This document shows, piece after piece, positions 1 to 64,000 of a DNA stretch of 64,000 bases. Below the pieces are notes generated by a model. The model searched no databases. It was not told the origin of the DNA and worked only from the letters and a program-made list of their open reading frames with translations. The stretch is taken from assembly GCF_019059575.1 (NCBI RefSeq), contig NW_024883388.1, positions 30,926 to 94,925 of the forward strand, read 5' to 3'. The translations under genes and the position numbers were made by a program. Numbering within the stretch: position 1 is the stretch's first letter; each line of letters begins with the position of its first letter. This DNA comes from Amphibalanus amphitrite (lineage: Eukaryota > Arthropoda > Thecostraca > Balanomorpha > Balanidae).

Positions 1-590
1 GCGCCGGCGGCTCCAGAAAGTCGTCAGGTTTGCGGCGCGTGTGGTCTCCGGCCGGCGGAGGTATGATCGCGTGAGTGACGTCATGGAGCGGCTGGGGTGG
101 TTACAGATTGAAAGCCTGTACAGCTACCACTGTCTGGCACTAGTTAACAAGATGCTTACCACTGCTGAGCCGCAGCAACTTGCTGATAATCTTGTGACAC
201 GAGCGAGTCTTCACGGCAGAGACGTTCGTGGTGGAGAACAGCTAGCTACCCCTGCCATATGTACGGAATCGGGTCGCCGCCGCTTTTTGTACTCCGCAGT
301 GACGGAGTACAACGGGCTTCCTCCAGCACTGCGCAACGTAGGTCAGGCTGCTTTCAAGGCCAGACTGAGAAAGCACCTTCATGAGCGCGAGCAAGTGACG
401 TAAACGGCGGTAAATGTATGCTGAATGTGTTGTCAATTTGTCTGATCCGACTGTGTGAAGTGTGATGCCGCGTGTTTGTTTCATCATCATTGCCCCCCAT
501 TCTGTATCTGACTCGAGCATGTAATAGCCGTATTTTTCCACGGATTTGCCTCACGATGTGAAATAAATAAATAAATAAATAAATATAACG
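1..590 (+). mobile_element. 3' end of a non-LTR retrotransposon (LINE), 5' truncated by window edge
   Basis: The frame is open from the window edge to the stop at 401-403. It gives the typical C-terminal tail of CR1/Jockey/I-group LINE ORF2 proteins: an Arg-rich start, then a segment of the form RVSDVMERLGWLQIE, and near the end NGLPPALRNVGQAAFKARL, which matches the usual 'LP..LR....FK..L' ending. A 3' UTR follows to about 560, then an (AAAT)n tail at 563-583. The reverse transcriptase domain would lie left of the window, so activity cannot be judged. The clade call is an inference from general pattern only. Confidence 0.7.
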
Positions 591-916
591 GGTTTAAATA
601 CAAACGCCCAAAATAAATTGGCAAACGACAGCGACAAAACTGAACGAGGATGGAGTTCGATGCACAGCTGAGATTACTCAGAAGTAGCTAATACATAGAT
701 ACTGACATTTCACGCGACTGGACAGATAATGAAGGATTGTGTCGGACAGTCGTGAAGTCCTACGCTTGTGCGGAGAGGGACATGGACACCTTGGATGACA
801 CTTAGCTTCCGATGAAACCCTTATGTCGTCGAAGAACGAACTTGGTGCGTTTGAAACGTTTCTAAGATATTTCTTTGAGCACACTAAAGTGTTCTTGAAC
901 ACTGAAGGGGATCTTA
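591..916. other. Intergenic, nothing recognised
   Basis: No coding potential, RNA gene or TIR was recognised here. It ends at the TA dinucleotide (915-916) that flanks the next element. Confidence 0.5.
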
Positions 917-1505
917 CAGGGTGACACAAAAAAGCGGTCATCACCAAAATTCGAATAACTTCGGAAGTTTTATTCAGATCATCACCAAACTTCGGCCACT
1001 TTAGGTCACACCTATGTAGCAGACATCCACCAAGTTTCAAGTCTTCACTACGAATACTTTTAGTACAGTGTGTGTTTTACGGACGCTCCACAATGTGCTC
1101 CAGGTGAGCGCCCCGGCGCTGCAGGGCGTAGGCACACCTGCATCCGGCGGGCAAAGTTGCCGATAACCCGATAAGAATAACGTTTCAGGGGTAGCACACC
1201 CCCTGAGCACTGTCTCCAGAGGCCATTGCACTCTGTAAAGTGCACAGCCATCGGGTTATCGACAACTTTGCCCGCCGGATGCAAGTGTGCCTACGCCCTG
1301 CAGCGCCGTGGCGCTCACCTGGAGCACATTGTGGAGCGTCAGTAAAACACACACTGTACTAAAAGTATTCGTAGTGAAGACTTGAAACTTGGTGGATGTA
1401 TGCTACATAGGTGTGACCTTAAGTGGCCGAAGTTTGGTGATGATCTGAATAAAACTTACGAAGTTATTCGAAATTTGGTGATGACCGTTTTTTTGTGTCA
1501 CCCTG
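917..1505. mobile_element. Mariner/Tc1-type fold-back element with TA target duplication
   Basis: The element begins CAGGGTGACACAAAAAA and ends with the reverse complement, giving inverted arms of roughly 200-250 bp each around a short centre near 1190-1250. It is flanked by TA at 915-916 and TA at 1506-1507, the duplication made by the Tc1/mariner superfamily. Decayed coding traces in the arms resemble the C-terminal end of mariner-type transposases, but there is no intact frame. It is a non-autonomous hairpin-forming element. Confidence 0.8.
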
Positions 1506-1507
1506 TA

Positions 1508-4500
1508 CATACAAGTGCTTGAGTGCTGATTCATTATGTCAAATCATTGCTTCCGGTTTACCAACCCCCCCCCCCCCCCGGGATGCGTTCTTGTCCATGG
1601 CATAAGCAGGACATAAGCTCCCTAGCTGGAAGCTGAATAATGAACAGAACAAGGCTGAATATGGACTATCCGACGGCGATGAGCCAGTATTATACCCCAT
1701 ATTATACGGATACACGACAAACGGCCCCGATCGGCTGCGGTAACTGTCATTATTATCCAATCAATAGCGGCCGCGTCCCATCTCCACGACAGAGTATCAG
1801 TTTGCCACTTAGTAGTAACCTGAGAGCCCTTCGGCTTATCAGCTAGGCAGCGCAAACGATCATAGCTGGACCATAGAACAAATCGATTACGTCAACAGCG
1901 GAAGATCATCGCTCGTATGGAAAAGCCATCGCAAGAGACGTTCCCAAAAACCTTTGATGCTGCGATGTTTAGTAATATGGGAAAGCACGCCAGCTTGTGG
2001 AGAATCCTGGGAAAATAATAACGGCAAAAAATTGCGGCAAACAGCAATCGCAACAGCCACGAGAAGCAATCGCTTTGAGGGTGACATTTGGATAATAAAT
2101 TAACCTGTTATTTTTTTCAGAATGGCAGAGCCGCAAAGTGTAGTCGGATCAGAACCAACATGTCATCGCAATTATCTAGTTACTGATAAGTAAGCTGAAG
2201 GGCGCATTTAACAAAAAATAAATGAATGAATAAAGTAAAATAAAAAATACGTAAAATGAGTAAATTCAGCTCACGATTACCTAAGCCAAATTTAAAATTG
2301 TAAGTTTAGTCTTATCACTGTGTGAAAGCTACAAAAAAAAAAAAAAAACACCAGCGCCCATCCTAAGACCTAACGGGATCACGTTCACGTAGAAGCGTCC
2401 AGCTTGGGTGACATTTCACTATCGCAGCACCGGCAATGGAAGGCGCTATCGACTCTCTCCCTCCCGCCCGGAGGTTCTGCATCGTCGGCCGCCGGTCTCC
2501 ACTCAAAGGAGCGCAATTAGACCGTATTCGGGCCAGAGTGCCGCCATCCGGGCACTCAGCACCCCATCCCTCCCCCGCCCCTCCTTGCCCCGCCAATGGG
2601 CCCCCAACGAAGAGATTCGGGGCCACCGACCGGCCGGCCCACAGTCGGCTCCAGGCACAACGAACGCAAAGGAAAACGTCGTGCGCTGATGTAGGTAGAC
2701 ACATTGCACGTAACGAAGAACAAAAACAACAGGCGTTCGAAAACATGGAGCATGATGCTATTTATTTGAAGAAAATAATGCAGGTTATGTTTGCTTTTCA
2801 CCCAGTGATGCGGACGCCTTTCAGTAAAGTATGTGAAAGAAATGTGTTAAATGTACCGACCATAGAAAACGCTACTTTAAAATCCCATCTAGTGAACGTG
2901 TGGCGCTATTCAACCCAAAGATACCGTTCGAAGCCCACAATCATCCTCGAATGTGCCACTATTTCAGCCTATTGCTATTCCGAAAGGCGCTCAAATAGAT
3001 AAGCAAGTTCCTTTCTTCTCAGACAGAAAGCAACGAAGCCTGCATTTGCATTGGTTGGTGGCGGAGAATAAAGACGTTGCTTCAGCAGAGACAGGATGCA
3101 AAAGACAGCACTGGTAAACCGGCGCCATTTTTCATTCGCGCTTCCCTGAATTCGAAGCAGTTAAATAACACATCGGAGCTGAAACTGGCAGCGGCCTTTT
3201 CAGCTTAATGGATCAAATTATTAACGGCACCAGCTAAAATTGACTGCTTCAAAAGATGGCATCAACCCAAACGAACCCAATGCACTTGCCACAATAAAAT
3301 ATCACGATATCCCTAACACACTGAGGAGTCCTGTTCCTACCATGCCTGGTAAATATCACTAGCGCTCCGTCACTTACTTTCTATCATATCTGCCGAATGC
3401 GGGGTAACCAGGGTTAGTTTTGCATACGAGTCATACTCGACAAACCAAGCCAGGGGCGGCGCCGTACGTTCGACCAGCTGAGGCCGATAATACCGATGCC
3501 AATGAATATCAGAAATGTAATACATTCTGCAGGCAAATAACCCATCGCAACATTCAGTAGCACCAGGAATAGAAGTAACCGATCCCGATAAAAGCAAAGT
3601 ATTCATGGAATTTACTTAATTCAGGGTATCCGGATTACAAGCTCAGATACCTTGGATTCCACCAGATTCCATGGAGCGACAACAAGGACATCGCTCCCCG
3701 ACCATCCCACTTTTTATGAGCTGCTGGTCAGCCTCCGTTTGCCGCGATGGCCGTAACATTTCCAGCAGTGACACTGACAGGCTCGCTGAGTTCGCCGGTC
3801 TCATCACGCACGGGGCGGGGGCGGGCCGCAGTAACGAGCCGCGGCAGGCCAGCTGACCGGCCAGCACAAATGGCCGCGCGTGCCGCAATGGCCAGCGATC
3901 TATACAGCGCACAAACACAGCTAGCCCGAGGCGGCGGATCCGGTACAGCCTCGGCGCGGTGCCGCAGGCTACGGTCGGGACGCCCGGTGCACAGAATGAG
4001 AGATGGGATACGACGGCGGGCTGGGGCATAAGCGGAGTGGTGATGATTTGAAACAACCATTTGATGAAATGTGGTATTATAATCAAACATCAGGTAGGCA
4101 AGGTAGTCATATAATTACTGCTGTCCAAAAACATGTTTAAAAGTATCAAGTTATATGGAACAAAGTGCACCGCCGGAACATGCGCTCATATAAAAGAAAC
4201 ATACGTCTTTGGCCGGGAAAGTTGTACAATGCACAGCATCAGTGAAAATTGCAATAAAAACTTAATTATGCAATCCATTCACAAGGTGCTCTGCAAATGA
4301 GGACGAAGCATCGCCTTCGGATTTCAGGTGGCTTTGAATTTAAATCACCGCACTTTCTTGCAGCTTATGCATGAAGCTGCGAGTCGGGGCGAAAAATTTC
4401 ATTAAGCTGCTGAGAAAAACCCAGACCTGAGCCGGCTGCTGCTTCCGTCGACTTTACCGTGTCCAAATCGATAGCTTTCAATTTTAGATGAGATATCATA

Positions 4501-7500
4501 TCAAGCTGTGTCGAGAATTCTGGCAAGATATATAAAACACCTGGGACAATATATCACAATAAAATAGTAAGCACTAAGCACTGCCTAGTAAGCAGTGATA
4601 ATCAACATAGACTCTCAATAAGAAGGTGGATAATAAAAAGCAAAATACAAGATAACTAGGAGACACACACTCATCATCTTAAACATTAAAATATGGAATA
4701 CCTATATGTATGGCAACAGCCGAATCCAGCCTAGCGTACAGTAACGACGCGAATTAACGGCAATGACGAGCATGATGAATACGCCGCAACACTCGAAATA
4801 GAAAACACGATTTCCAACTAGCGTGCCACCCGTTCATTCGTGTTCGCTCCACACCAGCTGACACAAATGACGTGTTTTTCTCCGAGTGACGTCATAGGTA
4901 TGATCGGAGAGCCAACGGCAGCGGCGTCACGAAAACATTTCGGGCTAGCGTGGCACAGCGGCAGTCGGGCGTCATTTGGCTCCACTGATCATTAGAAGCC
5001 GATAGAAGAGCAGTCTTTTATGTCGGAGCGGCGAAATTAAAACGGAACCGGAGATGAGACTAGCGGGAGTTTAATGAAACTAGGTTAAACTTGAGACACC
5101 GTTAATAATGAATTCTTAAAAAGCTGGGCGACACGAAATTTTTTAACATCTCCATTCAATTTCATTTTTACCTGATAAAATTCAGTATCATTAAAAATGT
5201 GTCAAGCCGTTTTCCCTAGAACATAAAGGAAAATATATCTCCGTTCAAAATAAGATGAAGCTGAACAAGAATTGGTCAATACATTTTGCGAAGTGAGCTT
5301 TATATAGTCCTGAGCGCCTTCTGCACCTAACCATAACCGCAGTCTACTGAATAGTCGGTACTGGTTAAGAGGACAATACGAGCTTACGTTGCCTTTTTGA
5401 CGACAAAAAAACACATTCCAAGCGCATGTCTCAGCAGATAGTGCCTCGTGCAAAACAAATATTCCCAGAGGACACTCCACCTACGCCGACCTCCAATCAT
5501 ATCCCGTATCGACTCAATAAGCCACACATCATTCAACCAACACCCCAAATCTCCTCGCGTCATTCCGAATCCCCGTCGGCTGGACATCACTGGCGCATGG
5601 CGACAAATGTCCCCAGTCCAGCCGGCGCTGTCCGCTGGCCAGCGGGTGTCGCGCCCCACTCCGACAGTTATGAAGCCGGCAGACCGTGACAGAAGAGCGG
5701 AGCACGGCTCGGTCAGACAGCGGCCAGCCGACCGGAATTCAGATCACGCCGCCGACAACTCGATGGCTGCGACAATCATGGGTATCGAGTGGGTTGCAGC
5801 GTTGGAGTTTGAGTCGTCTGATGTTCGTTCTTTGCATTCATTCAAAGCTCGATGATGGTAGCCAAACGTAAGAACAAGCCTTTGTGATGGGCACAGATCT
5901 GGTGGAAACGCAGGACAAAACTGACCGAATGACCTAAAAAAGACGCCGATAATCAGCACTCACAAGCATGCTCGCATATCTATGCAGAAATGAGCAAGAC
6001 ACATCGACCATGTCATAATGCCAAGTAGCCATTTTCACATTGGGCAAATCCATCGGTTACGAATTATAAACTACGTGACCTCAACTAACAGTCGCGTAGT
6101 TGGGCGGACCGAAAGCCCGACTTTATCACTCTCCTAGAAGCGAAGTTCCGTCGGTCGTTGCCCAGGGACCAAAAAAGCAGTGCGATAATTGTGACAGCAC
6201 AAACAAAACGCCGTTTTATTTTGGGCCGCACAGCCGTCGGTCCGCCTCCGTCGTCACTGCAGCAATAAGGCGCCGTCTGGTCCCTAAGGGTCACTTTACA
6301 GCTTCCCACTGAGAGTGGGTGGCCTTATTGGAGCGCTCAGCCCGCGGGCGTCGGCGTCCGCTGTGCCACGAGGAGGAGCTGTAAAGCTCCAATGCATTTC
6401 GCTCCACGGCTGGAAACTCTACAATTCCACCAGGAATGACACCCAAATGTTTCCAGTTTAACGTCGTTGTAGATATTTAGGAGCGCGGAATTAAATAAAC
6501 GGACACGATGAATGGTCGAAATGGTTTTATCTGAGCCCGTTTACCACCGAAAAGCATACATACATGACAAACTTTCATTAATACCGTTCCTTGATATAGA
6601 CATTAAGGACCATGAGCCGTGGACGCCGAGCGAAAAGAACCGACATTAATGCATGATCCTAATGACACCAGCCTAGTTTCCGTTCTATTGATCCTTTCCG
6701 GACGTCTAACGGCCTGCCGGCACGCACGGCGCAATGGTGCACCCTCCAGTCTGGTCAAATGACCAGAACCGCCGACCAGCACCCATGGGTCGGCGACCGG
6801 CACCCACGGGTCGGCGACCGGTATCCACGGGTCGGCGACCGGTATCCATGCGTCGCCCACCTGCATCCATCTACCTCTGTTCCATGTTGCGTCAGTGGTC
6901 GACAAACATGTCGCAAAAGCTGAAACGCAGCGAGGTTGCGATGATTCCATGACACTGCACTGGCACGGTGATATGCAGGCATGCGACCAGAAAATTCGCT
7001 CTACAAATAGAAGATGAACCTTAAGCCTTCTAACAACGTAGCGTCGACGTAATGCGCCGTAGTACACCGTCAAGTAAAATATGCAGCAGGATTGTTGAAT
7101 TGTTTGGACAAGTCGATGCAGGTGGCTCCCCACAGCCCACGCAATATCTTTTTCCAGCATTTTTTTTTTTTTTGTGTGTGTGTGAAGTTCACATCGACCG
7201 CACCCCCTAGAGTGTGGTACGCCATCCGACCATTGCAACCGAGGTGGTAAATCACCTGACGCCATCACTTCAGTTGCAAACCACTATTATCGTACCACCA
7301 TCGACCGCAACGGCACCGTCACCTGCAGACGGTGCCGGATGGAACTTCAGCCGATGGAACGGTAAGTCTTAGGCGCGAGAAATAGTACGTACCTAGCAGC
7401 CAATGGATAGCGACAGTGTAACGCCTTCCACGCAGCCTTTCATGACAAAAAAAGTCCGCAATATATATATTCATGCACACGTCTTCGTCACCATCTGAAT

Positions 7501-7950
7501 TTTCGATAAAACAACGCAACTCAAATGTTTGATATTTCAAACTCCGCCATTGAAAATCCATACTCGCTTTCACATTTCACAGTCTTATTTAAGTCAACGT
7601 CAAAGCCACGTGTCATCTCAGAGATCAAAGTTCAAAACTTCCAGGCGATCCGGCAATCACGCTTCTCTGTCAATCAGCGTTACCGAGTTACGGCAATCAC
7701 AAATCACGACATCGATTGTTCAAGGAGCAACATACAGGAGTGGTTTTGGTATTGGAGGCGCAGCACTGGATGTCCTTGTCCATGTCTATAAGGTAGATGT
7801 AACCATTCCCTATCACACGGAACAAAAAGAAGCATAAACCTCTGGGCACCGCACCGACAACCAACCCAAACTCCTACTAGCCCCCAAGTCCCACCACGGC
7901 ATCATCTCCTGCCACCTGTCGGCCTGAAACGTTACTAGAAGTGCACTTAC
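1508..7950. other. Long gene-poor stretch with simple repeats and GC-rich patches
   Basis: No convincing gene was found. Visible items are a poly-C run at about 1566-1580, poly-A near 2333-2348, a GC-rich and CpG-rich patch at about 3740-4030, a second GC-rich patch at about 5560-5760, and a poly-T run followed by TG repeats at 7158-7184. The open frames over the GC-rich patches lack recognisable domains. The CpG-rich patches could be promoters of genes whose exons I cannot identify. Confidence 0.4.
6772..6870. repeat. Minisatellite, about 24-bp unit
   Basis: Four or so degenerate copies of a unit built on GGGTCGGCGACCGG plus a CACCCA/TATCCA spacer. Read on the minus strand they give a WxPVADP-like peptide repeat, which explains the open frame there. 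Nothing else supports a gene. Confidence 0.75.
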
Positions 7951-8061
7951 CCGACGCGGTTCTTGTAGAGGCGCCTGTCGTCACCGTCCTGGTCCGTGTC
8001 ACTGCTCGAGTCGCGGTAACTGTTGTAGCCTCTGCGCGATTCCATGCCTCGCTAACGGTGC
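7951..8061 (-). CDS. Putative exon with start codon of an unidentified gene
   Basis: On the minus strand an acceptor-like CTCTGCAG precedes position 8061 and a strong donor GTAAGT follows position 7951. An ATG at 8045-8043 opens a frame, with an in-frame TAG just upstream, that runs 31 codons into the donor. The peptide starts MESRRGYNSYRDSSSDTDQD and continues with acidic and then basic residues, so it is polar, Ser/Asp-rich and probably disordered. The exon would join downstream (lower-coordinate) exons that I could not find. It could be a spurious pairing of splice-like sites, but codon choice and the clean junctions make it better than the other open frames nearby. Function unknown. Confidence 0.4.
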
Positions 8062-9585
8062 CTGCAGAGACGAACGGGACGGGTCACTTATCAGTGTCAC
8101 TAGAGGACACAACAGTGTTACATTTTTCAGACTTTTTGGTGGCAAATCACACCTAATCGGGAAAATATTTTCATTCCTAAAATATGAATGACCGACTTAA
8201 CTTCATCTCTGAAAAGAGTTTCATGTATTCCCAACAGCCAGTTCACATGTCACTTGACAGTTGATGCACCCACATCCTTTTGTTCCACACCCTGACAAGA
8301 TCCTGACATGAAATCCTGGTTTATCAGTTGGCATAAAAATTGGCATTACACCATTTTGTAAAAATAGTTCAGTTATTTACTTTCTTTTTTCTCATCCTAG
8401 GATTTTTTTTTTCTTCATCGGCACATCCAACCAATATCCAATTTTAGAACACTGCGACACAAGGATCAAATAAACCACCAAGAGAGCAGCTTTTGCATTG
8501 CTTCTTGGATACTGTGATCCTAAAAGGCAGTGTATAACACAGGAGGTGCTTTATAACTGGTAATAATCAAACAACCATTTGTATCGCCCTGAGGCCTCTT
8601 GCACCAAACTACCTAGCTAGGTAAAATCGAAAAACCGGTTTCAGAATAAGGTAATCTAACGGTGGTAAATTTGTTTGCAATAGCCCAATACCAAATCCTA
8701 CAGGTGCTTGGTAAATTTTTCACGATAATTGTCACATTTGAGTCTTGGATTGGGTACACAATGCAAAATAATCCAAGCATTGGTGCAAGAGGATTTTGGT
8801 GCAAGAGGCCTCTGATCTCATATCTTATCACAGGAGTTATTATAGTCCTGCAATATGGTTAGCAATGCCTGATGTCTTGTTGGTATGCAAATGAAACAAG
8901 TAAAATTATAGTAACATGGAACAGAAATGAAATACCTACAAGAGAAACTATCTCAAGGCATGCATCCCATTGCACTTTCTACTACAGTCTCTTCATTTGA
9001 ATTGCAAACACACATCAATGTTTGTCATTTTGATCAACGAATTACATTGCAACAGGTGTGGCAAGTATCCTAAATTATTTATCACATCATATTATCATCA
9101 TATTAATGACAAATTAGTATATTATATATGAGCCTAGTATATGCCTATGCTAAAGATAGTTTACTTTTTGCCACATCTGAAGCTATTAAAGAGCTACCCT
9201 AGAGAAGCTCATCTTGTTCAGATTCATTTGTTCTTATATAATTATTGTTAAATGCAGGAAAAAACCTTTTCACAACAATATGTACAATGCTCAAAATAAT
9301 TGATCAAACAGTCAAGTGTTTGAATAAAAATTACCAAAAATTGTTATTTCTCCAGTTAATACTTTTGAAACTTAAGCTCACACATCAAACCAGGCAGTAG
9401 GCATGTACCTGACTAAATTTATTTGAACTTCCCAGCACCAGTAGCGGCGGAACACCTTCAATTAAAGGGGGACACTGGCGACGTTTGGTCCCATTCTTTC
9501 CATGCAACGCCCATACGGCCAATGTTAAAATGCCCAAATCAAGAGGGCACAGTGCCCCCCTCCCGTTCTGCTGCCTATGCCCAGC
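8062..9585. other. AT-rich non-coding stretch
   Basis: AT-rich sequence with no gene, RNA gene or clear TIR element recognised. It ends at the ACCT duplication (9586-9589) of the next element. If the exon at 7951-8061 is real, this would contain the 5' intron or UTR of that gene. Confidence 0.4.
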
Positions 9586-9589
9586 ACCT

Positions 9590-11108
9590 CAGTAGGCGGA
9601 ACTATGGTCAAGCGTACCCATTTTCGGGAACGCATTTTCGTTCCCATGTTTGGGAACGATAAACCCAAATATGGGAACGCCATGTAGGCATTATTTAAAA
9701 CAAGAAAAAGAACCGTTAAATGACGTCCAAAAAATATAAAACGATCGTGAACCGCCTGATATTTGTCTCAATATTGTTGGGAAAGAGTTTGATATTGTAA
9801 GGCCCATCGTAGTTTCAAATCGTTCCCCTATTTCTAAAGCAGTCCATCATCCGGGCCGCGAGCCCAAATTTGGGAACGCTCTCGTACACTGGCGCTGCAA
9901 GCGTTCCTTATTATGGGAACGGCGTACCCAAAATTGGGAACGATTTCACCGACGCCTTTCAGGGGCTCTTTTCATTAACAAGCATCACGCCCAACGCCGC
10001 AAATTATTGTTAACGCAACAATCATCAGATGACCTTTCCGGCAAGACCGTCGCATGTTTCGCCCGGTCTTCTGCGCTTTTATTCCCGTCGATCTCGCAGC
10101 GGGCACGCCCCCCTCTGCAGGATTACGTAATTCACAACGCTCAGCGATGTTCAACAAGGTCTTCCATACCTATATCCACCGTCCGCGCTGAGGGTGGAGA
10201 CATGTCAAGCACCTGTCTGTTTATCACCGATAGTTGACGAGTACAAGGAAGTATCCAAAAATGGGAACGCTGAATATGTTACACCCTCAAAACACCTAGT
10301 CCCAATGAAAATCTAGTTTTTTCCTTTCTTGATGAGTGTTAGTGGCAAAAGGCCTGGTAGGATGGGCACGAGGAATTATCGAAATCACCATAAAAATTAT
10401 AAATAAGCCACACAGAGCGAGCTATATAAGAGAAATTCCCCCAAAACGATCACGCTTAGAAACACGGAAGACAAAAACCACGCTCATGACGCTCCTTATA
10501 AAACAACTCTAAACAGCTAGCATCCAAATAAAATATGTCTTTCCGGGATGATAAAATACAGCTGGATAATTTTCAACCGCTTAAACTGAGTTTACAACAG
10601 TAGCTCGGTAAATTCACTCACGTTCCACGCGGTCGTCCGCCCCGACACAAAAGTCAACAATATTACCTCGGGGCCTTCCGCGTCTTCGCTTGCATTTGTC
10701 AGCATCTGGTGCCGATAGTATGAAAGTTCATAACCAGGCGAAATTTATTATACTTTACCTCAAACTAAAAAATGCTTCATTTTCCTTAAAATTGCATGTT
10801 AAATGTCGTATAACCCATATTTCCACCATTCTGTCATTTTCAAAAAATAATTAAAAATATCATTCCACGGTCAATTTCCTTGTTCCACGGTCATATTAAA
10901 GATAACTTTATGGAGATTTAGTAGATACTTAAATCAGCGTGCACTTTTTTGAGACGTGATGCACTTTTGAGTTTTAGTGGGAGAACGGCCGAAAAATTGC
11001 CTTCCGTTCTCATAAATGGGAACGCCCGTTCCCATATTTGGGAACTCCGTTCCCAAAAATGGGGACGTTCCTATATTTGGGTACTCATGACCATAGTTCC
11101 GCCTACTG
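9590..11108. mobile_element. 1.5-kb TIR element, copy A (CAGTAGGCGG ends)
   Basis: It begins CAGTAGGCGGAACTATGGTC and ends with the reverse complement. ACCT flanks it on both sides (9586-9589 and 11109-11112), a 4-bp target duplication. Many palindromic sites of the type GTTCCCAAATTTGGGAAC or variants lie near both ends, as expected for transposase-binding sites. A second copy in opposite orientation lies at 54972-56493. No transposase frame is present. A 4-bp duplication fits Chapaev/CMC-like or Academ-like families, but I cannot decide between them. One short frame of 60 codons (10157-9975, minus) is conserved between the two copies. Confidence 0.9.
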
Positions 11109-11112
11109 ACCT

Positions 11113-11682
11113 ATTAAGGAGAAAATCAAAAACAAGAGCTTAAAAACAAAATAAATTGAAATGATGCTTGAGTTGAAAATCTTTTAACTATGAGAGCAAA
11201 CTTAGTTCAAAATTGTACACTTAAAATATGTGTCTCAAATGCAGAATCAGCAAATTATATTGTCTTACTCCAAATAGTAAGGAAAATCAATCAGTAAGAT
11301 GTCAATGTCAGCGAACAGAGTTCCGAGCCTCTAAACGACACTAGTGCCCAAGCCCCAACATGTCAGCCGCCAAACAATTGAAATGAAATGCTTGATGGTT
11401 GTGGATGTGCACCAGAAACGTATCTTACTAAAAGACAGCCTGTGCACTAGAAATGTACCTTGAATGCGCTATTAACTAATATCAAAATGAGGTCACAACG
11501 GCGACGCAATGAATGAGTCATTTCAATTTCCAAGCTGAAGCTGACGATGGACATTTGAACATTGACATCATCGGAATTTTAGCAACCTACCTAAAGCTTT
11601 ATTTTCTTATCTTGCATAATGTTGATCAACGATCCACGACACACGCGACGGAAATTAACCAATTTCTTCGCAAACTCGCACG
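11113..11682. other. Spacer between two transposons
   Basis: AT-rich with short open frames that lack any recognised domain. It ends at the 10-bp word AGGCCATTGT (11683-11692), which recurs to the right of the giant element. Confidence 0.4.
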
Positions 11683-11749
11683 AGGCCATTGTCCGACTGC
11701 TGTCAATTTAGCAGCAGTTTGATTATCCAACTACAGTTTGATATTCAGG

Positions 11750-12735
11750 GTGCGTCGATTTCGCCTAAACTTGCCCCAGGGACCAAGTCTGACACGCTGA
11801 GCACGAATCTCGTGTCAGAAATCCGCTATTCTCAACCGATCACCCAAATTTACCGTTTTTGAGTTCGTCCATCTACAGATTGACAAACTCCAGGGGCCAT
11901 CAATTTCGCCCAAAAATGGGTCTAAGGGACCAAGTGTGACACGCTGAGCACGAATCTGGTGTCAGAAATCCGCTATTTTCAACCGATCACCCAAATTTAC
12001 CGTTTTTGAGTTCGTCCATCTACAGATTGACAAACTCCAGGGGCCATCGATTTGGCTCAAAAATGGGTCTAGGGGACCAAGTCTGACACGCTGAGCACGA
12101 ATCTGGTGTCAGAAAGCAGCTATTCTCAACTGATCACCCAAATTTACCGTTTTTGAGTTCGTCCATCTACAGATTGACAAACTCCAGGGGCCATCAATTT
12201 CGCCCAAAAATGGGTCTAGGGGACCAAGTCTGACACGCTGAGCACGAATCTGGTGTCAGAAATCCGCTACTCTCAACCGATCACCCAAATTTACCGTTTT
12301 TGAGTTCGTCCATCTACAGATTGACAAACTCCAGGTGCCATCGATTTTGCCCAAAAATGAGTCTAAGGGACCAAGTCTGACACGCTGAACACGAATCAGG
12401 TGTCAGAAATCCGCTATTCTCAACCGATCACCCAAATTTACCGTTTTTGAGTTCGTCCATCTACAGATTGACAAACTCCAGGGGCCATCGATTTTGCCCA
12501 AAAACGAGTCTAGGGGACCAAGTCTGACACGCTGAGCACGAATCTGGTGTCAGAAATCCGCTATTCTCAACCGATCACCCAAATTTACCGTTTTTGAGTT
12601 CGTCCATCTACAGATTGACAAGCTCCAGGGCCCCATCAATTTCGCCCAAAAATGGGTCTAGGGGACCAAGTCTGACACGCTGAGCACGAATCTCGTGTCA
12701 GAAATCCGCTAGTCTCAACCGATCTCCCAAATTTA
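11750..12735 (+). repeat. Subterminal satellite, 147-bp unit, about 7 copies
   Basis: Each unit contains the landmarks GACCAAGTCTGACACGCTGA, CCGCTATTCTCAACCGATCA, CCGTTTTTGAGTTCGTCCAT and ACAAACTCCAGGGGCCAT. The period counted between GACC landmarks (11928, 12075, 12222) is 147 bp. Units differ by a few substitutions. There are no spacers of independent sequence, so this is a tandem satellite and not a CRISPR-type array. Confidence 0.95.
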
Positions 12736-12910
12736 AATTAGGGAGGCAAAGAGAAAAAGGCAAAGAGAAAAAGTGCTGCCGGTGGCGTCAATCGTCATGT
12801 AGCGCCATGACTTGAAACAGGGCCCGGTAGTATCAAAGAATAGATTCAGGGTAGTAGGGCGTATAGGTACATCAACATGCGTGATGCTAAATGCACTTAC
12901 ATACCTAAGT

Positions 12911-13013
12911 CCCAGTAAACATGCTGACGTCGGCCCGACGTCGGCAAACATCGGGGTGACGTCGGCATCTCGGCATCGGCATGCTGATGTTCGGAACACG
13001 CATTCTCGGGTAA
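12911..13013 (+). repeat. GACGTCGG-rich palindromic segment in the left arm
   Basis: Starts CCCAGTAAACATGCTGACGT and carries several GACGTCGG words. The same block lies inverted in the right arm at about 39668-39763, and a free-standing relative is at 15228-15467. It looks like an old MITE carried inside both arms. Confidence 0.75.
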
Positions 13014-13223
13014 ACACCACGGCTCAGCTATCTAATGTATTGATCTGCGCACATCGGCTCATTACACACTAATACCCTGACTGCCCATCAGGCCGGACCT
13101 CTTGTCCACTAGCCCATCCCAGAGCTCCTCTCGGCGAGCCAACCGCTCAGCCCCGAGGTCCCACCCGCCGAGCCACCCGCTCAGCTCTTATACGGCCTTG
13201 CCGCTCAGCGACTGCCGCCGCCG

Positions 13224-13544
13224 TTTGTTTGTTTGTTTGTTTTGTTGGGTTAGGCCCTTTCGGTCGACAAGACCATTGCAGAGCCGGAAGGATGATAGGA
13301 ATTAGGGGGAGACATTGGTCTGGGCAGGCATCCTAGTGAGTCGCCGGGGCTGAGCCCGTCCAAAGACAGGCCACCCAGCCCCAAGGCACTCACTGCACCC
13401 GGCTACGGGGTGCGCTCCCTCGGGAGCAGCGGTGCCGCTCCAAGGGAGCAGCCCGCATGAGATGAAGTTGCCTGTCCAGCCCGGAAGGGGGTGGCGGTGT
13501 GGAGGAGAAGGATTTCAGTATCCTGAGGATAGAAGCACGGATAG
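13224..13544 (-). mobile_element. SINE-like insertion in the left arm only
   Basis: The right arm has uninterrupted GACTGCCGCCGCCGGCGATG, whereas the left arm carries 321 extra bases between two CCGCCG words, giving a short target duplication. On the minus strand the insert ends in (AAAC)n and contains the motif GACCGAAAGGGCCTAACCCA just before the tail. A diverged relative lies at about 14610-15053. The insert postdates formation of the two arms. Confidence 0.8.
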
Positions 13545-13563
13545 CCGCCGGCGATGCGCCGCA

Positions 13564-13600
13564 TTATATAGGGGGGCTGGGCGCCCGCCGACCAATCAGC
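13564..13600 (-). promoter_or_regulatory. TATA and CCAAT boxes in the left arm, pointing outward
   Basis: On the minus strand ATTGG (13592-13596) lies about 20 bases upstream of CTATATAA (13564-13571), inside a GC-rich stretch. It would direct transcription towards the left outer end. The same pair is in the right arm, also pointing outward. It may be left over from a gypsy LTR promoter, since the decayed integrase tail lies next to it. Confidence 0.45.
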
Positions 13601-13799
13601 GGCCGCCACGTCACCTACGTCACCAGCCGGCCGGGACTGCAGGTTGCAGCGCCGGCGCACGCTACCGGCGGCCGATACGAACGGCCGCCGCTCCCCAACA
13701 CCCCCCCCCCCCCCCTACACAAGAGAGGTGTACGACAGCTCACATTTTACAAGTATGTATACACTACCGCGCCCGCGATTCGCGCAGTTCATGGACCCC

Positions 13800-14247
13800 C
13801 GCCTGACACTGTACAGGGGCAGCCGCGCCGCATTCGGTACGACGCGGGCGGGCCAAGGGCGGTAGGAGGCGGCTCAGGTCCCGCGCCGCGATCTGGGTGA
13901 TGCCGCGCGCACCATGCGGCGGCCACCTCTCCCGGCAAACCGCACGTCTGTCCATCATACGCTTTCAGGTGGTCGTGGTGCCACATCTTGGTTTTACCGA
14001 CGCCGTCCCGCACTCGGTAGGTGTCCCCTCTTCCTTCTTTTCTTCCGTGGCCCCACGGGCCCTTGTGCCGCAGGCCGAACTTTGGCTGCCCTCCAGCTGC
14101 CGCTCGGAAGTCGCGCTCGTTACCGGCTACGCGCTCGAAGGGGCGTGTGGCCGGCTTGTTCTGCGCCGGGACCCTTGGAGGTGGGGTGGGCCTTTTCCGC
14201 CTCACCACTCGATCATTCTGACCTCCAGTCCAGAGTCCAAGGCCCTG
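13800..14247 (-). pseudogene. Decayed gypsy-type integrase C-terminal tail (left arm copy)
   Basis: The minus frame contains GDTYRVRDGVGKTKMWHHDH followed by LKAYDG, which fits the end of Ty3/gypsy pol polyproteins ('H.DRLKPY'-type ending after the integrase chromodomain-like region). Upstream parts are shifted between frames, so the gene is broken. An inverted, nearly identical copy is in the right arm. It is a fragment only and cannot make an integrase. Confidence 0.6.
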
Positions 14248-14310
14248 TCCCACTTTCCCAGCATCGAGGTGTTGCAAGGTGTCTGATAGCTGAGGTGCTG
14301 TCGGGCGTGA

Positions 14311-14529
14311 TTGTGCAGTGGGCTCTCTTCTTACGCCTTCTGCTTGCCGCTCCACTCCACCGAACTAGCGTCCCCTGCGTCGCCGTCGACACCTCGACGG
14401 CTGGTGGTGCGTGCTTCCGCGGGCGACCCGACCTCGCAGCGGCTCGCGCTCTCCGCCTCCGACCCGTTTGAGGTCACCGTGTCCTCGACGCAGCCGCAGA
14501 CGTCGGACCGACATCGGCCGCTGTTTTGA
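14311..14529 (+). other. Short open frame just inside the left arm, possible host-derived 3' exon
   Basis: An open frame ends TQPQTSDRHRPLF followed by a stop, and AATATAAAATGC / CATAAAG words lie downstream. The segment is GC-rich and Ser/Thr/Arg-rich. It lies immediately inside the inner boundary of the left arm, as the Nup96-like exon does at the right arm. I recognise no domain. It could be captured coding sequence or chance. Confidence 0.2.
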
Positions 14530-14609
14530 CCGTTAAAATAATATAAAATGCATGTTTCATAAAGAGCTTCTGTATTCAAAATATCATCAGGGAAGTCAAA
14601 TCTTCCTCC

Positions 14610-15053
14610 ACGCCGCAACCCCCTGGTCCGGACTGGACGGGAAACTTTATCTCATTTGGGATTGCCCGTAAGCCGAGCTCGCCCGTAGCCGGGTGCGGTG
14701 AGTGCTTGGTGGCTGATCGGCCTATCCTTTGGTCAGGCTCAGCCCCAGCAACTCATGCAGGGCCAGGCCCAGTTCATATAGAAAGGCCAGTCGGCAAGTG
14801 TCACTTTGCCAAAAGTGCCACTTATCAAAGGGACACTTTTGGAAACGTTGGTACAGGTGTGTAAGGGTGGCTATATGAATCCATTTGTGGGGTCGCCCTT
14901 TCCAATAAGTGTCACGTAACAGCGATGGAGCTCTATAGGTATGAACTGGACCCAGGGCGCTCGCCAAGACCAATGTCTCCATCCTATCATCCTTCCGGCT
15001 CTGAAATGGTCTTGTCAGACCGAAAGGGCATCACCCAACAAAACAAACTAAAT
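14610..15053 (+). mobile_element. SINE-like element, relative of 13224-13544, with nested MITE
   Basis: Shares with the 13224-13544 insert the words CCGTAGCCGGGTGC, ATCCTTCCGGCTCTG and GGTCTTGTC..GACCGAAAGGGC, and ends CCCAACAAAACAAACT. It is split by a 179-bp element at 14770-14948. Confidence 0.65.
14770..14948. mobile_element. Small MITE (CAGTTCATA ends) nested in a SINE
   Basis: Begins CAGTTCATATAG and ends CTATAGGTATGAACTG, imperfect inverted ends with a small indel. No target duplication is certain. Internal GTGTCACTTTGCCAAAAGTG-type palindromic words recur. Confidence 0.5.
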
Positions 15054-15061
15054 TCGCTATC

Positions 15062-15135
15062 TGGCTGCGTAGTGTAGTGGCTAGCGCACTAGCCTCCCGA
15101 TCAAATCACACGGGGTTCGAATCCCGTCGCCGGCT
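15062..15135 (+). repeat. tRNA-derived sequence (SINE head or tRNA relic)
   Basis: It has an A-box-like TAGTGTAGTGGCTAGCGCAC and a perfect B box GGTTCGAATCCCG at the correct spacing. The acceptor stem does not pair cleanly and no CCA-proximal structure is seen, so I do not call a functional tRNA. A second B-box-bearing fragment follows at about 15187-15210, a partial direct duplicate. Confidence 0.6.
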
Positions 15136-15227
15136 GATGCTTTTGGCGCGTTGTCCCAGTAAACATGCCGACGTCGGCGACTTGGGGGCTCGAATCCCGC
15201 CGCCGGTTGATATTTTTGGCACGTTGT

Positions 15228-15467
15228 CCCAGTAAACATGCCGACGTCGGCCCCGTCGGTCCAACGACAAACGATCTCGTCAACCTCGGCAAACGACCTC
15301 GGCCCTACGTCGGCTCGACGTCGGCTGGACTTCGGCTGGACGTCACGTCGGTACATGCGGGCGTACCCGACGTCCAGCCGATGTCGGGCCGAGGTTGAAC
15401 CGACTTTGGGCCGACGTCGGGCCGAGCCTCGGCCCGACGTCGGGCCGACGTCGGCATGTTTACTGGG
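15228..15467. mobile_element. MITE rich in GACGTCGG words
   Basis: Starts CCCAGTAAACATGCCGACGT and ends with its inverse. The interior is almost entirely repeats of GACGTCGG / CCGACGTC, so it can fold at many registers. A second start of the same type lies at about 15154. Related blocks sit within both giant-element arms. Confidence 0.8.
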
Positions 15468-15825
15468 TATCTATTATCTGAGCTCAAAATGACTGAACTG
15501 AATTTACTCAAAGGGCCAATTTATTACCGTTGTCACATGGGAATCTCCGCTTTGTTACAGGAGTGCGAGGCTCGACGGGCGACTCAACCCCCACGGCCCT
15601 GACTCAACCGCTCAAGATGTGAAGATGGCGGAGACTGAGCGGCGGCCGAGGTTGTGTGACGTGATGTGTGAAGTGTAGCTGACTCGAAAAAAAAAGTGAA
15701 GAGCTGTGCATATATCATAGAAATACATTTTCCCCCGAATATCGACTGTGACGGTGACGCTGAAATATTTTAGGAAATTACGGGATACGGTATTTCGTAC
15801 ATGTAACACGTATATAGGTCTGTCC

Positions 15826-15960
15826 ACAACAACATCGAGACAATGTTGAATCAACCAAGAATCAGCATCGAGACAATGTTGTATCAACATCGAGACAATG
15901 TTGAATCAACCAAAAATCAACATCGAGACAATGTTGTATCAACATCGAAACAATGTTGTA
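15826..15960. repeat. Tandem repeat with ACATCGAGACAATGTTG units
   Basis: Five units around the palindromic core CATCGAGACAATGTTG, alternating TATCA and AATCAACCAA(A)AATCA spacers, giving a higher-order repeat of two unit types. Confidence 0.85.
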
Positions 15961-16663
15961 GGTAGGGGAGAGTGGGGCTATGCGTTACACTTTTTGGTCT
16001 TCTTCACTTAGTGGCCAGGCTATTCAATGAAATTGCACCAAATTTGGTCACATGCTAGCTGAATCAATTTGGAAAGCACATCCAAACTTTCACTTCTTTA
16101 CGACTATTCACTTTTATGTGAAATTCAGAAAACCAAAGCAAGATTTTTGGGGTAAGTTGAAAAATTGTGGGGCAGCTTGATACACGATATGGGGTAACAT
16201 GTTACACTTCTTTTTTCGTAGTTTCTTCATCATTATAACTGTCATTGGCCGTCCTATCGGAACCGATCGTAAGCCTCCCTAATGGATAATACTAAACATG
16301 CTTTCCTTTCTCATTGAAAGGCAAGAACAATAAAGCATAAACCATTAGGGGAAGTTGGGGCAATGCCGGAGTTGGGGCAAAGCCGAAATTCGAGATATTT
16401 CGAAAACCGTAAGACATGGATGCCACCTGTCAGTGATGTTCTGAAGCTTAAGTGACTACAATTATCGCATGTTTGTTACGAGTCGTCATTCGGAATACTT
16501 CGGCTGTGAGGGCGCCAAGAGCGTTTTCAAGGTATGCGTTCCTTGTACTACATGCGCCTTTGAAGCTGCATTTCTTATTCATTATGCTACCGTTTGTCTG
16601 GCCAATTCGGTCAAGTAATCTTCAGCATGTCTTTGCATAAGTGTGCTGCCTATTTGAAATTTA

Positions 16664-17685
16664 GGGGAGAGCGGGGCCAGTTGAAACACGGGGTCAGATG
16701 AAACATGGCTTTATTTTCAACAGTATGCAACATATGGCGTTGCCGACACCACTGCGCATCCGCGCTCGACCACTTCCTTTGTCAACGGCGTTTGGGCGGC
16801 AAACGGACGGTAATTTTGATTTGACACTTGTTTTTGTGTTTTTAAGGGGCGTTTGGGAGAAATCGTTTTTATGAATATTTTGTGATATCCCATATACCTT
16901 TGTTTGCTGAAAGAAGAACTCCTGGCTCCGGAATAACACCTTATTTGGCCCTTCATTCAGCATGATGCCGTCCCTCCAGCTCGTTTGACATGTGCTTTAC
17001 GGCGCGTGCGAGATGGCGGGAGCGGATGGGGTCAATTGAAACGCTTCTCTGAGGGTCAGTTGAAACAGGGCCACAGGCCGTTTCAATGGACCCCGGTGAC
17101 CTTTGCAATGGTTATTGTTCAGGGGCTGTAAACATTAAAGGAAATAGTCCACCTTTGAAATGAGCTTTTAAACTGAAATAGTAGTTTAATAGAGCTCAAT
17201 TTTTGACCCCTTTTTCTCCAGCCTTTTGCTTGAAAGCACACTATAGCCTGAGATATTTCTCATTTTCCTCATCCGCCCATTTTACCATAGTTTATGTGCT
17301 TTATGTCACCTATTATGAGGAACTTTGTACTTTTAGCTTTCCAACGACCTATTGAATGTAGCATTTGGAAAAGTAAACCGGACAAAATATCTCCTTAAGA
17401 AAGTGGCCTTAAAGAGGAAAACATCCCATTGTTAAGGATAGGTGCAATTGACCCCATGGGCTGGTTCAATTGACCCTCGCATCGGGGTCATTTGAAACGG
17501 GCGTAGAGCTGTTTTATAAGCATGCGTTTGGCAGCAAAATATGTTTGAAACATAATTTTACATATCTTAAAATAAAGCCAAAAGATCATATTTTTTCATG
17601 GCATTGTGCATTTTTCGATATGACAACTAGATCTCGCTGTGCATGTCAATATATAAAAAGTGGTTCAACTGGCCCCGCTCTCCCC
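16664..17685. mobile_element. TA-flanked TIR element with GGGGAGAG ends
   Basis: Begins GGGGAGAGCGGGGCCAGTTG and ends with the inverse; TA lies on both sides. The 24-base ends, counting the TA, match perfectly. The interior repeats words such as GGGTCAGTTGAAAC. No transposase frame. A similar single end (GGGGAGAGTGGGGC) is at about 15965. A Tc1/mariner-type origin is inferred from the TA duplication. Confidence 0.75.
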
Positions 17686-17772
17686 TATACGGCACGTTGA
17701 AAAGTTATGGGCCTGCAAATGAAAGTATGGCTGGCTGGGGTAATGCCGAAAACGTGCAATTACGCACGTTAA

Positions 17773-18660
17773 CCCTCGCATGTGTAGGGGGGGTCGGATG
17801 GACCCCCCATGGTTTTTCGCGAATAACTCGCGTAATAAGCGGCCGATCGCGACGAAACTTTCAGTACCCTCACATTGATCAATTTTACACCTCCCCTCAA
17901 ATTTTCATGACCCTGACCTTAATGACCTTTGACCTGTGACCTACTTTTCGAGACCATGTTTGGCCGGAATCGCGATTCGGCGTATGTCGGCTCGCATTAG
18001 CCGCGCGTTTGCAGTCTTATCGTGGTTTTAGGCGTTCAAACATGGGACATGATGTTGCTCCCATGCATTAGGGTGGGTGTCAATGTCACCGGAAGGTCAG
18101 GTCAGGTCATTGACCTTTTGTGACCTCGGGTGACCTCGGTTCACTTTTTCGAGCTGTACATGTTTCTAGGCTAGTTTTTGGAGCTGAATTCGAATTTAGC
18201 AACCATTTGAACATTTACTAAGTAGTTTTGGTGACTTCGTAACATGTTACGAAGCTGTCAGAGGCGGTTGACACGTACTACGAATACCCGTCACGACGCT
18301 TCTGGTTGACCTGACCTGACCTGACCCGACCTGGTCTAAATGCTTAAAGACATCATCTGTGATCAAAACTAACACGATATTCGTGATCAGCACCCCGAAA
18401 AACCCCTCAGCAGCCACACTTTACGACTTTCTAACAGGTCCCGATTTTCCCGACTTTGGGTCATTGACCTGACCTGGAAGGTCAACCAATGACCTAGGAC
18501 CTTAAAATTGGGTATCATCGGCTTCCTCTCGTCACGGGCAACACGCTCGTTTTTTCCGCGAAGCTCTAGCTCGATCAGGGGCCTAACGGCAAGAGGGGGT
18601 CCAACCGACCCCCCCCCCCCTACACATTAGAAGCTGGCAAACGCCGCACACATGCGAGGG
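17773..18660. mobile_element. piggyBac-like MITE 1 (TTAA flanked)
   Basis: Ends are CCCTCGCATGTG and its inverse, flanked by TTAA at 17769-17772 and 18661-18664. Just inside each end is a G-run/C-run hairpin. The centre contains TGACCT/AGGTCA words in clusters. TTAA duplication plus CCC-starting ends is the piggyBac signature. There is no coding frame. Confidence 0.85.
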
Positions 18661-19002
18661 TTAAAGCACGCTACGTGGACTTTACTGCCGTAGAATAGCA
18701 ACGCAAATTTTTAGTCACACAAATTACACTTTCAACCGACACAACGGCCTGTTACCTATAAGGAATTATTTACCTGGCATTTTCTTATTATATCACACAA
18801 TTTTAACTTCCAGTGTGCACCAAGCGTCCTCAAGCTCTTAAAACGCGTGTCAGCTTTGATAAATTCTGGATAAAGTTTGAGATAAAGTGGCAAAACATCA
18901 ATGTCGGCATTTCCCGTAGATCATTTCTCTCATTTTCGGCTTTCCCCGCAGTCCGGGGCAACGCCGAAAAAGTCACTTCTTTGATATTTTTAGTTTGTGC
19001 GC

Positions 19003-19507
19003 TTAAAGGGACTATCCCACCTTTAACATGGGGTTTGAGTTGAGATAGCCAAGTTTGCGGCGAGGTTCAGAAACCACTATCTATCTAGGTTGCAACCCCC
19101 GCGGCCTCTTGGTGTTGAAGAAATTCGTTCCCTTCATTTGAAAATGGGCCTTGTACAAGGCCCTATCTTCAACATGGAGCGACCGTTAGTGTGACGTCAC
19201 CTTGTTTAGTCATTCTGATTTAAATGGGTTTGTTCGTTGAAAAATCGCTTAAAACTTGGTCTGAACTTAGTTTTGGTGCCTACAGAGTAAAAAGAATCAG
19301 CTTTATGACAGTAATGTGGCCTGGGGAAGGAGGTAATTTTGGGCTGTGACGTCACATATTTGAAAGTTTGTGTTTGGAATATGGGAAGCCTAAGATGTTT
19401 AATGAAAAATAAATGCCAGAATCGTGTTCCTGGTCATCCAATCTATAAAGTCGGGCACAATTTAACTGGCTTTAACAACATTTTAGAAGGTGGGATAGTC
19501 CCTTTAA
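19003..19507. mobile_element. TTAA-flanked MITE with AAGGGACTATCCCACCTT ends
   Basis: Perfect 21-base inverted ends including the TTAA words (19003-19023 and 19487-19507). A second related end starts at once at 19504, so two elements abut. Relatives with similar ends are seen near 21960 and 48490. TTAA would fit Kolobok or piggyBac; the ends differ from those of the CCCTCGC family. Confidence 0.8.
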
Positions 19508-19544
19508 AGGGACAATCCCATCCAGAGTTCATAGTAGAGTTCAT

Positions 19545-19890
19545 TCAGAGTAGAGTTCATCCAGATCTAACGTCCGTGGAAGAATCCAAGCTCGTGGCTC
19601 TTTACCTTCATGGTTAATATCTGGTTTAAATGACGGGGAACCGCATAACGTCGCGAAAAAAACGAATTTCACAGTATGTGCAAAATGTAGAGCTCATCCA
19701 GCTCTAACGTCCGTGGAGGAATCCAAGCTCGTGGCTCTTTACTTTCATGGTTAATATCTGGTTTAAATGACGGGGAACCGCATAACGTCGCGAAAATAAA
19801 AACCCACGAATTCCAAAGTATGTGCAAAATGTAGAGCTCATCCAGATGTACCGTCCCTAGTGGATTCCAACCTCGTCGCTCTTTCACTTC
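19545..19890. repeat. Tandem repeat, about 140-bp unit, 3 copies
   Basis: GTAGAG(T/C)TCATCCAG starts units at about 19551, 19687 and 19831. Shared words are CTAACGTCCGTGGA, AAGCTCGTGGCTCTTTAC and GGGGAACCGCATAACGTCGC. Confidence 0.85.
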
Positions 19891-21058
19891 ATGGTTAAAA
19901 TTCTGTTCAACTAGTTAAAAATGTTTACATATGAAAACTATTATTTGAAATGCTTAGCAGTGGGTAGGGAATCGAGACGGGATGCCTCTTTTTGCGCGTA
20001 TGCAGAAGGGTATTTTCCGCACTCCGCAGCGTTCAAACTTCAAGACCGTCTTTCCGGTCCGTCAGTGTCACCACGTCAGGATGAATTGGAACCGAGTCAT
20101 CTCAGATTCGGCGGAGTCGATTGGTGACACCAGTCGCGTCTCCCTTGCAACATGAGCAGTGCCGATGCAATACCAGAAGTTGAGCTCTGCCATGCGCGTG
20201 CACTGCTCGTTGCAAGGGCCTGGCCGTTGTTGGCTGCTGCAGGTCTTTTGACGCTGATCGCTTCACTGGGTTGGAGTGCGCTATTTTGCTGTTGTAACCT
20301 GTTTGTTAAGCGTTCGAATATGGATCGATTCAGTGCATTCATACCACTTACAAAAAAGTGTTTCAATCAAGAATCATGGACGAAGTGATTTTTACTAAGG
20401 TAAGTGAAACACAAAGCTAATAGGCCTACCGTGATTCTTTTTTAGGGAGGGGGAGGGTAAAGCAATAAAAAGCATCCTATGGGAACCCGATAGGTACGGT
20501 GTTTATGTCCAGGTTAATGGGATACATTTACGTTTATGTGTTTTACGTTTTTTTTACTATGCTTGGGAGTTTTAGGTTCCAGTGACCTGAGGTCAGGTCA
20601 CAAGGTCACAAAAACCAGTACATTGTCAAAATTGCACTAAAAATGCACTATTTTTGTAATAAAAACTAGAGTTGTTCATCGATTTGATTCAAACTTGCAG
20701 GCTATGCTAAGGTCACCTAGTGCCATCTTATGCACCCCAGTTTTTCAAATTAGGTTGACCTGAAGTCATCTAGAGGTCATGACAAGTTCTAAGGAAATTT
20801 GCCCGAATCTGTAAAGATAAGAGATGTGTGCCCTATTTTAAAGTTTTTGTGTTATCCCTCCTTGGTGTTCACAAGGTGCAAGAACGCTAGGCTTGGGTCA
20901 ACTTAGGTCAACTAAGGTCAAACTACGTTTTTGCTAATAACTTGGCACACAATGAGGCTAGAGGTTCAACAATAGTGTCATTGTGTTTCTTGTGATCCGG
21001 CGGTTCAAATGATATGCAATATCGTGTCTTTTGAATAAGTTAAACTTAATTAATTACT
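19891..21058. other. Non-coding stretch with TGACCT-type words
   Basis: Short open frames at 19921-20388 show no recognised domain. From about 20580 the sequence contains repeated AGGTCA/TGACCT words outside any element whose ends I could delimit. Confidence 0.4.
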
Positions 21059-21062
21059 TTAA

Positions 21063-21955
21063 CCCTTGCCCGCATTGGTATTTTTCCAGCCGCGAACGAA
21101 TAAGGGGGATGGGGGTCCATTGGAACCCCCTGCCGTTTGGCCCCTAATCGAGCAAGAGCTTCGCGAAAAAAAACGAGCGTGTTGCCCGTGACGAGAGCAA
21201 GCCGATGATACCTAACTTTAAGGTCCTAGGTAATTGGTTAACCTTCCAGGTCATGTCAATGACCCAAAAGTCGGGAATATTGGGATCAGTTAGAACGTCG
21301 TAAGGTGTGGCTTCTATGGGGGTTTTCGGGGTTCTCATCACGAATATTATGTTAGTTTTGATCACAGATGATGTCTTCATGCATTAGGCCTGGTCGGGTC
21401 AGGTGAGGTCAGGTCAACTATTAGGGGTCCTGCCGGGTATTCGTAGTAGGTGTGAACTGTGAACCGCCTCTGACAGCTTCGTAACATGTTATGAAGGCAC
21501 CAAAAATACTTCGTAAATGTTCAAATGGTTGCCAAATTCGAATTCAGCTTTAAAAAAAGACTAGCGAAGAAACATGTAAAACTCGAAAAAGTGAACAGAG
21601 GTCATCAAAGGTCAATGACCTGACCTGACCTTCAGGTGACCTTGACACCCACCATAATGCATGGGACCAACTTCATATCACATGTTTGAACGCTTGAAAC
21701 CACGGAAAGACTGCAAACGCTCGGCTAATGCGAGCCGACATACGCCGAATCGCGATTTCGGCCAAACATGGTCTCGAAAAGTAGGTAACAGGTCAAAGGT
21801 CACTTGCGTCAGGGTCATGAAATTTTTAGGGTAGGTGTATAATTGATTAACGCGAGGGTACTAAAAGTTTGGTCGCGATCGGCCGCTTTTTACGCGTTAT
21901 TCGGGAAAAATCGGGGGGGGGGGTCTCTTCGACCCCCCCCCTATACGGGCGAGGG
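21063..21955. mobile_element. piggyBac-like MITE 2, inverted relative to MITE 1
   Basis: Starts CCCTTGCCCGC after TTAA and ends GGGCGAGGG before TTGA, a one-base decay of TTAA. It carries the same internal blocks as MITE 1 in reverse order, for example CGAACGTGTTGCCCGTGACGAG-like sequence near 21170-21200 and CATAATGCATGG near 21655. About 893 bp. Confidence 0.85.
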
Positions 21956-22132
21956 TTGAAGGGACCCTCCCACCTTAACATAAGATTTGAGTTGAGATTG
22001 CCATATTGTGGTCCGTGGCTCACAATCACCGGTTTTGACACTCGTAACCTCGAAAAATACCTTAAATCGAAAATATTTAATTTCAAAATTTGCAGGGTGT
22101 GACTAGCTTGGTTCCTATCTCTTAGCCATTAA

Positions 22133-23163
22133 CCCTCGCCGGACCTATTGGTTTTCTACATACGTGCCGGCCGAGGGGGGGGGGGGGCGGGTACGACCCC
22201 CCCCCTCGCCGTTTCGCCCCTGGTGGAGCTAGCGCGTCGCGGAAAAAACGAGCGTGTGCGCCGTTACGAGACGCAGAGATTGGTACCCGATTTTAAGGTC
22301 CTAGGTCAACCGGTGACCTCTGAGGTCAGGTCAAGTGCCCCAGGGTACGGTTCAGTTTTTGGTGAATAACTTCGCAAAAAACGGCCGCAGAGCCGCGATT
22401 TTGGCAGCATCGTGTTCGCCTCGCTCAGGCGCGTCGAATGATATACTTTTTGTCCGGGTCAGGTCAACTTGGGGTGTTGACCTCAGGTCAAGGTCAGGTC
22501 AGCACCCCCAGGTCACGAAGTTGGTCGAAAGAGGTCATGTCGCATATCATTCGATTCGGCAGGTCTTCCTGAGTCCATTGGTGGCTTTCTCGACTCGCTA
22601 GCTCAATTTGATCAAGAGTTATTGACGAAAAACTAATATGACCTTGATGACGTCATAAATGACGTCACGCAAGGTCAACATTGCAAAAGTGACGCATCTA
22701 ACCTTGCAAGGAGTGCATCAAATCACGATTCTGTGTCCTTGAGATAGTTGGAGATCGTTCCCGGCGCCAGAATAGCAGTTTTCATTTTTCCCCATTGACT
22801 TATAATGGTGAGGTCACGAAAATGACCTGACCTCATATGACCTTTAGGAAAAATCCGAGATATACAAGTTGTGAGACTCATAATGGATACTAGATCCTGC
22901 AAGTTTCATTTCCCTGTGACATCTCCTCTGGCAGTGAGGGCGTTGCGAAGTTGCGACATCTGAAGACCGTGCAGAGGTTCACTTATGACGTCATAGGTCA
23001 GTGACCTGACCTGACCCAAAAATGCGGTTGGTGTCAAAAGATGCGGCTTGGATCAAAGGTCAGGTATGCCAAGTTTCAGCTCTCTATCGCCAGCGTGTTC
23101 GGAGCTATCGCGAAAAAACCCTATGGGGGGGGCGGCACCCGCCCCCCCCTCGGCCGGCGAGGG
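22133..23163. mobile_element. piggyBac-like MITE 3
   Basis: CCCTCGCCGG and CCGGCGAGGG ends with TTAA on both sides (22129-22132, 23164-23167). G-run/C-run hairpins lie at about 22173-22210 and 23124-23150. Contains dense AGGTCAGGTCA stretches (22450-22510) and TGACGTCA words near 22650-22670 and 22985. Confidence 0.85.
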
Positions 23164-25030
23164 TTAACGGACTCCGATGACGTCATCAGCCCATTGGACG
23201 TGCCTTATGCTTTCGAGCGGGGGGGGGGGGACGTGCCTTATGCTTCCGACGGGGGGCGGATATCCGCCCCCCCCCCCCTGAGGTTTTTCGCGAATAGCGG
23301 GAAAACCGCGGCGCGTAGCGCCACGAAATTTGGTACGACTATTCTCTTATCAATTTTACAATTTTACACATGGTGTGCAAGGTTGAACCTCCTAACTTTA
23401 AAGGTCAGGTCACCAGGTCACTTTGAATGACCCAACCTCAAGTCACTTTTTTGCAACTTTGTCACCGTGCCAGAGCTACAGTAGATGTCGGAGGCCTTTG
23501 AAAGTCGCAGGATGTTATTAAGTCATTAGTAGCTACAATTTGTTTATCTCGGAATTTTGATATCGATGACGCAAGGTCAGGTCAATTTCTCGACCTCCCC
23601 ATTATAAGTCAGTGGGGGAAAAATCAACTCCCTGTTTTTACCACTAAAACGGGTCGGAATGGTCCCATATACCATACATGACTTCATATACGATCAACCT
23701 TCACTACCTTGAGGTCTGTTTTGCTGTTGGGCAGCTGTTAGGTCATGTGACATCATCAAAGGTCACCAAAGGTTTTTTTGCCAATAACTCCGTACAGGAA
23801 CAAGATACAGCCGCGCGGATGGTCTCATTGTGCTCAGCTCGTCAAGACGCATCGATTGATATGCATGATGACCTCGAGGTCACGTGACCTGAGGTCAACC
23901 TTTGACCTTGACCTTTCGAGGTCAACATATATATCATTCGATGCGGATTGACGAGAGGATCACGATGATGCCCTTAGTTTGTTCCTATCTTGACTAATTC
24001 GAAAGTTATTCGAGAAAAACTCGCCATATCTAGCGCCGCCATTTTCACTTTTTGACCCCTGTGACGTCATCTTTGACCTGACCTGAAAATGACCTTTGTA
24101 AAAATTGTAGACCTTGTCCGTGCGTATCCGATGCCGTTTACCGCTTGTCGCTATCTTGCTTCGTTCTCGAGATCTCAGGGGGGGGGGGGCGGTCATCCGC
24201 CCCCTCCCCCCCGTCGGTACGAAGTTGGCGCAGACCCCCGTCGGAGCGCGTGTTAAACCAGATATTAACCAGGTGTGATTTTTGCTGATAGCCTCTAGAA
24301 AGGTCATCCGAGGTCATTTGAGGCTACAAACAGATTTTTGCCAATAACTCGCGATTGGAAAGAGATAGAACGCTGGGGATGGTCTCATTGTGTTTGTCTT
24401 GTTGAGACGCATCGACTGATGACCTTTGCAACATGACCTTTTCCGGTCAGGTCAAATGACCTTGACCTGAGGTCAAATTTTCAAGTTGACCTTTCAAGGT
24501 CAAATTATAGTTCATTTGACGCGTCTCGGCGAGAGAAACACGATTCTGGCAATAGAAATGTCGTGGCTTTTTGTAGTCGAAAATTATTGTCGAAAAACAC
24601 TTTTCGTAAAAACAGCTATTTTTTTAGTTTTTGCCCTCTGGAGGCTAAACCATTGACCTGAGGTCAATTTGATAATGACCTTATCAAAAGAAGAGTTCAA
24701 AAGCTATCGATTGCTTTTCCATTCGTTTTTCTAGCTACCATAGTTCCTGAGAGAACGGCATGTTTTCTGAAAAATATAATGACCATTGGCAAATTTTGAC
24801 CTTTGATGACCTCTGGTGACCCCAATATTGCTCTAAGATGAAAAATGACTGAAATACTTTCAAACGTACGCATTGAGAGCTATCGACTGCTTTTTACCGC
24901 GTCTTTCTAGCCCTCTTAGTTTTTTAATTAGAGGTGGGTGGTAACATATACCCCCCCCCCACCCCACCCCACCCCCCACCCACTAGGGCGAAGTTAGCTG
25001 AGACCGCCACTTGCACTGGGGCGCGGGTTA
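23164..25030. mobile_element. Overlapping piggyBac-like MITE remnants
   Basis: At least two further units share the TTAA/G-run design. One has hairpins at 23215-23280 and 24178-24215 and ends near TTAA at about 24250. Another ends GGGGCGCGGGTTAA at 25017-25030 after a C-rich run at 24950-24985. Their outer ends are decayed, so single boundaries are uncertain. AGGTCA clusters lie at 23400-23450, 23870-23930 and 24420-24510. Confidence 0.6.
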
Positions 25031-25339
25031 ATTAAGACGACGAATATATTGCCTGAAGTACACTAAATTTTATAGGTGCAAAACCTACCGCTAAAACCCG
25101 CTGACAATCAGACGAACGCTTGGGTCAGTTTCGGCGCGCTCACTCATTTGAGGGATAAAAAGGGACTAGAATAGTGGCTACTCTAGAATATTGTCATGCT
25201 GATGTTCCACGCCCACAGCTTATTGACATATAAGCAATAGGGACTAGGGAGCTCTTGAAGCGATTCTGAATCTGACGTATTTGTTGATGTTGCTGACGCC
25301 AACTTCACTGACATGATAGCTCAAAAAAGCATATACTCA

Positions 25340-25795
25340 GCATCTCCAAAAGTGGGGGGGGGGGTCGACCCCCCCGGTTCTGACGAGTGGGGGGGGGGGG
25401 GTTGCGACCTCCGCGACCCCCGTCGGCGACGCCCCTGTGCCGGCGGCTCCGGTGACTCCTCCGGTGGACGTAATACTTATTGACGAAATACTCTTTATGA
25501 CCCGAGTGACGTCACACATGACGTCACACAAGGTCAACGATGCAAAAATGAAGCACCGGACTTTGCAAGGAGTGCAAGAAATTACTAATCTGTGTTCTTG
25601 ACGCTCCCGACGCTAAAATAGCAGTTTGCATTTCCCTTATTGACTTATAATGGTGAGGTCACGTTGACGTGACTGACCTGACCTAATGTGACCTTTATGA
25701 AAAATCCGAGATATACAAATTGTGTTCGGTATGTTCGGAGCTATCGCGAAAAAAAATCTATGGCGGGCGGTACCCCCCTGGCCGGCGAAGGTTAA
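25340..25795. mobile_element. piggyBac-like MITE fragment (end region of MITE 3 type)
   Basis: Closely follows the last 550 bases of MITE 3, including the doubled TGACGTCA words near 25507-25530 and the end GGCCGGCGAAGGTTAA. The left end is missing. Two G-run/C-run hairpins stand at 25354-25376 and 25389-25415. Confidence 0.65.
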
Positions 25796-26014
25796 AGAAA
25801 TTATCACCGAAAAACAGGGCTTCATAGGGTCTCAAATCCATGGAAGGGTTGATATGAAATGGCACATGCAATGGACACGCTGGTTACAAGATTAGCCGAC
25901 AATGATGAACAAATGCCAGTCGATTTTGGATTCGGTTGTTATACGGGTGTCCCGAAACTGGTTGTGGGTCGACTTCCATTGGCCTCTTGCCCAAGGATAA
26001 TAAACTCATTTTAA

Positions 26015-27214
26015 CCCGCGCCCTGGTGGGGGTCTGTTTATAACGCGACCTGGTGGGGGGGGGGGGGCTATTTTTTGCCCCCCCTCGTATCTCCGAAACT
26101 ACTGGACAGATCCGCAAAATTCAAACGGTGTTCGAAAGGCCTGTCAAATTTGTCGAGGAAAACCTAATTTCATTGACCTCGGGGTCACCGATGACGTCAC
26201 AGGTCAGGTCAAAGATGAAATGTTTCACCGTTCACGGGTCTTCTAGGGGAATGCGCTATAACACCGAGGAAAACGCATTTTGTCGAAAATCAGCGATAGG
26301 GCGTCAGTTGCCTAGTAGATATGTTGCTATTAGAGGTCACTGATAATACCAGGTCAGGTCACAGGTCAGGTCACCAAGGGTCACAGGTCAGGTCACATGA
26401 GCCCAATTTTACTAAGGTTGTGTGATGCATGTTTTATGGCCAATTTTTCATTTCCAACTCAATGGTGTTGCTTATAAGACTATCAGGTACGGCTTAGGTC
26501 ACTTTCTGGTGAAGTTCAGGTCAAGGTCAGGTCAAGGTCAGGCCAAAAAAGGTCAAATTTTGAAGTTGATAGTTTTGCATAAAATGGGTATTGATTCGAT
26601 GCAGCTCGTCACGGGGAGTCTAATGGTGGTCTTTGTTTTGCTCTACGGGGTCTAGAATTGCTAAAAATTGAGTTTGAAAATTTGACGTCATCAATTTTGA
26701 ACAGTTTTTTCGCTATAACTTCGCCAAAAAAAGAGATATCGATCTCAAATTTGATATGTGGATAGAAGGCGGTGAGGAATTTCACATATATTCCGGGTTT
26801 TGCGAAATTCAAAAAACTTTTTGGATTTTTTTATTAATATATCCAAAAAAATTATTTTTTGATTTTTGGGGGTCAAAATCCAAAAATTTCAAAAAATCCG
26901 AGATAGCAGTTTTGTAGCCCTGTTAATTCTACAGCTTTTATGTCTTTATCATTTTTCTGTATTTGCAAATCTATAGGCCTGACAGCTCTTCCCGCAAAAC
27001 CCTTTTTTGGGTACAAAACGGCAGAACATGACGTCACTCTGACGTCATTTCCGGCCAACCTATCATAGCCTTTGGAAAAATTTTTGGTCACAATGTGTAA
27101 AATTGATGTCCGGGAGGGTACTGAAAGTTTGGTGACGATCAGCGCAGCGGTTCTGGAGATATATCGAAAAGTCTGGAGGGGGGGCAAAAAATAGCCCCCC
27201 CACTAGGTCGCGGG
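26015..27214. mobile_element. piggyBac-like MITE 4 (CCCGCG ends)
   Basis: TTAA lies at 26011-26014 and 27215-27218, with CCCGCGCCCTGGTGG and CCACTAGGTCGCGGG ends. Both ends have a G-run facing an interior C-run with GGGCAAAAAATAGCCC-like palindromes. AGGTCAGGTCA arrays lie at 26195-26215, 26350-26400 and 26515-26560; TGACGTCA near 27028-27045. An inverted partial relative follows the TC microsatellite at 38188-38480. Confidence 0.85.
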
Positions 27215-27486
27215 TTAAGTTAAATTTACATCCGAGGTGTTCCCAGGCCATAAGGCATCCCCCACACACAAATGTCTCGCACTTTGATTTTCAGCGGGTG
27301 CCTGGCCGTCTCCGCCGCGGGGGCGTTGTCGCACTCTGACGTCCACAACACCTTTTTTGGATGTCCGTGAAGGCGTCAGCAACAGCAACGAATACAGCGT
27401 CGCATTCAGAATCGCTTAAAAAACTCCGATCAGGTCAATTAGGGGACGGGGAGCAAGAATATGACATTTATTTGGCCCTAGCTCTT

Positions 27487-27775
27487 ACCCATTACCCCTT
27501 AATCGGCCCTTAAAGGAAGGGGCGCGTAAAAAGTGCCTCGAGGGTTCGTCTGATCGCTAAAATAAGGGTCGCACTCGATTCCTCGGGTCAATATCTAGCC
27601 GCAGCCTCGGGTTCCAGAAGTGTGCATCTTACCCATTACCCCTTAATCGGCCCTTAAAGGAAGGGGCGCGTCAAAAGTGCCTCAAGGGTTCCTCTGATCG
27701 CCAAAATAAGGGTCGCAATCGATTCCCCGGGTCAATATCTGGCCGCAGCCTCGGGTTCCAGATGTGTGCATCTTA
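27487..27775. repeat. Direct repeat, about 130-bp unit, two copies
   Basis: Both copies carry TTACCCATTACCCCTTAATC, GGAAGGGGCGCGT, AAAGTGCCTC and TCGGGTTCCAGA in order. The interval between copies is about 130 bp. Confidence 0.85.
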
Positions 27776-28063
27776 TTTTGGCGATCAGGCGAACAGGTCC
27801 ATGGTGGACAGCCCAGATGGCTGCTGGATCTCAGTTTGGTGCGGTATGTGTGAAGACTGAAGGTTCTTTGCTGGTCAGGACTCAGGTCACGGCCATTAAA
27901 ACTATGTACATAGATGACCTCTGTCGGCTTTTTAAGTTTTACAACTTCTTAGGGTGCTGTTCTAGGGGGTCTGAATTCGAATTTGACACCTTATTGAACA
28001 TTTGACTACTACTTTTGCTGCCTACACAGCATACATCGTAGCAGTCGGTGGTGGTAATAGATA

Positions 28064-28165
28064 ATTATGAATCGTGTTGTCCTGCAGTCCCCTGGCGCCA
28101 CCGCCTCGGAACCTCACCCAGGACCCGGTCTTGCTCCGTATCTGGATCCTGATCAGGGCTGCGGA
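28064..28165 (+). pseudogene. Truncated duplicate of the start of the giant transposase frame
   Basis: The sequence from TAATTATGAATC to about 28165 matches 29375-29460, the start of the 2,545-codon frame. Encoded starts are MNRVVLQSPGATASEPHPGP here and MNLAILQSSGATASAPDSGP there. The copy runs into a short TTAA-type element with a G/C-run hairpin (28166-28261) and ends in it. It is either a broken second gene copy or a duplicated 5' end. Confidence 0.75.
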
Positions 28166-28409
28166 TTAACTTTACGAGATGCTAGGCGGGGGGGGGGGGG
28201 GCGAAACGCCCCCCCCCCACGGGTGGTAGGGTTCGCCGATAGCCCTACGGGGCGCGGGTTAAAGGCAACGTTTCAGGAAGTTTCTACGGCGCTTTACCTT
28301 GCGAGCAATATGCCGGCTAGCTAGCCATGTACGGCCACCGAACTAAATGATGCTTATTCGACAGGTATTCGAGTGACTGTGAGACAGTCCTTGATCAATC
28401 CACCATTAA

Positions 28410-29304
28410 CCCTCGCCCGCACATGGGGGGGGGGGGTTGCCACCCCCCCCCAGGTAGTCTTTCTGCTCTGTACTCAACATTTTTAGAGCTAGAAGCCTGA
28501 TTTTTCGTATAGCTGCTCCTCTATCCTTTCTTGAGGTCCACTGAAAATTTCAAGTTTCTGTGGTTTTAGGTTTCGGAGATATGACCTTGTTTTTCAGGTC
28601 ATGTCATGACCCAAATGACCAATTCTCAACATCTTGCGTTGGCTATGGGCCTTGTGAGCTTTTGACACCTTGATTTCGGCATTTTTTGCCAGTCTTACCG
28701 CCAACCTATCATGGAACATGTTGTTCGACGATGTACAGATGTCAAGGTCAGGGTCAAGGTCAACCCAGGTCATCTAAAATAATTGCGTTTTTGGCCAGCT
28801 GAATTTACTTTTCGTGAAGTTTTTTGACTGTATTTTTGGTAAAAGCTTCTCAGATCATGATTTCATGTAATATGGACACATAAACAGTCGGTGCACACAT
28901 CAGTATACACACAGACACACACAGACATACAAACACATAATTGACCTTGACCTAACGACCTGAAATGACCTCAGCGGCAAAAATCTGGACGGGTAGTGTG
29001 ACAAAGAGGTTCTAGCTGGCTTGGCACCAGAAAACGGCATCGTCATCGGTATATGATAAGCAGCGCACTTGACATCCAACGGTGACCCAAAACAGCAACA
29101 TTTTTTAGTTTGACCTGACCTGGAAGTTCAATGAATGACCTGAGAAGTTAAAACTGGGTATCATTGGATTCGACTCTTCCCAAAGAATCTTTTTGGTCTT
29201 TACCGCGAAGCTCTATCTCCAACAGGAACGAAATGGCGCGGGGAGGGGGGCAACCACCCCCCATGTGCGTTCTAGGATTGGAAAATGGCATGTGCGGGCG
29301 AGGG
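28410..29304. mobile_element. piggyBac-like MITE 5, inserted between the two transposase starts
   Basis: Perfect ends CCCTCGCCCGCACATG and inverse, flanked by TTAA (28406-28409, 29305-29308). G-run/C-run hairpins lie at about 28424-28452 and 29239-29262. This is the cleanest member of the family. It lies about 70 bp upstream of the start codon of the 2,545-codon frame. Confidence 0.9.
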
Positions 29305-29380
29305 TTAACGCGTGCACGTCCCATGATTATGTTCAATGGAGCGTCGTTCGCTGTTACATTCTAGGTGATACACGCTAATT

Positions 29381-32300
29381 ATGAATCTTGCTATCCTGCA
29401 GTCCTCTGGTGCCACCGCTTCGGCACCTGATTCCGGGCCCGGTCCCGCTCCGGATCAGTCACCGGGACCGTCGTCATGCCAGTCATCACCGGGACCGTCA
29501 CCATGCCCGGCATCACCGGGACAGGCTGCGTGCAGAGCAAAGAAGCGGGATGCACCGTCCCCATGCAGAGCGAAAAAGCGGCCTGCGCCGTCCCCATGCA
29601 GAGCGGAGAAGCGGCCTGCACGGTCGACATGTACAGCGAAGAAGCAGTCTGCACCGTCCCCAAGCGGAGCGAAGAAGCGGCCTGCACGGTCAACATGCAG
29701 AGCGAAGAAACGGCCTGCACCGTCCCCATTCAAAGGGAAGAAGCGGCCTGCACCGTCCCCAAGCGGAGCGAAGAAGCGGCCTGCACGGTCAACATGCAGA
29801 GCGAAAAAGCTGCCTGCACCGTCTCCAAGCGGAGCGAAGAAGCGGCCTGCACCGTCCCCATGCGGAGAGAAGAAGCGGCCTGCACCGTCCCCAAGCGGAG
29901 CGAAGAAGCGGCCTGCACCGTCCCCAAGCGGAGAGAAGAAGCGGCCTGCACCGTCCCCAAGCGGAGAGAAGAAACGGCCTGCACTGTCTCCGTGTCAATC
30001 GGACGCTTCACCTGCACGGGAGGCTGGAGAGGTAGGAGCGAATTTTACATTCGAACTGACAGCTGAAGACACGGCAGAGATATTTTCCAGTCATAAACTG
30101 AAGAAACGTTGGTCTGATAGGTTTTTCCTGGTTGGGGAAGACGTCGAAAGCAAAGGTGCCTACGATGTCCGGAGAGAGCAGCTCCAAAAAGCACCGGACA
30201 CGGAAGTGAACGAAGGGAATATCACCGAGGTCAGAGCATCACCTGGACCGTCGCCGGGACCGTCACCATGCCGTTCATCACCAGGACAGTCACCGGGACA
30301 GTCACCATGCCAGTCATCACCGGGACCGTCACCATGCCAGTCATCACCAGGACAGTCACTAGGACCGTCACCATGCATGTCGTCACCAGGACAGTCACCA
30401 TGCCGTTCATCACCAGGACAGTCACCGGGACAGTCACCATGCCAGTCATCACCGGGACCGTCACCATGCCGGTCATCACCAGGACAGTCACCATGCCGGT
30501 CATCACCAGGACAGTCACCGGGACTGTCACCATGCCGGTCATCACCAGGACAGTCACCGGGACCGTTACCATGCCAGTCATCACCGGGACAGTCACCGGG
30601 ACAGTCACCATGCCAGTCATCACCAGGACAGGCACAGGCTGCGTGCGGAGCGAAGAAGCGGGATGCACCGTCCCCATGCAGAACGAAGAATCGGCCTGCA
30701 CCGTCCCCATGCGGAGCGAAGAAGCGGCCTGCACCGTCCCCATGCAGAGAGAAGAAACGGCCCGCACAGTCTCCGTGTCAATCGGACGCTTCACCTGCAC
30801 GGGAGGCTGGAGAGGTAGGAGCGAATTTTACATTCAAACTGACAGCTGAGGACACGGCAGAGATATTTTCCGGTCATAAACTGAAGAAACGTTGGTCTGA
30901 TAGGTTTTTCCGTGCTTTCACCAGCTGCAATAGAACGACAAAATGTATCCTGGCAGTGCGATACCGGCACCTAAAGAAGATGTCGTCGAGCAGGAAAAAC
31001 ACAGCTTTCTTCAGATGTCATGCCCAGTGTCGACTGCCAGAGTGCCACCAGTACGTTTTCAGAATTCAGAAGAACCCTGGAAAGTATGGTGCTGTGGTTG
31101 AAGGCAAGATCCTGAGTGGATCTGCTAATGCCCACAAAGTATACCATGCCCATCGAAACTTGAGGGGAGAACGGCGCGTCCTGGTCGGGGAGGACGTCGA
31201 TAGCAGAGGTGCCTATGATGTCCGGAGAGAGCTGCTCCAAGACGCACCGGACACGGAGCTGGCCTGGGAGAATACCACCGAAGACAGGGCATCGCCTGGA
31301 CCGTCGCCGGGACCGTCACCATGCCGTTCATCACCAGGACAGTTACCGGGACTGTCACCATGCCAGTCATCACCAGGACCGTCACCATGCCGGTCATCAC
31401 CAGGACAGGCTGTGTGCGGAGTGAAAAAGCGGGATGCACCGTCCCCAAGTGGAGCGAAGAAGCCGCCTGCACGGTCAACATGCAGAGCGAAAAAGCGGCC
31501 TGCACCGTCCCCATGCAGAGAGAAGAAGCGGCCTGCACCGTCCCCATGCGGAGAGAAGAAGCGGCCTGCACCGTCCCCAAGCGGAGCGAAGAAGCGGCCT
31601 GCACCGTCCCCAAGCGGAGAGAAGAAGCGGCCCGCACTGTCTCCGTGTCAATCGGACGCTTCACCTGCACGGGAGGCTGGAGAGGAAAGAGCGAATTTTA
31701 CATTCAAACTGACAGCTGAAGACACGGCAGAGATATTTTCCGGTCATAAACTGAAGAAACGTTGGTCTGAAAGGTTTTTCCGTGCTTTTACCCGCTGCAA
31801 TAGAACGATGAAATGTATCCTGGCAGTGCGATACCGGCACCTCAAGAAGATGTCGTCGAGCAGGAAAAACACAGCTTTCTTCAGATGTCATGCCCAGTGT
31901 CGGCTGCCAAATTGCCATAAGTACGTCTTCACCATTCAGAAGAACCCTGGAAAGCATGATGCTGTGGTTGAAGGCAAGATCCTGAGTGGATCTAATGATG
32001 CCCACAAGGCATACCATGCTCATCGAAACTTGAGGGGAGAACGGCACGTCCTGGTCGGGGAAGACGTCGACAGCAGAGGTGCCTTGGATGTCCGGAGAGA
32101 GCTGCTCCAAGACGCACCGGACACGGAGCTGGCCTGGGAGAATACCACCGAAGACAGGGCATCGCCAGGACCGTCACCGGGACCGTCACCATGCCGTTCA
32201 TCACCAGGACAGTTACCGGGACTGTCACCATGCCAGTCATCACCGGGACCGTCACCATGCCAGTCATCACCAGGACAGTCACTAGGACCGTCACCATGCA

Positions 32301-35300
32301 TGTCATCACCAGGACAGTCACCCGAACAGTCACCATGCCGGTCGTCACCAGGACAGTCACCATGCCGGTCATCACCCGGACAGTCGCCATGCCAGTCATC
32401 ACCGATACCGTCACCATGCCAGTCATCACCGATACCGTCACCATGCCAGTCATCACCGATACCGTCACCATGCCAGTCATTACCGAGACCGTCACCATGC
32501 TGGTCATCACCAGGACAGTCACCGGGACAGTCACCATGCCAGTCATCACTGGGACCGTCATCATGCCGGTCATCACCGGGATCGTCACTGGGACAGTCAC
32601 CAGAACCGTCACGGCGACCGTCACCATGCCGGGCATCACCAGGACAGTCACCATGCCGGTCATCACCGGGACAGTCACCATGCCAGTCATCACCAGGACC
32701 GTCACCGGGACCGTCACCATGCCGGGCATCACCAGTGAAGACTGCATGCGGAGCGAAGAAGCGGTCTGTACCGTCCCCATGCAAAGCGAAGAAGCGGCCT
32801 GCACCGTCCCCAAGCGGAGCGAAGAAGCGGCCTGCACCGTCCCCATGCAGAACGAAGAAGCGGCCGGCACCGTCCCCAAGCGGAGCGAAGAAGCGGCCCG
32901 CACTGTCTCCTTGTCAATCGGATGCTTCACCTCCACGGAAGGCTGGAGAGGTAGGAGCGAATTTTACATTCAAACTGACAGCTGAAGAAACGGCAGAGAT
33001 ATTTTCCAGTCATAAACTGAAGAAACGTTGGTCTGAAAGGGTTTTCCTGGTCGGCAAAGACGTTGAAAGCAGAGGTGCCTACGATGTCCGGAGAGAGCGG
33101 CTCCAAAACGCACCGGACACGGAGCTGACCGAGGGGAATATCACCGAGGTCAGGGCATCGCCTGGACCGTCGCCGGGACCGTCACCATGCCGTTCATCAC
33201 CAGGACAGTCACCGGGACAGTCACCATGCCAGTCATCACCGGGACCGTCACCATGCCGTTCATCACCAGGACAGTCACCGGGACCGTTACCATGCCGTTC
33301 ATCACCAGGACAGTCACCATGCCGGTCATCACCCGGACAGTCACCATGCCAGTCATCACCGATACCGTCATCATGCCAGTCATCACCTAGACCGTCACCG
33401 GGACCGTCACCATGCCGGTCATCACCGGGACACCCACCATGCCGTTCATCACCAGGAAAGTCACTAGGACCGTCACCATGCATGTCGTCACCAGGACAGT
33501 CACCCGGATCATCACCATGCCCGGCATCACCGGGACAGGCTGTGTGCGGAGCAAAGAAGCGGCCTGCACCGTCCCCATGCAGAGAGAAGAAACGGCTTGC
33601 ACCGTCCCCATGCGGAGAGAAGAAGCGGCCTGCACCGTCCCCAAGCGGAGAGAAGAAACGGCCTGCACCGTCCCCAAGCGGAGAGAAGAAGCGGCCTGCA
33701 CCGTCCCCATGCGGAGAGAAGAAGCGGCCTGCACCGTCCCCAAGCGGAGCGAAGAAGCGGCCTGCACCGTCCCCATGCGGAGAGAAGAAACGGCCCGCAC
33801 TGTCTCCGTGTCAATCGGACGCTTCACCTGCACGGGAGGCTGGAGAGGTAGGAGCGAATTTTACATTCGAACTGACAGCTGAGGACACGGCAGAGATATT
33901 TTCCGGTCATAAACTGAAGAAACATTGGCCTGATAGGTTTTTCCGTGCTTTCACCCGCTGCAATAAAACGACGAAATGTATCCTGGCAGTGCGATACCGG
34001 CACCTCAAGAAGATGTCGAGCAGGAAAAACACAGCTTTCTTCAGATGTCATGCCCAGTGTCGGCTGCCAAATTGCCATAAGTACGTCTTCACCATTCAGA
34101 AGAGACCTGGAAAGCATGGTGCTGTTGTTGAAGGCAAGATCCTGAGTGGATCTAATGATGCCCACAAGGTATACCATGCTCATCGAAACTTGAGGGGAGA
34201 ACGGCGCTTCCTGGTCGGCGAAGATGTCGAAAGCAGAGGTGCCTATGATGTCCGGAGAGAGCTGCTCCAAGACGCACCGGACACGGAGCTGGCTGAGGGG
34301 AATATCACCGAGGCACCGCCGGCGAAAATATTGCGACAGGCTGCGTATGAACGAAGACAGAAAGAGAGGTATTCTCAAGACTGGGCTGTGGATGTGCAGT
34401 GCCGGGCAGAAGACTCAGCTGCCAGTGACTCTTCCAGTACTATTTTGTTTGGAGGCATCCATTTCATCGCGAGACACCCGCTTTCGGTTCACATGTTCGG
34501 CGAGCATTTCATGAGGAAATACCACAACCGCCCAACGACGCTTCACATTGATGCCACCGGGGGCGTGACGAAACAGATCGGTAAAAAGCGCCCGTATTTG
34601 TACGCTATTGTAGCGGAAGGCACCAATGAGAACGACAACAGCTACCCGTTTGCGCACCTGATTGCCGAAGATCATACGGTTCCAACAATTCAACATTTTC
34701 TCACACACCTAGCACGCGAGTACAGGACTGTCACAAACGACACGTTTCAGCCGCCGCGTGTGGTACTGGATTTCAGCTGGGCTCTACTTCATGCAGTTGT
34801 TCTCAGCATCATGAAGATGAGTTTGCTGGCGTACCTGGAGCGGTGCTGGGACTCTAGCACCAGCAATCCCCCGGCGACGACTATCAGCCTCTGCGGCAGC
34901 CATCTCATGCATCAGTTCGCACACAGTCTCACTGATTGTGGCGTAAAGAAAGATTGCCGTGGTGGATACATGTGGCTTTTTGCACGCATGCAGAAGGCGA
35001 CCTCCTTGGAGCAGCTGGACGGCGAGTTCAAGACCCTGTGTACATTGGCGATGAAAAAGACAGAGGTTACAGACCATGCCGGCATCCGGGGAGATATGGC
35101 GGAGGAAACTGAGGAGCAGACTGGAAAGATCCTGAATCCCAGTGAAGATGAGGACGAGGACAAGGTGCCACAGGAAGTCAAAGGTACCAAAAAACAGACA
35201 TACAGGGCGCTGTCACCTTACGGGCGACACTTCGAAAGGGTGGTGGAATCGGTCAAAACTTCAACATACGAAGACGTTCATGAAGTAACAAACCCGTTTT

Positions 35301-37018
35301 ATGCACCGAAGGTCGTGGAAAGTCTGATGAAGTCACTGCTGCCACTGGCACCCCTTTGGAGCCAGCTACTACCGGGTCTGTCCGGGGTCACGACAAATGC
35401 GTCTGTCGAAGTTTACTTCAACGTCGTCAAGCATCGTCTCCTCCGAGGCCGAACCAAATTGCATCCGTGCGAGTTCATCCGACAGCTCTTGAATGATACC
35501 AACAGCCGCGTGAAGGCGGATCGAATCCCAGCCAAACCTGCACCACGAGGGAGGAAGCGACTGAAGAAAGACCGCAAACCTCCCAGCAAATCGACGCAGC
35601 ACGCCCATAAGACTGTACCGGAAGATCCGGACGTCCAAGAAGAGTTCTGGTCCAAAAAGAATCGGGCTGCGTCAAGGCCATCGTGGTACGCGCGAAGCAA
35701 GCCACCGGACTGTCTCAAACAGGCAGCGTGTAGCAGCAAGGCACCACCGATGCTGGCGCGTGATATCCCAGAGCAGGCGCAGCCGACATCAGCTAGAGAC
35801 GGCAGCAAGGCACCAGCCGCGACGCTGGCGCGCGATATCCAGGCGCAGCCGACATCAGCTAGAGACGGCAGCAAGGCACCAGCCGCGACACTGGCGCGCG
35901 ATATCCAGGCGCAGCCGACACCAGCTAGAGACGGCAGCAAGTCACCAGCCACGACGCTGGCGCGCGATGTCCAGGCGCAGCCGACATCAGCTAGAGATGG
36001 CAGCAAGGCACCAGCCGCGACGCTGGCGCGCGATATCCAGGCGCAGCCGACATCAGCTAGAGATGGCAGCAAGGCACCAGCCGCGACGCTGGCGCGCGAT
36101 ATCCAGGCGCAGCCGACATCAGCTAGAGATGGCAGCAAGGCACCAGCCGCGACACTGGCGCGCGATATACCAGAGCAAGCGCGGCCGACATCAAGAGGAG
36201 AAGCTAAGGCTGGACAAAAAGAGCCTAAGCTGGCGCTGGACCCGAACTCCGTCGGCACCAGTCTCTGCGAACAGTCTGAGAGATCATTGAGCCCCTACCA
36301 GTGGCTAGACGACGAAGCCATTGACAGGTTTTGTCTGGCGCTCTCTGCGTCCACTGACGGCAGAGTGGTCCATTTTACGACTACTTGGTACGAATGTATG
36401 ATTGGCGGAAGGACATCTGCAATGCTGCGGCACCATTTGGCATCTCGGTCAGCCCAGCATGCAACCATCTGGCTGCTTCCCTACAACAGGAACGGCAACC
36501 ACTGGGCGCTCTACATCGTCGCCCACAAGTCCCAAGCTATCATTCACCTGGACTCACTGGGGCTCCAGCCCAACGGTCTCGATGTGGCCCACGTCCAGAA
36601 ACTGATAGAAGCAGCCCATCTGTTGATGCCTGATCCAGAATTTGACTGGAGCCGATGGTCACTCTGTGTGCCAGTGGAGTATCCCATCCAAGGTGACTCC
36701 TACTCCTGCGGCACGCGGGTCTGTCACGCGTCTGAAGCGGTGTCTACTGGTGGGGTGCGACTGTTCAACGACGCCCTGATGCGTAAGGAGATTCTCCACA
36801 AGATCAAAAGCACACAGGTTAGACCATCAACGATAGGTACTGTGTCATTACATGCTTGGTTTTTGTTCATGCGCTTTTTAAGTGAAAACTCAAGTTATCC
36901 TCTATTTTTAGTATTAAGTTACCCTCTATCCTCTATTATTTTCTGCGAGGGCACAAGAAAAGTGACAAGCCTGGAACATTTGCTGTTATGGGGTGACATC
37001 TCCGAATGTAAGCAGTAA
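29381..37018 (+). CDS. Giant modular transposase-like protein: zinc-finger modules, DDE core, Ulp1 protease
   Basis: A 2,545-codon uninterrupted frame. Residues 1-205 are Ser/Pro/Lys repeats of the AKKRPAPSPSG type, like SPKK DNA-binding tails. Five modules follow (about 207-287, 465-635, 755-925, 1175-1260, 1475-1643), each with FTFKLTAEDTAEIF and LLQDAPDTEL, separated by SPGPSPCRS repeats. Modules 2, 3 and 5 hold a Cys/His core (FFRCHAQCRLPECHQ) of WRKY/GCM1-like appearance; modules 1 and 4 lack exactly that core. The core region 1644-2046 shows LHIDATGG (Asp1724), VVLDFSWALL (Asp1797), CGSH (Cys1838, His1841) and NASVEVYF (Glu2010), a DDE set with the CxxH insert typical of MULE/hAT/Kolobok-type transposases. 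Residues 2125-2268 are 23-residue repeats. Residues 2304-2473 are an Ulp1/C48 fold with His2374, Asp2391, Gln2437, Cys2443. The last 70 residues may be intron read-through, since a GT donor follows codon KSTQ near 36820. Assignment to a named superfamily is inference. Confidence 0.8.
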   Translation: MNLAILQSSGATASAPDSGPGPAPDQSPGPSSCQSSPGPSPCPASPGQAACRAKKRDAPSPCRAKKRPAPSPCRAEKRPARSTCTAKKQSAPSPSGAKKRPARSTCRAKKRPAPSPFKGKKRPAPSPSGAKKRPARSTCRAKKLPAPSPSGAKKRPAPSPCGEKKRPAPSPSGAKKRPAPSPSGEKKRPAPSPSGEKKRPALSPCQSDASPAREAGEVGANFTFELTAEDTAEIFSSHKLKKRWSDRFFLVGEDVESKGAYDVRREQLQKAPDTEVNEGNITEVRASPGPSPGPSPCRSSPGQSPGQSPCQSSPGPSPCQSSPGQSLGPSPCMSSPGQSPCRSSPGQSPGQSPCQSSPGPSPCRSSPGQSPCRSSPGQSPGLSPCRSSPGQSPGPLPCQSSPGQSPGQSPCQSSPGQAQAACGAKKRDAPSPCRTKNRPAPSPCGAKKRPAPSPCREKKRPAQSPCQSDASPAREAGEVGANFTFKLTAEDTAEIFSGHKLKKRWSDRFFRAFTSCNRTTKCILAVRYRHLKKMSSSRKNTAFFRCHAQCRLPECHQYVFRIQKNPGKYGAVVEGKILSGSANAHKVYHAHRNLRGERRVLVGEDVDSRGAYDVRRELLQDAPDTELAWENTTEDRASPGPSPGPSPCRSSPGQLPGLSPCQSSPGPSPCRSSPGQAVCGVKKRDAPSPSGAKKPPARSTCRAKKRPAPSPCREKKRPAPSPCGEKKRPAPSPSGAKKRPAPSPSGEKKRPALSPCQSDASPAREAGEERANFTFKLTAEDTAEIFSGHKLKKRWSERFFRAFTRCNRTMKCILAVRYRHLKKMSSSRKNTAFFRCHAQCRLPNCHKYVFTIQKNPGKHDAVVEGKILSGSNDAHKAYHAHRNLRGERHVLVGEDVDSRGALDVRRELLQDAPDTELAWENTTEDRASPGPSPGPSPCRSSPGQLPGLSPCQSSPGPSPCQSSPGQSLGPSPCMSSPGQSPEQSPCRSSPGQSPCRSSPGQSPCQSSPIPSPCQSSPIPSPCQSSPIPSPCQSLPRPSPCWSSPGQSPGQSPCQSSLGPSSCRSSPGSSLGQSPEPSRRPSPCRASPGQSPCRSSPGQSPCQSSPGPSPGPSPCRASPVKTACGAKKRSVPSPCKAKKRPAPSPSGAKKRPAPSPCRTKKRPAPSPSGAKKRPALSPCQSDASPPRKAGEVGANFTFKLTAEETAEIFSSHKLKKRWSERVFLVGKDVESRGAYDVRRERLQNAPDTELTEGNITEVRASPGPSPGPSPCRSSPGQSPGQSPCQSSPGPSPCRSSPGQSPGPLPCRSSPGQSPCRSSPGQSPCQSSPIPSSCQSSPRPSPGPSPCRSSPGHPPCRSSPGKSLGPSPCMSSPGQSPGSSPCPASPGQAVCGAKKRPAPSPCREKKRLAPSPCGEKKRPAPSPSGEKKRPAPSPSGEKKRPAPSPCGEKKRPAPSPSGAKKRPAPSPCGEKKRPALSPCQSDASPAREAGEVGANFTFELTAEDTAEIFSGHKLKKHWPDRFFRAFTRCNKTTKCILAVRYRHLKKMSSRKNTAFFRCHAQCRLPNCHKYVFTIQKRPGKHGAVVEGKILSGSNDAHKVYHAHRNLRGERRFLVGEDVESRGAYDVRRELLQDAPDTELAEGNITEAPPAKILRQAAYERRQKERYSQDWAVDVQCRAEDSAASDSSSTILFGGIHFIARHPLSVHMFGEHFMRKYHNRPTTLHIDATGGVTKQIGKKRPYLYAIVAEGTNENDNSYPFAHLIAEDHTVPTIQHFLTHLAREYRTVTNDTFQPPRVVLDFSWALLHAVVLSIMKMSLLAYLERCWDSSTSNPPATTISLCGSHLMHQFAHSLTDCGVKKDCRGGYMWLFARMQKATSLEQLDGEFKTLCTLAMKKTEVTDHAGIRGDMAEETEEQTGKILNPSEDEDEDKVPQEVKGTKKQTYRALSPYGRHFERVVESVKTSTYEDVHEVTNPFYAPKVVESLMKSLLPLAPLWSQLLPGLSGVTTNASVEVYFNVVKHRLLRGRTKLHPCEFIRQLLNDTNSRVKADRIPAKPAPRGRKRLKKDRKPPSKSTQHAHKTVPEDPDVQEEFWSKKNRAASRPSWYARSKPPDCLKQAACSSKAPPMLARDIPEQAQPTSARDGSKAPAATLARDIQAQPTSARDGSKAPAATLARDIQAQPTPARDGSKSPATTLARDVQAQPTSARDGSKAPAATLARDIQAQPTSARDGSKAPAATLARDIQAQPTSARDGSKAPAATLARDIPEQARPTSRGEAKAGQKEPKLALDPNSVGTSLCEQSERSLSPYQWLDDEAIDRFCLALSASTDGRVVHFTTTWYECMIGGRTSAMLRHHLASRSAQHATIWLLPYNRNGNHWALYIVAHKSQAIIHLDSLGLQPNGLDVAHVQKLIEAAHLLMPDPEFDWSRWSLCVPVEYPIQGDSYSCGTRVCHASEAVSTGGVRLFNDALMRKEILHKIKSTQVRPSTIGTVSLHAWFLFMRFLSENSSYPLFLVLSYPLSSIIFCEGTRKVTSLEHLLLWGDISECKQ
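35755..36185 (+). repeat. Coding minisatellite, 69-bp unit, about 6 copies
   Basis: In-frame repeats with the words GCGCGCGATATCCAGGCGCA and AGCTAGAGACGGCAGCAAGG, encoding TLARDIQAQPTSARDGSKAP. It links the transposase core to the protease. Copies are nearly identical, so recent amplification is likely. Confidence 0.9.
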
Positions 37019-37115
37019 GACATGTGATTCGTTTTGCCGTTTGTTTAACAGCGCAAGAACAAAGTATTGGAGGAAAAATGTAACATATGCTGTGTCGTAA
37101 TTGCTTTGCTACAGG

Positions 37116-37255
37116 TGCCGTCTGGGGTCCGCAGCGTCACATTGGGTTTCCAGTGCAGAAAAGAGATGTGGAAGGCGATGCCGAAGCTCCACACTGTCCA
37201 TGCCGTCGGAGACGTGTTCATCTTTTTGCAGCAGCTCTACCGGGCATCTCTTTAG
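37116..37255 (+). CDS. Possible second exon of the giant transposase gene
   Basis: A poly-pyrimidine-poor but plausible acceptor TTTGCTACAG precedes 37116, and the donor-like CACACAG/GTTAGA lies near 36815. The exon would run to the stop at 37253-37255 and encode GVRSVTLGFQCRKEMWKAMP and further residues. No domain recognised. Read without splicing, the first exon ends in a hydrophobic tail of 60-70 residues that looks like intron sequence. Confidence 0.35.
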
Positions 37256-37477
37256 TGAGTTTTAAGTTGTACGTACCTATTACCCACGTCGGAGTGGCCT
37301 TGTTGCTCGGCAACATCGGAAACGTGATACAATTTGGGAGTATGTCGAATCTTCCCAGCCCACACACGCTTTTCAGTTGATTTGAAGCTCAAATCTCATC
37401 GCAGTGAAAATTATCGCTGCGAGACTGTTTATGTCCATTACCTCTAATGACGTCATACGACCTGAAATGCATCTTAA

Positions 37478-38480
<1,003 letters not shown>

Positions 38481-38613
38481 CGGAATAAATATGACAGACC
38501 ATCTTCATATTCATCTTCATGTTATCGGGCAAGAGGCAAGGTGTCCTGAAGCACGATATGTCTCCGCACTCGTCCCGTTCTGCTGAGGCTGTCTGTGTGC
38601 TTCCTCTCGTCAG

Positions 38614-38739
38614 GTGTGGGAGGCGGTGGCTGTGGCCCAGGAGCACCGCGACCTCCGTCTGAGCCTGCTGCTGACACAGGTCATCGGCTCACATGAGGCG
38701 CGCCAGCTCGTCAGGAGCCAGCTGGGAAACTGGCGGCAA
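38614..38739 (+). CDS. Host-like exon, possible Nup96 (Nup98-96) segment
   Basis: The acceptor TTCCTCTCGTCAG and donor CAA/GTGAGC bound exactly 42 codons in phase 0. The peptide contains VAQEHRDLRLSLLLTQVIGS and ends RQLVRSQLGNWRQ, a helical pattern that recalls the Nup96 domain of Nup98-96 (DHRLALLLSQ..GS...R.L...QL..W). The identification is from memory of the family and unsure. It sits 18 bases from the inner edge of the right arm, inside the putative giant element. It is therefore either a captured exon or evidence that the right arm inserted into a host gene. No neighbouring exons of the same gene were found. Confidence 0.45.
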
Positions 38740-38756
38740 GTGAGCAGGACGGACCA

Positions 38757-39060
38757 GGGCCTTGGACTCTGGACTGGAGGTCAGAATGATCGAGTGGTGA
38801 GGCGGAAAAGGCCCACCCCACCTCCAAGGGTCCCGGCGCAGAACAAGCCGGCCACACGCCCCTTCGAGCGCGTAGCCGGTAACGAGCGCGACTTCCGAGC
38901 GGCAGCTGGAGGGCAGCCAAAGTTCGGCCTGCGGCACAAGGGCCCGTGGGGCCACGGAAGAAAAGAAGGAAGAGGGGACACCTACCGAGTGCGGGACGGC
39001 GTCGGTAAAACCAAGATGTGGCACCACGACCACCTGAAAGCGTATGATGGACAGACGTGC
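38757..39060 (+). pseudogene. Decayed gypsy-type integrase C-terminal tail (right arm copy)
   Basis: Same fragment as in the left arm, with the residues GKTKMWHHDHLKAYDG near 39001-39051. Frames shift upstream, so it is non-functional. Confidence 0.6.
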
Positions 39061-39400
39061 GGTTTGCCGGGAGAGGTGGCCGCCGCGTGGTGCGCGCGGC
39101 ATCACCCAGATCGCGGCGCGGGACCTGAGCCGCCTCCTACCGCCCTTGGCCCGCCCGCGTCGTACCGAATGCGGCGCGGCTGCCCCTGTACAGTGTCAGG
39201 CGGGGGTCCATGAACTGCGCGAATCGCGGGCGCGGTAGTGTATACATACTTGTAAAATGTGAGCTGTCGTACACCTCTCTTGTGTAGGGGGGGGGGGTGT
39301 GTTGGGGAGCGGCGGCCGTTCGTATCGGCCGCCGGTAGCGTGCGCCGGCGCTGCAACCTGCAGTCCCGGCCGGCTGGTGACGTAGGTGACGTGGCGGCCG

Positions 39401-39436
39401 CTGATTGGTCGGCGGGCGCCCAGCCCCCCTATATAA
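39401..39436 (+). promoter_or_regulatory. CCAAT/TATA pair in the right arm, pointing outward towards AGA
   Basis: ATTGG (39404-39408) and CTATATAA (39429-39436) lie in a GC-rich context on the plus strand. Transcription from here would run through the satellite array towards the AGA gene. No start site can be seen directly. Confidence 0.45.
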
Positions 39437-39954
39437 TGCGGCGCATCGCCGGCGGCGGCAGTCGCTGAGCGGCAAGGCCGTATAAGAGCTGAGCGGGTGG
39501 CTCGGCGGGTGGGACCTCGGGGCTGAGCGGTTGGCTCGCCGAGAGGAGCTCTGGGATGGGCTAGTGGACAAGAGGTCCGGCCTGATTGGCAGTCAGGGTA
39601 TTAGTGTGTAATGAGCCGATGTGCGCAGATCAATACATTAGATAGCTGAGCCGTGGTGTTTACCCGAGAATGCGTGTTCCGAACATCAGCATGCCGATGC
39701 CGAGATGCCGACGTCACCCCGATGTTTGCCGACGTCGGGCCGACGTCAGCATGTTTACTGGGACTTAGGTATGTAAGTGCATTTAGCATCACGCATGTTG
39801 ATGTACCTATACCTACGCCCTACTACCCTGAATCTATTCTTTGATACTACCGGGCCCTGTTTCAAGTCATGGCGCTACATGACGGTTGACGCCACCGGCA
39901 GCACTTTTTCTCTTTGCCTTTTTCTCTTTGCCTCCCTAATTTAAATTTGGGAGA

Positions 39955-42900
39955 TCGGTTGAGACTAGCGGATTTCTGACACGAGATTCGTGCTCAGCGT
40001 GTCAGACTTGGTCCCCTAGACCCATTTTTGGCCGAAATTTATGGGGCCCTGGAGCTTGTCAATCTGTAGATGGACGAACTCAAAAACGGTAAATTTGGGT
40101 GATCGGTTGAGAATAGCGGATTTCTGACACCAGATTCGTGCTCAGCGTGTCAGACTTGGTCCCCTAGACCCATTTTTGGTCCAAATCGATGGCCCCTGGA
40201 GTTTGTCAATCTGTAGATGGACGAACTCAAAAACGGTAAATTTGGGTGATCGGTTGAGAATAGCGGATTTCTGACACCAGATTCGTGCTCAGCGTGTCAC
40301 ACTTGGTCCCCTAGACCCATTTTTGGGCAAAATCGATGGCCCCTGGAGTTTGTCAATCTGTAGATGGACGAACTCAAAAACGGTAAATTTGGGTGATCAG
40401 TTGAGAATAGCGGATTTCTGACACCAGATTCGTGCTCAGCGTGTCACACTTGGTCCCCTAGACTCGTTTTTGGGCAAAATCGATGGCCCCTGGAGTTTGT
40501 CAATCTGTAGATGGACGAACTCAAAAACGGTAAATTTGGGTGATCGGTTGAGAATAGCGGATTTCTGACACCTGATTCGTGTTTAGCGTGTCAGACTTGG
40601 TCCCCTAGACTCATTTTTGGGCAAAATCGATGGCACCTGGAGTTTGTCAATCTGTAGATGGACGAACTCAAAAACGGTAAATTTGGGTGATCGGTTGAGA
40701 ATAGCGGATTTCTGACACCAGATTCGTGCTCAGCGTGTCACACTTGGTCCCCTAGACCCATTTTTGGGCCAAATTGATGGCCCCTGGAGTTTGTCAATCT
40801 GTAGATGGACGAACTCAAAAAACGGTAAATTTGGGTGATCAGTTGAGAATAGCGGATTTCTGACACCATATTCGTGCTCAGCGTGTCAGAGTTGGTCCCC
40901 TAGACCCATTTTTGGGCCAAATCGATGGCCCCTGGAGTTTGTCAATCTGTAGATGGACGAACTCAAAAACGGTAAATTTGGGTGATCGGTTGAAAATAGC
41001 GGATTTCTGACACCAGATTCGTGCTCAGCGTGTCAGACATGGTCCCCTAGACCCATTTTTGGGCCAAATTGATGGCCCCTGGAGTTTGTCAATCTGTAGA
41101 TGGACGAACTCAAAAACGGTAGGTAAATTTGGGTGATCGGTCGAGAATAGCGGATTTCTGACACCAGATTCGTGCTCAGCGTGTCAGACTTGGTCCCCTA
41201 GACCCATTTTTGGGCGAAATCGATGGCCTCTGGAGTTTGTCAATCTGTAGATGGACGAACTCAAAAACGGTAAATTTGGGTGATCGTTTGAGAAAAGCGG
41301 ATTTCTGACACCAGATTCGTGCTCAGCGTGTCACACTTGGTCCCCTAGACCCATTTTTGGTCCAAATCGATGGCCCCTGGAGTTTGTCAATCTGTAGATG
41401 GACGAACTCAAAAACGGTAAATTTGGGTGATCGGTTGAGAATAGCAGATTTCTGACACCAGATTCGTGCTCAGCGTGTCACACTTGGTCCCCTAGACCCA
41501 TTTTTGGGCGAAATCGATGGCCCCTGGAGTTTGTCAATCTGTAGATGGACGAACTCAAAAACGGTAAATTTGGGTGATCAGTTGAGAATAGCGGATTTCT
41601 GACACCAGATTCGTGCTCAGCGTGTCACACTTGGTCCCCTAGACCCATTTTTGGGCGAAATCGATGGCACCTGGAGTTTGTCAATCTGTAGATGGACGAA
41701 CTCAAAAACGGTAAATTTGGGTGATCGTTTGAGAAAAGCGGATTTCTGACACCAGATTCGTGCTCAGCGTGTCAGATTTGATCCCCTAGACCCATTTTTG
41801 GGCCAAATCAATGGCCCCTGGAGTTTGTCAATCTGTAGATGGACGAACTCAAAAACGGTAAATTTGGGTGATCGGTTGAGAATAGCGGATTTCTGACACC
41901 AGATTCGTGCTCAGCGTGTCACACTTGGTCCCCTAGACCCATTTTTGGGCGAAATCGATGGCCCCTGGAGTTTGTCAATCTGTAGATGGACGAACTCAAA
42001 AACGGTAAATTTGGGTGATCAGTTGAGAATAGCGGATTTCTGACACCAGATTCGTGCTCAGCGTGTCACACTTGGTCCCCTAGACCCATTTTTGGGCGAA
42101 ATCGATGGCCCCTGGAGTTTGTCAATCTGTAAATGGACGAACTCAAAAACGGTAAATTTGGGTGATCAGTTGAGAATAGCGGATTTCTGACACCATATTC
42201 GTGCTCAGCGTGTCAGACATGGTCCCCTAGACCGATTTTTGGGCCAAATCGATGGCCCCTGGAGTTTGTCAATCTGTAGATGGACGAACTCAAAAACGGT
42301 AAATTTGGGTGATCAGTTGAGAATAGCGGATTTCTGACACCAGATTCGTGCTCAGCGTGTCACACTTGGTCCCCGAGACCCATTTTTGGGCGAAATCGAT
42401 GGCCCCTGGAGTTTGTCAATCTGTAGATGGACGAACTCAAAAACGGTAAATTTGGGTGATCGGTCGAGAAAAGCGGATTTCTGACACCAGATTCGTGCTC
42501 AGCGTGTCAGACTTGGTCCCCTAGACCCATTTTTGGTCCAAATCGATGGCCCCTGGAGTTTGTCAATCTGTAGATGGACGAACTCAAAAACGGTAAATTT
42601 GGGTGATCGGTTGAGAATAGCGGATTTCTGACACCAGATTCGTGCTCAGCGTGTCACACTTGGTCCCCTAGACCCATTTTTGGGCGAAATCGATGGCCCC
42701 TGGAGTTTGTCAATCTGTAGATGGACGAACTCAAAAACGGTAAATTTGGGTGATCAGTTGAGAATAGCGGATTTCTGACACCAGATTCGTGCTCAGCGTG
42801 TCACACTTGGTCCCCTAGACCCATTTTTGGGCGAAATCGATGGCCCCTGGAGTTTGTCAATCTGTAGATGGACGAACTCAAAAACGGTAAATTTGGGTGA

Positions 42901-43400
42901 TCGGTCGAGAAAAGCGGATTTCTGACACCAGATTCGTGCTCAGCGTGTCAGACATGGTCCCCTAGACCCATTTTTGGGCCAAATCGATGGCCCCTGGAGT
43001 TTGTCAATCTGTAGATGGACGAACTCAAAAACGGTAAATTTGGGTGATCGGTTGAGAATAGCGGATTTCTGACACCAGATTCGTGCTCAGCGTGTCACAC
43101 TTGGTCCCCTAGACCCATTTTTGGGCGAAATCGATGGCCCCTGGAGTTTGTCAATCTGTAGATGGACGAACTCAAAAACGGTAAATTTAAGTGATCGGTC
43201 GAGAAAAGCGGATTTCTGACACCAGATTCGTGCTCAGCGTGTCAGACTTGGTCCCCTAGACCCATTTTTGGTCCAAATCGATGGCCCCTGGAGTTTGTCA
43301 ATCTGTAGATGGACGAACTCAAAAACGGTAAATTTGGGTGATCGGTTGAGAATAGCGGATTTCTGACACCAGATTCGTGCTCAGTGTGTCAGACTTGGTC
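39955..43400 (-). repeat. Subterminal satellite, 147-bp unit, about 24 copies
   Basis: TAGCGGATTTCTGACACC recurs at 39966, 40114, 40261 and 40408, and so on to 43353. The spacing is 147 bp, with rare indels such as GGTAGGTAAATTT near 41121. Variants alternate (GATCGGTTGAG / GATCAGTTGAG; TCAGACTTGG / TCACACTTGG), suggesting amplification of multi-unit blocks. Confidence 0.95.
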
Positions 43401-43487
43401 CCTGGGGCAAGTTTGGGCGAAATCGGCGCACCCTGAATATCAAACTGTAGTTGGATAATCAAAGTGCTGCTAAATTGACAGCAGTCG

Positions 43488-43814
43488 CATTTCATTCGAT
43501 CTTTGTCGTTCATTTGCCAAGGCCATTGTTTCAAAGCGGATATCAGAAAAACAAATTTACCCTAAAATGACGTCAAACTACATGTTTGATGATTTCTAAA
43601 GTAGTGTTTAACAAATGTATCAATTTTGTAGCTCTTGTTGACACCAATTAATTAGTATAAAAATCAAAATTGCACAGAAAGGTTGAAAAGATTGTTCCTC
43701 AAAGAAATAGACGTCATTTTTCAAATTTTTGATAAAACATTTTCCGGTGTAGCTGGCGCAGATAAGACATTTGTCATTTGTTTACTTTTTGTATCATCTC
43801 GGAAATTTTTAGTT
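43488..43814. promoter_or_regulatory. Short interval between giant element and AGA start codon
   Basis: About 330 bases, AT-rich, with no clear TATA element. It must hold whatever remains of the native AGA promoter and 5' UTR. It includes the candidate 10-bp target duplicate AGGCCATTGT at 43520-43529. Confidence 0.4.
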
Positions 43815-46084
43815 ATGGGCGTTTTTATTAATTTTGTTGTGCAATTAACCCTATGTAGATGTGTGATGACATCTCCCCTGGTCGTCAACACATGGCCCTT
43901 TACGAATGCGACCGAGACAGGTGTGACATTTTTAGTTTTTTATTTTATTATTTGCATGCATTGTATTGCACATGTTCAGTGCGATAACAATAAGATTAAC
44001 TATAAGTTCAGAAGCAATTTTCTTATTTTAGAAGCATTAGCATACTTATCCGCGTCTTGTCCACGTCTCGTTTATTTCATATAGTCTTGTATGATATGAT
44101 CTGTACCACAAAAAACTTGGTGCATGCTTACAAATTTCAACCACCTGAACCGTGAACCTGTCAATGTTCAGCCTGGCAGATCCTGTCAGCATCTGGCTCT
44201 GCTCTGGATGCTGTGGAGATGGGCTGCACCACTTGCGAGAAGCTGCAGTGTGATGGCACTGTGGGGTTTGGTGGTAGTCCAGATGAGAATGGCGAGACAA
44301 CACTTGATGCCATGATAATGGATGGGTAAGCATTGAGGAGTGAGGACGTCCGCATCGTTATTGCATTGCTTCTTGTTCTATGAACTGCACATTGTAGACT
44401 GACCCTGATTATTTTCTTGAGATCATTGATATTTACTTCAATGCTTATATAATGAATGATTTTATTGCACATGCTATATTGTCATTTGAAATTAAGAATG
44501 CCAGCCAATGTAAACTCTGCTGCCCGCTCCAGCACTCGTGAAATTGGTGTGACAATCACCACAGGCGCTGGTAACACGATCCCCGATCCCCGTCCGTAGT
44601 GACACCCAAAACGTGGGCGCCGTGGGGTGTCTGCGGCGCGTGAAGAGCGCGGCGTCGGTGGCGCGTGCCGTGCTGGAGCACACGCGCCACACGCTGCTCG
44701 TGGGAGAGCTGGCCACGCAGTTCGCGCTCCAGCTGGGCTTCAAAGAGGAGACGCTCGAGACGGACCACTCGCGCCAGCTGCACCAGCAGTGGCGGGACAA
44801 CAACTGTCAGCCCAACTTCTGGATGGTGGGTATGAGCGGTAACGAGAACGGGTTGTTGTTGTGAACATTGATGGAGAAGGAGCTGAGACGGTGGCGAAAA
44901 TCTGCTTAGCAATTCGAGAAACAACACGAGAATCTACAAACAAATTTACCATTATTAATCACGTTGCGGGTGCGATTTGGAAGAGCGACGTTGTGAACAA
45001 AAACGTACATAGGTTGTAACTTGTAATACACAATTGTGAGGAGCGTATGTGTTGATAGGCATTTAACCAAAAGCGAATGAAAGGCATATGATGATTAACT
45101 TATAACTGTACCATATAACTGCCTTGCTCTACCCGACATCAGGGCGGTAGAACAGGAGACGTGAATTTGTTGTTTTACATCCTGCAATGCAGAACGCCTC
45201 ACATGCTATTATGAACAATGCACAGCTCTTATTGCCGCATTTCACTCCGCTTTCAGAACGTGAAGCCGGACCCAGCGCAGAGCTGCGGGCCGTACTCTCG
45301 CGACTGGGCTGCCGCGGCTGCAGCGCAGGCGTCGACTCCTTCATGGGCCAGCGCCAAAGCACATGACACCATCGGGATGGTAGCCATCGACAGTCAGGGA
45401 AAGATGGCCGCCGGTACCAGTACGAACGGAGCCATCCACAAGATTCCGGGGTAGGTCAGGTTGAGGATTATGTTGATGAACCGTTCGTGTACTATAGATA
45501 AAAGTGGGACAACTGACAACTATTGGTTCGGACTTCGGCTAATTCTCAGAGCAAAGCAATATGGAAGCTGGGAGCAACGTTTCCATGCCTGATCTTGTGC
45601 CAGGTTCTAAAGTCTAAACCCTTCGCATGACTGATGATTGATGAATGGTTATCTGCAGTCGTATTATGTCCAATTTACCGTCCATTATCTCCCTTCCATC
45701 CCCTCCCCCAACCTGACCAGTGACCAGCTAACCGTCGGTTCTGCTCGCCTCAGCCGCGTTGGCGACAGTCCGGTGCCGGGCGCCGGCGCCTACGTGGACG
45801 GCGCGGTCGGAGGCGCGGCCGCCACCGGTGACGGAGACGTCATGATGCGTTTCCTGCCGAGCTTCTTCGCCGTGGAGGCGATGCGGAGTGGCGCCGAGCC
45901 GGCCGAAGCGTGTCGCTCGGCTCTGGCGCGGATCGTGGCCCGCCACCCGGAGTTTGTCGGGGCCATGGTGGCTCTGACGAAGGACGGTCGCCACGGCGCC
46001 GCCTGTCACGGTATAGACAGTTTCCCGTACAGTGTGGCCGGAGGCGGAGACGGGGTGCGGGTGATAAATGTGAGCTGTGAATGA
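43815..46084 (+). CDS. AGA: Aspartylglucosaminidase (N4-(beta-N-acetylglucosaminyl)-L-asparaginase)
   Basis: Lysosomal Ntn-hydrolase that cleaves the GlcNAc-Asn bond in the last steps of glycoprotein breakdown. Five exons, 43815-43920, 44172-44325, 44600-44825, 45257-45450 and 45754-46084, join in phase with GT..AG introns and total 1,011 bases, or 336 residues (human about 346). The first about 20 residues are hydrophobic (signal peptide), followed by [16 protein letters not shown]. Exon 2 gives [20 protein letters not shown] and exon 3 HTLLVGE and NNCQPNFW. Exon 4 gives AHDTIGMV, where Thr200 is the nucleophile exposed by autocleavage into alpha and beta chains. Exon 5 gives [11 protein letters not shown] and [16 protein letters not shown] chose the ATG at 43815 over an in-frame one at 43683 because it puts the signal peptide at the N-terminus. 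All key residues are present. A giant transposon arm ends about 330 bp upstream. Confidence 0.95.
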
Positions 46085-47084
46085 GCTGTGGGAATCAGCT
46101 GGCTGTGAGGGCGATCAGGTGGTCAACGAGACAGGAATTGGGAATCTGGAGCTGCCAGTCGAAGCGGGTTATGGTAAAATTGTGGATTTTTATTCTCTCA
46201 CTTGTGACGCGGTCTTTGATGACTGATGGGTCCCCCATGCCGTTTATTTCTTTGCTTGCCAATGGAGATTTATGATATTCTATCAAGCAACGATATTATG
46301 CGGGATTCAATACACCAACTGTCAACATAGCACATAGCACTGTATTCATCGTGCTTTGTTTTGGTCATGCACTACATACAATATTGCAAATGCAACTACG
46401 ATGATACTATAGGGATTAGGACGAGTGTTAACCAATGGGCTACGTGACCGATCGAATGACTAGAGTAGGTGCATGGAAGCCGTACTTTTTTACTGAATAC
46501 CGTACAAAGTATCAGGATTTGTTTAGTCGATGTGTATCCCAGCTGTTACCATTGTTCTGTTCCGTGTTCTGCATGCTTTGCATGTGATCATATCAGTGTT
46601 ACGTTGTCCTTTGCCGACCAAATAATCATTAAACCCACGTGACGCCGGACGGATGAGTTTGTTTGACGAACATTTATGATGACCCATGGGGTTGATCAGC
46701 TGTGCTATTACCTATTTGGTAAAGAACTATTACCTATTTGCTATTACCTATTTGCTATTTGGTAAAGAACACTTGGCAAAATCGCAGTATGACATCGAAA
46801 AACTTTATTTTTGTGAACTGAGTCGCTTTCCAATCCCGAGAAGCGGCCTGCCACAGTTGACAATACGCCGAATCGTCGGAGAGAAGTTCAAATGTCTGGG
46901 AATGCAAGCGGCTTCAGACTAACGGCGTGAGTTCCGTTCCTCTATTTAGCAGAGGAGCGATAGTTCGGGATCCGTCCCTGACGAAGGCTCAGTCGGACAG
47001 TTGTTCAGATACCGCCGCGAATGGTGCTCAAGAACGGACGGCTGGCCCAGAAGGTGTTGCAATGAGTTATTCTAGTGACGAATA
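46085..47084. other. Convergent intergenic region, AGA/POMP 3' ends
   Basis: Holds the 3' UTRs of two convergent genes. A small direct repeat of CTATTACCTATTTG lies at about 46700-46760. Nothing else recognised. Confidence 0.5.
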
Positions 47085-47795
47085 TCACAGCAGGCCGAGC
47101 GACTTCTCCACGACGGCGTGCGGCTGTCCCATCACCTCGGAGGCGTCCACGGCGCCCAGGTAGTCGCTGAAGTCTGTGAAATGTTCAGAGGGTCAGCTCG
47201 AGGCCGGATGGCGGGAACGAATGTTGGAAGTTCGGGCGAAAGGGGAAGTACGAAAGGCGGTGAAATTCACTCAAGAGTTATCCGGTACACTTATAACTTA
47301 TAAGTAAGATATTAAACATTGTTACGAGTATATCGTTCGTTAGCATACTGCAGTTGTCTCTTTGCTTATTAGTTGTAATTGAAAGCTATCTGCGGACATA
47401 AAACGTAGAAAATCGTATGAACACACGATAACAATGCTACACAGCCGGTCGACATTCAAGCACTGTTGCGATCTTCCCAATTCCATAAGCCTCCCTAGTC
47501 CCTACTCACCGAGCGTCTCGTCGCGTCCGGTTAGCGTGTCCATCATGATGTTGGACGACTGAAGGAAGGGCAGGCGGCCGACGCGGCTGGCGGCGCGCTT
47601 CTCCGCGTGCAGCCGCAGCGGCGCGTGCACGCCCTGCACCTGGCGCAGCCAGTCGGAGCGCAGGCCGGCCTCGAGTCGCTCCTGGCGCGCCACGGCCGAC
47701 TGTACCGGGTGGACGGGGGCGTCCGCCTGCGGCCGGCCCGCCTGCAGACCGTGGGTCAGGCGGTCCACCGCACCGTACTCACGCCGCTCAGTCAT
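47085..47795 (-). CDS. POMP: Proteasome maturation protein (POMP/UMP1)
   Basis: Assembly chaperone of the 20S proteasome that binds half-proteasomes and is the first substrate of the finished particle. Exons 47795-47510 and 47173-47085 join in phase (375 bases, 124 residues with the ATG at 47795). Donor CTCG/GTGAGT and acceptor TTTCACAG are clean. Diagnostic residues are VQGVHAPLRL, RLPFLQSSNIMMDTLTGRDE and the end EVMGQPHAVVEKSLGLL, all matching the UMP1 family. The family usual length is about 140, so roughly 17 N-terminal residues may lie on an upstream exon: an acceptor CTCTGCAG directly precedes the ATG, so this Met may be internal. No such upstream exon was recognised in the transposon-rich region to the right. 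Confidence 0.88.
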
Positions 47796-48748
47796 CTGCA
47801 GAGAGGAGGAAACAACACAGTAATTTAGGCTAGGGAGGTGCATTGCAAGATGTTAACATTGCAAAGTTCCATGCTTCTTTTTCATGACATCTCTACTTCC
47901 AGCAGCATGGGAATAAATTATAGTGGATAGGTTATTTGTGGGTTTATCCCAATTTGTTGGAATAAAAATACTCCAAGATGGCCTGGTCCTTGCTACATTA
48001 CCCTTCCATTGCCCTCACATTTTGCAATGCCTGCTTGCTGCAGACAGGAGAAAGAGGATGGAACCTGGGCCTGCACAGACAGCTTGCCGCTTGCCCAGTG
48101 GACAAAAAGCCATCCTGGGTGGGAAGGTTAGCTCAAAAGTGCAAATATGTCCATATAAATCTTTAACATTTAACAGCATCATTAATTCATTATAAATCAT
48201 TATGAAGCATAACAAAGACAGCAACATAATCACAATCAACAATGCTACTTCAGAATTCAGTAACTTTGTCAAAAATTTGTAAATTGTCAGTGTTGACGTG
48301 GCTTCCACAAAACCATTCCTAGCTAGCAGTGCCGCGATTTACACCTTTTGTAAGGTATCCATGATTCTGGATTATTATTACAACTGAATTAGCCGTAGAC
48401 GTCACATTTTCAGTATAAATCTGCATCCAGAACCGGATAATTTATTGTCATTCGACATCAATCTGATTTTGAACTTATGTTGATGTTAAAGGGACCCTTC
48501 CACCTTTAAAAAAGTTTATGAATTGGCATGAAAGTGATGTCGCTCGGTTCAGAAAGAGCGAAAACGAATATCTACCAAATTTCACCGAAAAATATTCACC
48601 GGTTTTCAAGATATTAGACTTTTACTTTTGTTTACTTTTTGGGATCTCCGCTGTTCCTAGCGACTTTATTTAAAAGTGCGGCATTTGTTGCGCGCAACGC
48701 AGCATATGTTGCGTTGGAGGCATATTTACGTCTGGACAACGAGTTGCG
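47796..48748. other. Non-coding stretch upstream of POMP
   Basis: No gene recognised. A MITE-like end AAAGGGACCCTTCCACCTTT stands at about 48490, related to the TTAA element at 19003-19507. It may contain the missing first exon and the promoter of POMP. Confidence 0.4.
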
Positions 48749-49028
48749 TTGGAGAGGCCGGAAATAGTGGCGAATTCAGGACCGCAAGAATGGACCGTCA
48801 TGGGAATGATTCTTTTTCAAACCGTGCACTGTTTTCAGCCGAAATTTATAAGTTACTACAAAATATTTTGTAATTACATTTACACTAAGAATAAATGCCA
48901 TCAGGTTTTAGTTTTACTACATTTGCATTTTGTCAAAAAGCACATAGTGCTGTTACATTGCAGTTTTTGCGCGTTTGTTACAAAATATGAAGCTAATAAG
49001 CCCTTGGATCAGAGGTGTCAGTGTAATT

Positions 49029-49151
49029 GTTCGATTCCCGGGCAATGCACGTGGCATTGCCGCTACCTGACCGCTTGGAACAGCGTGAGAGTTCCGGTTA
49101 GCGCCTTGGTCCACTGGATGTGGTGCTTAACCCAAAACCAACCAACCAACC
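49029..49151 (+). mobile_element. tRNA-derived SINE, 5' truncated, with target duplication
   Basis: It begins at a B-box-like GTTCGATTCCCGGGC and ends (CCAA)n after GGTGCTTAACCCAAA. GTCAGTGTAATT flanks it on both sides (49017-49028, 49152-49163), while unit B has a single GTCAGTGTAATT at about 54428. This empty site proves the insertion. Confidence 0.85.
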
Positions 49152-49637
49152 GTCAGTGTAATTCATCAGTGCCAGAGGTTAACTTGAGGGGAAGCTGTGC
49201 TAATTGCTCTTGTCCATCCACTAAAAGTTATTTAATATTTTGCTTTGTTTATTCCAAGAGTAGAGGGAACTATTTTTATTTGTGCCTTCATGCCAGAATT
49301 GAAGGTGGATCATTAAATTTTCAAGGCAGTTTATAAACAAGCATTAAGTCTTTCTCGTATATCAGCAGTGGCTAAGAAGAGAAGGTTGATCAATCCTGAA
49401 GTTCAGTCATCGTACCTCAACTTGGCAGCAAGATCCCCAAGGACAGAGGATATGTTGTATACCTGCCTTGTAAATCAAAGCATTTTTGTGCCTGCAAAGG
49501 CTTAAGTTATTTGTGGTGTGTTCGGAGTGAGGCTATATGGCCATTTTTGTTGTATGTTTATGTGGAGATTGAATATAACTGTGAACCTGTGCTTGTTTGT
49601 ATACTTACTACAGTCAAACAGGGAACCAGCACATTCA

Positions 49638-52458
49638 TTTGTATTCATTTGTATTCATAGAAAAACATCACAAATACCATTGGTAGGTCCTGGTGATGGT
49701 CAGCGGATCGTACTAAATTCGATTCGTCTGGATTGGTCGTAGCATGAGTCTCCTCTTTCAAATACACATCGAACACAACATTATACACTACAAGTACACA
49801 CATTACAACATCGCTTTGAAGTCAGAAAGCGTCTCTATTGCGGCTAAATTTACATCAAGTTGGTTCCATTCTCGGATAGTTTTAGGAAAGAACGAATTGT
49901 GGTATGATAGTAGTCGCGATTGTATCCGCCTTATCTTTTTGGGATGATCGTTCCTCCCTATGTAGTTAGGCCTAAGAATAATATCATCAGTGTCATGTCT
50001 ACTCTCGCCATGGTACAATTTGAACAAAAAACACAATCTGGCAACTTTGCGTCGTGCTTCCAGCGTGTCCCAGCCAATTGATGACAACATATCTGTGACG
50101 CTGCTATCCCTACTGTAATCGTTCAAGGTAAAACGAGCTGCACGCCTCTGTATCATCTCTAAATTGTGTTTCATTCCTTCTGCGTTGGGATCCCAAACAC
50201 AACTTGCATATTCTATTAATGGCCTAACTAAAGATGTATACACTGTTTCTTTTACTACTTGTGGACAGCCTTTAAAATTTCTTTTCACAAATCTTAACAT
50301 TTGGTTACCTCTACTAGCCACATACTGTATATGTCTTTGCCAACTACAAGTATTCGAAATGAACACTCCTAAGTATTTGAACTCTTCTACTACTGGAATT
50401 GCTGAGTTATTGAAAAAGTACTTTGGGACTGCCGCACGCTTGTTTCTTGACATTCTCATTATAGCACATTTATTTACATTTACTGACATTTTCCAATCCT
50501 TACACCATTGCAATAATGCATCTAGGTTTGTCTGCAACTTATGAGTAGAGTCTATGTTACTTACAACATCTGTGTATAGTACAACATCATCAGCGTACAT
50601 GCGTATCGAGCAATCAATTCTATCAGGCAAGTCATTTATATATAAGAGAAACAAAATTGGCCCGAGTACACTTCCCTGCGGAACTCCTGACGTTACCTGT
50701 ATCTCGTCAGAATGGCAATTATCTAACACAACACTTTGTTTTCTGTTACATAGGAATGCTTTAATCCAATCAATTACTTTTTTATCTAACTTGTACGTTT
50801 CAAGCTTCTTTAGCTGCTAGTAAGCTGCTAGAATCTTTTGTTCGAGATAGGCTACTGGAGCATTTCCTTGAAAACGACCTACTTACCAATGACCAGTTTG
50901 GGTTCCTGCCTGGAAGATCATGTGCCCTACAGTTACTGTTGGTGATTGAAGAGTGGCTCACCATCCTGGACAGGAGAGGTGCTGTGGATGTGGTATATCT
51001 GGACTTCCAGAAGGCGTTTGATCGAGTGCCCCACCAGAGACTTCTCAGGAAATTAGAAGCATATGGCATTGGAGGAAACCTGCTCCGCTGGGTATCTGCC
51101 TTCCTAGCAAACCGGAGGCAGAGAGTTGTGGTAGAGGGCGTTTGCTCGAGCTGGACGTGGGTCAGCAGTGGCATTCCCCAGGGCTCAGTACTGGGACCAT
51201 TGTTGTTTCTAGTCTTCATTAATGATCTCCCAGATGCTGTCAGAAGCCGTTCTATGCTTTTTGCAGACGACACCAAGCTCTACCAGGAAGTGACCACCCT
51301 TCAGGACAAGGCTCTCATGCAGCAGGACATTGATGCCTTGGGACGCTGGGCAGACAGGTGGCAGCTCCCCTTTAACCAAGATAAGTGTAAGCTAATGCAC
51401 TTAGGGTCCTCTAACGAGCACTTCAGCTACCTGATGAACGGTTCCACTCTAGCTCAGGTGCATATGGAGAAGGACCTTGGACTCGTCATTGATGAAGACC
51501 TTAAGTTCCATGAACAGGTGGCGGCTGCTGTGGGTCGTGCGAACAGAGCTCTTGGACTGGTGAAGAGGGCTTTCAAAGCCCTAAACAGTCATTCTCTGCC
51601 TCTCCTCTACCGGACTCTGGTGCGTCCTCACCTTGAGTATGCAAATGTGGTGTGGGGACCTACATTCAGATCGGACCAGGATGCCATTGAGAGGGTCCAA
51701 AGAAGAGCAACTAAGCTGGTTCGTCCATTGCGTCACCTTCAGTACCAGGATCGACTTCGAGCCTTGGACCTCCCCTCCATGTACTATAGAAGGATGAGAG
51801 GAGATATGATAATGGCGTACCAGATTCTGACAGGATGCCTGAGAGTGAAAGTAGCCGACCTTCTGCAGCTCGACACCTCAGATCGAGCGCGTGGTCACCA
51901 TCTGAAACTGAAGAAGAGACGAGTGAACTCACATCTTCGCCAGACCTCCTTCTGTCATCGCATAGTGGACAGCTGGAACAGTCTCCCTGCAGATGTTGTC
52001 GCGGCACCGAACTTGAACACATTCAAGAACCGTCTCGACAGGCTGTGGGTGAACAGGAAGTATACCCTGCGAACTGATTAAGCATGTGGTGCCAGGATGA
52101 GCCAAAAGCTACATGGTTGGTGTAAGGGAGAAGCAAATGACCGGATTTCCTACAGGTCCTTTGTTGACCGTCCTAAAAATCCGTAACCACTATTCTATTC
52201 TATTCTTAAGAGGTGGTAATGTGACACTTTGTCAAAAGCTTTGCTGAAGTCGATAAATGCAAGATCTACACTATGTTTTTGGTCAAGTGACGAGAAAGTA
52301 TCTTGACACAACATTATTAATTGTGACTCACACGATAAGTGCTTTCGGAATCCAAACTGAAACCGCGAAAATAGGTTTGTTTCTTCTAAATAAGTTGTGA
52401 TTGCACAAGTTAAAATGCGCTCCATCAATTTACAGCAGATGCAAGTAAGGGATATTGG
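49638..52458 (-). mobile_element. LINE (non-LTR retrotransposon), minus strand, interrupted by a second LINE
   Basis: ACATTCA flanks it (49631-49637, 52459-52465), and unit B has one ACATTCA in the matching place, so the boundaries are firm. The minus strand encodes a reverse transcriptase in two pieces: the N-terminal part at 52479-52206 with FIDFSKAFDKVSH, and the rest at 50810-49803 with SGVPQGSVLGPILF and the YADD catalytic motif. The C-terminal tail IEYASCVWDP is typical of CR1/Jockey/I-type ORF2. The 3' end carries a repeated ATGAATACAA tail. It is 5' truncated and broken. Confidence 0.85.
50813..52205 (+). mobile_element. 5'-truncated LINE nested inside another LINE
   Basis: From 50816 to the stop at 52079-52081 the frame runs through a reverse transcriptase: LDFQKAFDRVPH, SGIPQGSVLGPLLFLVFIND, the FADD catalytic motif, then PHLEYANVVWGP and a C-terminal SWNSLPADVV..FK tail. 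The N-terminal part of RT and all upstream domains are missing. The 3' end is a CTATT repeat, as in CR1-type elements. TTA flanks the insert (50810-50812, 52206-52208); removing it puts the surrounding LINE frame back in register, which fixes the boundaries. Confidence 0.88.
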
Positions 52459-54647
52459 ACATTCACATAACATACTCACCTAGCACCTAACTCATAGCTG
52501 TGTCCTGCAGGATTTGTATTTGTTAATGTCTCAAGCAAGCACTAAAGCAGCTTAGTTTTCATTTCCCACATTTTTCTGAGCATCTAACATGACATACAGC
52601 AGTGCAGAGCAGCTTCAGATAAGAAACACTTTAAATGCACAGACTCACACCAGCCACCCAATGAGCCAGTTCCGCAGTGGACTGTTTCCCTGGGTGCAGC
52701 TTAGCAAGGTGAGCTAACTGTTGGCAAGTTGAAGGTTAGCAGGTAAGATTGAGTTAGGGTGAGTACCTACCTATAACTGGGTGCTACTGCTATGCAGGTC
52801 TTGGCTAGGTTGCAAATATGTGTGATGATTGAGGTTAGGTCAGCTGTCAGGTTAGTCAGGTATGCACACTACTCAGAGTCAGGTCACATTTTTATGGACA
52901 CTTGGCAAATTAAAACCTAATCTAAGCTAACCCAACTAAACCTACACAACTACTGACTATAGGAACGAAGCACCTACCTACTTGTGCCTACATCTCATAC
53001 CATGTCAAAGTAAAGTTCCTTGGTGGAAGATTACCCTCAGTTGCAGTACTTTTTATCCCAGCCCTGTGAAGAAAACTAATACTTCTAAGCTCTGAGTCAC
53101 TTCTGGCCATCCACAGAAAGAAGCACTGAGAGCTTTGCCATTATATATTGGACCAACAGTCACTATCACGAATGACTATGAACACATATGATCATATCGT
53201 TTCATGGATTGTCACATTGACAATTTTACTACAATCCTTTTTTCAAGAAATACAGTATGATTAACATCAAAATCAACATAAAGTGGATTTAGTGATCCAA
53301 GCTTTCTCCTCCAGTAGCAATGGAATGATCGCATGTTTCATTTGCCACACACTGAGTACCTGATGCACATTACCGTCTGCAATAGCATCTCAATCTTAAG
53401 CATAGTAAAGCTGGGCGAGTCCATTCATTCTAGATTTTTCACTTGATGGTTAGCACTAACTTATCTTGCTGTTGTAAGTTATCATTCAATATTCATACCA
53501 ATACATCAATATGCACTCATCAGTCAACATTTTCTGGCATGATACTGCTCAGCGTGCTCTTCAGTATTGATCCAAGATCTCCTGCAATATTATAGCTTGT
53601 TTTCGGCCAATAATGATAAGCTCTTTTAATTGTACTTTTTCTTGCTGATATGTGAGCCTGATCAACTTGCGTTCATCAACCAAAATTTCATGACTTCAAG
53701 TTCAACTTGATATTGATATCAATATCAATATTGCTCAGAGCCTCTGTCAGCCTCCATGATACTGAGATTGTTTTCAGTCAACATGCTTCTTAAATATGAT
53801 GTAAGTCAATCTTAAGGGATTCAAAACATCCAACAAAACGACATACAAGAGTACGGAAACCACCAGATAAACTTGAAAAGGGCCTTGGAACAGAGCCAAG
53901 TGGTGCGCTCCATTTGTTTGTTTACAATGGTTGTAGTGCTGATGTATTTTTAGGACTCTGACGGTCTGCTTATAAAAAATGAAACGTTTTTACAAAAGTT
54001 GTATGGCATGTAATATTTATCTGAAAGAACTAAAATATTCAAAAGCAAAACACCATGGAATACATGAATCAGAACGAAAAAGTAACAAAAAAATCCAGCC
54101 TAATCACCGGCTCCTAAAACTGCGACAAAATCAGCACTTTTCCCCGCAACTCGTTGTCCAGACGTAAATATGCGCGTTGGAGAGGCCGGAAATAGTGGCG
54201 ATTTCAGGACCGCAAGAATGGACCGTCATTGGAATGATTCTTTTTAAACCGTGGACTGATTTCGGCCGGAATTCAATAGTTACTACAAAATATTTTGTAA
54301 TTACGTTTCAACCAAGAATGAATGCCATCAGGGCTAAATTTTTACTTCTATTGCATTTTGTCAAGAAGCATATAGTGCTGTTATATTGCAGTTTTGGCGC
54401 GTTTGTTACAAAATATGAAGCGAGTAAGCGTCAGTGTAATTCATTCAGTGCAAGGCCGTATATTCAGTGCCAGAAGTTAACTTGAGGGGAAGCTATGCTA
54501 ATTGCTCTTGTCCATCCACTGAAATTTATTAAATATTTTGCTTTGTATATTCCAAAAGGAGAGGGAACTATTTCATTTGTGCCTTTATGTCAGAATTGAA
54601 GGTGGATCATTAAATTTTCAACGCAGTTTACAAACAAGCATTTTAAT

Positions 54648-54920
54648 TTGGTCTTTCTCGTATATAAGCAGTGGCTAAGAAAAGGTTGATCAATCCTGAA
54701 GTTAAGTCATTGTACCTCAACTTGGCAGCAAGATCCCCCAAGGACAGAGGATATATTGTATACATGTCCTGTAAATCAAAACAAGCATTTGGTCTTTCTC
54801 GTATATAAGCAGTGGCTAAGAAAAGGTTGATCAATCCTGAAGTTAAGTCATCGTACCTCAACTTGGCAGCAAGATCCCCCAAGGACAGAGGATATATTGT
54901 ATACCTGTCCTGTTAATCAA
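54648..54920. repeat. Tandem repeat, about 137-bp unit, two copies (unit B only)
   Basis: TTGGTCTTTCTCGTATATAA starts both copies (about 54650 and 54790). Unit A has one copy near 49350, so this duplication came after the 2.6-kb one. Confidence 0.9.
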
Positions 54921-54971
54921 AACATTTTTGTGCCTGCAAAGGCTTAAGCTATCTGTGGTGTGTTCGGAGTT

Positions 54972-56493
54972 CAGTAGGCGGAACTATGGTCATGAGTACC
55001 CAAATATAGGAACGTTCCCATTTTTGGGAACGGAGTTCCCAAATATGGGAACGGGCGTTCCCATTTATGAGAACGGAAGGCAATTTTTCGGCCGTTCGCC
55101 CACTAAAACTCAAAAGTGCATCACGTCTCAAAAAAGTGCACGCTGATTTAAGTATCTACTAAATTTCCATAAAGTTATCTTTAATCTGACCGTGGAACAA
55201 GGAAATTGACCGTGGAATGATATTTTTAATGATTTTTTAAAAATGACAGAATGGTGGAAATATGGGTTATACGACATTTAACATGCAATTTTAAGGAAAA
55301 TGAAGCATTTTTTACATTTTGAGGTCAAGTATAATAATTTTCGCCTGGTTATGAAGTTTCATTCTAGCGACACCAGATGCTGACATATGCAAGCGAACAC
55401 GCGGACAGTCCCGAGGTAATATTGTTGACTTTTGGTGTCGGGGCGATCGACCGCGTGGAACGTCAGTGATTTTACCGAACTACTGTTGTAAACTCAGTTT
55501 CAGTGGTTTAAAATCATTCAGCTGTATTTTATCAGCCCTGAAAGACATATTTTATTTGGATGCTAGCTGTTTAGCGTTGTTTTATAAGCAGCGTCATGAG
55601 CGTGGTTTTTGTCTTCGGCGTTTCTAAGCATGATCGTTTGGTGGGAATTTCTCTGATATAGGTCGCTCTGTGTGGCTTATTTATAATTTTTATGCTGATT
55701 TCGATCATTCCTCGTGCCCATCCTACCAGGCCTTTTGCCACTTACACTCATTAAGAAAGGAAAAAACTAGATTTTCATTGGGACTAGGTGTTTTGAGGGT
55801 GTAACATATTCAGCGTTCCCATTTTTGGATACTTCTTGTGCTCTTCAACTCTCGGTGATTAGCAGACAGGTGCTTGACATGTCTCCACCCTCGGCGCGGA
55901 CGGTGGATATAGGTATGGAAGACCTTGTTGAACATTGCTGAGCGTTGTGGATTACGTAATCCTGCAGAGGGGGGCGTGCCCGCTGCGAGATCGACGGGAA
56001 TAAAAGCGCAGAAGACCGGGCGAAACATGCAACGGTCTTGCCGGAAAGGTCATCTGATGATTGTTGCGTTAATAATAATTTGCGGCGTTGGACGTGATGC
56101 TTGTTAATGAAAAGAGCCCCTGAAAGGCGTCGGTGAAATCGTTCCCAATTTTGGGTACGCCGTTCCCATAATAAGGAACGCTTGCAGCGCCAGTGTACGA
56201 GAGCGTTCCCAAATTTGGGCTCGCGGCCCGGGTGATGGACTGCTTTAGAAATAGGGGAACGATTTGTAACTACGATGGGCCTTACAATATCAAACTCTTT
56301 CCCAACAATATTGAGACAACTATCAGGCGGTTCACGATCGTTTTATATTTTTTGGACGTCATTTAACGGTTCTTTTTTTTTGTTTTAAATAATGCCTACA
56401 TGGCGTTCCCATATTTGGGTCTATCGTTCCCAAACATGGGAACGAAAATGCGTTCCCGAAAATGGGTACGCTTGACCATAGTTCCGCCTACTG
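54972..56493. mobile_element. 1.5-kb TIR element, copy B (CAGTAGGCGG ends)
   Basis: Same element as 9590-11108 in the opposite orientation, with AGTT duplicated on both sides (54968-54971, 56494-56497). Unit A at about 49519 has the unbroken pre-insertion sequence TTCGGAGTGAGGC, so insertion happened after the 2.6-kb duplication. Inner palindromes GTTCCCAAATATGGGAAC recur. It carries the plus-strand 60-codon frame 55925-56107 shared with copy A. Confidence 0.93.
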
Positions 56494-58300
56494 AGTTAGG
56501 CCATATGACCGTTTTTGTTGTATGTTTATGTGGAGATAGAATATAACTGTGACCCTGTGCTTGTTTGTATACTTACTATGGTCAAACAGTGAACAGCACA
56601 TTCACATAACATACTCACCTAGCACCTAACTCATAGCTGTACCCTGCAGGATCTGTACTTGTTCATGTCTTGAGCATTAACAAAGCACTAAAGTAGCTTA
56701 GTAATCATTTCCCACATTTTCTGAGCATCTAACATGACATACAGCAGTGCAGAGCAGCTTCAGAGAAGAAACACTTTAAATGCACAGACTCACACCAGCC
56801 ACCCAATGAGCCAGTTCCTCAGTTGACTGTTTCCCTGGATGCAGCTTGGCAATGTGAGCTAACTTTTGGCAAGTTGAAGGTCAGCAGGTAAGATTGAGTT
56901 AGGGTGAGTACCTACCTATAACTGGGTGCTACTGCTATGCAGGTCTTGGGTAGGCTGCAAATATGTGCGATGATTGAGGTTAGGTCAGCTGTCAGGTTAG
57001 TCAGGAGTATGCTCATTGCTCAGGTCACATTTTTATGGACACTTGGCAAATTAAAAACTAACAATCTAATCTAAGCTAACCCGACTAAACATACACAACT
57101 ACTGACTATAGGAACTAAGCACCTACCTACTTGTGCCTACATCTCATACCATGTCAAAGTAGAGTTCCTTGGTGGAAGATTACCCTCAGTACTTTTTATC
57201 CCAGCCCTGTGAAGAAAACTAATACTTCTAAGCTCTGAATCACTGCTGGCCATCCACAGGAAGAAATGCTGAGACTGAGAGCTTTGCCATGGTATATTGG
57301 ACCAATAATCACTATCACGAATGACTATGAACACATTATATGATCACATCGTTGCATGGATTGTCACATTGACAATTCTACTACAATCCTTTTTCAAGAA
57401 ATACAGTGATGATTAACATCAAAATCAACATAAAGTGGATTTAGTGATCCAAGCTTTCTCCTCCAGTAGCAATGGAATGATCGCATGTTTCATTTGCCAG
57501 ACACTGAGTACCTGATGCACATTACAATCTGCATAGCATGAAGCATCTAAGCTGCCCAAGTCGATTCATTCTAGATTTTTAACTTGAAAGTTAGCACTAA
57601 TTTATCTTGCTGTTGTAAGTTATAATTCAATATCCATACCAATACACCAATATGCACTCATCAGTCAACATTTTCTGGCATGATCCTGCTCAGCGTGCTC
57701 TTCAGTAGGTATTGCTCCAAGGTCTGCAATATTATAGCTTGTTTTTGGCCAATAAGCTCTTTTAGTTTTACTTTTTCTTGCTGATATATGAGCCCGATCA
57801 CCTTGCGTTTATTAACCAAAGTCCAAAATTTCATAACTTGTTCAACTTGATATTGATATTGCTCAGGAGTCAGGACCTCTGTCAGCCTCCTGGATCCTTC
57901 GGATTGTTTTCAGTCAGCATGCTTCTTAAATATGATATAAGTCAATATTCAAAACATCCAACAAAACGATGTACAAGAGTAAGAAAACCACCAGATAAAC
58001 TAAAAAATGGCCTTGGAACAGAGCCAAGTGGTGCACCATTTGTTTGTTTACAATGATTGTAGTGCTGATGTATTTTTAGGACTCTGAACGTCGGCTTATA
58101 AAAAATGAAACGTTTTTTACAAAAGTTGTAAGGCAAGTAATATTTATCTGAAAGAACTAAAATATTCAAAAGCCAAACACTATGAAATACATGAATCGGA
58201 ACCAAAAAGTAACCCAAAAATCCAGCCTAATCACCGGCTCCTAAAACTGCAACAAAATCAGCACTTTTCCCCGCAACTCGTTGTCCAGACGTAAATATGC

Positions 58301-59811
58301 TCCACCGCGTGCTACAAAAGCGTATATATCTTTCCCGAGCGAAAAAAACAAACATTCCAGTTTTTTGGCGCTTTTGTTTCAATTGTGGTGGTTCTGTTAG
58401 AAGGCCCATACAGATGGTGTTTGCGCAAAATTTCTAACGGAAAATCACCGACTATTTAGTGTCGACAGCTGCATATTAACTTTTTGAACACGCCTCCATC
58501 ACTGCTTGTTTATTGGCTGTCTGTGGTATTGGGCTGTGTGGCTGTAGGTATATACCGTGTGTTGCTGGGTGATTGTGATAATATTTTGATGATTAACCTT
58601 TTTATTCAGCGGTAGAGAATTCTGAAAATCCCAGGGGGTGCTACAAACCCCTAATTATCCACCCCTGTTTTATTTTAAGTTCCATCCAGTACCAGTATGA
58701 GTGTTTATGGCAATGGAAGGTCAGGTAGGTGAAACATTTCATTATTGTAATTTTAATCTTTTGAGACCTGAGTTTCAACATTCTCTTGAGAGCCTGAGAG
58801 CATTCATGCCAAGGTTTCTGAGTCTGTTTCATGATAAAGAGACAATATTTATAATGGAGTCAACTTGTGGGTCAAGTCAGCAGAACTTGATAAATGAGTA
58901 TGACATCACCTCTACACCTGTCGCCTCCTGTATTGTAGTGATGGCAGGTTCAATGCTGAGTCTCAGAATAATAGCCAGCGAGCGTATACTGTTGTTTTGT
59001 ATTTCTATGCCCGATCGGCCCTAATGTGTAATGTCTTGCATTTCTAAATATTGAACTGTAATGAATGAGACGCTGTAATGAGGTACTGTAATGAAAAGAC
59101 TGCCTCAGACTGCAAGGTTCTATTTAACCAAATATGACTGCATGTCTGCTACAGAATGAAACACTGACAAACACTGACACTGACATCAGGCACTGACAAA
59201 GTGAATGCACAAGAACGATAAGGACTTCTGGACTTCAGAGCAAGAGATACACCCTACGCTCAGGAACGCCGCTGTCACCACACATAGCATACAGCACCCG
59301 GTCGTGCCCATCATTAGCCTACAAGCCCCACCAGACGCTAACCGGCCACGATTTTACCGCCCTCTACGAAAAGCAGTCATCTCACTTTGCAAGCGACCTC
59401 TACAACGATAGAGGAATCGACAACTGGCAATCCGGCCTGATCGCGTCTCTCCGGTCTTACCACTTTGGCTATGCAGTGGTGGTAAACGGTAATGGGCTTC
59501 CGCGATTACCATAAGCTCCAGGGAGGTGCCATCCCTTCACCTCCCCTGCCGTCCCCTGCATCGCCATCGTTCATCACAAATGGCTATAATTAGGATCTGA
59601 ATGCCAAAATTCATCGGTAGGAAGTTGCTTTCAAGCACTGTCCAGCTCTCAAATGGCCGATAGCCTCAACGCCCCCTGCAGTCGCACCAGTCTTAAAATT
59701 AATAGATCCACTCTACTGACAGGCACGGTGTATATTCAACCCAAAATGCACATAAATATCACAACAAAACAACCCCTATTCCCTGCGTGACCATGTGAGT
59801 AGCACTCCCCG
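58301..59811. other. Non-coding stretch between tandem units and RFT1 3' end
   Basis: An open frame at 58701-59024 (107 codons) shows no recognised domain or splice context. No RNA gene seen. The part next to 59811 should include the RFT1 3' UTR. Confidence 0.4.
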
Positions 59812-62800
59812 CTAGCTGCGCTTCAGTTTATCCCCGACCCGCTCCTTGACCGCCTGGAGGAGGCGGGGCTCGCTGTACACTGCCGCGGCCACCACGGCGG
59901 CCCCACAGAGCGCGCCCACAGCCACATGGGCGGCGGCGGAGCTGGGGTATAGTCTCTCTTGAAAGTATCGCGACTCCGAAGGAAGGCGCCACCTGTCCCA
60001 GCCGCGGTTGAGCGGAAAGGTTTGAGAGCCGCCGCGCTGGTAGCACTGACCGAAGCCTGACACGCGGAGGCAGCCGGCGCAGCGGGCCGAGGGAAGTGGT
60101 TGCGGACTGCGGAGGGATGGGGGGGGGGGGGTGGCAGTCGCCATCCGGTTACTTGTGATGGTAGCTAAGCATGTGGTCAACGGAGGCCACCCTACTCGCA
60201 GAGGATTTGTTGAGATTTGTTTCATTGCAAAGTTAGCAATTTGACTCGTCATCGGCACGACTGTCACATTTTTTTTTGGGGGGGGGGTAAAATCCGGAAA
60301 CTCGTGCGCATATACCTAAAAAATCATCTGTTGCACCCGCTAACAGAATGCATCCGTGCTTGCACATGCACTCGTAAGCGGATTCAAAAACAAGAATTAT
60401 CTCTCTAGCCAGTTCGCCAATTCGCTGTCTAGCCATTTAGTCTTATATTTGAAGTTCTCTCTTTTTAATGAGCCGGTTAACGAACGGCGACAAAAAAGAA
60501 AAAATAATGCTGTTCAGCCATGTTCTTTTTAAAAACTTATTTGATGCCAGGCTTCCTCCCCCCCCCCCCCCACACCCCGCATGACCTGTTTACGTCATTC
60601 AGAAGGCCTCATTACAGTAAGGGTTATGTATAGGCGGATCCAACCCAAAGTTTTGGGAGGGGCAAACCATCACAATTTATTGTCTCTTTTCATGCACTGC
60701 CATAGACGTAATGTTAAAAATGATGTCCTTTGTGGAGGGCAATTGCCCTATTTGCCCTCCCCTGGATCCGCCACTGGGGTTATGGCGGAACTTCGCTTCG
60801 TTGTGATTTTACGCGTCACGCACACTGAGTGATTGGCGCCCAGAAAGGCACACCAATGAGCGTCCGGCTGGTGAGCCCAAGAGGCACCGGTATCCGCCTG
60901 GGGCGGTGGACGGGGTCAAGGGAGAGCGATACGAGCATGACCTTTGGCCGGCCTCCGCCTGTTTTGACCCAGTTGTCAGCCGCTGGGGCCTGCGTCATAT
61001 AGCAATTTTCCTTCTACCGCTGGCGTGAAATCGTGTTACAGCGTACTTTTTATGATACAGGCCATGACCTCCCTACTGGGGTCCTCAAACTGAATGGAAT
61101 AGTTCGCTGAGCCGCCGCAGCCCAGGACGCGATACTTTCAAGAGAGACTATACAGCCAGCTCTCGGAGCCGGCTGCCAGCAGGCCGGCGGTCACCAGCGC
61201 GGCAGCCACGGCGGGCGGCGGGCGGAGACCGAGCAGCGGCGGCACGGACACCGCCGGCTCCAGCGGCAGACCGGCCACGAACCGGTAACTGGCGACACAC
61301 GGGGCGGGGACAGGGTGAGAGTAATCGGACTGTAATCGCCACGCCCCGCGTGGATTGTCCATGAAGGTAATACATACAATACATACATACGAGAGAGGTA
61401 CGGGACACTGTATCGGGCATCAGCGACACACGGGGTGGGGACAGGGTGAAAGGGGTACGGGACACTGCATCAAGCGCCAGCAACACACTGGACGGGGCGA
61501 GCGGGCAGCAGCAGCAGAAAATGGGACGAAGACATGATGGTTGAGAGTGGCACGGGACACTGTATCGGGAACCAGCAGCATACGGGGAGGGCACGGGATG
61601 AGAATTGAGAGGGGTACAGGACACTATTGGGGACAGCAGACATTCGTATCAGTCGATGGACGGGTGAAGTAACGAGATCCAAGTATATCGAGATCGGCGA
61701 ATAAAGCGTGATATTGACTATCCATGACAGATTGGATAATGATGTAAATAATTAGACCAATTAGGACAAATCAAATCTATTCAAAAACACAAAAACTCAC
61801 CAAACGTATATCCTGGTCAGCATATTGACGCAGTTGGCGAGGATCAATCCAACCCCGCCGAATAGCCTAGTAAAGATCCCTGTCGAGATGACGAATATCA
61901 CAGATAGCAGCACCATCTTCCGGTTATACCTGAAACACCGGAAAACGCCACAACACCTGTCAAAGCGCCCGATAGTAACGTTCCTAGCTTCACTTTATCG
62001 ACACGACTGGCCAGCCTTTCCACTTCGCCTTTAGCCGCAAAAGGCAGTCTAACAACAAAAACCAACATGAGAACGTCATTTCCTAATCCGCTCAGCCTCT
62101 ACCGACTAATTTACCTCACTCCTTACTAAGCCCCGACCATTTCCCGACTGCCTTCCATAAACCCTCCACGGCACTTACCCATTGATCTGTTCCTGGCGCA
62201 TCACTGCGAACGTGTAGCACTCCAGCACTCCGTTCACCGCCAGTAGGAGCACGTAGGCGCACTGGGCGCGCAGCAGACTGACGGCCGGACCGGCGGTCAG
62301 CAGGGCGCCTCCGTACAGCCGCAGCAGCAGGTGGGAGTAGCTCCAGCCGAACGTGACGGCAACCAGACAGAGCAGGCTCATGGCGCGCAGCAGGTCGTGC
62401 AGAACCCGGCCCCCCGCGGCAGACACCGGCTGGAGGAAGAGGGGGTAGGGTCAGACTCATAGCGCGGAGTAGGTCGTGTAGCACCCGGCCCGCCACCGCA
62501 GACACCGGCTGGAGGGGGAGGGAGCTGTCAGGCACCAGCTGGAGGAGAGGTGCCAAACTGTCCCCTTCCAGTGACTGGCGAGAAGGGGAGAGATGGCCAG
62601 AAGGATAGAAGCTGGGCAACAAAACAAACCGAATGACAAAAAAAGACACCAAGATGAAGATCACAACGACTGGCAGTAAGGACTTATAGCGGAGATGAAG
62701 AGTAGCTACGAGTATAATTGGCTAATATCAGAGGAGTGTGTGCTTACTTGTGGAGAGGTATTACTGATCAGTGAAGAGAGATGGCAGCACGGGTCACATC

Positions 62801-63835
62801 GCCACCGTCGCGACAGGAAATGTTAGAGGCAGACGCGGTTGCTGGGAAAACGTGGCAGCACAACTTTGGCTCTATTTCTGAGGATACTCGAACCAGCGCT
62901 GCCGTGAGCTGTCTGTAACACAGGTAGGTCTTAATACCGTTTGACTGCAGTCTAAGAGGCCTTAGACCTAAAGTTCTAGCTAAATGAAACGAAGAATGCG
63001 ACGACTTGGCCAAAAGAAACCACTATGACCGCGAAAACGCTTGACTACATTTGAAACCCCGCCCCTTTACAAATATGTAGTTCACTGGCCTCACCTGTCC
63101 CGGCACCAGTCTGGGTCCCAGCTCGCTCGCCGACTTCACCGGTAGACAGTTATCCGGTGAGCGGACGTGCCAGAGCAGGGTGCCGTAATAGATGACCACG
63201 AGGAGAGCGGAGCTGACCGCGTGGCCCACACAGTAGGCCCAGATGGCGTGGGACGGGTACAGGGCGATCAGCCAGGCTTTGAGCGCCACCCGACTGCACA
63301 GAGTGACCATGTCGGCTACCACCTTGGGAGAGAGGGAGAGCGGGTGGGTGAGAGAGTGGTGAGAGGAGATGGGGAGGGGCGAGAAGACGATAAGAGAGTC
63401 AGAGATAATCCACATATGCCAGCAAGGTAGGGAGAATACAGTACATTAACGCGGTGTGAACGATCGACGATCCGCAAACGACTGTCGCAGCAGGCGATTT
63501 GAGCTTCGGATATAATTTCACTGATATAGCAGAGTCATCGAGCATATAGCAGTCGAGCAGAGTCATCGGGGAACCGACGCGCCTCAAATATTTTCCCCTG
63601 ACACCCTGTTCCTCTCCTCTGCGTCACCCCACCGCCGTCATTCACCTTCAATTTGACAAAGAGCATGGCCTGCGCCAGGATGACCAGCGGCTGGGCGGCC
63701 GTCTCCAGTACAACCATGGCCGCGGTGACCCACACGCCCAGACGGTACTCTGAGGTCACATCTCGGGCCGGCTGGCTGAGCGCGTGCAGCCAGAGGCCGG
63801 CCAGCGCCGCCGACACCGCCGCTGACACGGGCACG
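59812..63835 (-). CDS. RFT1: RFT1 homologue, ER membrane protein of N-glycan precursor assembly (partial)
   Basis: Polytopic ER protein needed for lipid-linked oligosaccharide assembly before N-glycosylation. Exons on the minus strand: 63835-63646 (QPLVILAQAMLFVKLK), 63322-63095 (VVADMVTLCSRVALKAWLIA), 62429-62179 (YGGALLTAG, VLLLAVNGVLECYTFAVM), 61929-61801 (LFGGVGLILANCVNM), 61288-61154 and 59941-59812 (AHVAVGALCGAA, ending KLKRS). The last four sum to 645 bases in phase. Hydrophobic segments match the family order. N-terminal exons lie right of the window. About 85 residues expected between the second and third listed exons (the region that holds the FINW..ERYVMT-type block in the family) are not found in 62430-63094, so the locus is either deleted, mis-assembled or broken. 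The final intron is transposon-like. Confidence 0.88.
59942..61153 (-). mobile_element. Introner-like last intron of RFT1 with 26-bp terminal inverted repeats
   Basis: On the coding strand the intron starts GTATAGTCTCTCTTGAAAGT at the donor itself. The perfect 26-base inverse (59947-59972 against 61128-61153) ends five bases before the CCCAG acceptor. The 1,212-bp interior has no frame. Such a layout, a TIR element whose end supplies the splice site, is what is reported for introners. Beyond the 26 bases, CTGG and CCAG also pair, extending into the flanks, and AGCT stands on both sides as a possible 4-bp target duplication. Confidence 0.7.
60629..60776. mobile_element. hAT-type MITE in the RFT1 intron
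   Basis: 148 bp, ending GGATCCGCCACTG and starting with the decayed partner TATAGGCGGATCC. An 8-bp duplicate GGGTTATG flanks it (60621-60628, 60777-60784), the size made by hAT transposases. It is nested within the introner-like intron, so it is younger than the intron. Confidence 0.88.
61290..61635. repeat. Minisatellite in an RFT1 intron
   Basis: Repeats of GGGACACTGTATCGGG..CCAGC and ACACGGGG(T/C)GGGGACAGGGT, with a period of about 60-70 bp and four degenerate copies. Confidence 0.7.
62378..62520. repeat. Tandem duplicate of the 5' part of an RFT1 exon
   Basis: The segment from CTCATGGCGCGCAGCAGGTC to CAGACACCGGCTGGAGG (62378-62437) recurs diverged at about 62457-62518, with an 80-bp offset. 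It copies the acceptor and first 16 codons of the exon at 62429-62179. The outer copy is not followed by the rest of the exon. Confidence 0.85.
62521..63094. other. RFT1 intron where the missing coding part would be expected
   Basis: I read both strands for the missing RFT1 block and found none. No transposon ends recognised either. Confidence 0.5.
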
Positions 63836-64000
63836 CTAACAGGGGAGCGGGGCGTCAGTCAGAGGCAATTACAACACTGCTCTTTTATAATACACTCAAT
63901 TCACTGGCAATAAAACATTACATACTTATGTGCCTATGACGATCCCCACATCTGAAGAAATAAACGTCATTTATCGAGGCAATGACCATTTAAAACACTA
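63836..64000 (-). other. RFT1 intron running off the window
   Basis: Begins with the acceptor CCCCTGTTAG before the exon at 63835. Nothing else recognised. Confidence 0.6.

Follow-up and report, generated by a model that had tools for sequence, protein, structure and literature searches.

Drosophila FB-NOF and Arabidopsis FARE are foldback elements whose arms, built with tandem repeats, surround a gene, and the motif that marks the MULE superfamily is a DDE transposase with CxxH between the second D and the E. FARE has been cited as a MULE-type foldback in the description of Tm1, a Mutator/Foldback family of root-knot nematodes (PMC3169594). Commonly, foldback elements are known just as non-coding hairpins without an enzyme, Tetris of Drosophila virilis being one example (PMC4079207). 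Rehavkus, as presented from Repbase, comprises MULE relatives of arthropods and annelids (PMC6446971), and Ulp1-bearing Mutator elements have been described from hydra, lancelet, Arabidopsis, maize, rice, and melon (PMC2836005).

Within the window analysed here (a stretch of 64,000 nucleotides from the genome of the barnacle Amphibalanus amphitrite, to which all positions refer), 32 kb are bounded by long inverted arms (11696-14250 and 38751-43485) that enclose a transposase-Ulp1 gene; the structure is probably a foldback DNA transposon of the Mutator (MULE) type that carries a gene. On our best reading, it stands near Rehavkus and NOF in organisation, short of proven membership, is nested with other repeats, and has one end that was rearranged or is of separate origin. 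Its likeness to FB-NOF and FARE (foldback arms, tandem repeats, and an enclosed gene) is one of description, not of sequence. With Rehavkus it has in common an arthropod host, one long frame, a minisatellite, and a 9-bp duplication in the arm family; it differs in its arms of 2.6 and 4.7 kb, as against the 26-400 bp given for Rehavkus terminal inverted repeats (TIRs), and in its protein, since Pfam scans of this protein and its relatives gave no PHD finger, a domain with which Rehavkus is described (PMC6446971). The barnacle satellites also lie inside both arms, whereas Rehavkus, in the account available, has a minisatellite before the 3' TIR. Tm1, as reported, similarly has composite TIRs with tandem repeats, duplications that are mostly of 9 bp, one copy with a gene beside many non-autonomous ones, and a finger plus a MULE domain, but it has ~14-bp repeats and a transposase of 496 aa with a FLYWCH match, and Ulp1 goes unmentioned in the paper's text (PMC3169594). 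Tetris resembles the barnacle element in its TIR tandem repeats (~220 bp), thought to derive from the outer TIR, and in its 8-10 bp duplications, and differs in that, by its published account, a transposase-coding copy was not found (PMC4079207). An Ulp1 domain inside a Mutator element is shared with the published Ulp1-bearing elements, in whose descriptions foldback satellite arms are not mentioned in the relevant passages (PMC2836005; PMC2528002); KI-MULE is further distinguished as a non-TIR element with Ulp1 in reverse orientation, in contrast to the one continuous frame of the barnacle, and both orientations are reported in the elements of other plants (PMC2528002). As satellite-bearing Mutator/foldback elements and Ulp1-bearing Mutator elements have already been published, the "undescribed system" of the original prediction was too strong a term; the barnacle element seems to belong to a known kind of transposon, as an unusually large example, and is without the usual insertion footprint at its ends. 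If moved as one unit, its 32 kb would be well over the sizes cited for Pack-MULEs, none of which exceeded 7 kb in the study cited there (PMC6431247).

The arms were delimited by inverted-pair search, self-comparison, and comparison of termini. The left arm (11696..14250, + strand; 2,555 bp) runs from a terminus beginning ACTGCTG at 11696 through a 147-bp satellite to an inner core, and the right arm (38751..43485, - strand; 4,735 bp) comprises inner core, satellite, and terminus, the last ending at 43485, in agreement with the predicted inverted arms of 2.55 and 4.73 kb with the same ordered content. Identity is 95.2% between the outer inverted blocks (11694-12735 and 42447-43487) and 99.3% over 708 bp between the inner-core blocks (13544-14250 and 38751-39456); read by eye, the left-arm stretch between them is co-linear with the right arm save one insertion, which is confined to the left arm (approximately 13262..13543), has a TTTG-repeat end, and looks SINE-like. 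Tandem-repeat analysis gave 6.5 satellite copies in the left arm (11779..12735, +) and 23.5 in the right (39942..43402, -), and the structure thus shows the long inverted arms with tandem repeats of variable copy number that characterize foldback elements. Left and right satellites are 0.913 identical (ungapped), narrowly the top of 41 comparisons (next, 0.909). The inner core (12740..14250, +; from self-comparison, with 12863-13260 by eye) is likewise in the right arm and, from 13001 on, is almost missing from the hairpin loci examined, which ties the window arms to each other. The 20-mer proposed as a boundary does occur twice in the window, inverted (mean expectation 0 in 100 shuffles), but the CG with which it begins belongs to the flank and varies between copies.

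On the + strand between the arms, frame analysis, Pfam, and profile searches define the transposase-Ulp1 gene (29381..37018), which encodes 2,545 aa if read from its first Met, itself residue 5 of an open frame of 2,549 aa stop to stop (29369-37018). The protein consists, in order, of five repeated modules (a Cys/His finger is complete in three and not in the other two), a DDE domain, a minisatellite linker, and an Ulp1 protease. Alignment and motif positions place the DDE region at 34541..35410 (+; LHIDATG, LDFSWA, CGSH, and TTNASVE), and the predicted Asp1724, Asp1797, CxxH, and Glu2010 stand at those very positions when numbered from the first Met; with CxxH between the second D and the E, the set is MULE-like, and its D, D, C, and H are invariant in six of six aligned rows, two of which (P0004 and P0006) are the same in sequence there. 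An in-frame 66-bp minisatellite (35774..36173, +; tandem-repeat analysis) lies between this part and the Ulp1/C48 protease domain (approximately 36284..36800, +), the His, Asp, and Cys motifs of which we take to be catalytic. The Ulp1 protease foreseen in the 7.6-kb frame was recovered by Pfam (Ulp1/Peptidase_C48, E 5.7e-9) and by a profile search against SENP1 structures (3e-16); a C48 domain within the transposase frame is the feature that defines Ulp1-bearing transposons. The cut-off of the Pfam MULE model (27.6) was reached by no scanned protein, the window protein not being listed and two relatives, P0002 and P0010, matching weakly at 15.6 and 15.7 bits. With a mean pLDDT of 37.9, the predicted structure was too poor for a fold search.

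The remaining interior is varied. A segment directly inside the left arm (14499..15467) recurred, whole or in part, between the arms of four hairpin elements (L031, L032, L040, and L047) when compared with the hairpin loci; self-comparison revealed, at 17771..21957, a nested element bounded by inverted ends of its own (~860 bp, 85.6%), and tandem-repeat analysis a (TC)n microsatellite of ~344 units at 37501..38187. A truncated Nup96 exon immediately inside the right arm (38605..38746, +; Pfam and sequence comparison) is probably captured host sequence. An Rfam scan at gathering thresholds gave no match, and a tRNA scan gave none.

Elsewhere in the genome, the terminus and the 147-bp satellite are also found as small hairpin elements. 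An exact adjacent 9-bp target duplication flanks 16 of 21 non-window hairpin pairs with the same termini, one further pair has a duplication with a 3-bp offset, and four have none, so that altered ends are not rare (C279 and C1502, each covered at one end only, are left out of this count); the arm family thereby displays the 8-11 bp target duplication of Mutator (MULE) elements. Arms found often alone with their own duplications had been named in advance as evidence against a single transposon, and the outer arm is indeed found so; non-autonomous hairpins are nonetheless expected in such a family. No gene pieces were found in the hairpin loci, of which those with one end were covered for just 1.5 kb inwards.

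The window copy is not flanked by a target duplication of its own, the 9 bp adjoining its ends being cattgtccg and cgcatttca. The limits originally placed at 11693 and 43519 are not element ends: the 35 bp after 43485 are ordinary host flank, with one mismatch, on a second haplotype represented by the asparaginase-gene contig C176, which also contradicts the proposed insertion site 11692/43520 on the right. A 25-mer for the implied empty site was matched nowhere with 3 or fewer mismatches, a result of little weight because the 25-mer was built on this wrong border. GGCCATTGT, the repeat that those limits seem to imply, present at 11684-11692 and at 43521-43529, 35 bp beyond the right terminus, was rejected as a target duplication because C176 carries the intervening 35 bp as flank; the offset repeat AGGCCATTGT was rejected as a footprint because C176 has the bases in between as flank. 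At least 10 shared bases occur in 71 of 20,000 random flank pairs. Ahead of the right flank, C176 carries DNA that finds no match in the left flank of the window. Since the two ends have no common footprint, a rearrangement probably altered one end of the 32-kb copy after it had inserted.

No other intact close copy of the gene was found among the 45 of 4,756 first-pass candidates that were scored in the genome protein search, and the resulting list of relatives is a lower bound. A closer copy on C861 is broken, and further transposase matches lie on contigs that include C132, C370, C961, C417, C53, and C37. A diverged relative, its protein 43% identical, is flanked by inverted arms that carry another satellite, of 71 bp, and measures 16.4 kb end to end; its three copies have the same flank and count as one case, and its arm ends showed no 9-bp duplication. 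The plan of satellite arms around a MULE-Ulp1 gene thus recurs in one diverged relative, and in the search that had been suggested, for terminus-bounded copies with the same protein, the two co-occurred on the window contig only (27 contigs with protein matches, a lower bound, and 29 with terminus matches). Two further near-identical copies, on C414 and C823, did not show both arms within the 9.9 kb examined; a second protein search returned 11 proteins, six of them new, as unnamed "ena" entries.

From the foldback arms, the 9-bp duplications of the arm family, the MULE-like DDE set with Ulp1, and the plan of the one relative, we infer that arms and gene moved as one unit; the original reading of a single foldback transposon is upheld to this extent, although no duplication bounds the 32-kb copy. 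It is possible, if somewhat doubtful, that the ends instead belonged to two different foldback insertions, which recombination or inversion between hairpins brought together, the gene being enclosed by accident. Such a composite would fit the want of a common target duplication at the two ends, an absence seen in four of the 21 other pairs too, and the sequence left of the right junction in C176, unlike the window's left flank; it is harder to reconcile with an inner core that is 99.3% identical in both arms and nearly missing from hairpin loci, with the same plan in a diverged relative, and with the small chance of enclosing the sole intact close copy found (~0.1%, by arithmetic that takes some 27 elements, each of 32 kb, in 807 Mb).

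That the gene is a smaller mobile unit, nested with others in an old large hairpin that it did not mobilise, is very unlikely: no separate inverted ends lie directly around it (25 longest of 89 inverted pairs; self-comparison at >=150 bp), and the gene of the relative is likewise enclosed by arms, even if other repeats are nested in the interior, 15 kb separate gene and left arm, and gene pieces are in no examined hairpin locus. An assembly artefact, in which long satellites led to the joining of arms from different places, is more improbable still; satellites of up to 3.5 kb and near-identical stretches on several contigs of this assembly would invite one, but on a single contig the satellites enclose both the inner cores and the gene, and the right junction falls exactly at the family terminus.

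If the structure is a gene-bearing foldback transposon, the giant protein may use its repeated finger modules to bind the arms, where each satellite unit would be an amplified copy of a subterminal region that it recognises. The DDE domain would cut at the ACTGCTG ends and join them to a staggered target, generating the 9-bp duplication; the Ulp1 domain probably strips SUMO from the transposase or from host repair factors, and the small hairpin elements are probably mobilised in trans by this protein or one closely related to it. The 32-kb copy would have been enlarged by nested insertions, with capture of at least one host exon fragment. A broader proposal, in which the MULE-Ulp1 transposases of barnacles make up a diverse foldback lineage with arms of its own satellite for each transposase, satellites arising repeatedly from subterminal sites as finger modules co-amplified, and elements of over 30 kb carrying host sequence, is unlikely, its odds lowered because the satellite-terminus resemblances sit at array edges and because the second near-identical gene-copy pair did not show both arms. 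With a gene-bearing candidate that has the hairpins' own termini and a diverged relative with different satellite arms, it becomes testable in the barnacle whether arm satellites are multiplied transposase-binding sites, and likewise how tandem satellites originate from mobile DNA.

The resemblance of the 147-bp unit to the subterminal region scored 35 in alignment (maximum 25 in 500 shuffles), but it stands next to the array and in phase with it, and may also be a decayed edge unit; the matching resemblance of the 71-bp satellite, also at an array edge, is no better evidence. Lastly, an outer inverted pair (9588-11112 and 54968-56495) was rejected as part of the element and is a dispersed repeat, because hairpin L029 has a copy in its flank as well.

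The 32-kb stretch is a genuine Mutator-type foldback structure, large and gene-bearing, whose arms (11696-14250 on the left and 38751-43485 on the right) are present and co-linear by self-comparison, read in part by eye. From outside to inside, both arms carry the terminus ACTGCTGTCAATTTAGCA, a 147-bp satellite, and an inner core, with about 83 bp in all ahead of the satellite array on the left; the core is 99.3% identical between the two arms over the 708 bp adjoining the inner border, and an extra insertion was read by eye within the left-arm core. The interior between the arms holds a segment (14499-15467) found wholly or in part also in four hairpin elements, i.e., small foldback elements sharing the ACTGCTG terminus and the satellite, together with other repeats, a gene for a 2,545-aa protein (29381-37018, forward strand), a long TC repeat, and a truncated Nup96 exon that adjoins the right arm. 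An 81%-identical copy of the transposase frame start (29376-29456) lies at 28062-28142, 1.3 kb upstream of the frame.

The protein bears five copies of a module ahead of its catalytic part, with a complete Cys/His finger in three and none in the other two. The three finger copies, between which dN/dS is 0.45, 0.38, and 0.77 (Nei-Gojobori), appear to be under mild constraint at most; the finger received no name from any model in a Pfam scan of the protein, and its residues permit a guess at a FLYWCH/WRKY-GCM-like identity. In the DDE/CxxH set, D, D, C, and H are invariant in all six aligned rows, two of which (relatives P0004 and P0006) are identical there and amount to one sequence, and the E is plain in four of the six, P0003 and P0006 being broken at that point. 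The Ulp1 part matches SENP1/Ulp1 structures. Assignment to MULE is based on the motif order, which we take to be a MULE signature, from weak Pfam MULE matches in two relatives, and from the database name of P0006, which begins 'MULE transposase domain'.

A search of the assembly (807.55 Mb in 2,644 contigs, the window lying on C1891) with at most two mismatches returned 54 terminus matches on 29 contigs; in two of them, on C131 and C1162, no arm sequence follows the terminus, and the C192 matches belong to a diverged type. Fifteen hairpin elements, fetched whole, span 3.2-6.2 kb, and most consist largely of two facing satellite arms, with a middle segment in some. An exact adjacent 9-bp duplication flanks 16 of 21 non-window terminus pairs; the C632 pair has a duplication offset by three extra bases at the left end, and the pairs on C1648, C88, C381, and C788 have none. 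Their length fits a Mutator-type reaction, for which 8-11 bp would be expected (PMC6446971). A 57-column alignment between the satellite unit and the subterminal sequence scores 35, against at most 25 in 500 shuffles, and keeps the phase of the neighbouring array, so that either the array grew from the subterminal region or its edge holds a decayed unit. Several hairpin elements (e.g., loci L031 and L049) carry the terminus variants GCAG.. and GCAC.. one per end, as if the two ends held separate identities, and others carry one variant at both ends.

Protein matches to the window gene cover at least 54 stretches on at least 27 contigs; window aside, the high-scoring ones listed show 42-48% identity, and several lie in open frames of 900-1,900 aa. 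A copy at C861:87908-96086, broken by internal stops, has stretches of 89 and 133 residues with 63-76% identity to the window protein, nearer to it than any other match listed. The window's own copy is thus the closest intact one among the matches listed, but there is a closer relative in a decayed state. The ACTGCTG terminus was matched on none of the 26 other contigs for which protein matches are listed. C1072, C571, and C1209 share a nearly identical gene, flanked on both sides by inverted 71-bp satellite arms; since the three agree past one end, they represent haplotypes or a segmental duplication and are treated as a single case. The C1209 unit measures 16.4 kb, its outer arm ends matching at 97.6% over 743 bp with the mirror stopping at 40261 and 56654, limits at which no duplication is present. 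This second foldback-like family combines a MULE-Ulp1 gene, coding minisatellites, and a (CT)n tract. For two further near-identical copies of that gene, on C414 and C823, both arms were not seen in the 9.9 kb fetched: the satellite on C414 breaks off after a short run, and on C823 the match ends ahead of it.

The two arms share an inner core that the fetched hairpin loci almost entirely lack, and a diverged relative shows the same plan, both of which favour a single 32-kb unit; so does the small likelihood that the sole intact close copy among the matches listed should lie between two such ends by chance. Against a single unit, no duplication is common to the two ends. On C176, a homologue of the right flank (91-92% identity) includes, with one mismatch, the 35 bp beside the right terminus, which places the host/element border at 43485/43486. 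GGCCATTGT at 43521 was considered as a target-duplication footprint and is ruled out, as the C176 flank runs through those 35 bp. Left of the border, about 2 kb of C176 gave no BLAST match to the window, sharing only a 16-mer with 13185; one of the two sequences must have changed at this point. A joined-flank 25-mer representing the empty site, built on the wrong border, was absent from the assembly.

Judging from the hairpin duplications and catalytic motifs, the DDE enzyme would act by cut and paste with a 9-bp stagger; the finger array may bind satellite units, and Ulp1 may play a part in transposition, an active role being a possibility discussed in PMC2836005. Satellite-bearing Mutator/foldback families (Tm1, PMC3169594; Tetris, PMC4079207) and Ulp1 within Mutator elements (PMC2836005; PMC2528002) are in print. 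Rehavkus (PMC6446971) resembles the window element in host and duplication length, but the two have different finger types and arm lengths, so that the window element is not filed under it. No published report of this element was found in a literature search that excluded most subscription papers and Repbase Reports. The element is of interest as a candidate supplier of the enzyme that the hairpin elements lack, and less as a new system.

Past the right end, an asparaginase-2 gene starts after about 0.4 kb (first exon at about 43.87 kb, by eye), followed by a UMP1 exon on the opposite strand. Between 43488-44700 and C176:831635-834826, the asparaginase-2 start is interrupted by about 2 kb at about 43,920, near the end of the presumed exon 1, reflecting an insertion or a haplotype length difference. 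A dispersed 1.5-kb repeat, of which another copy lies in the flank of hairpin element L029, flanks the structure by chance as an inverted pair (9588-11112 and 54968-56495, 95.7%). Two slightly overlapping RVT_1 frames on opposite strands (49803-50816, reverse; 50765-52081, forward) are probably retroelement remnants, and a 1.7-kb direct repeat occupies 52459-54173 and 56598-58300 (89% identity). A weak Rft-1 match under the Pfam cut-off, at 63026-63445 on the reverse strand, is perhaps a host gene exon.
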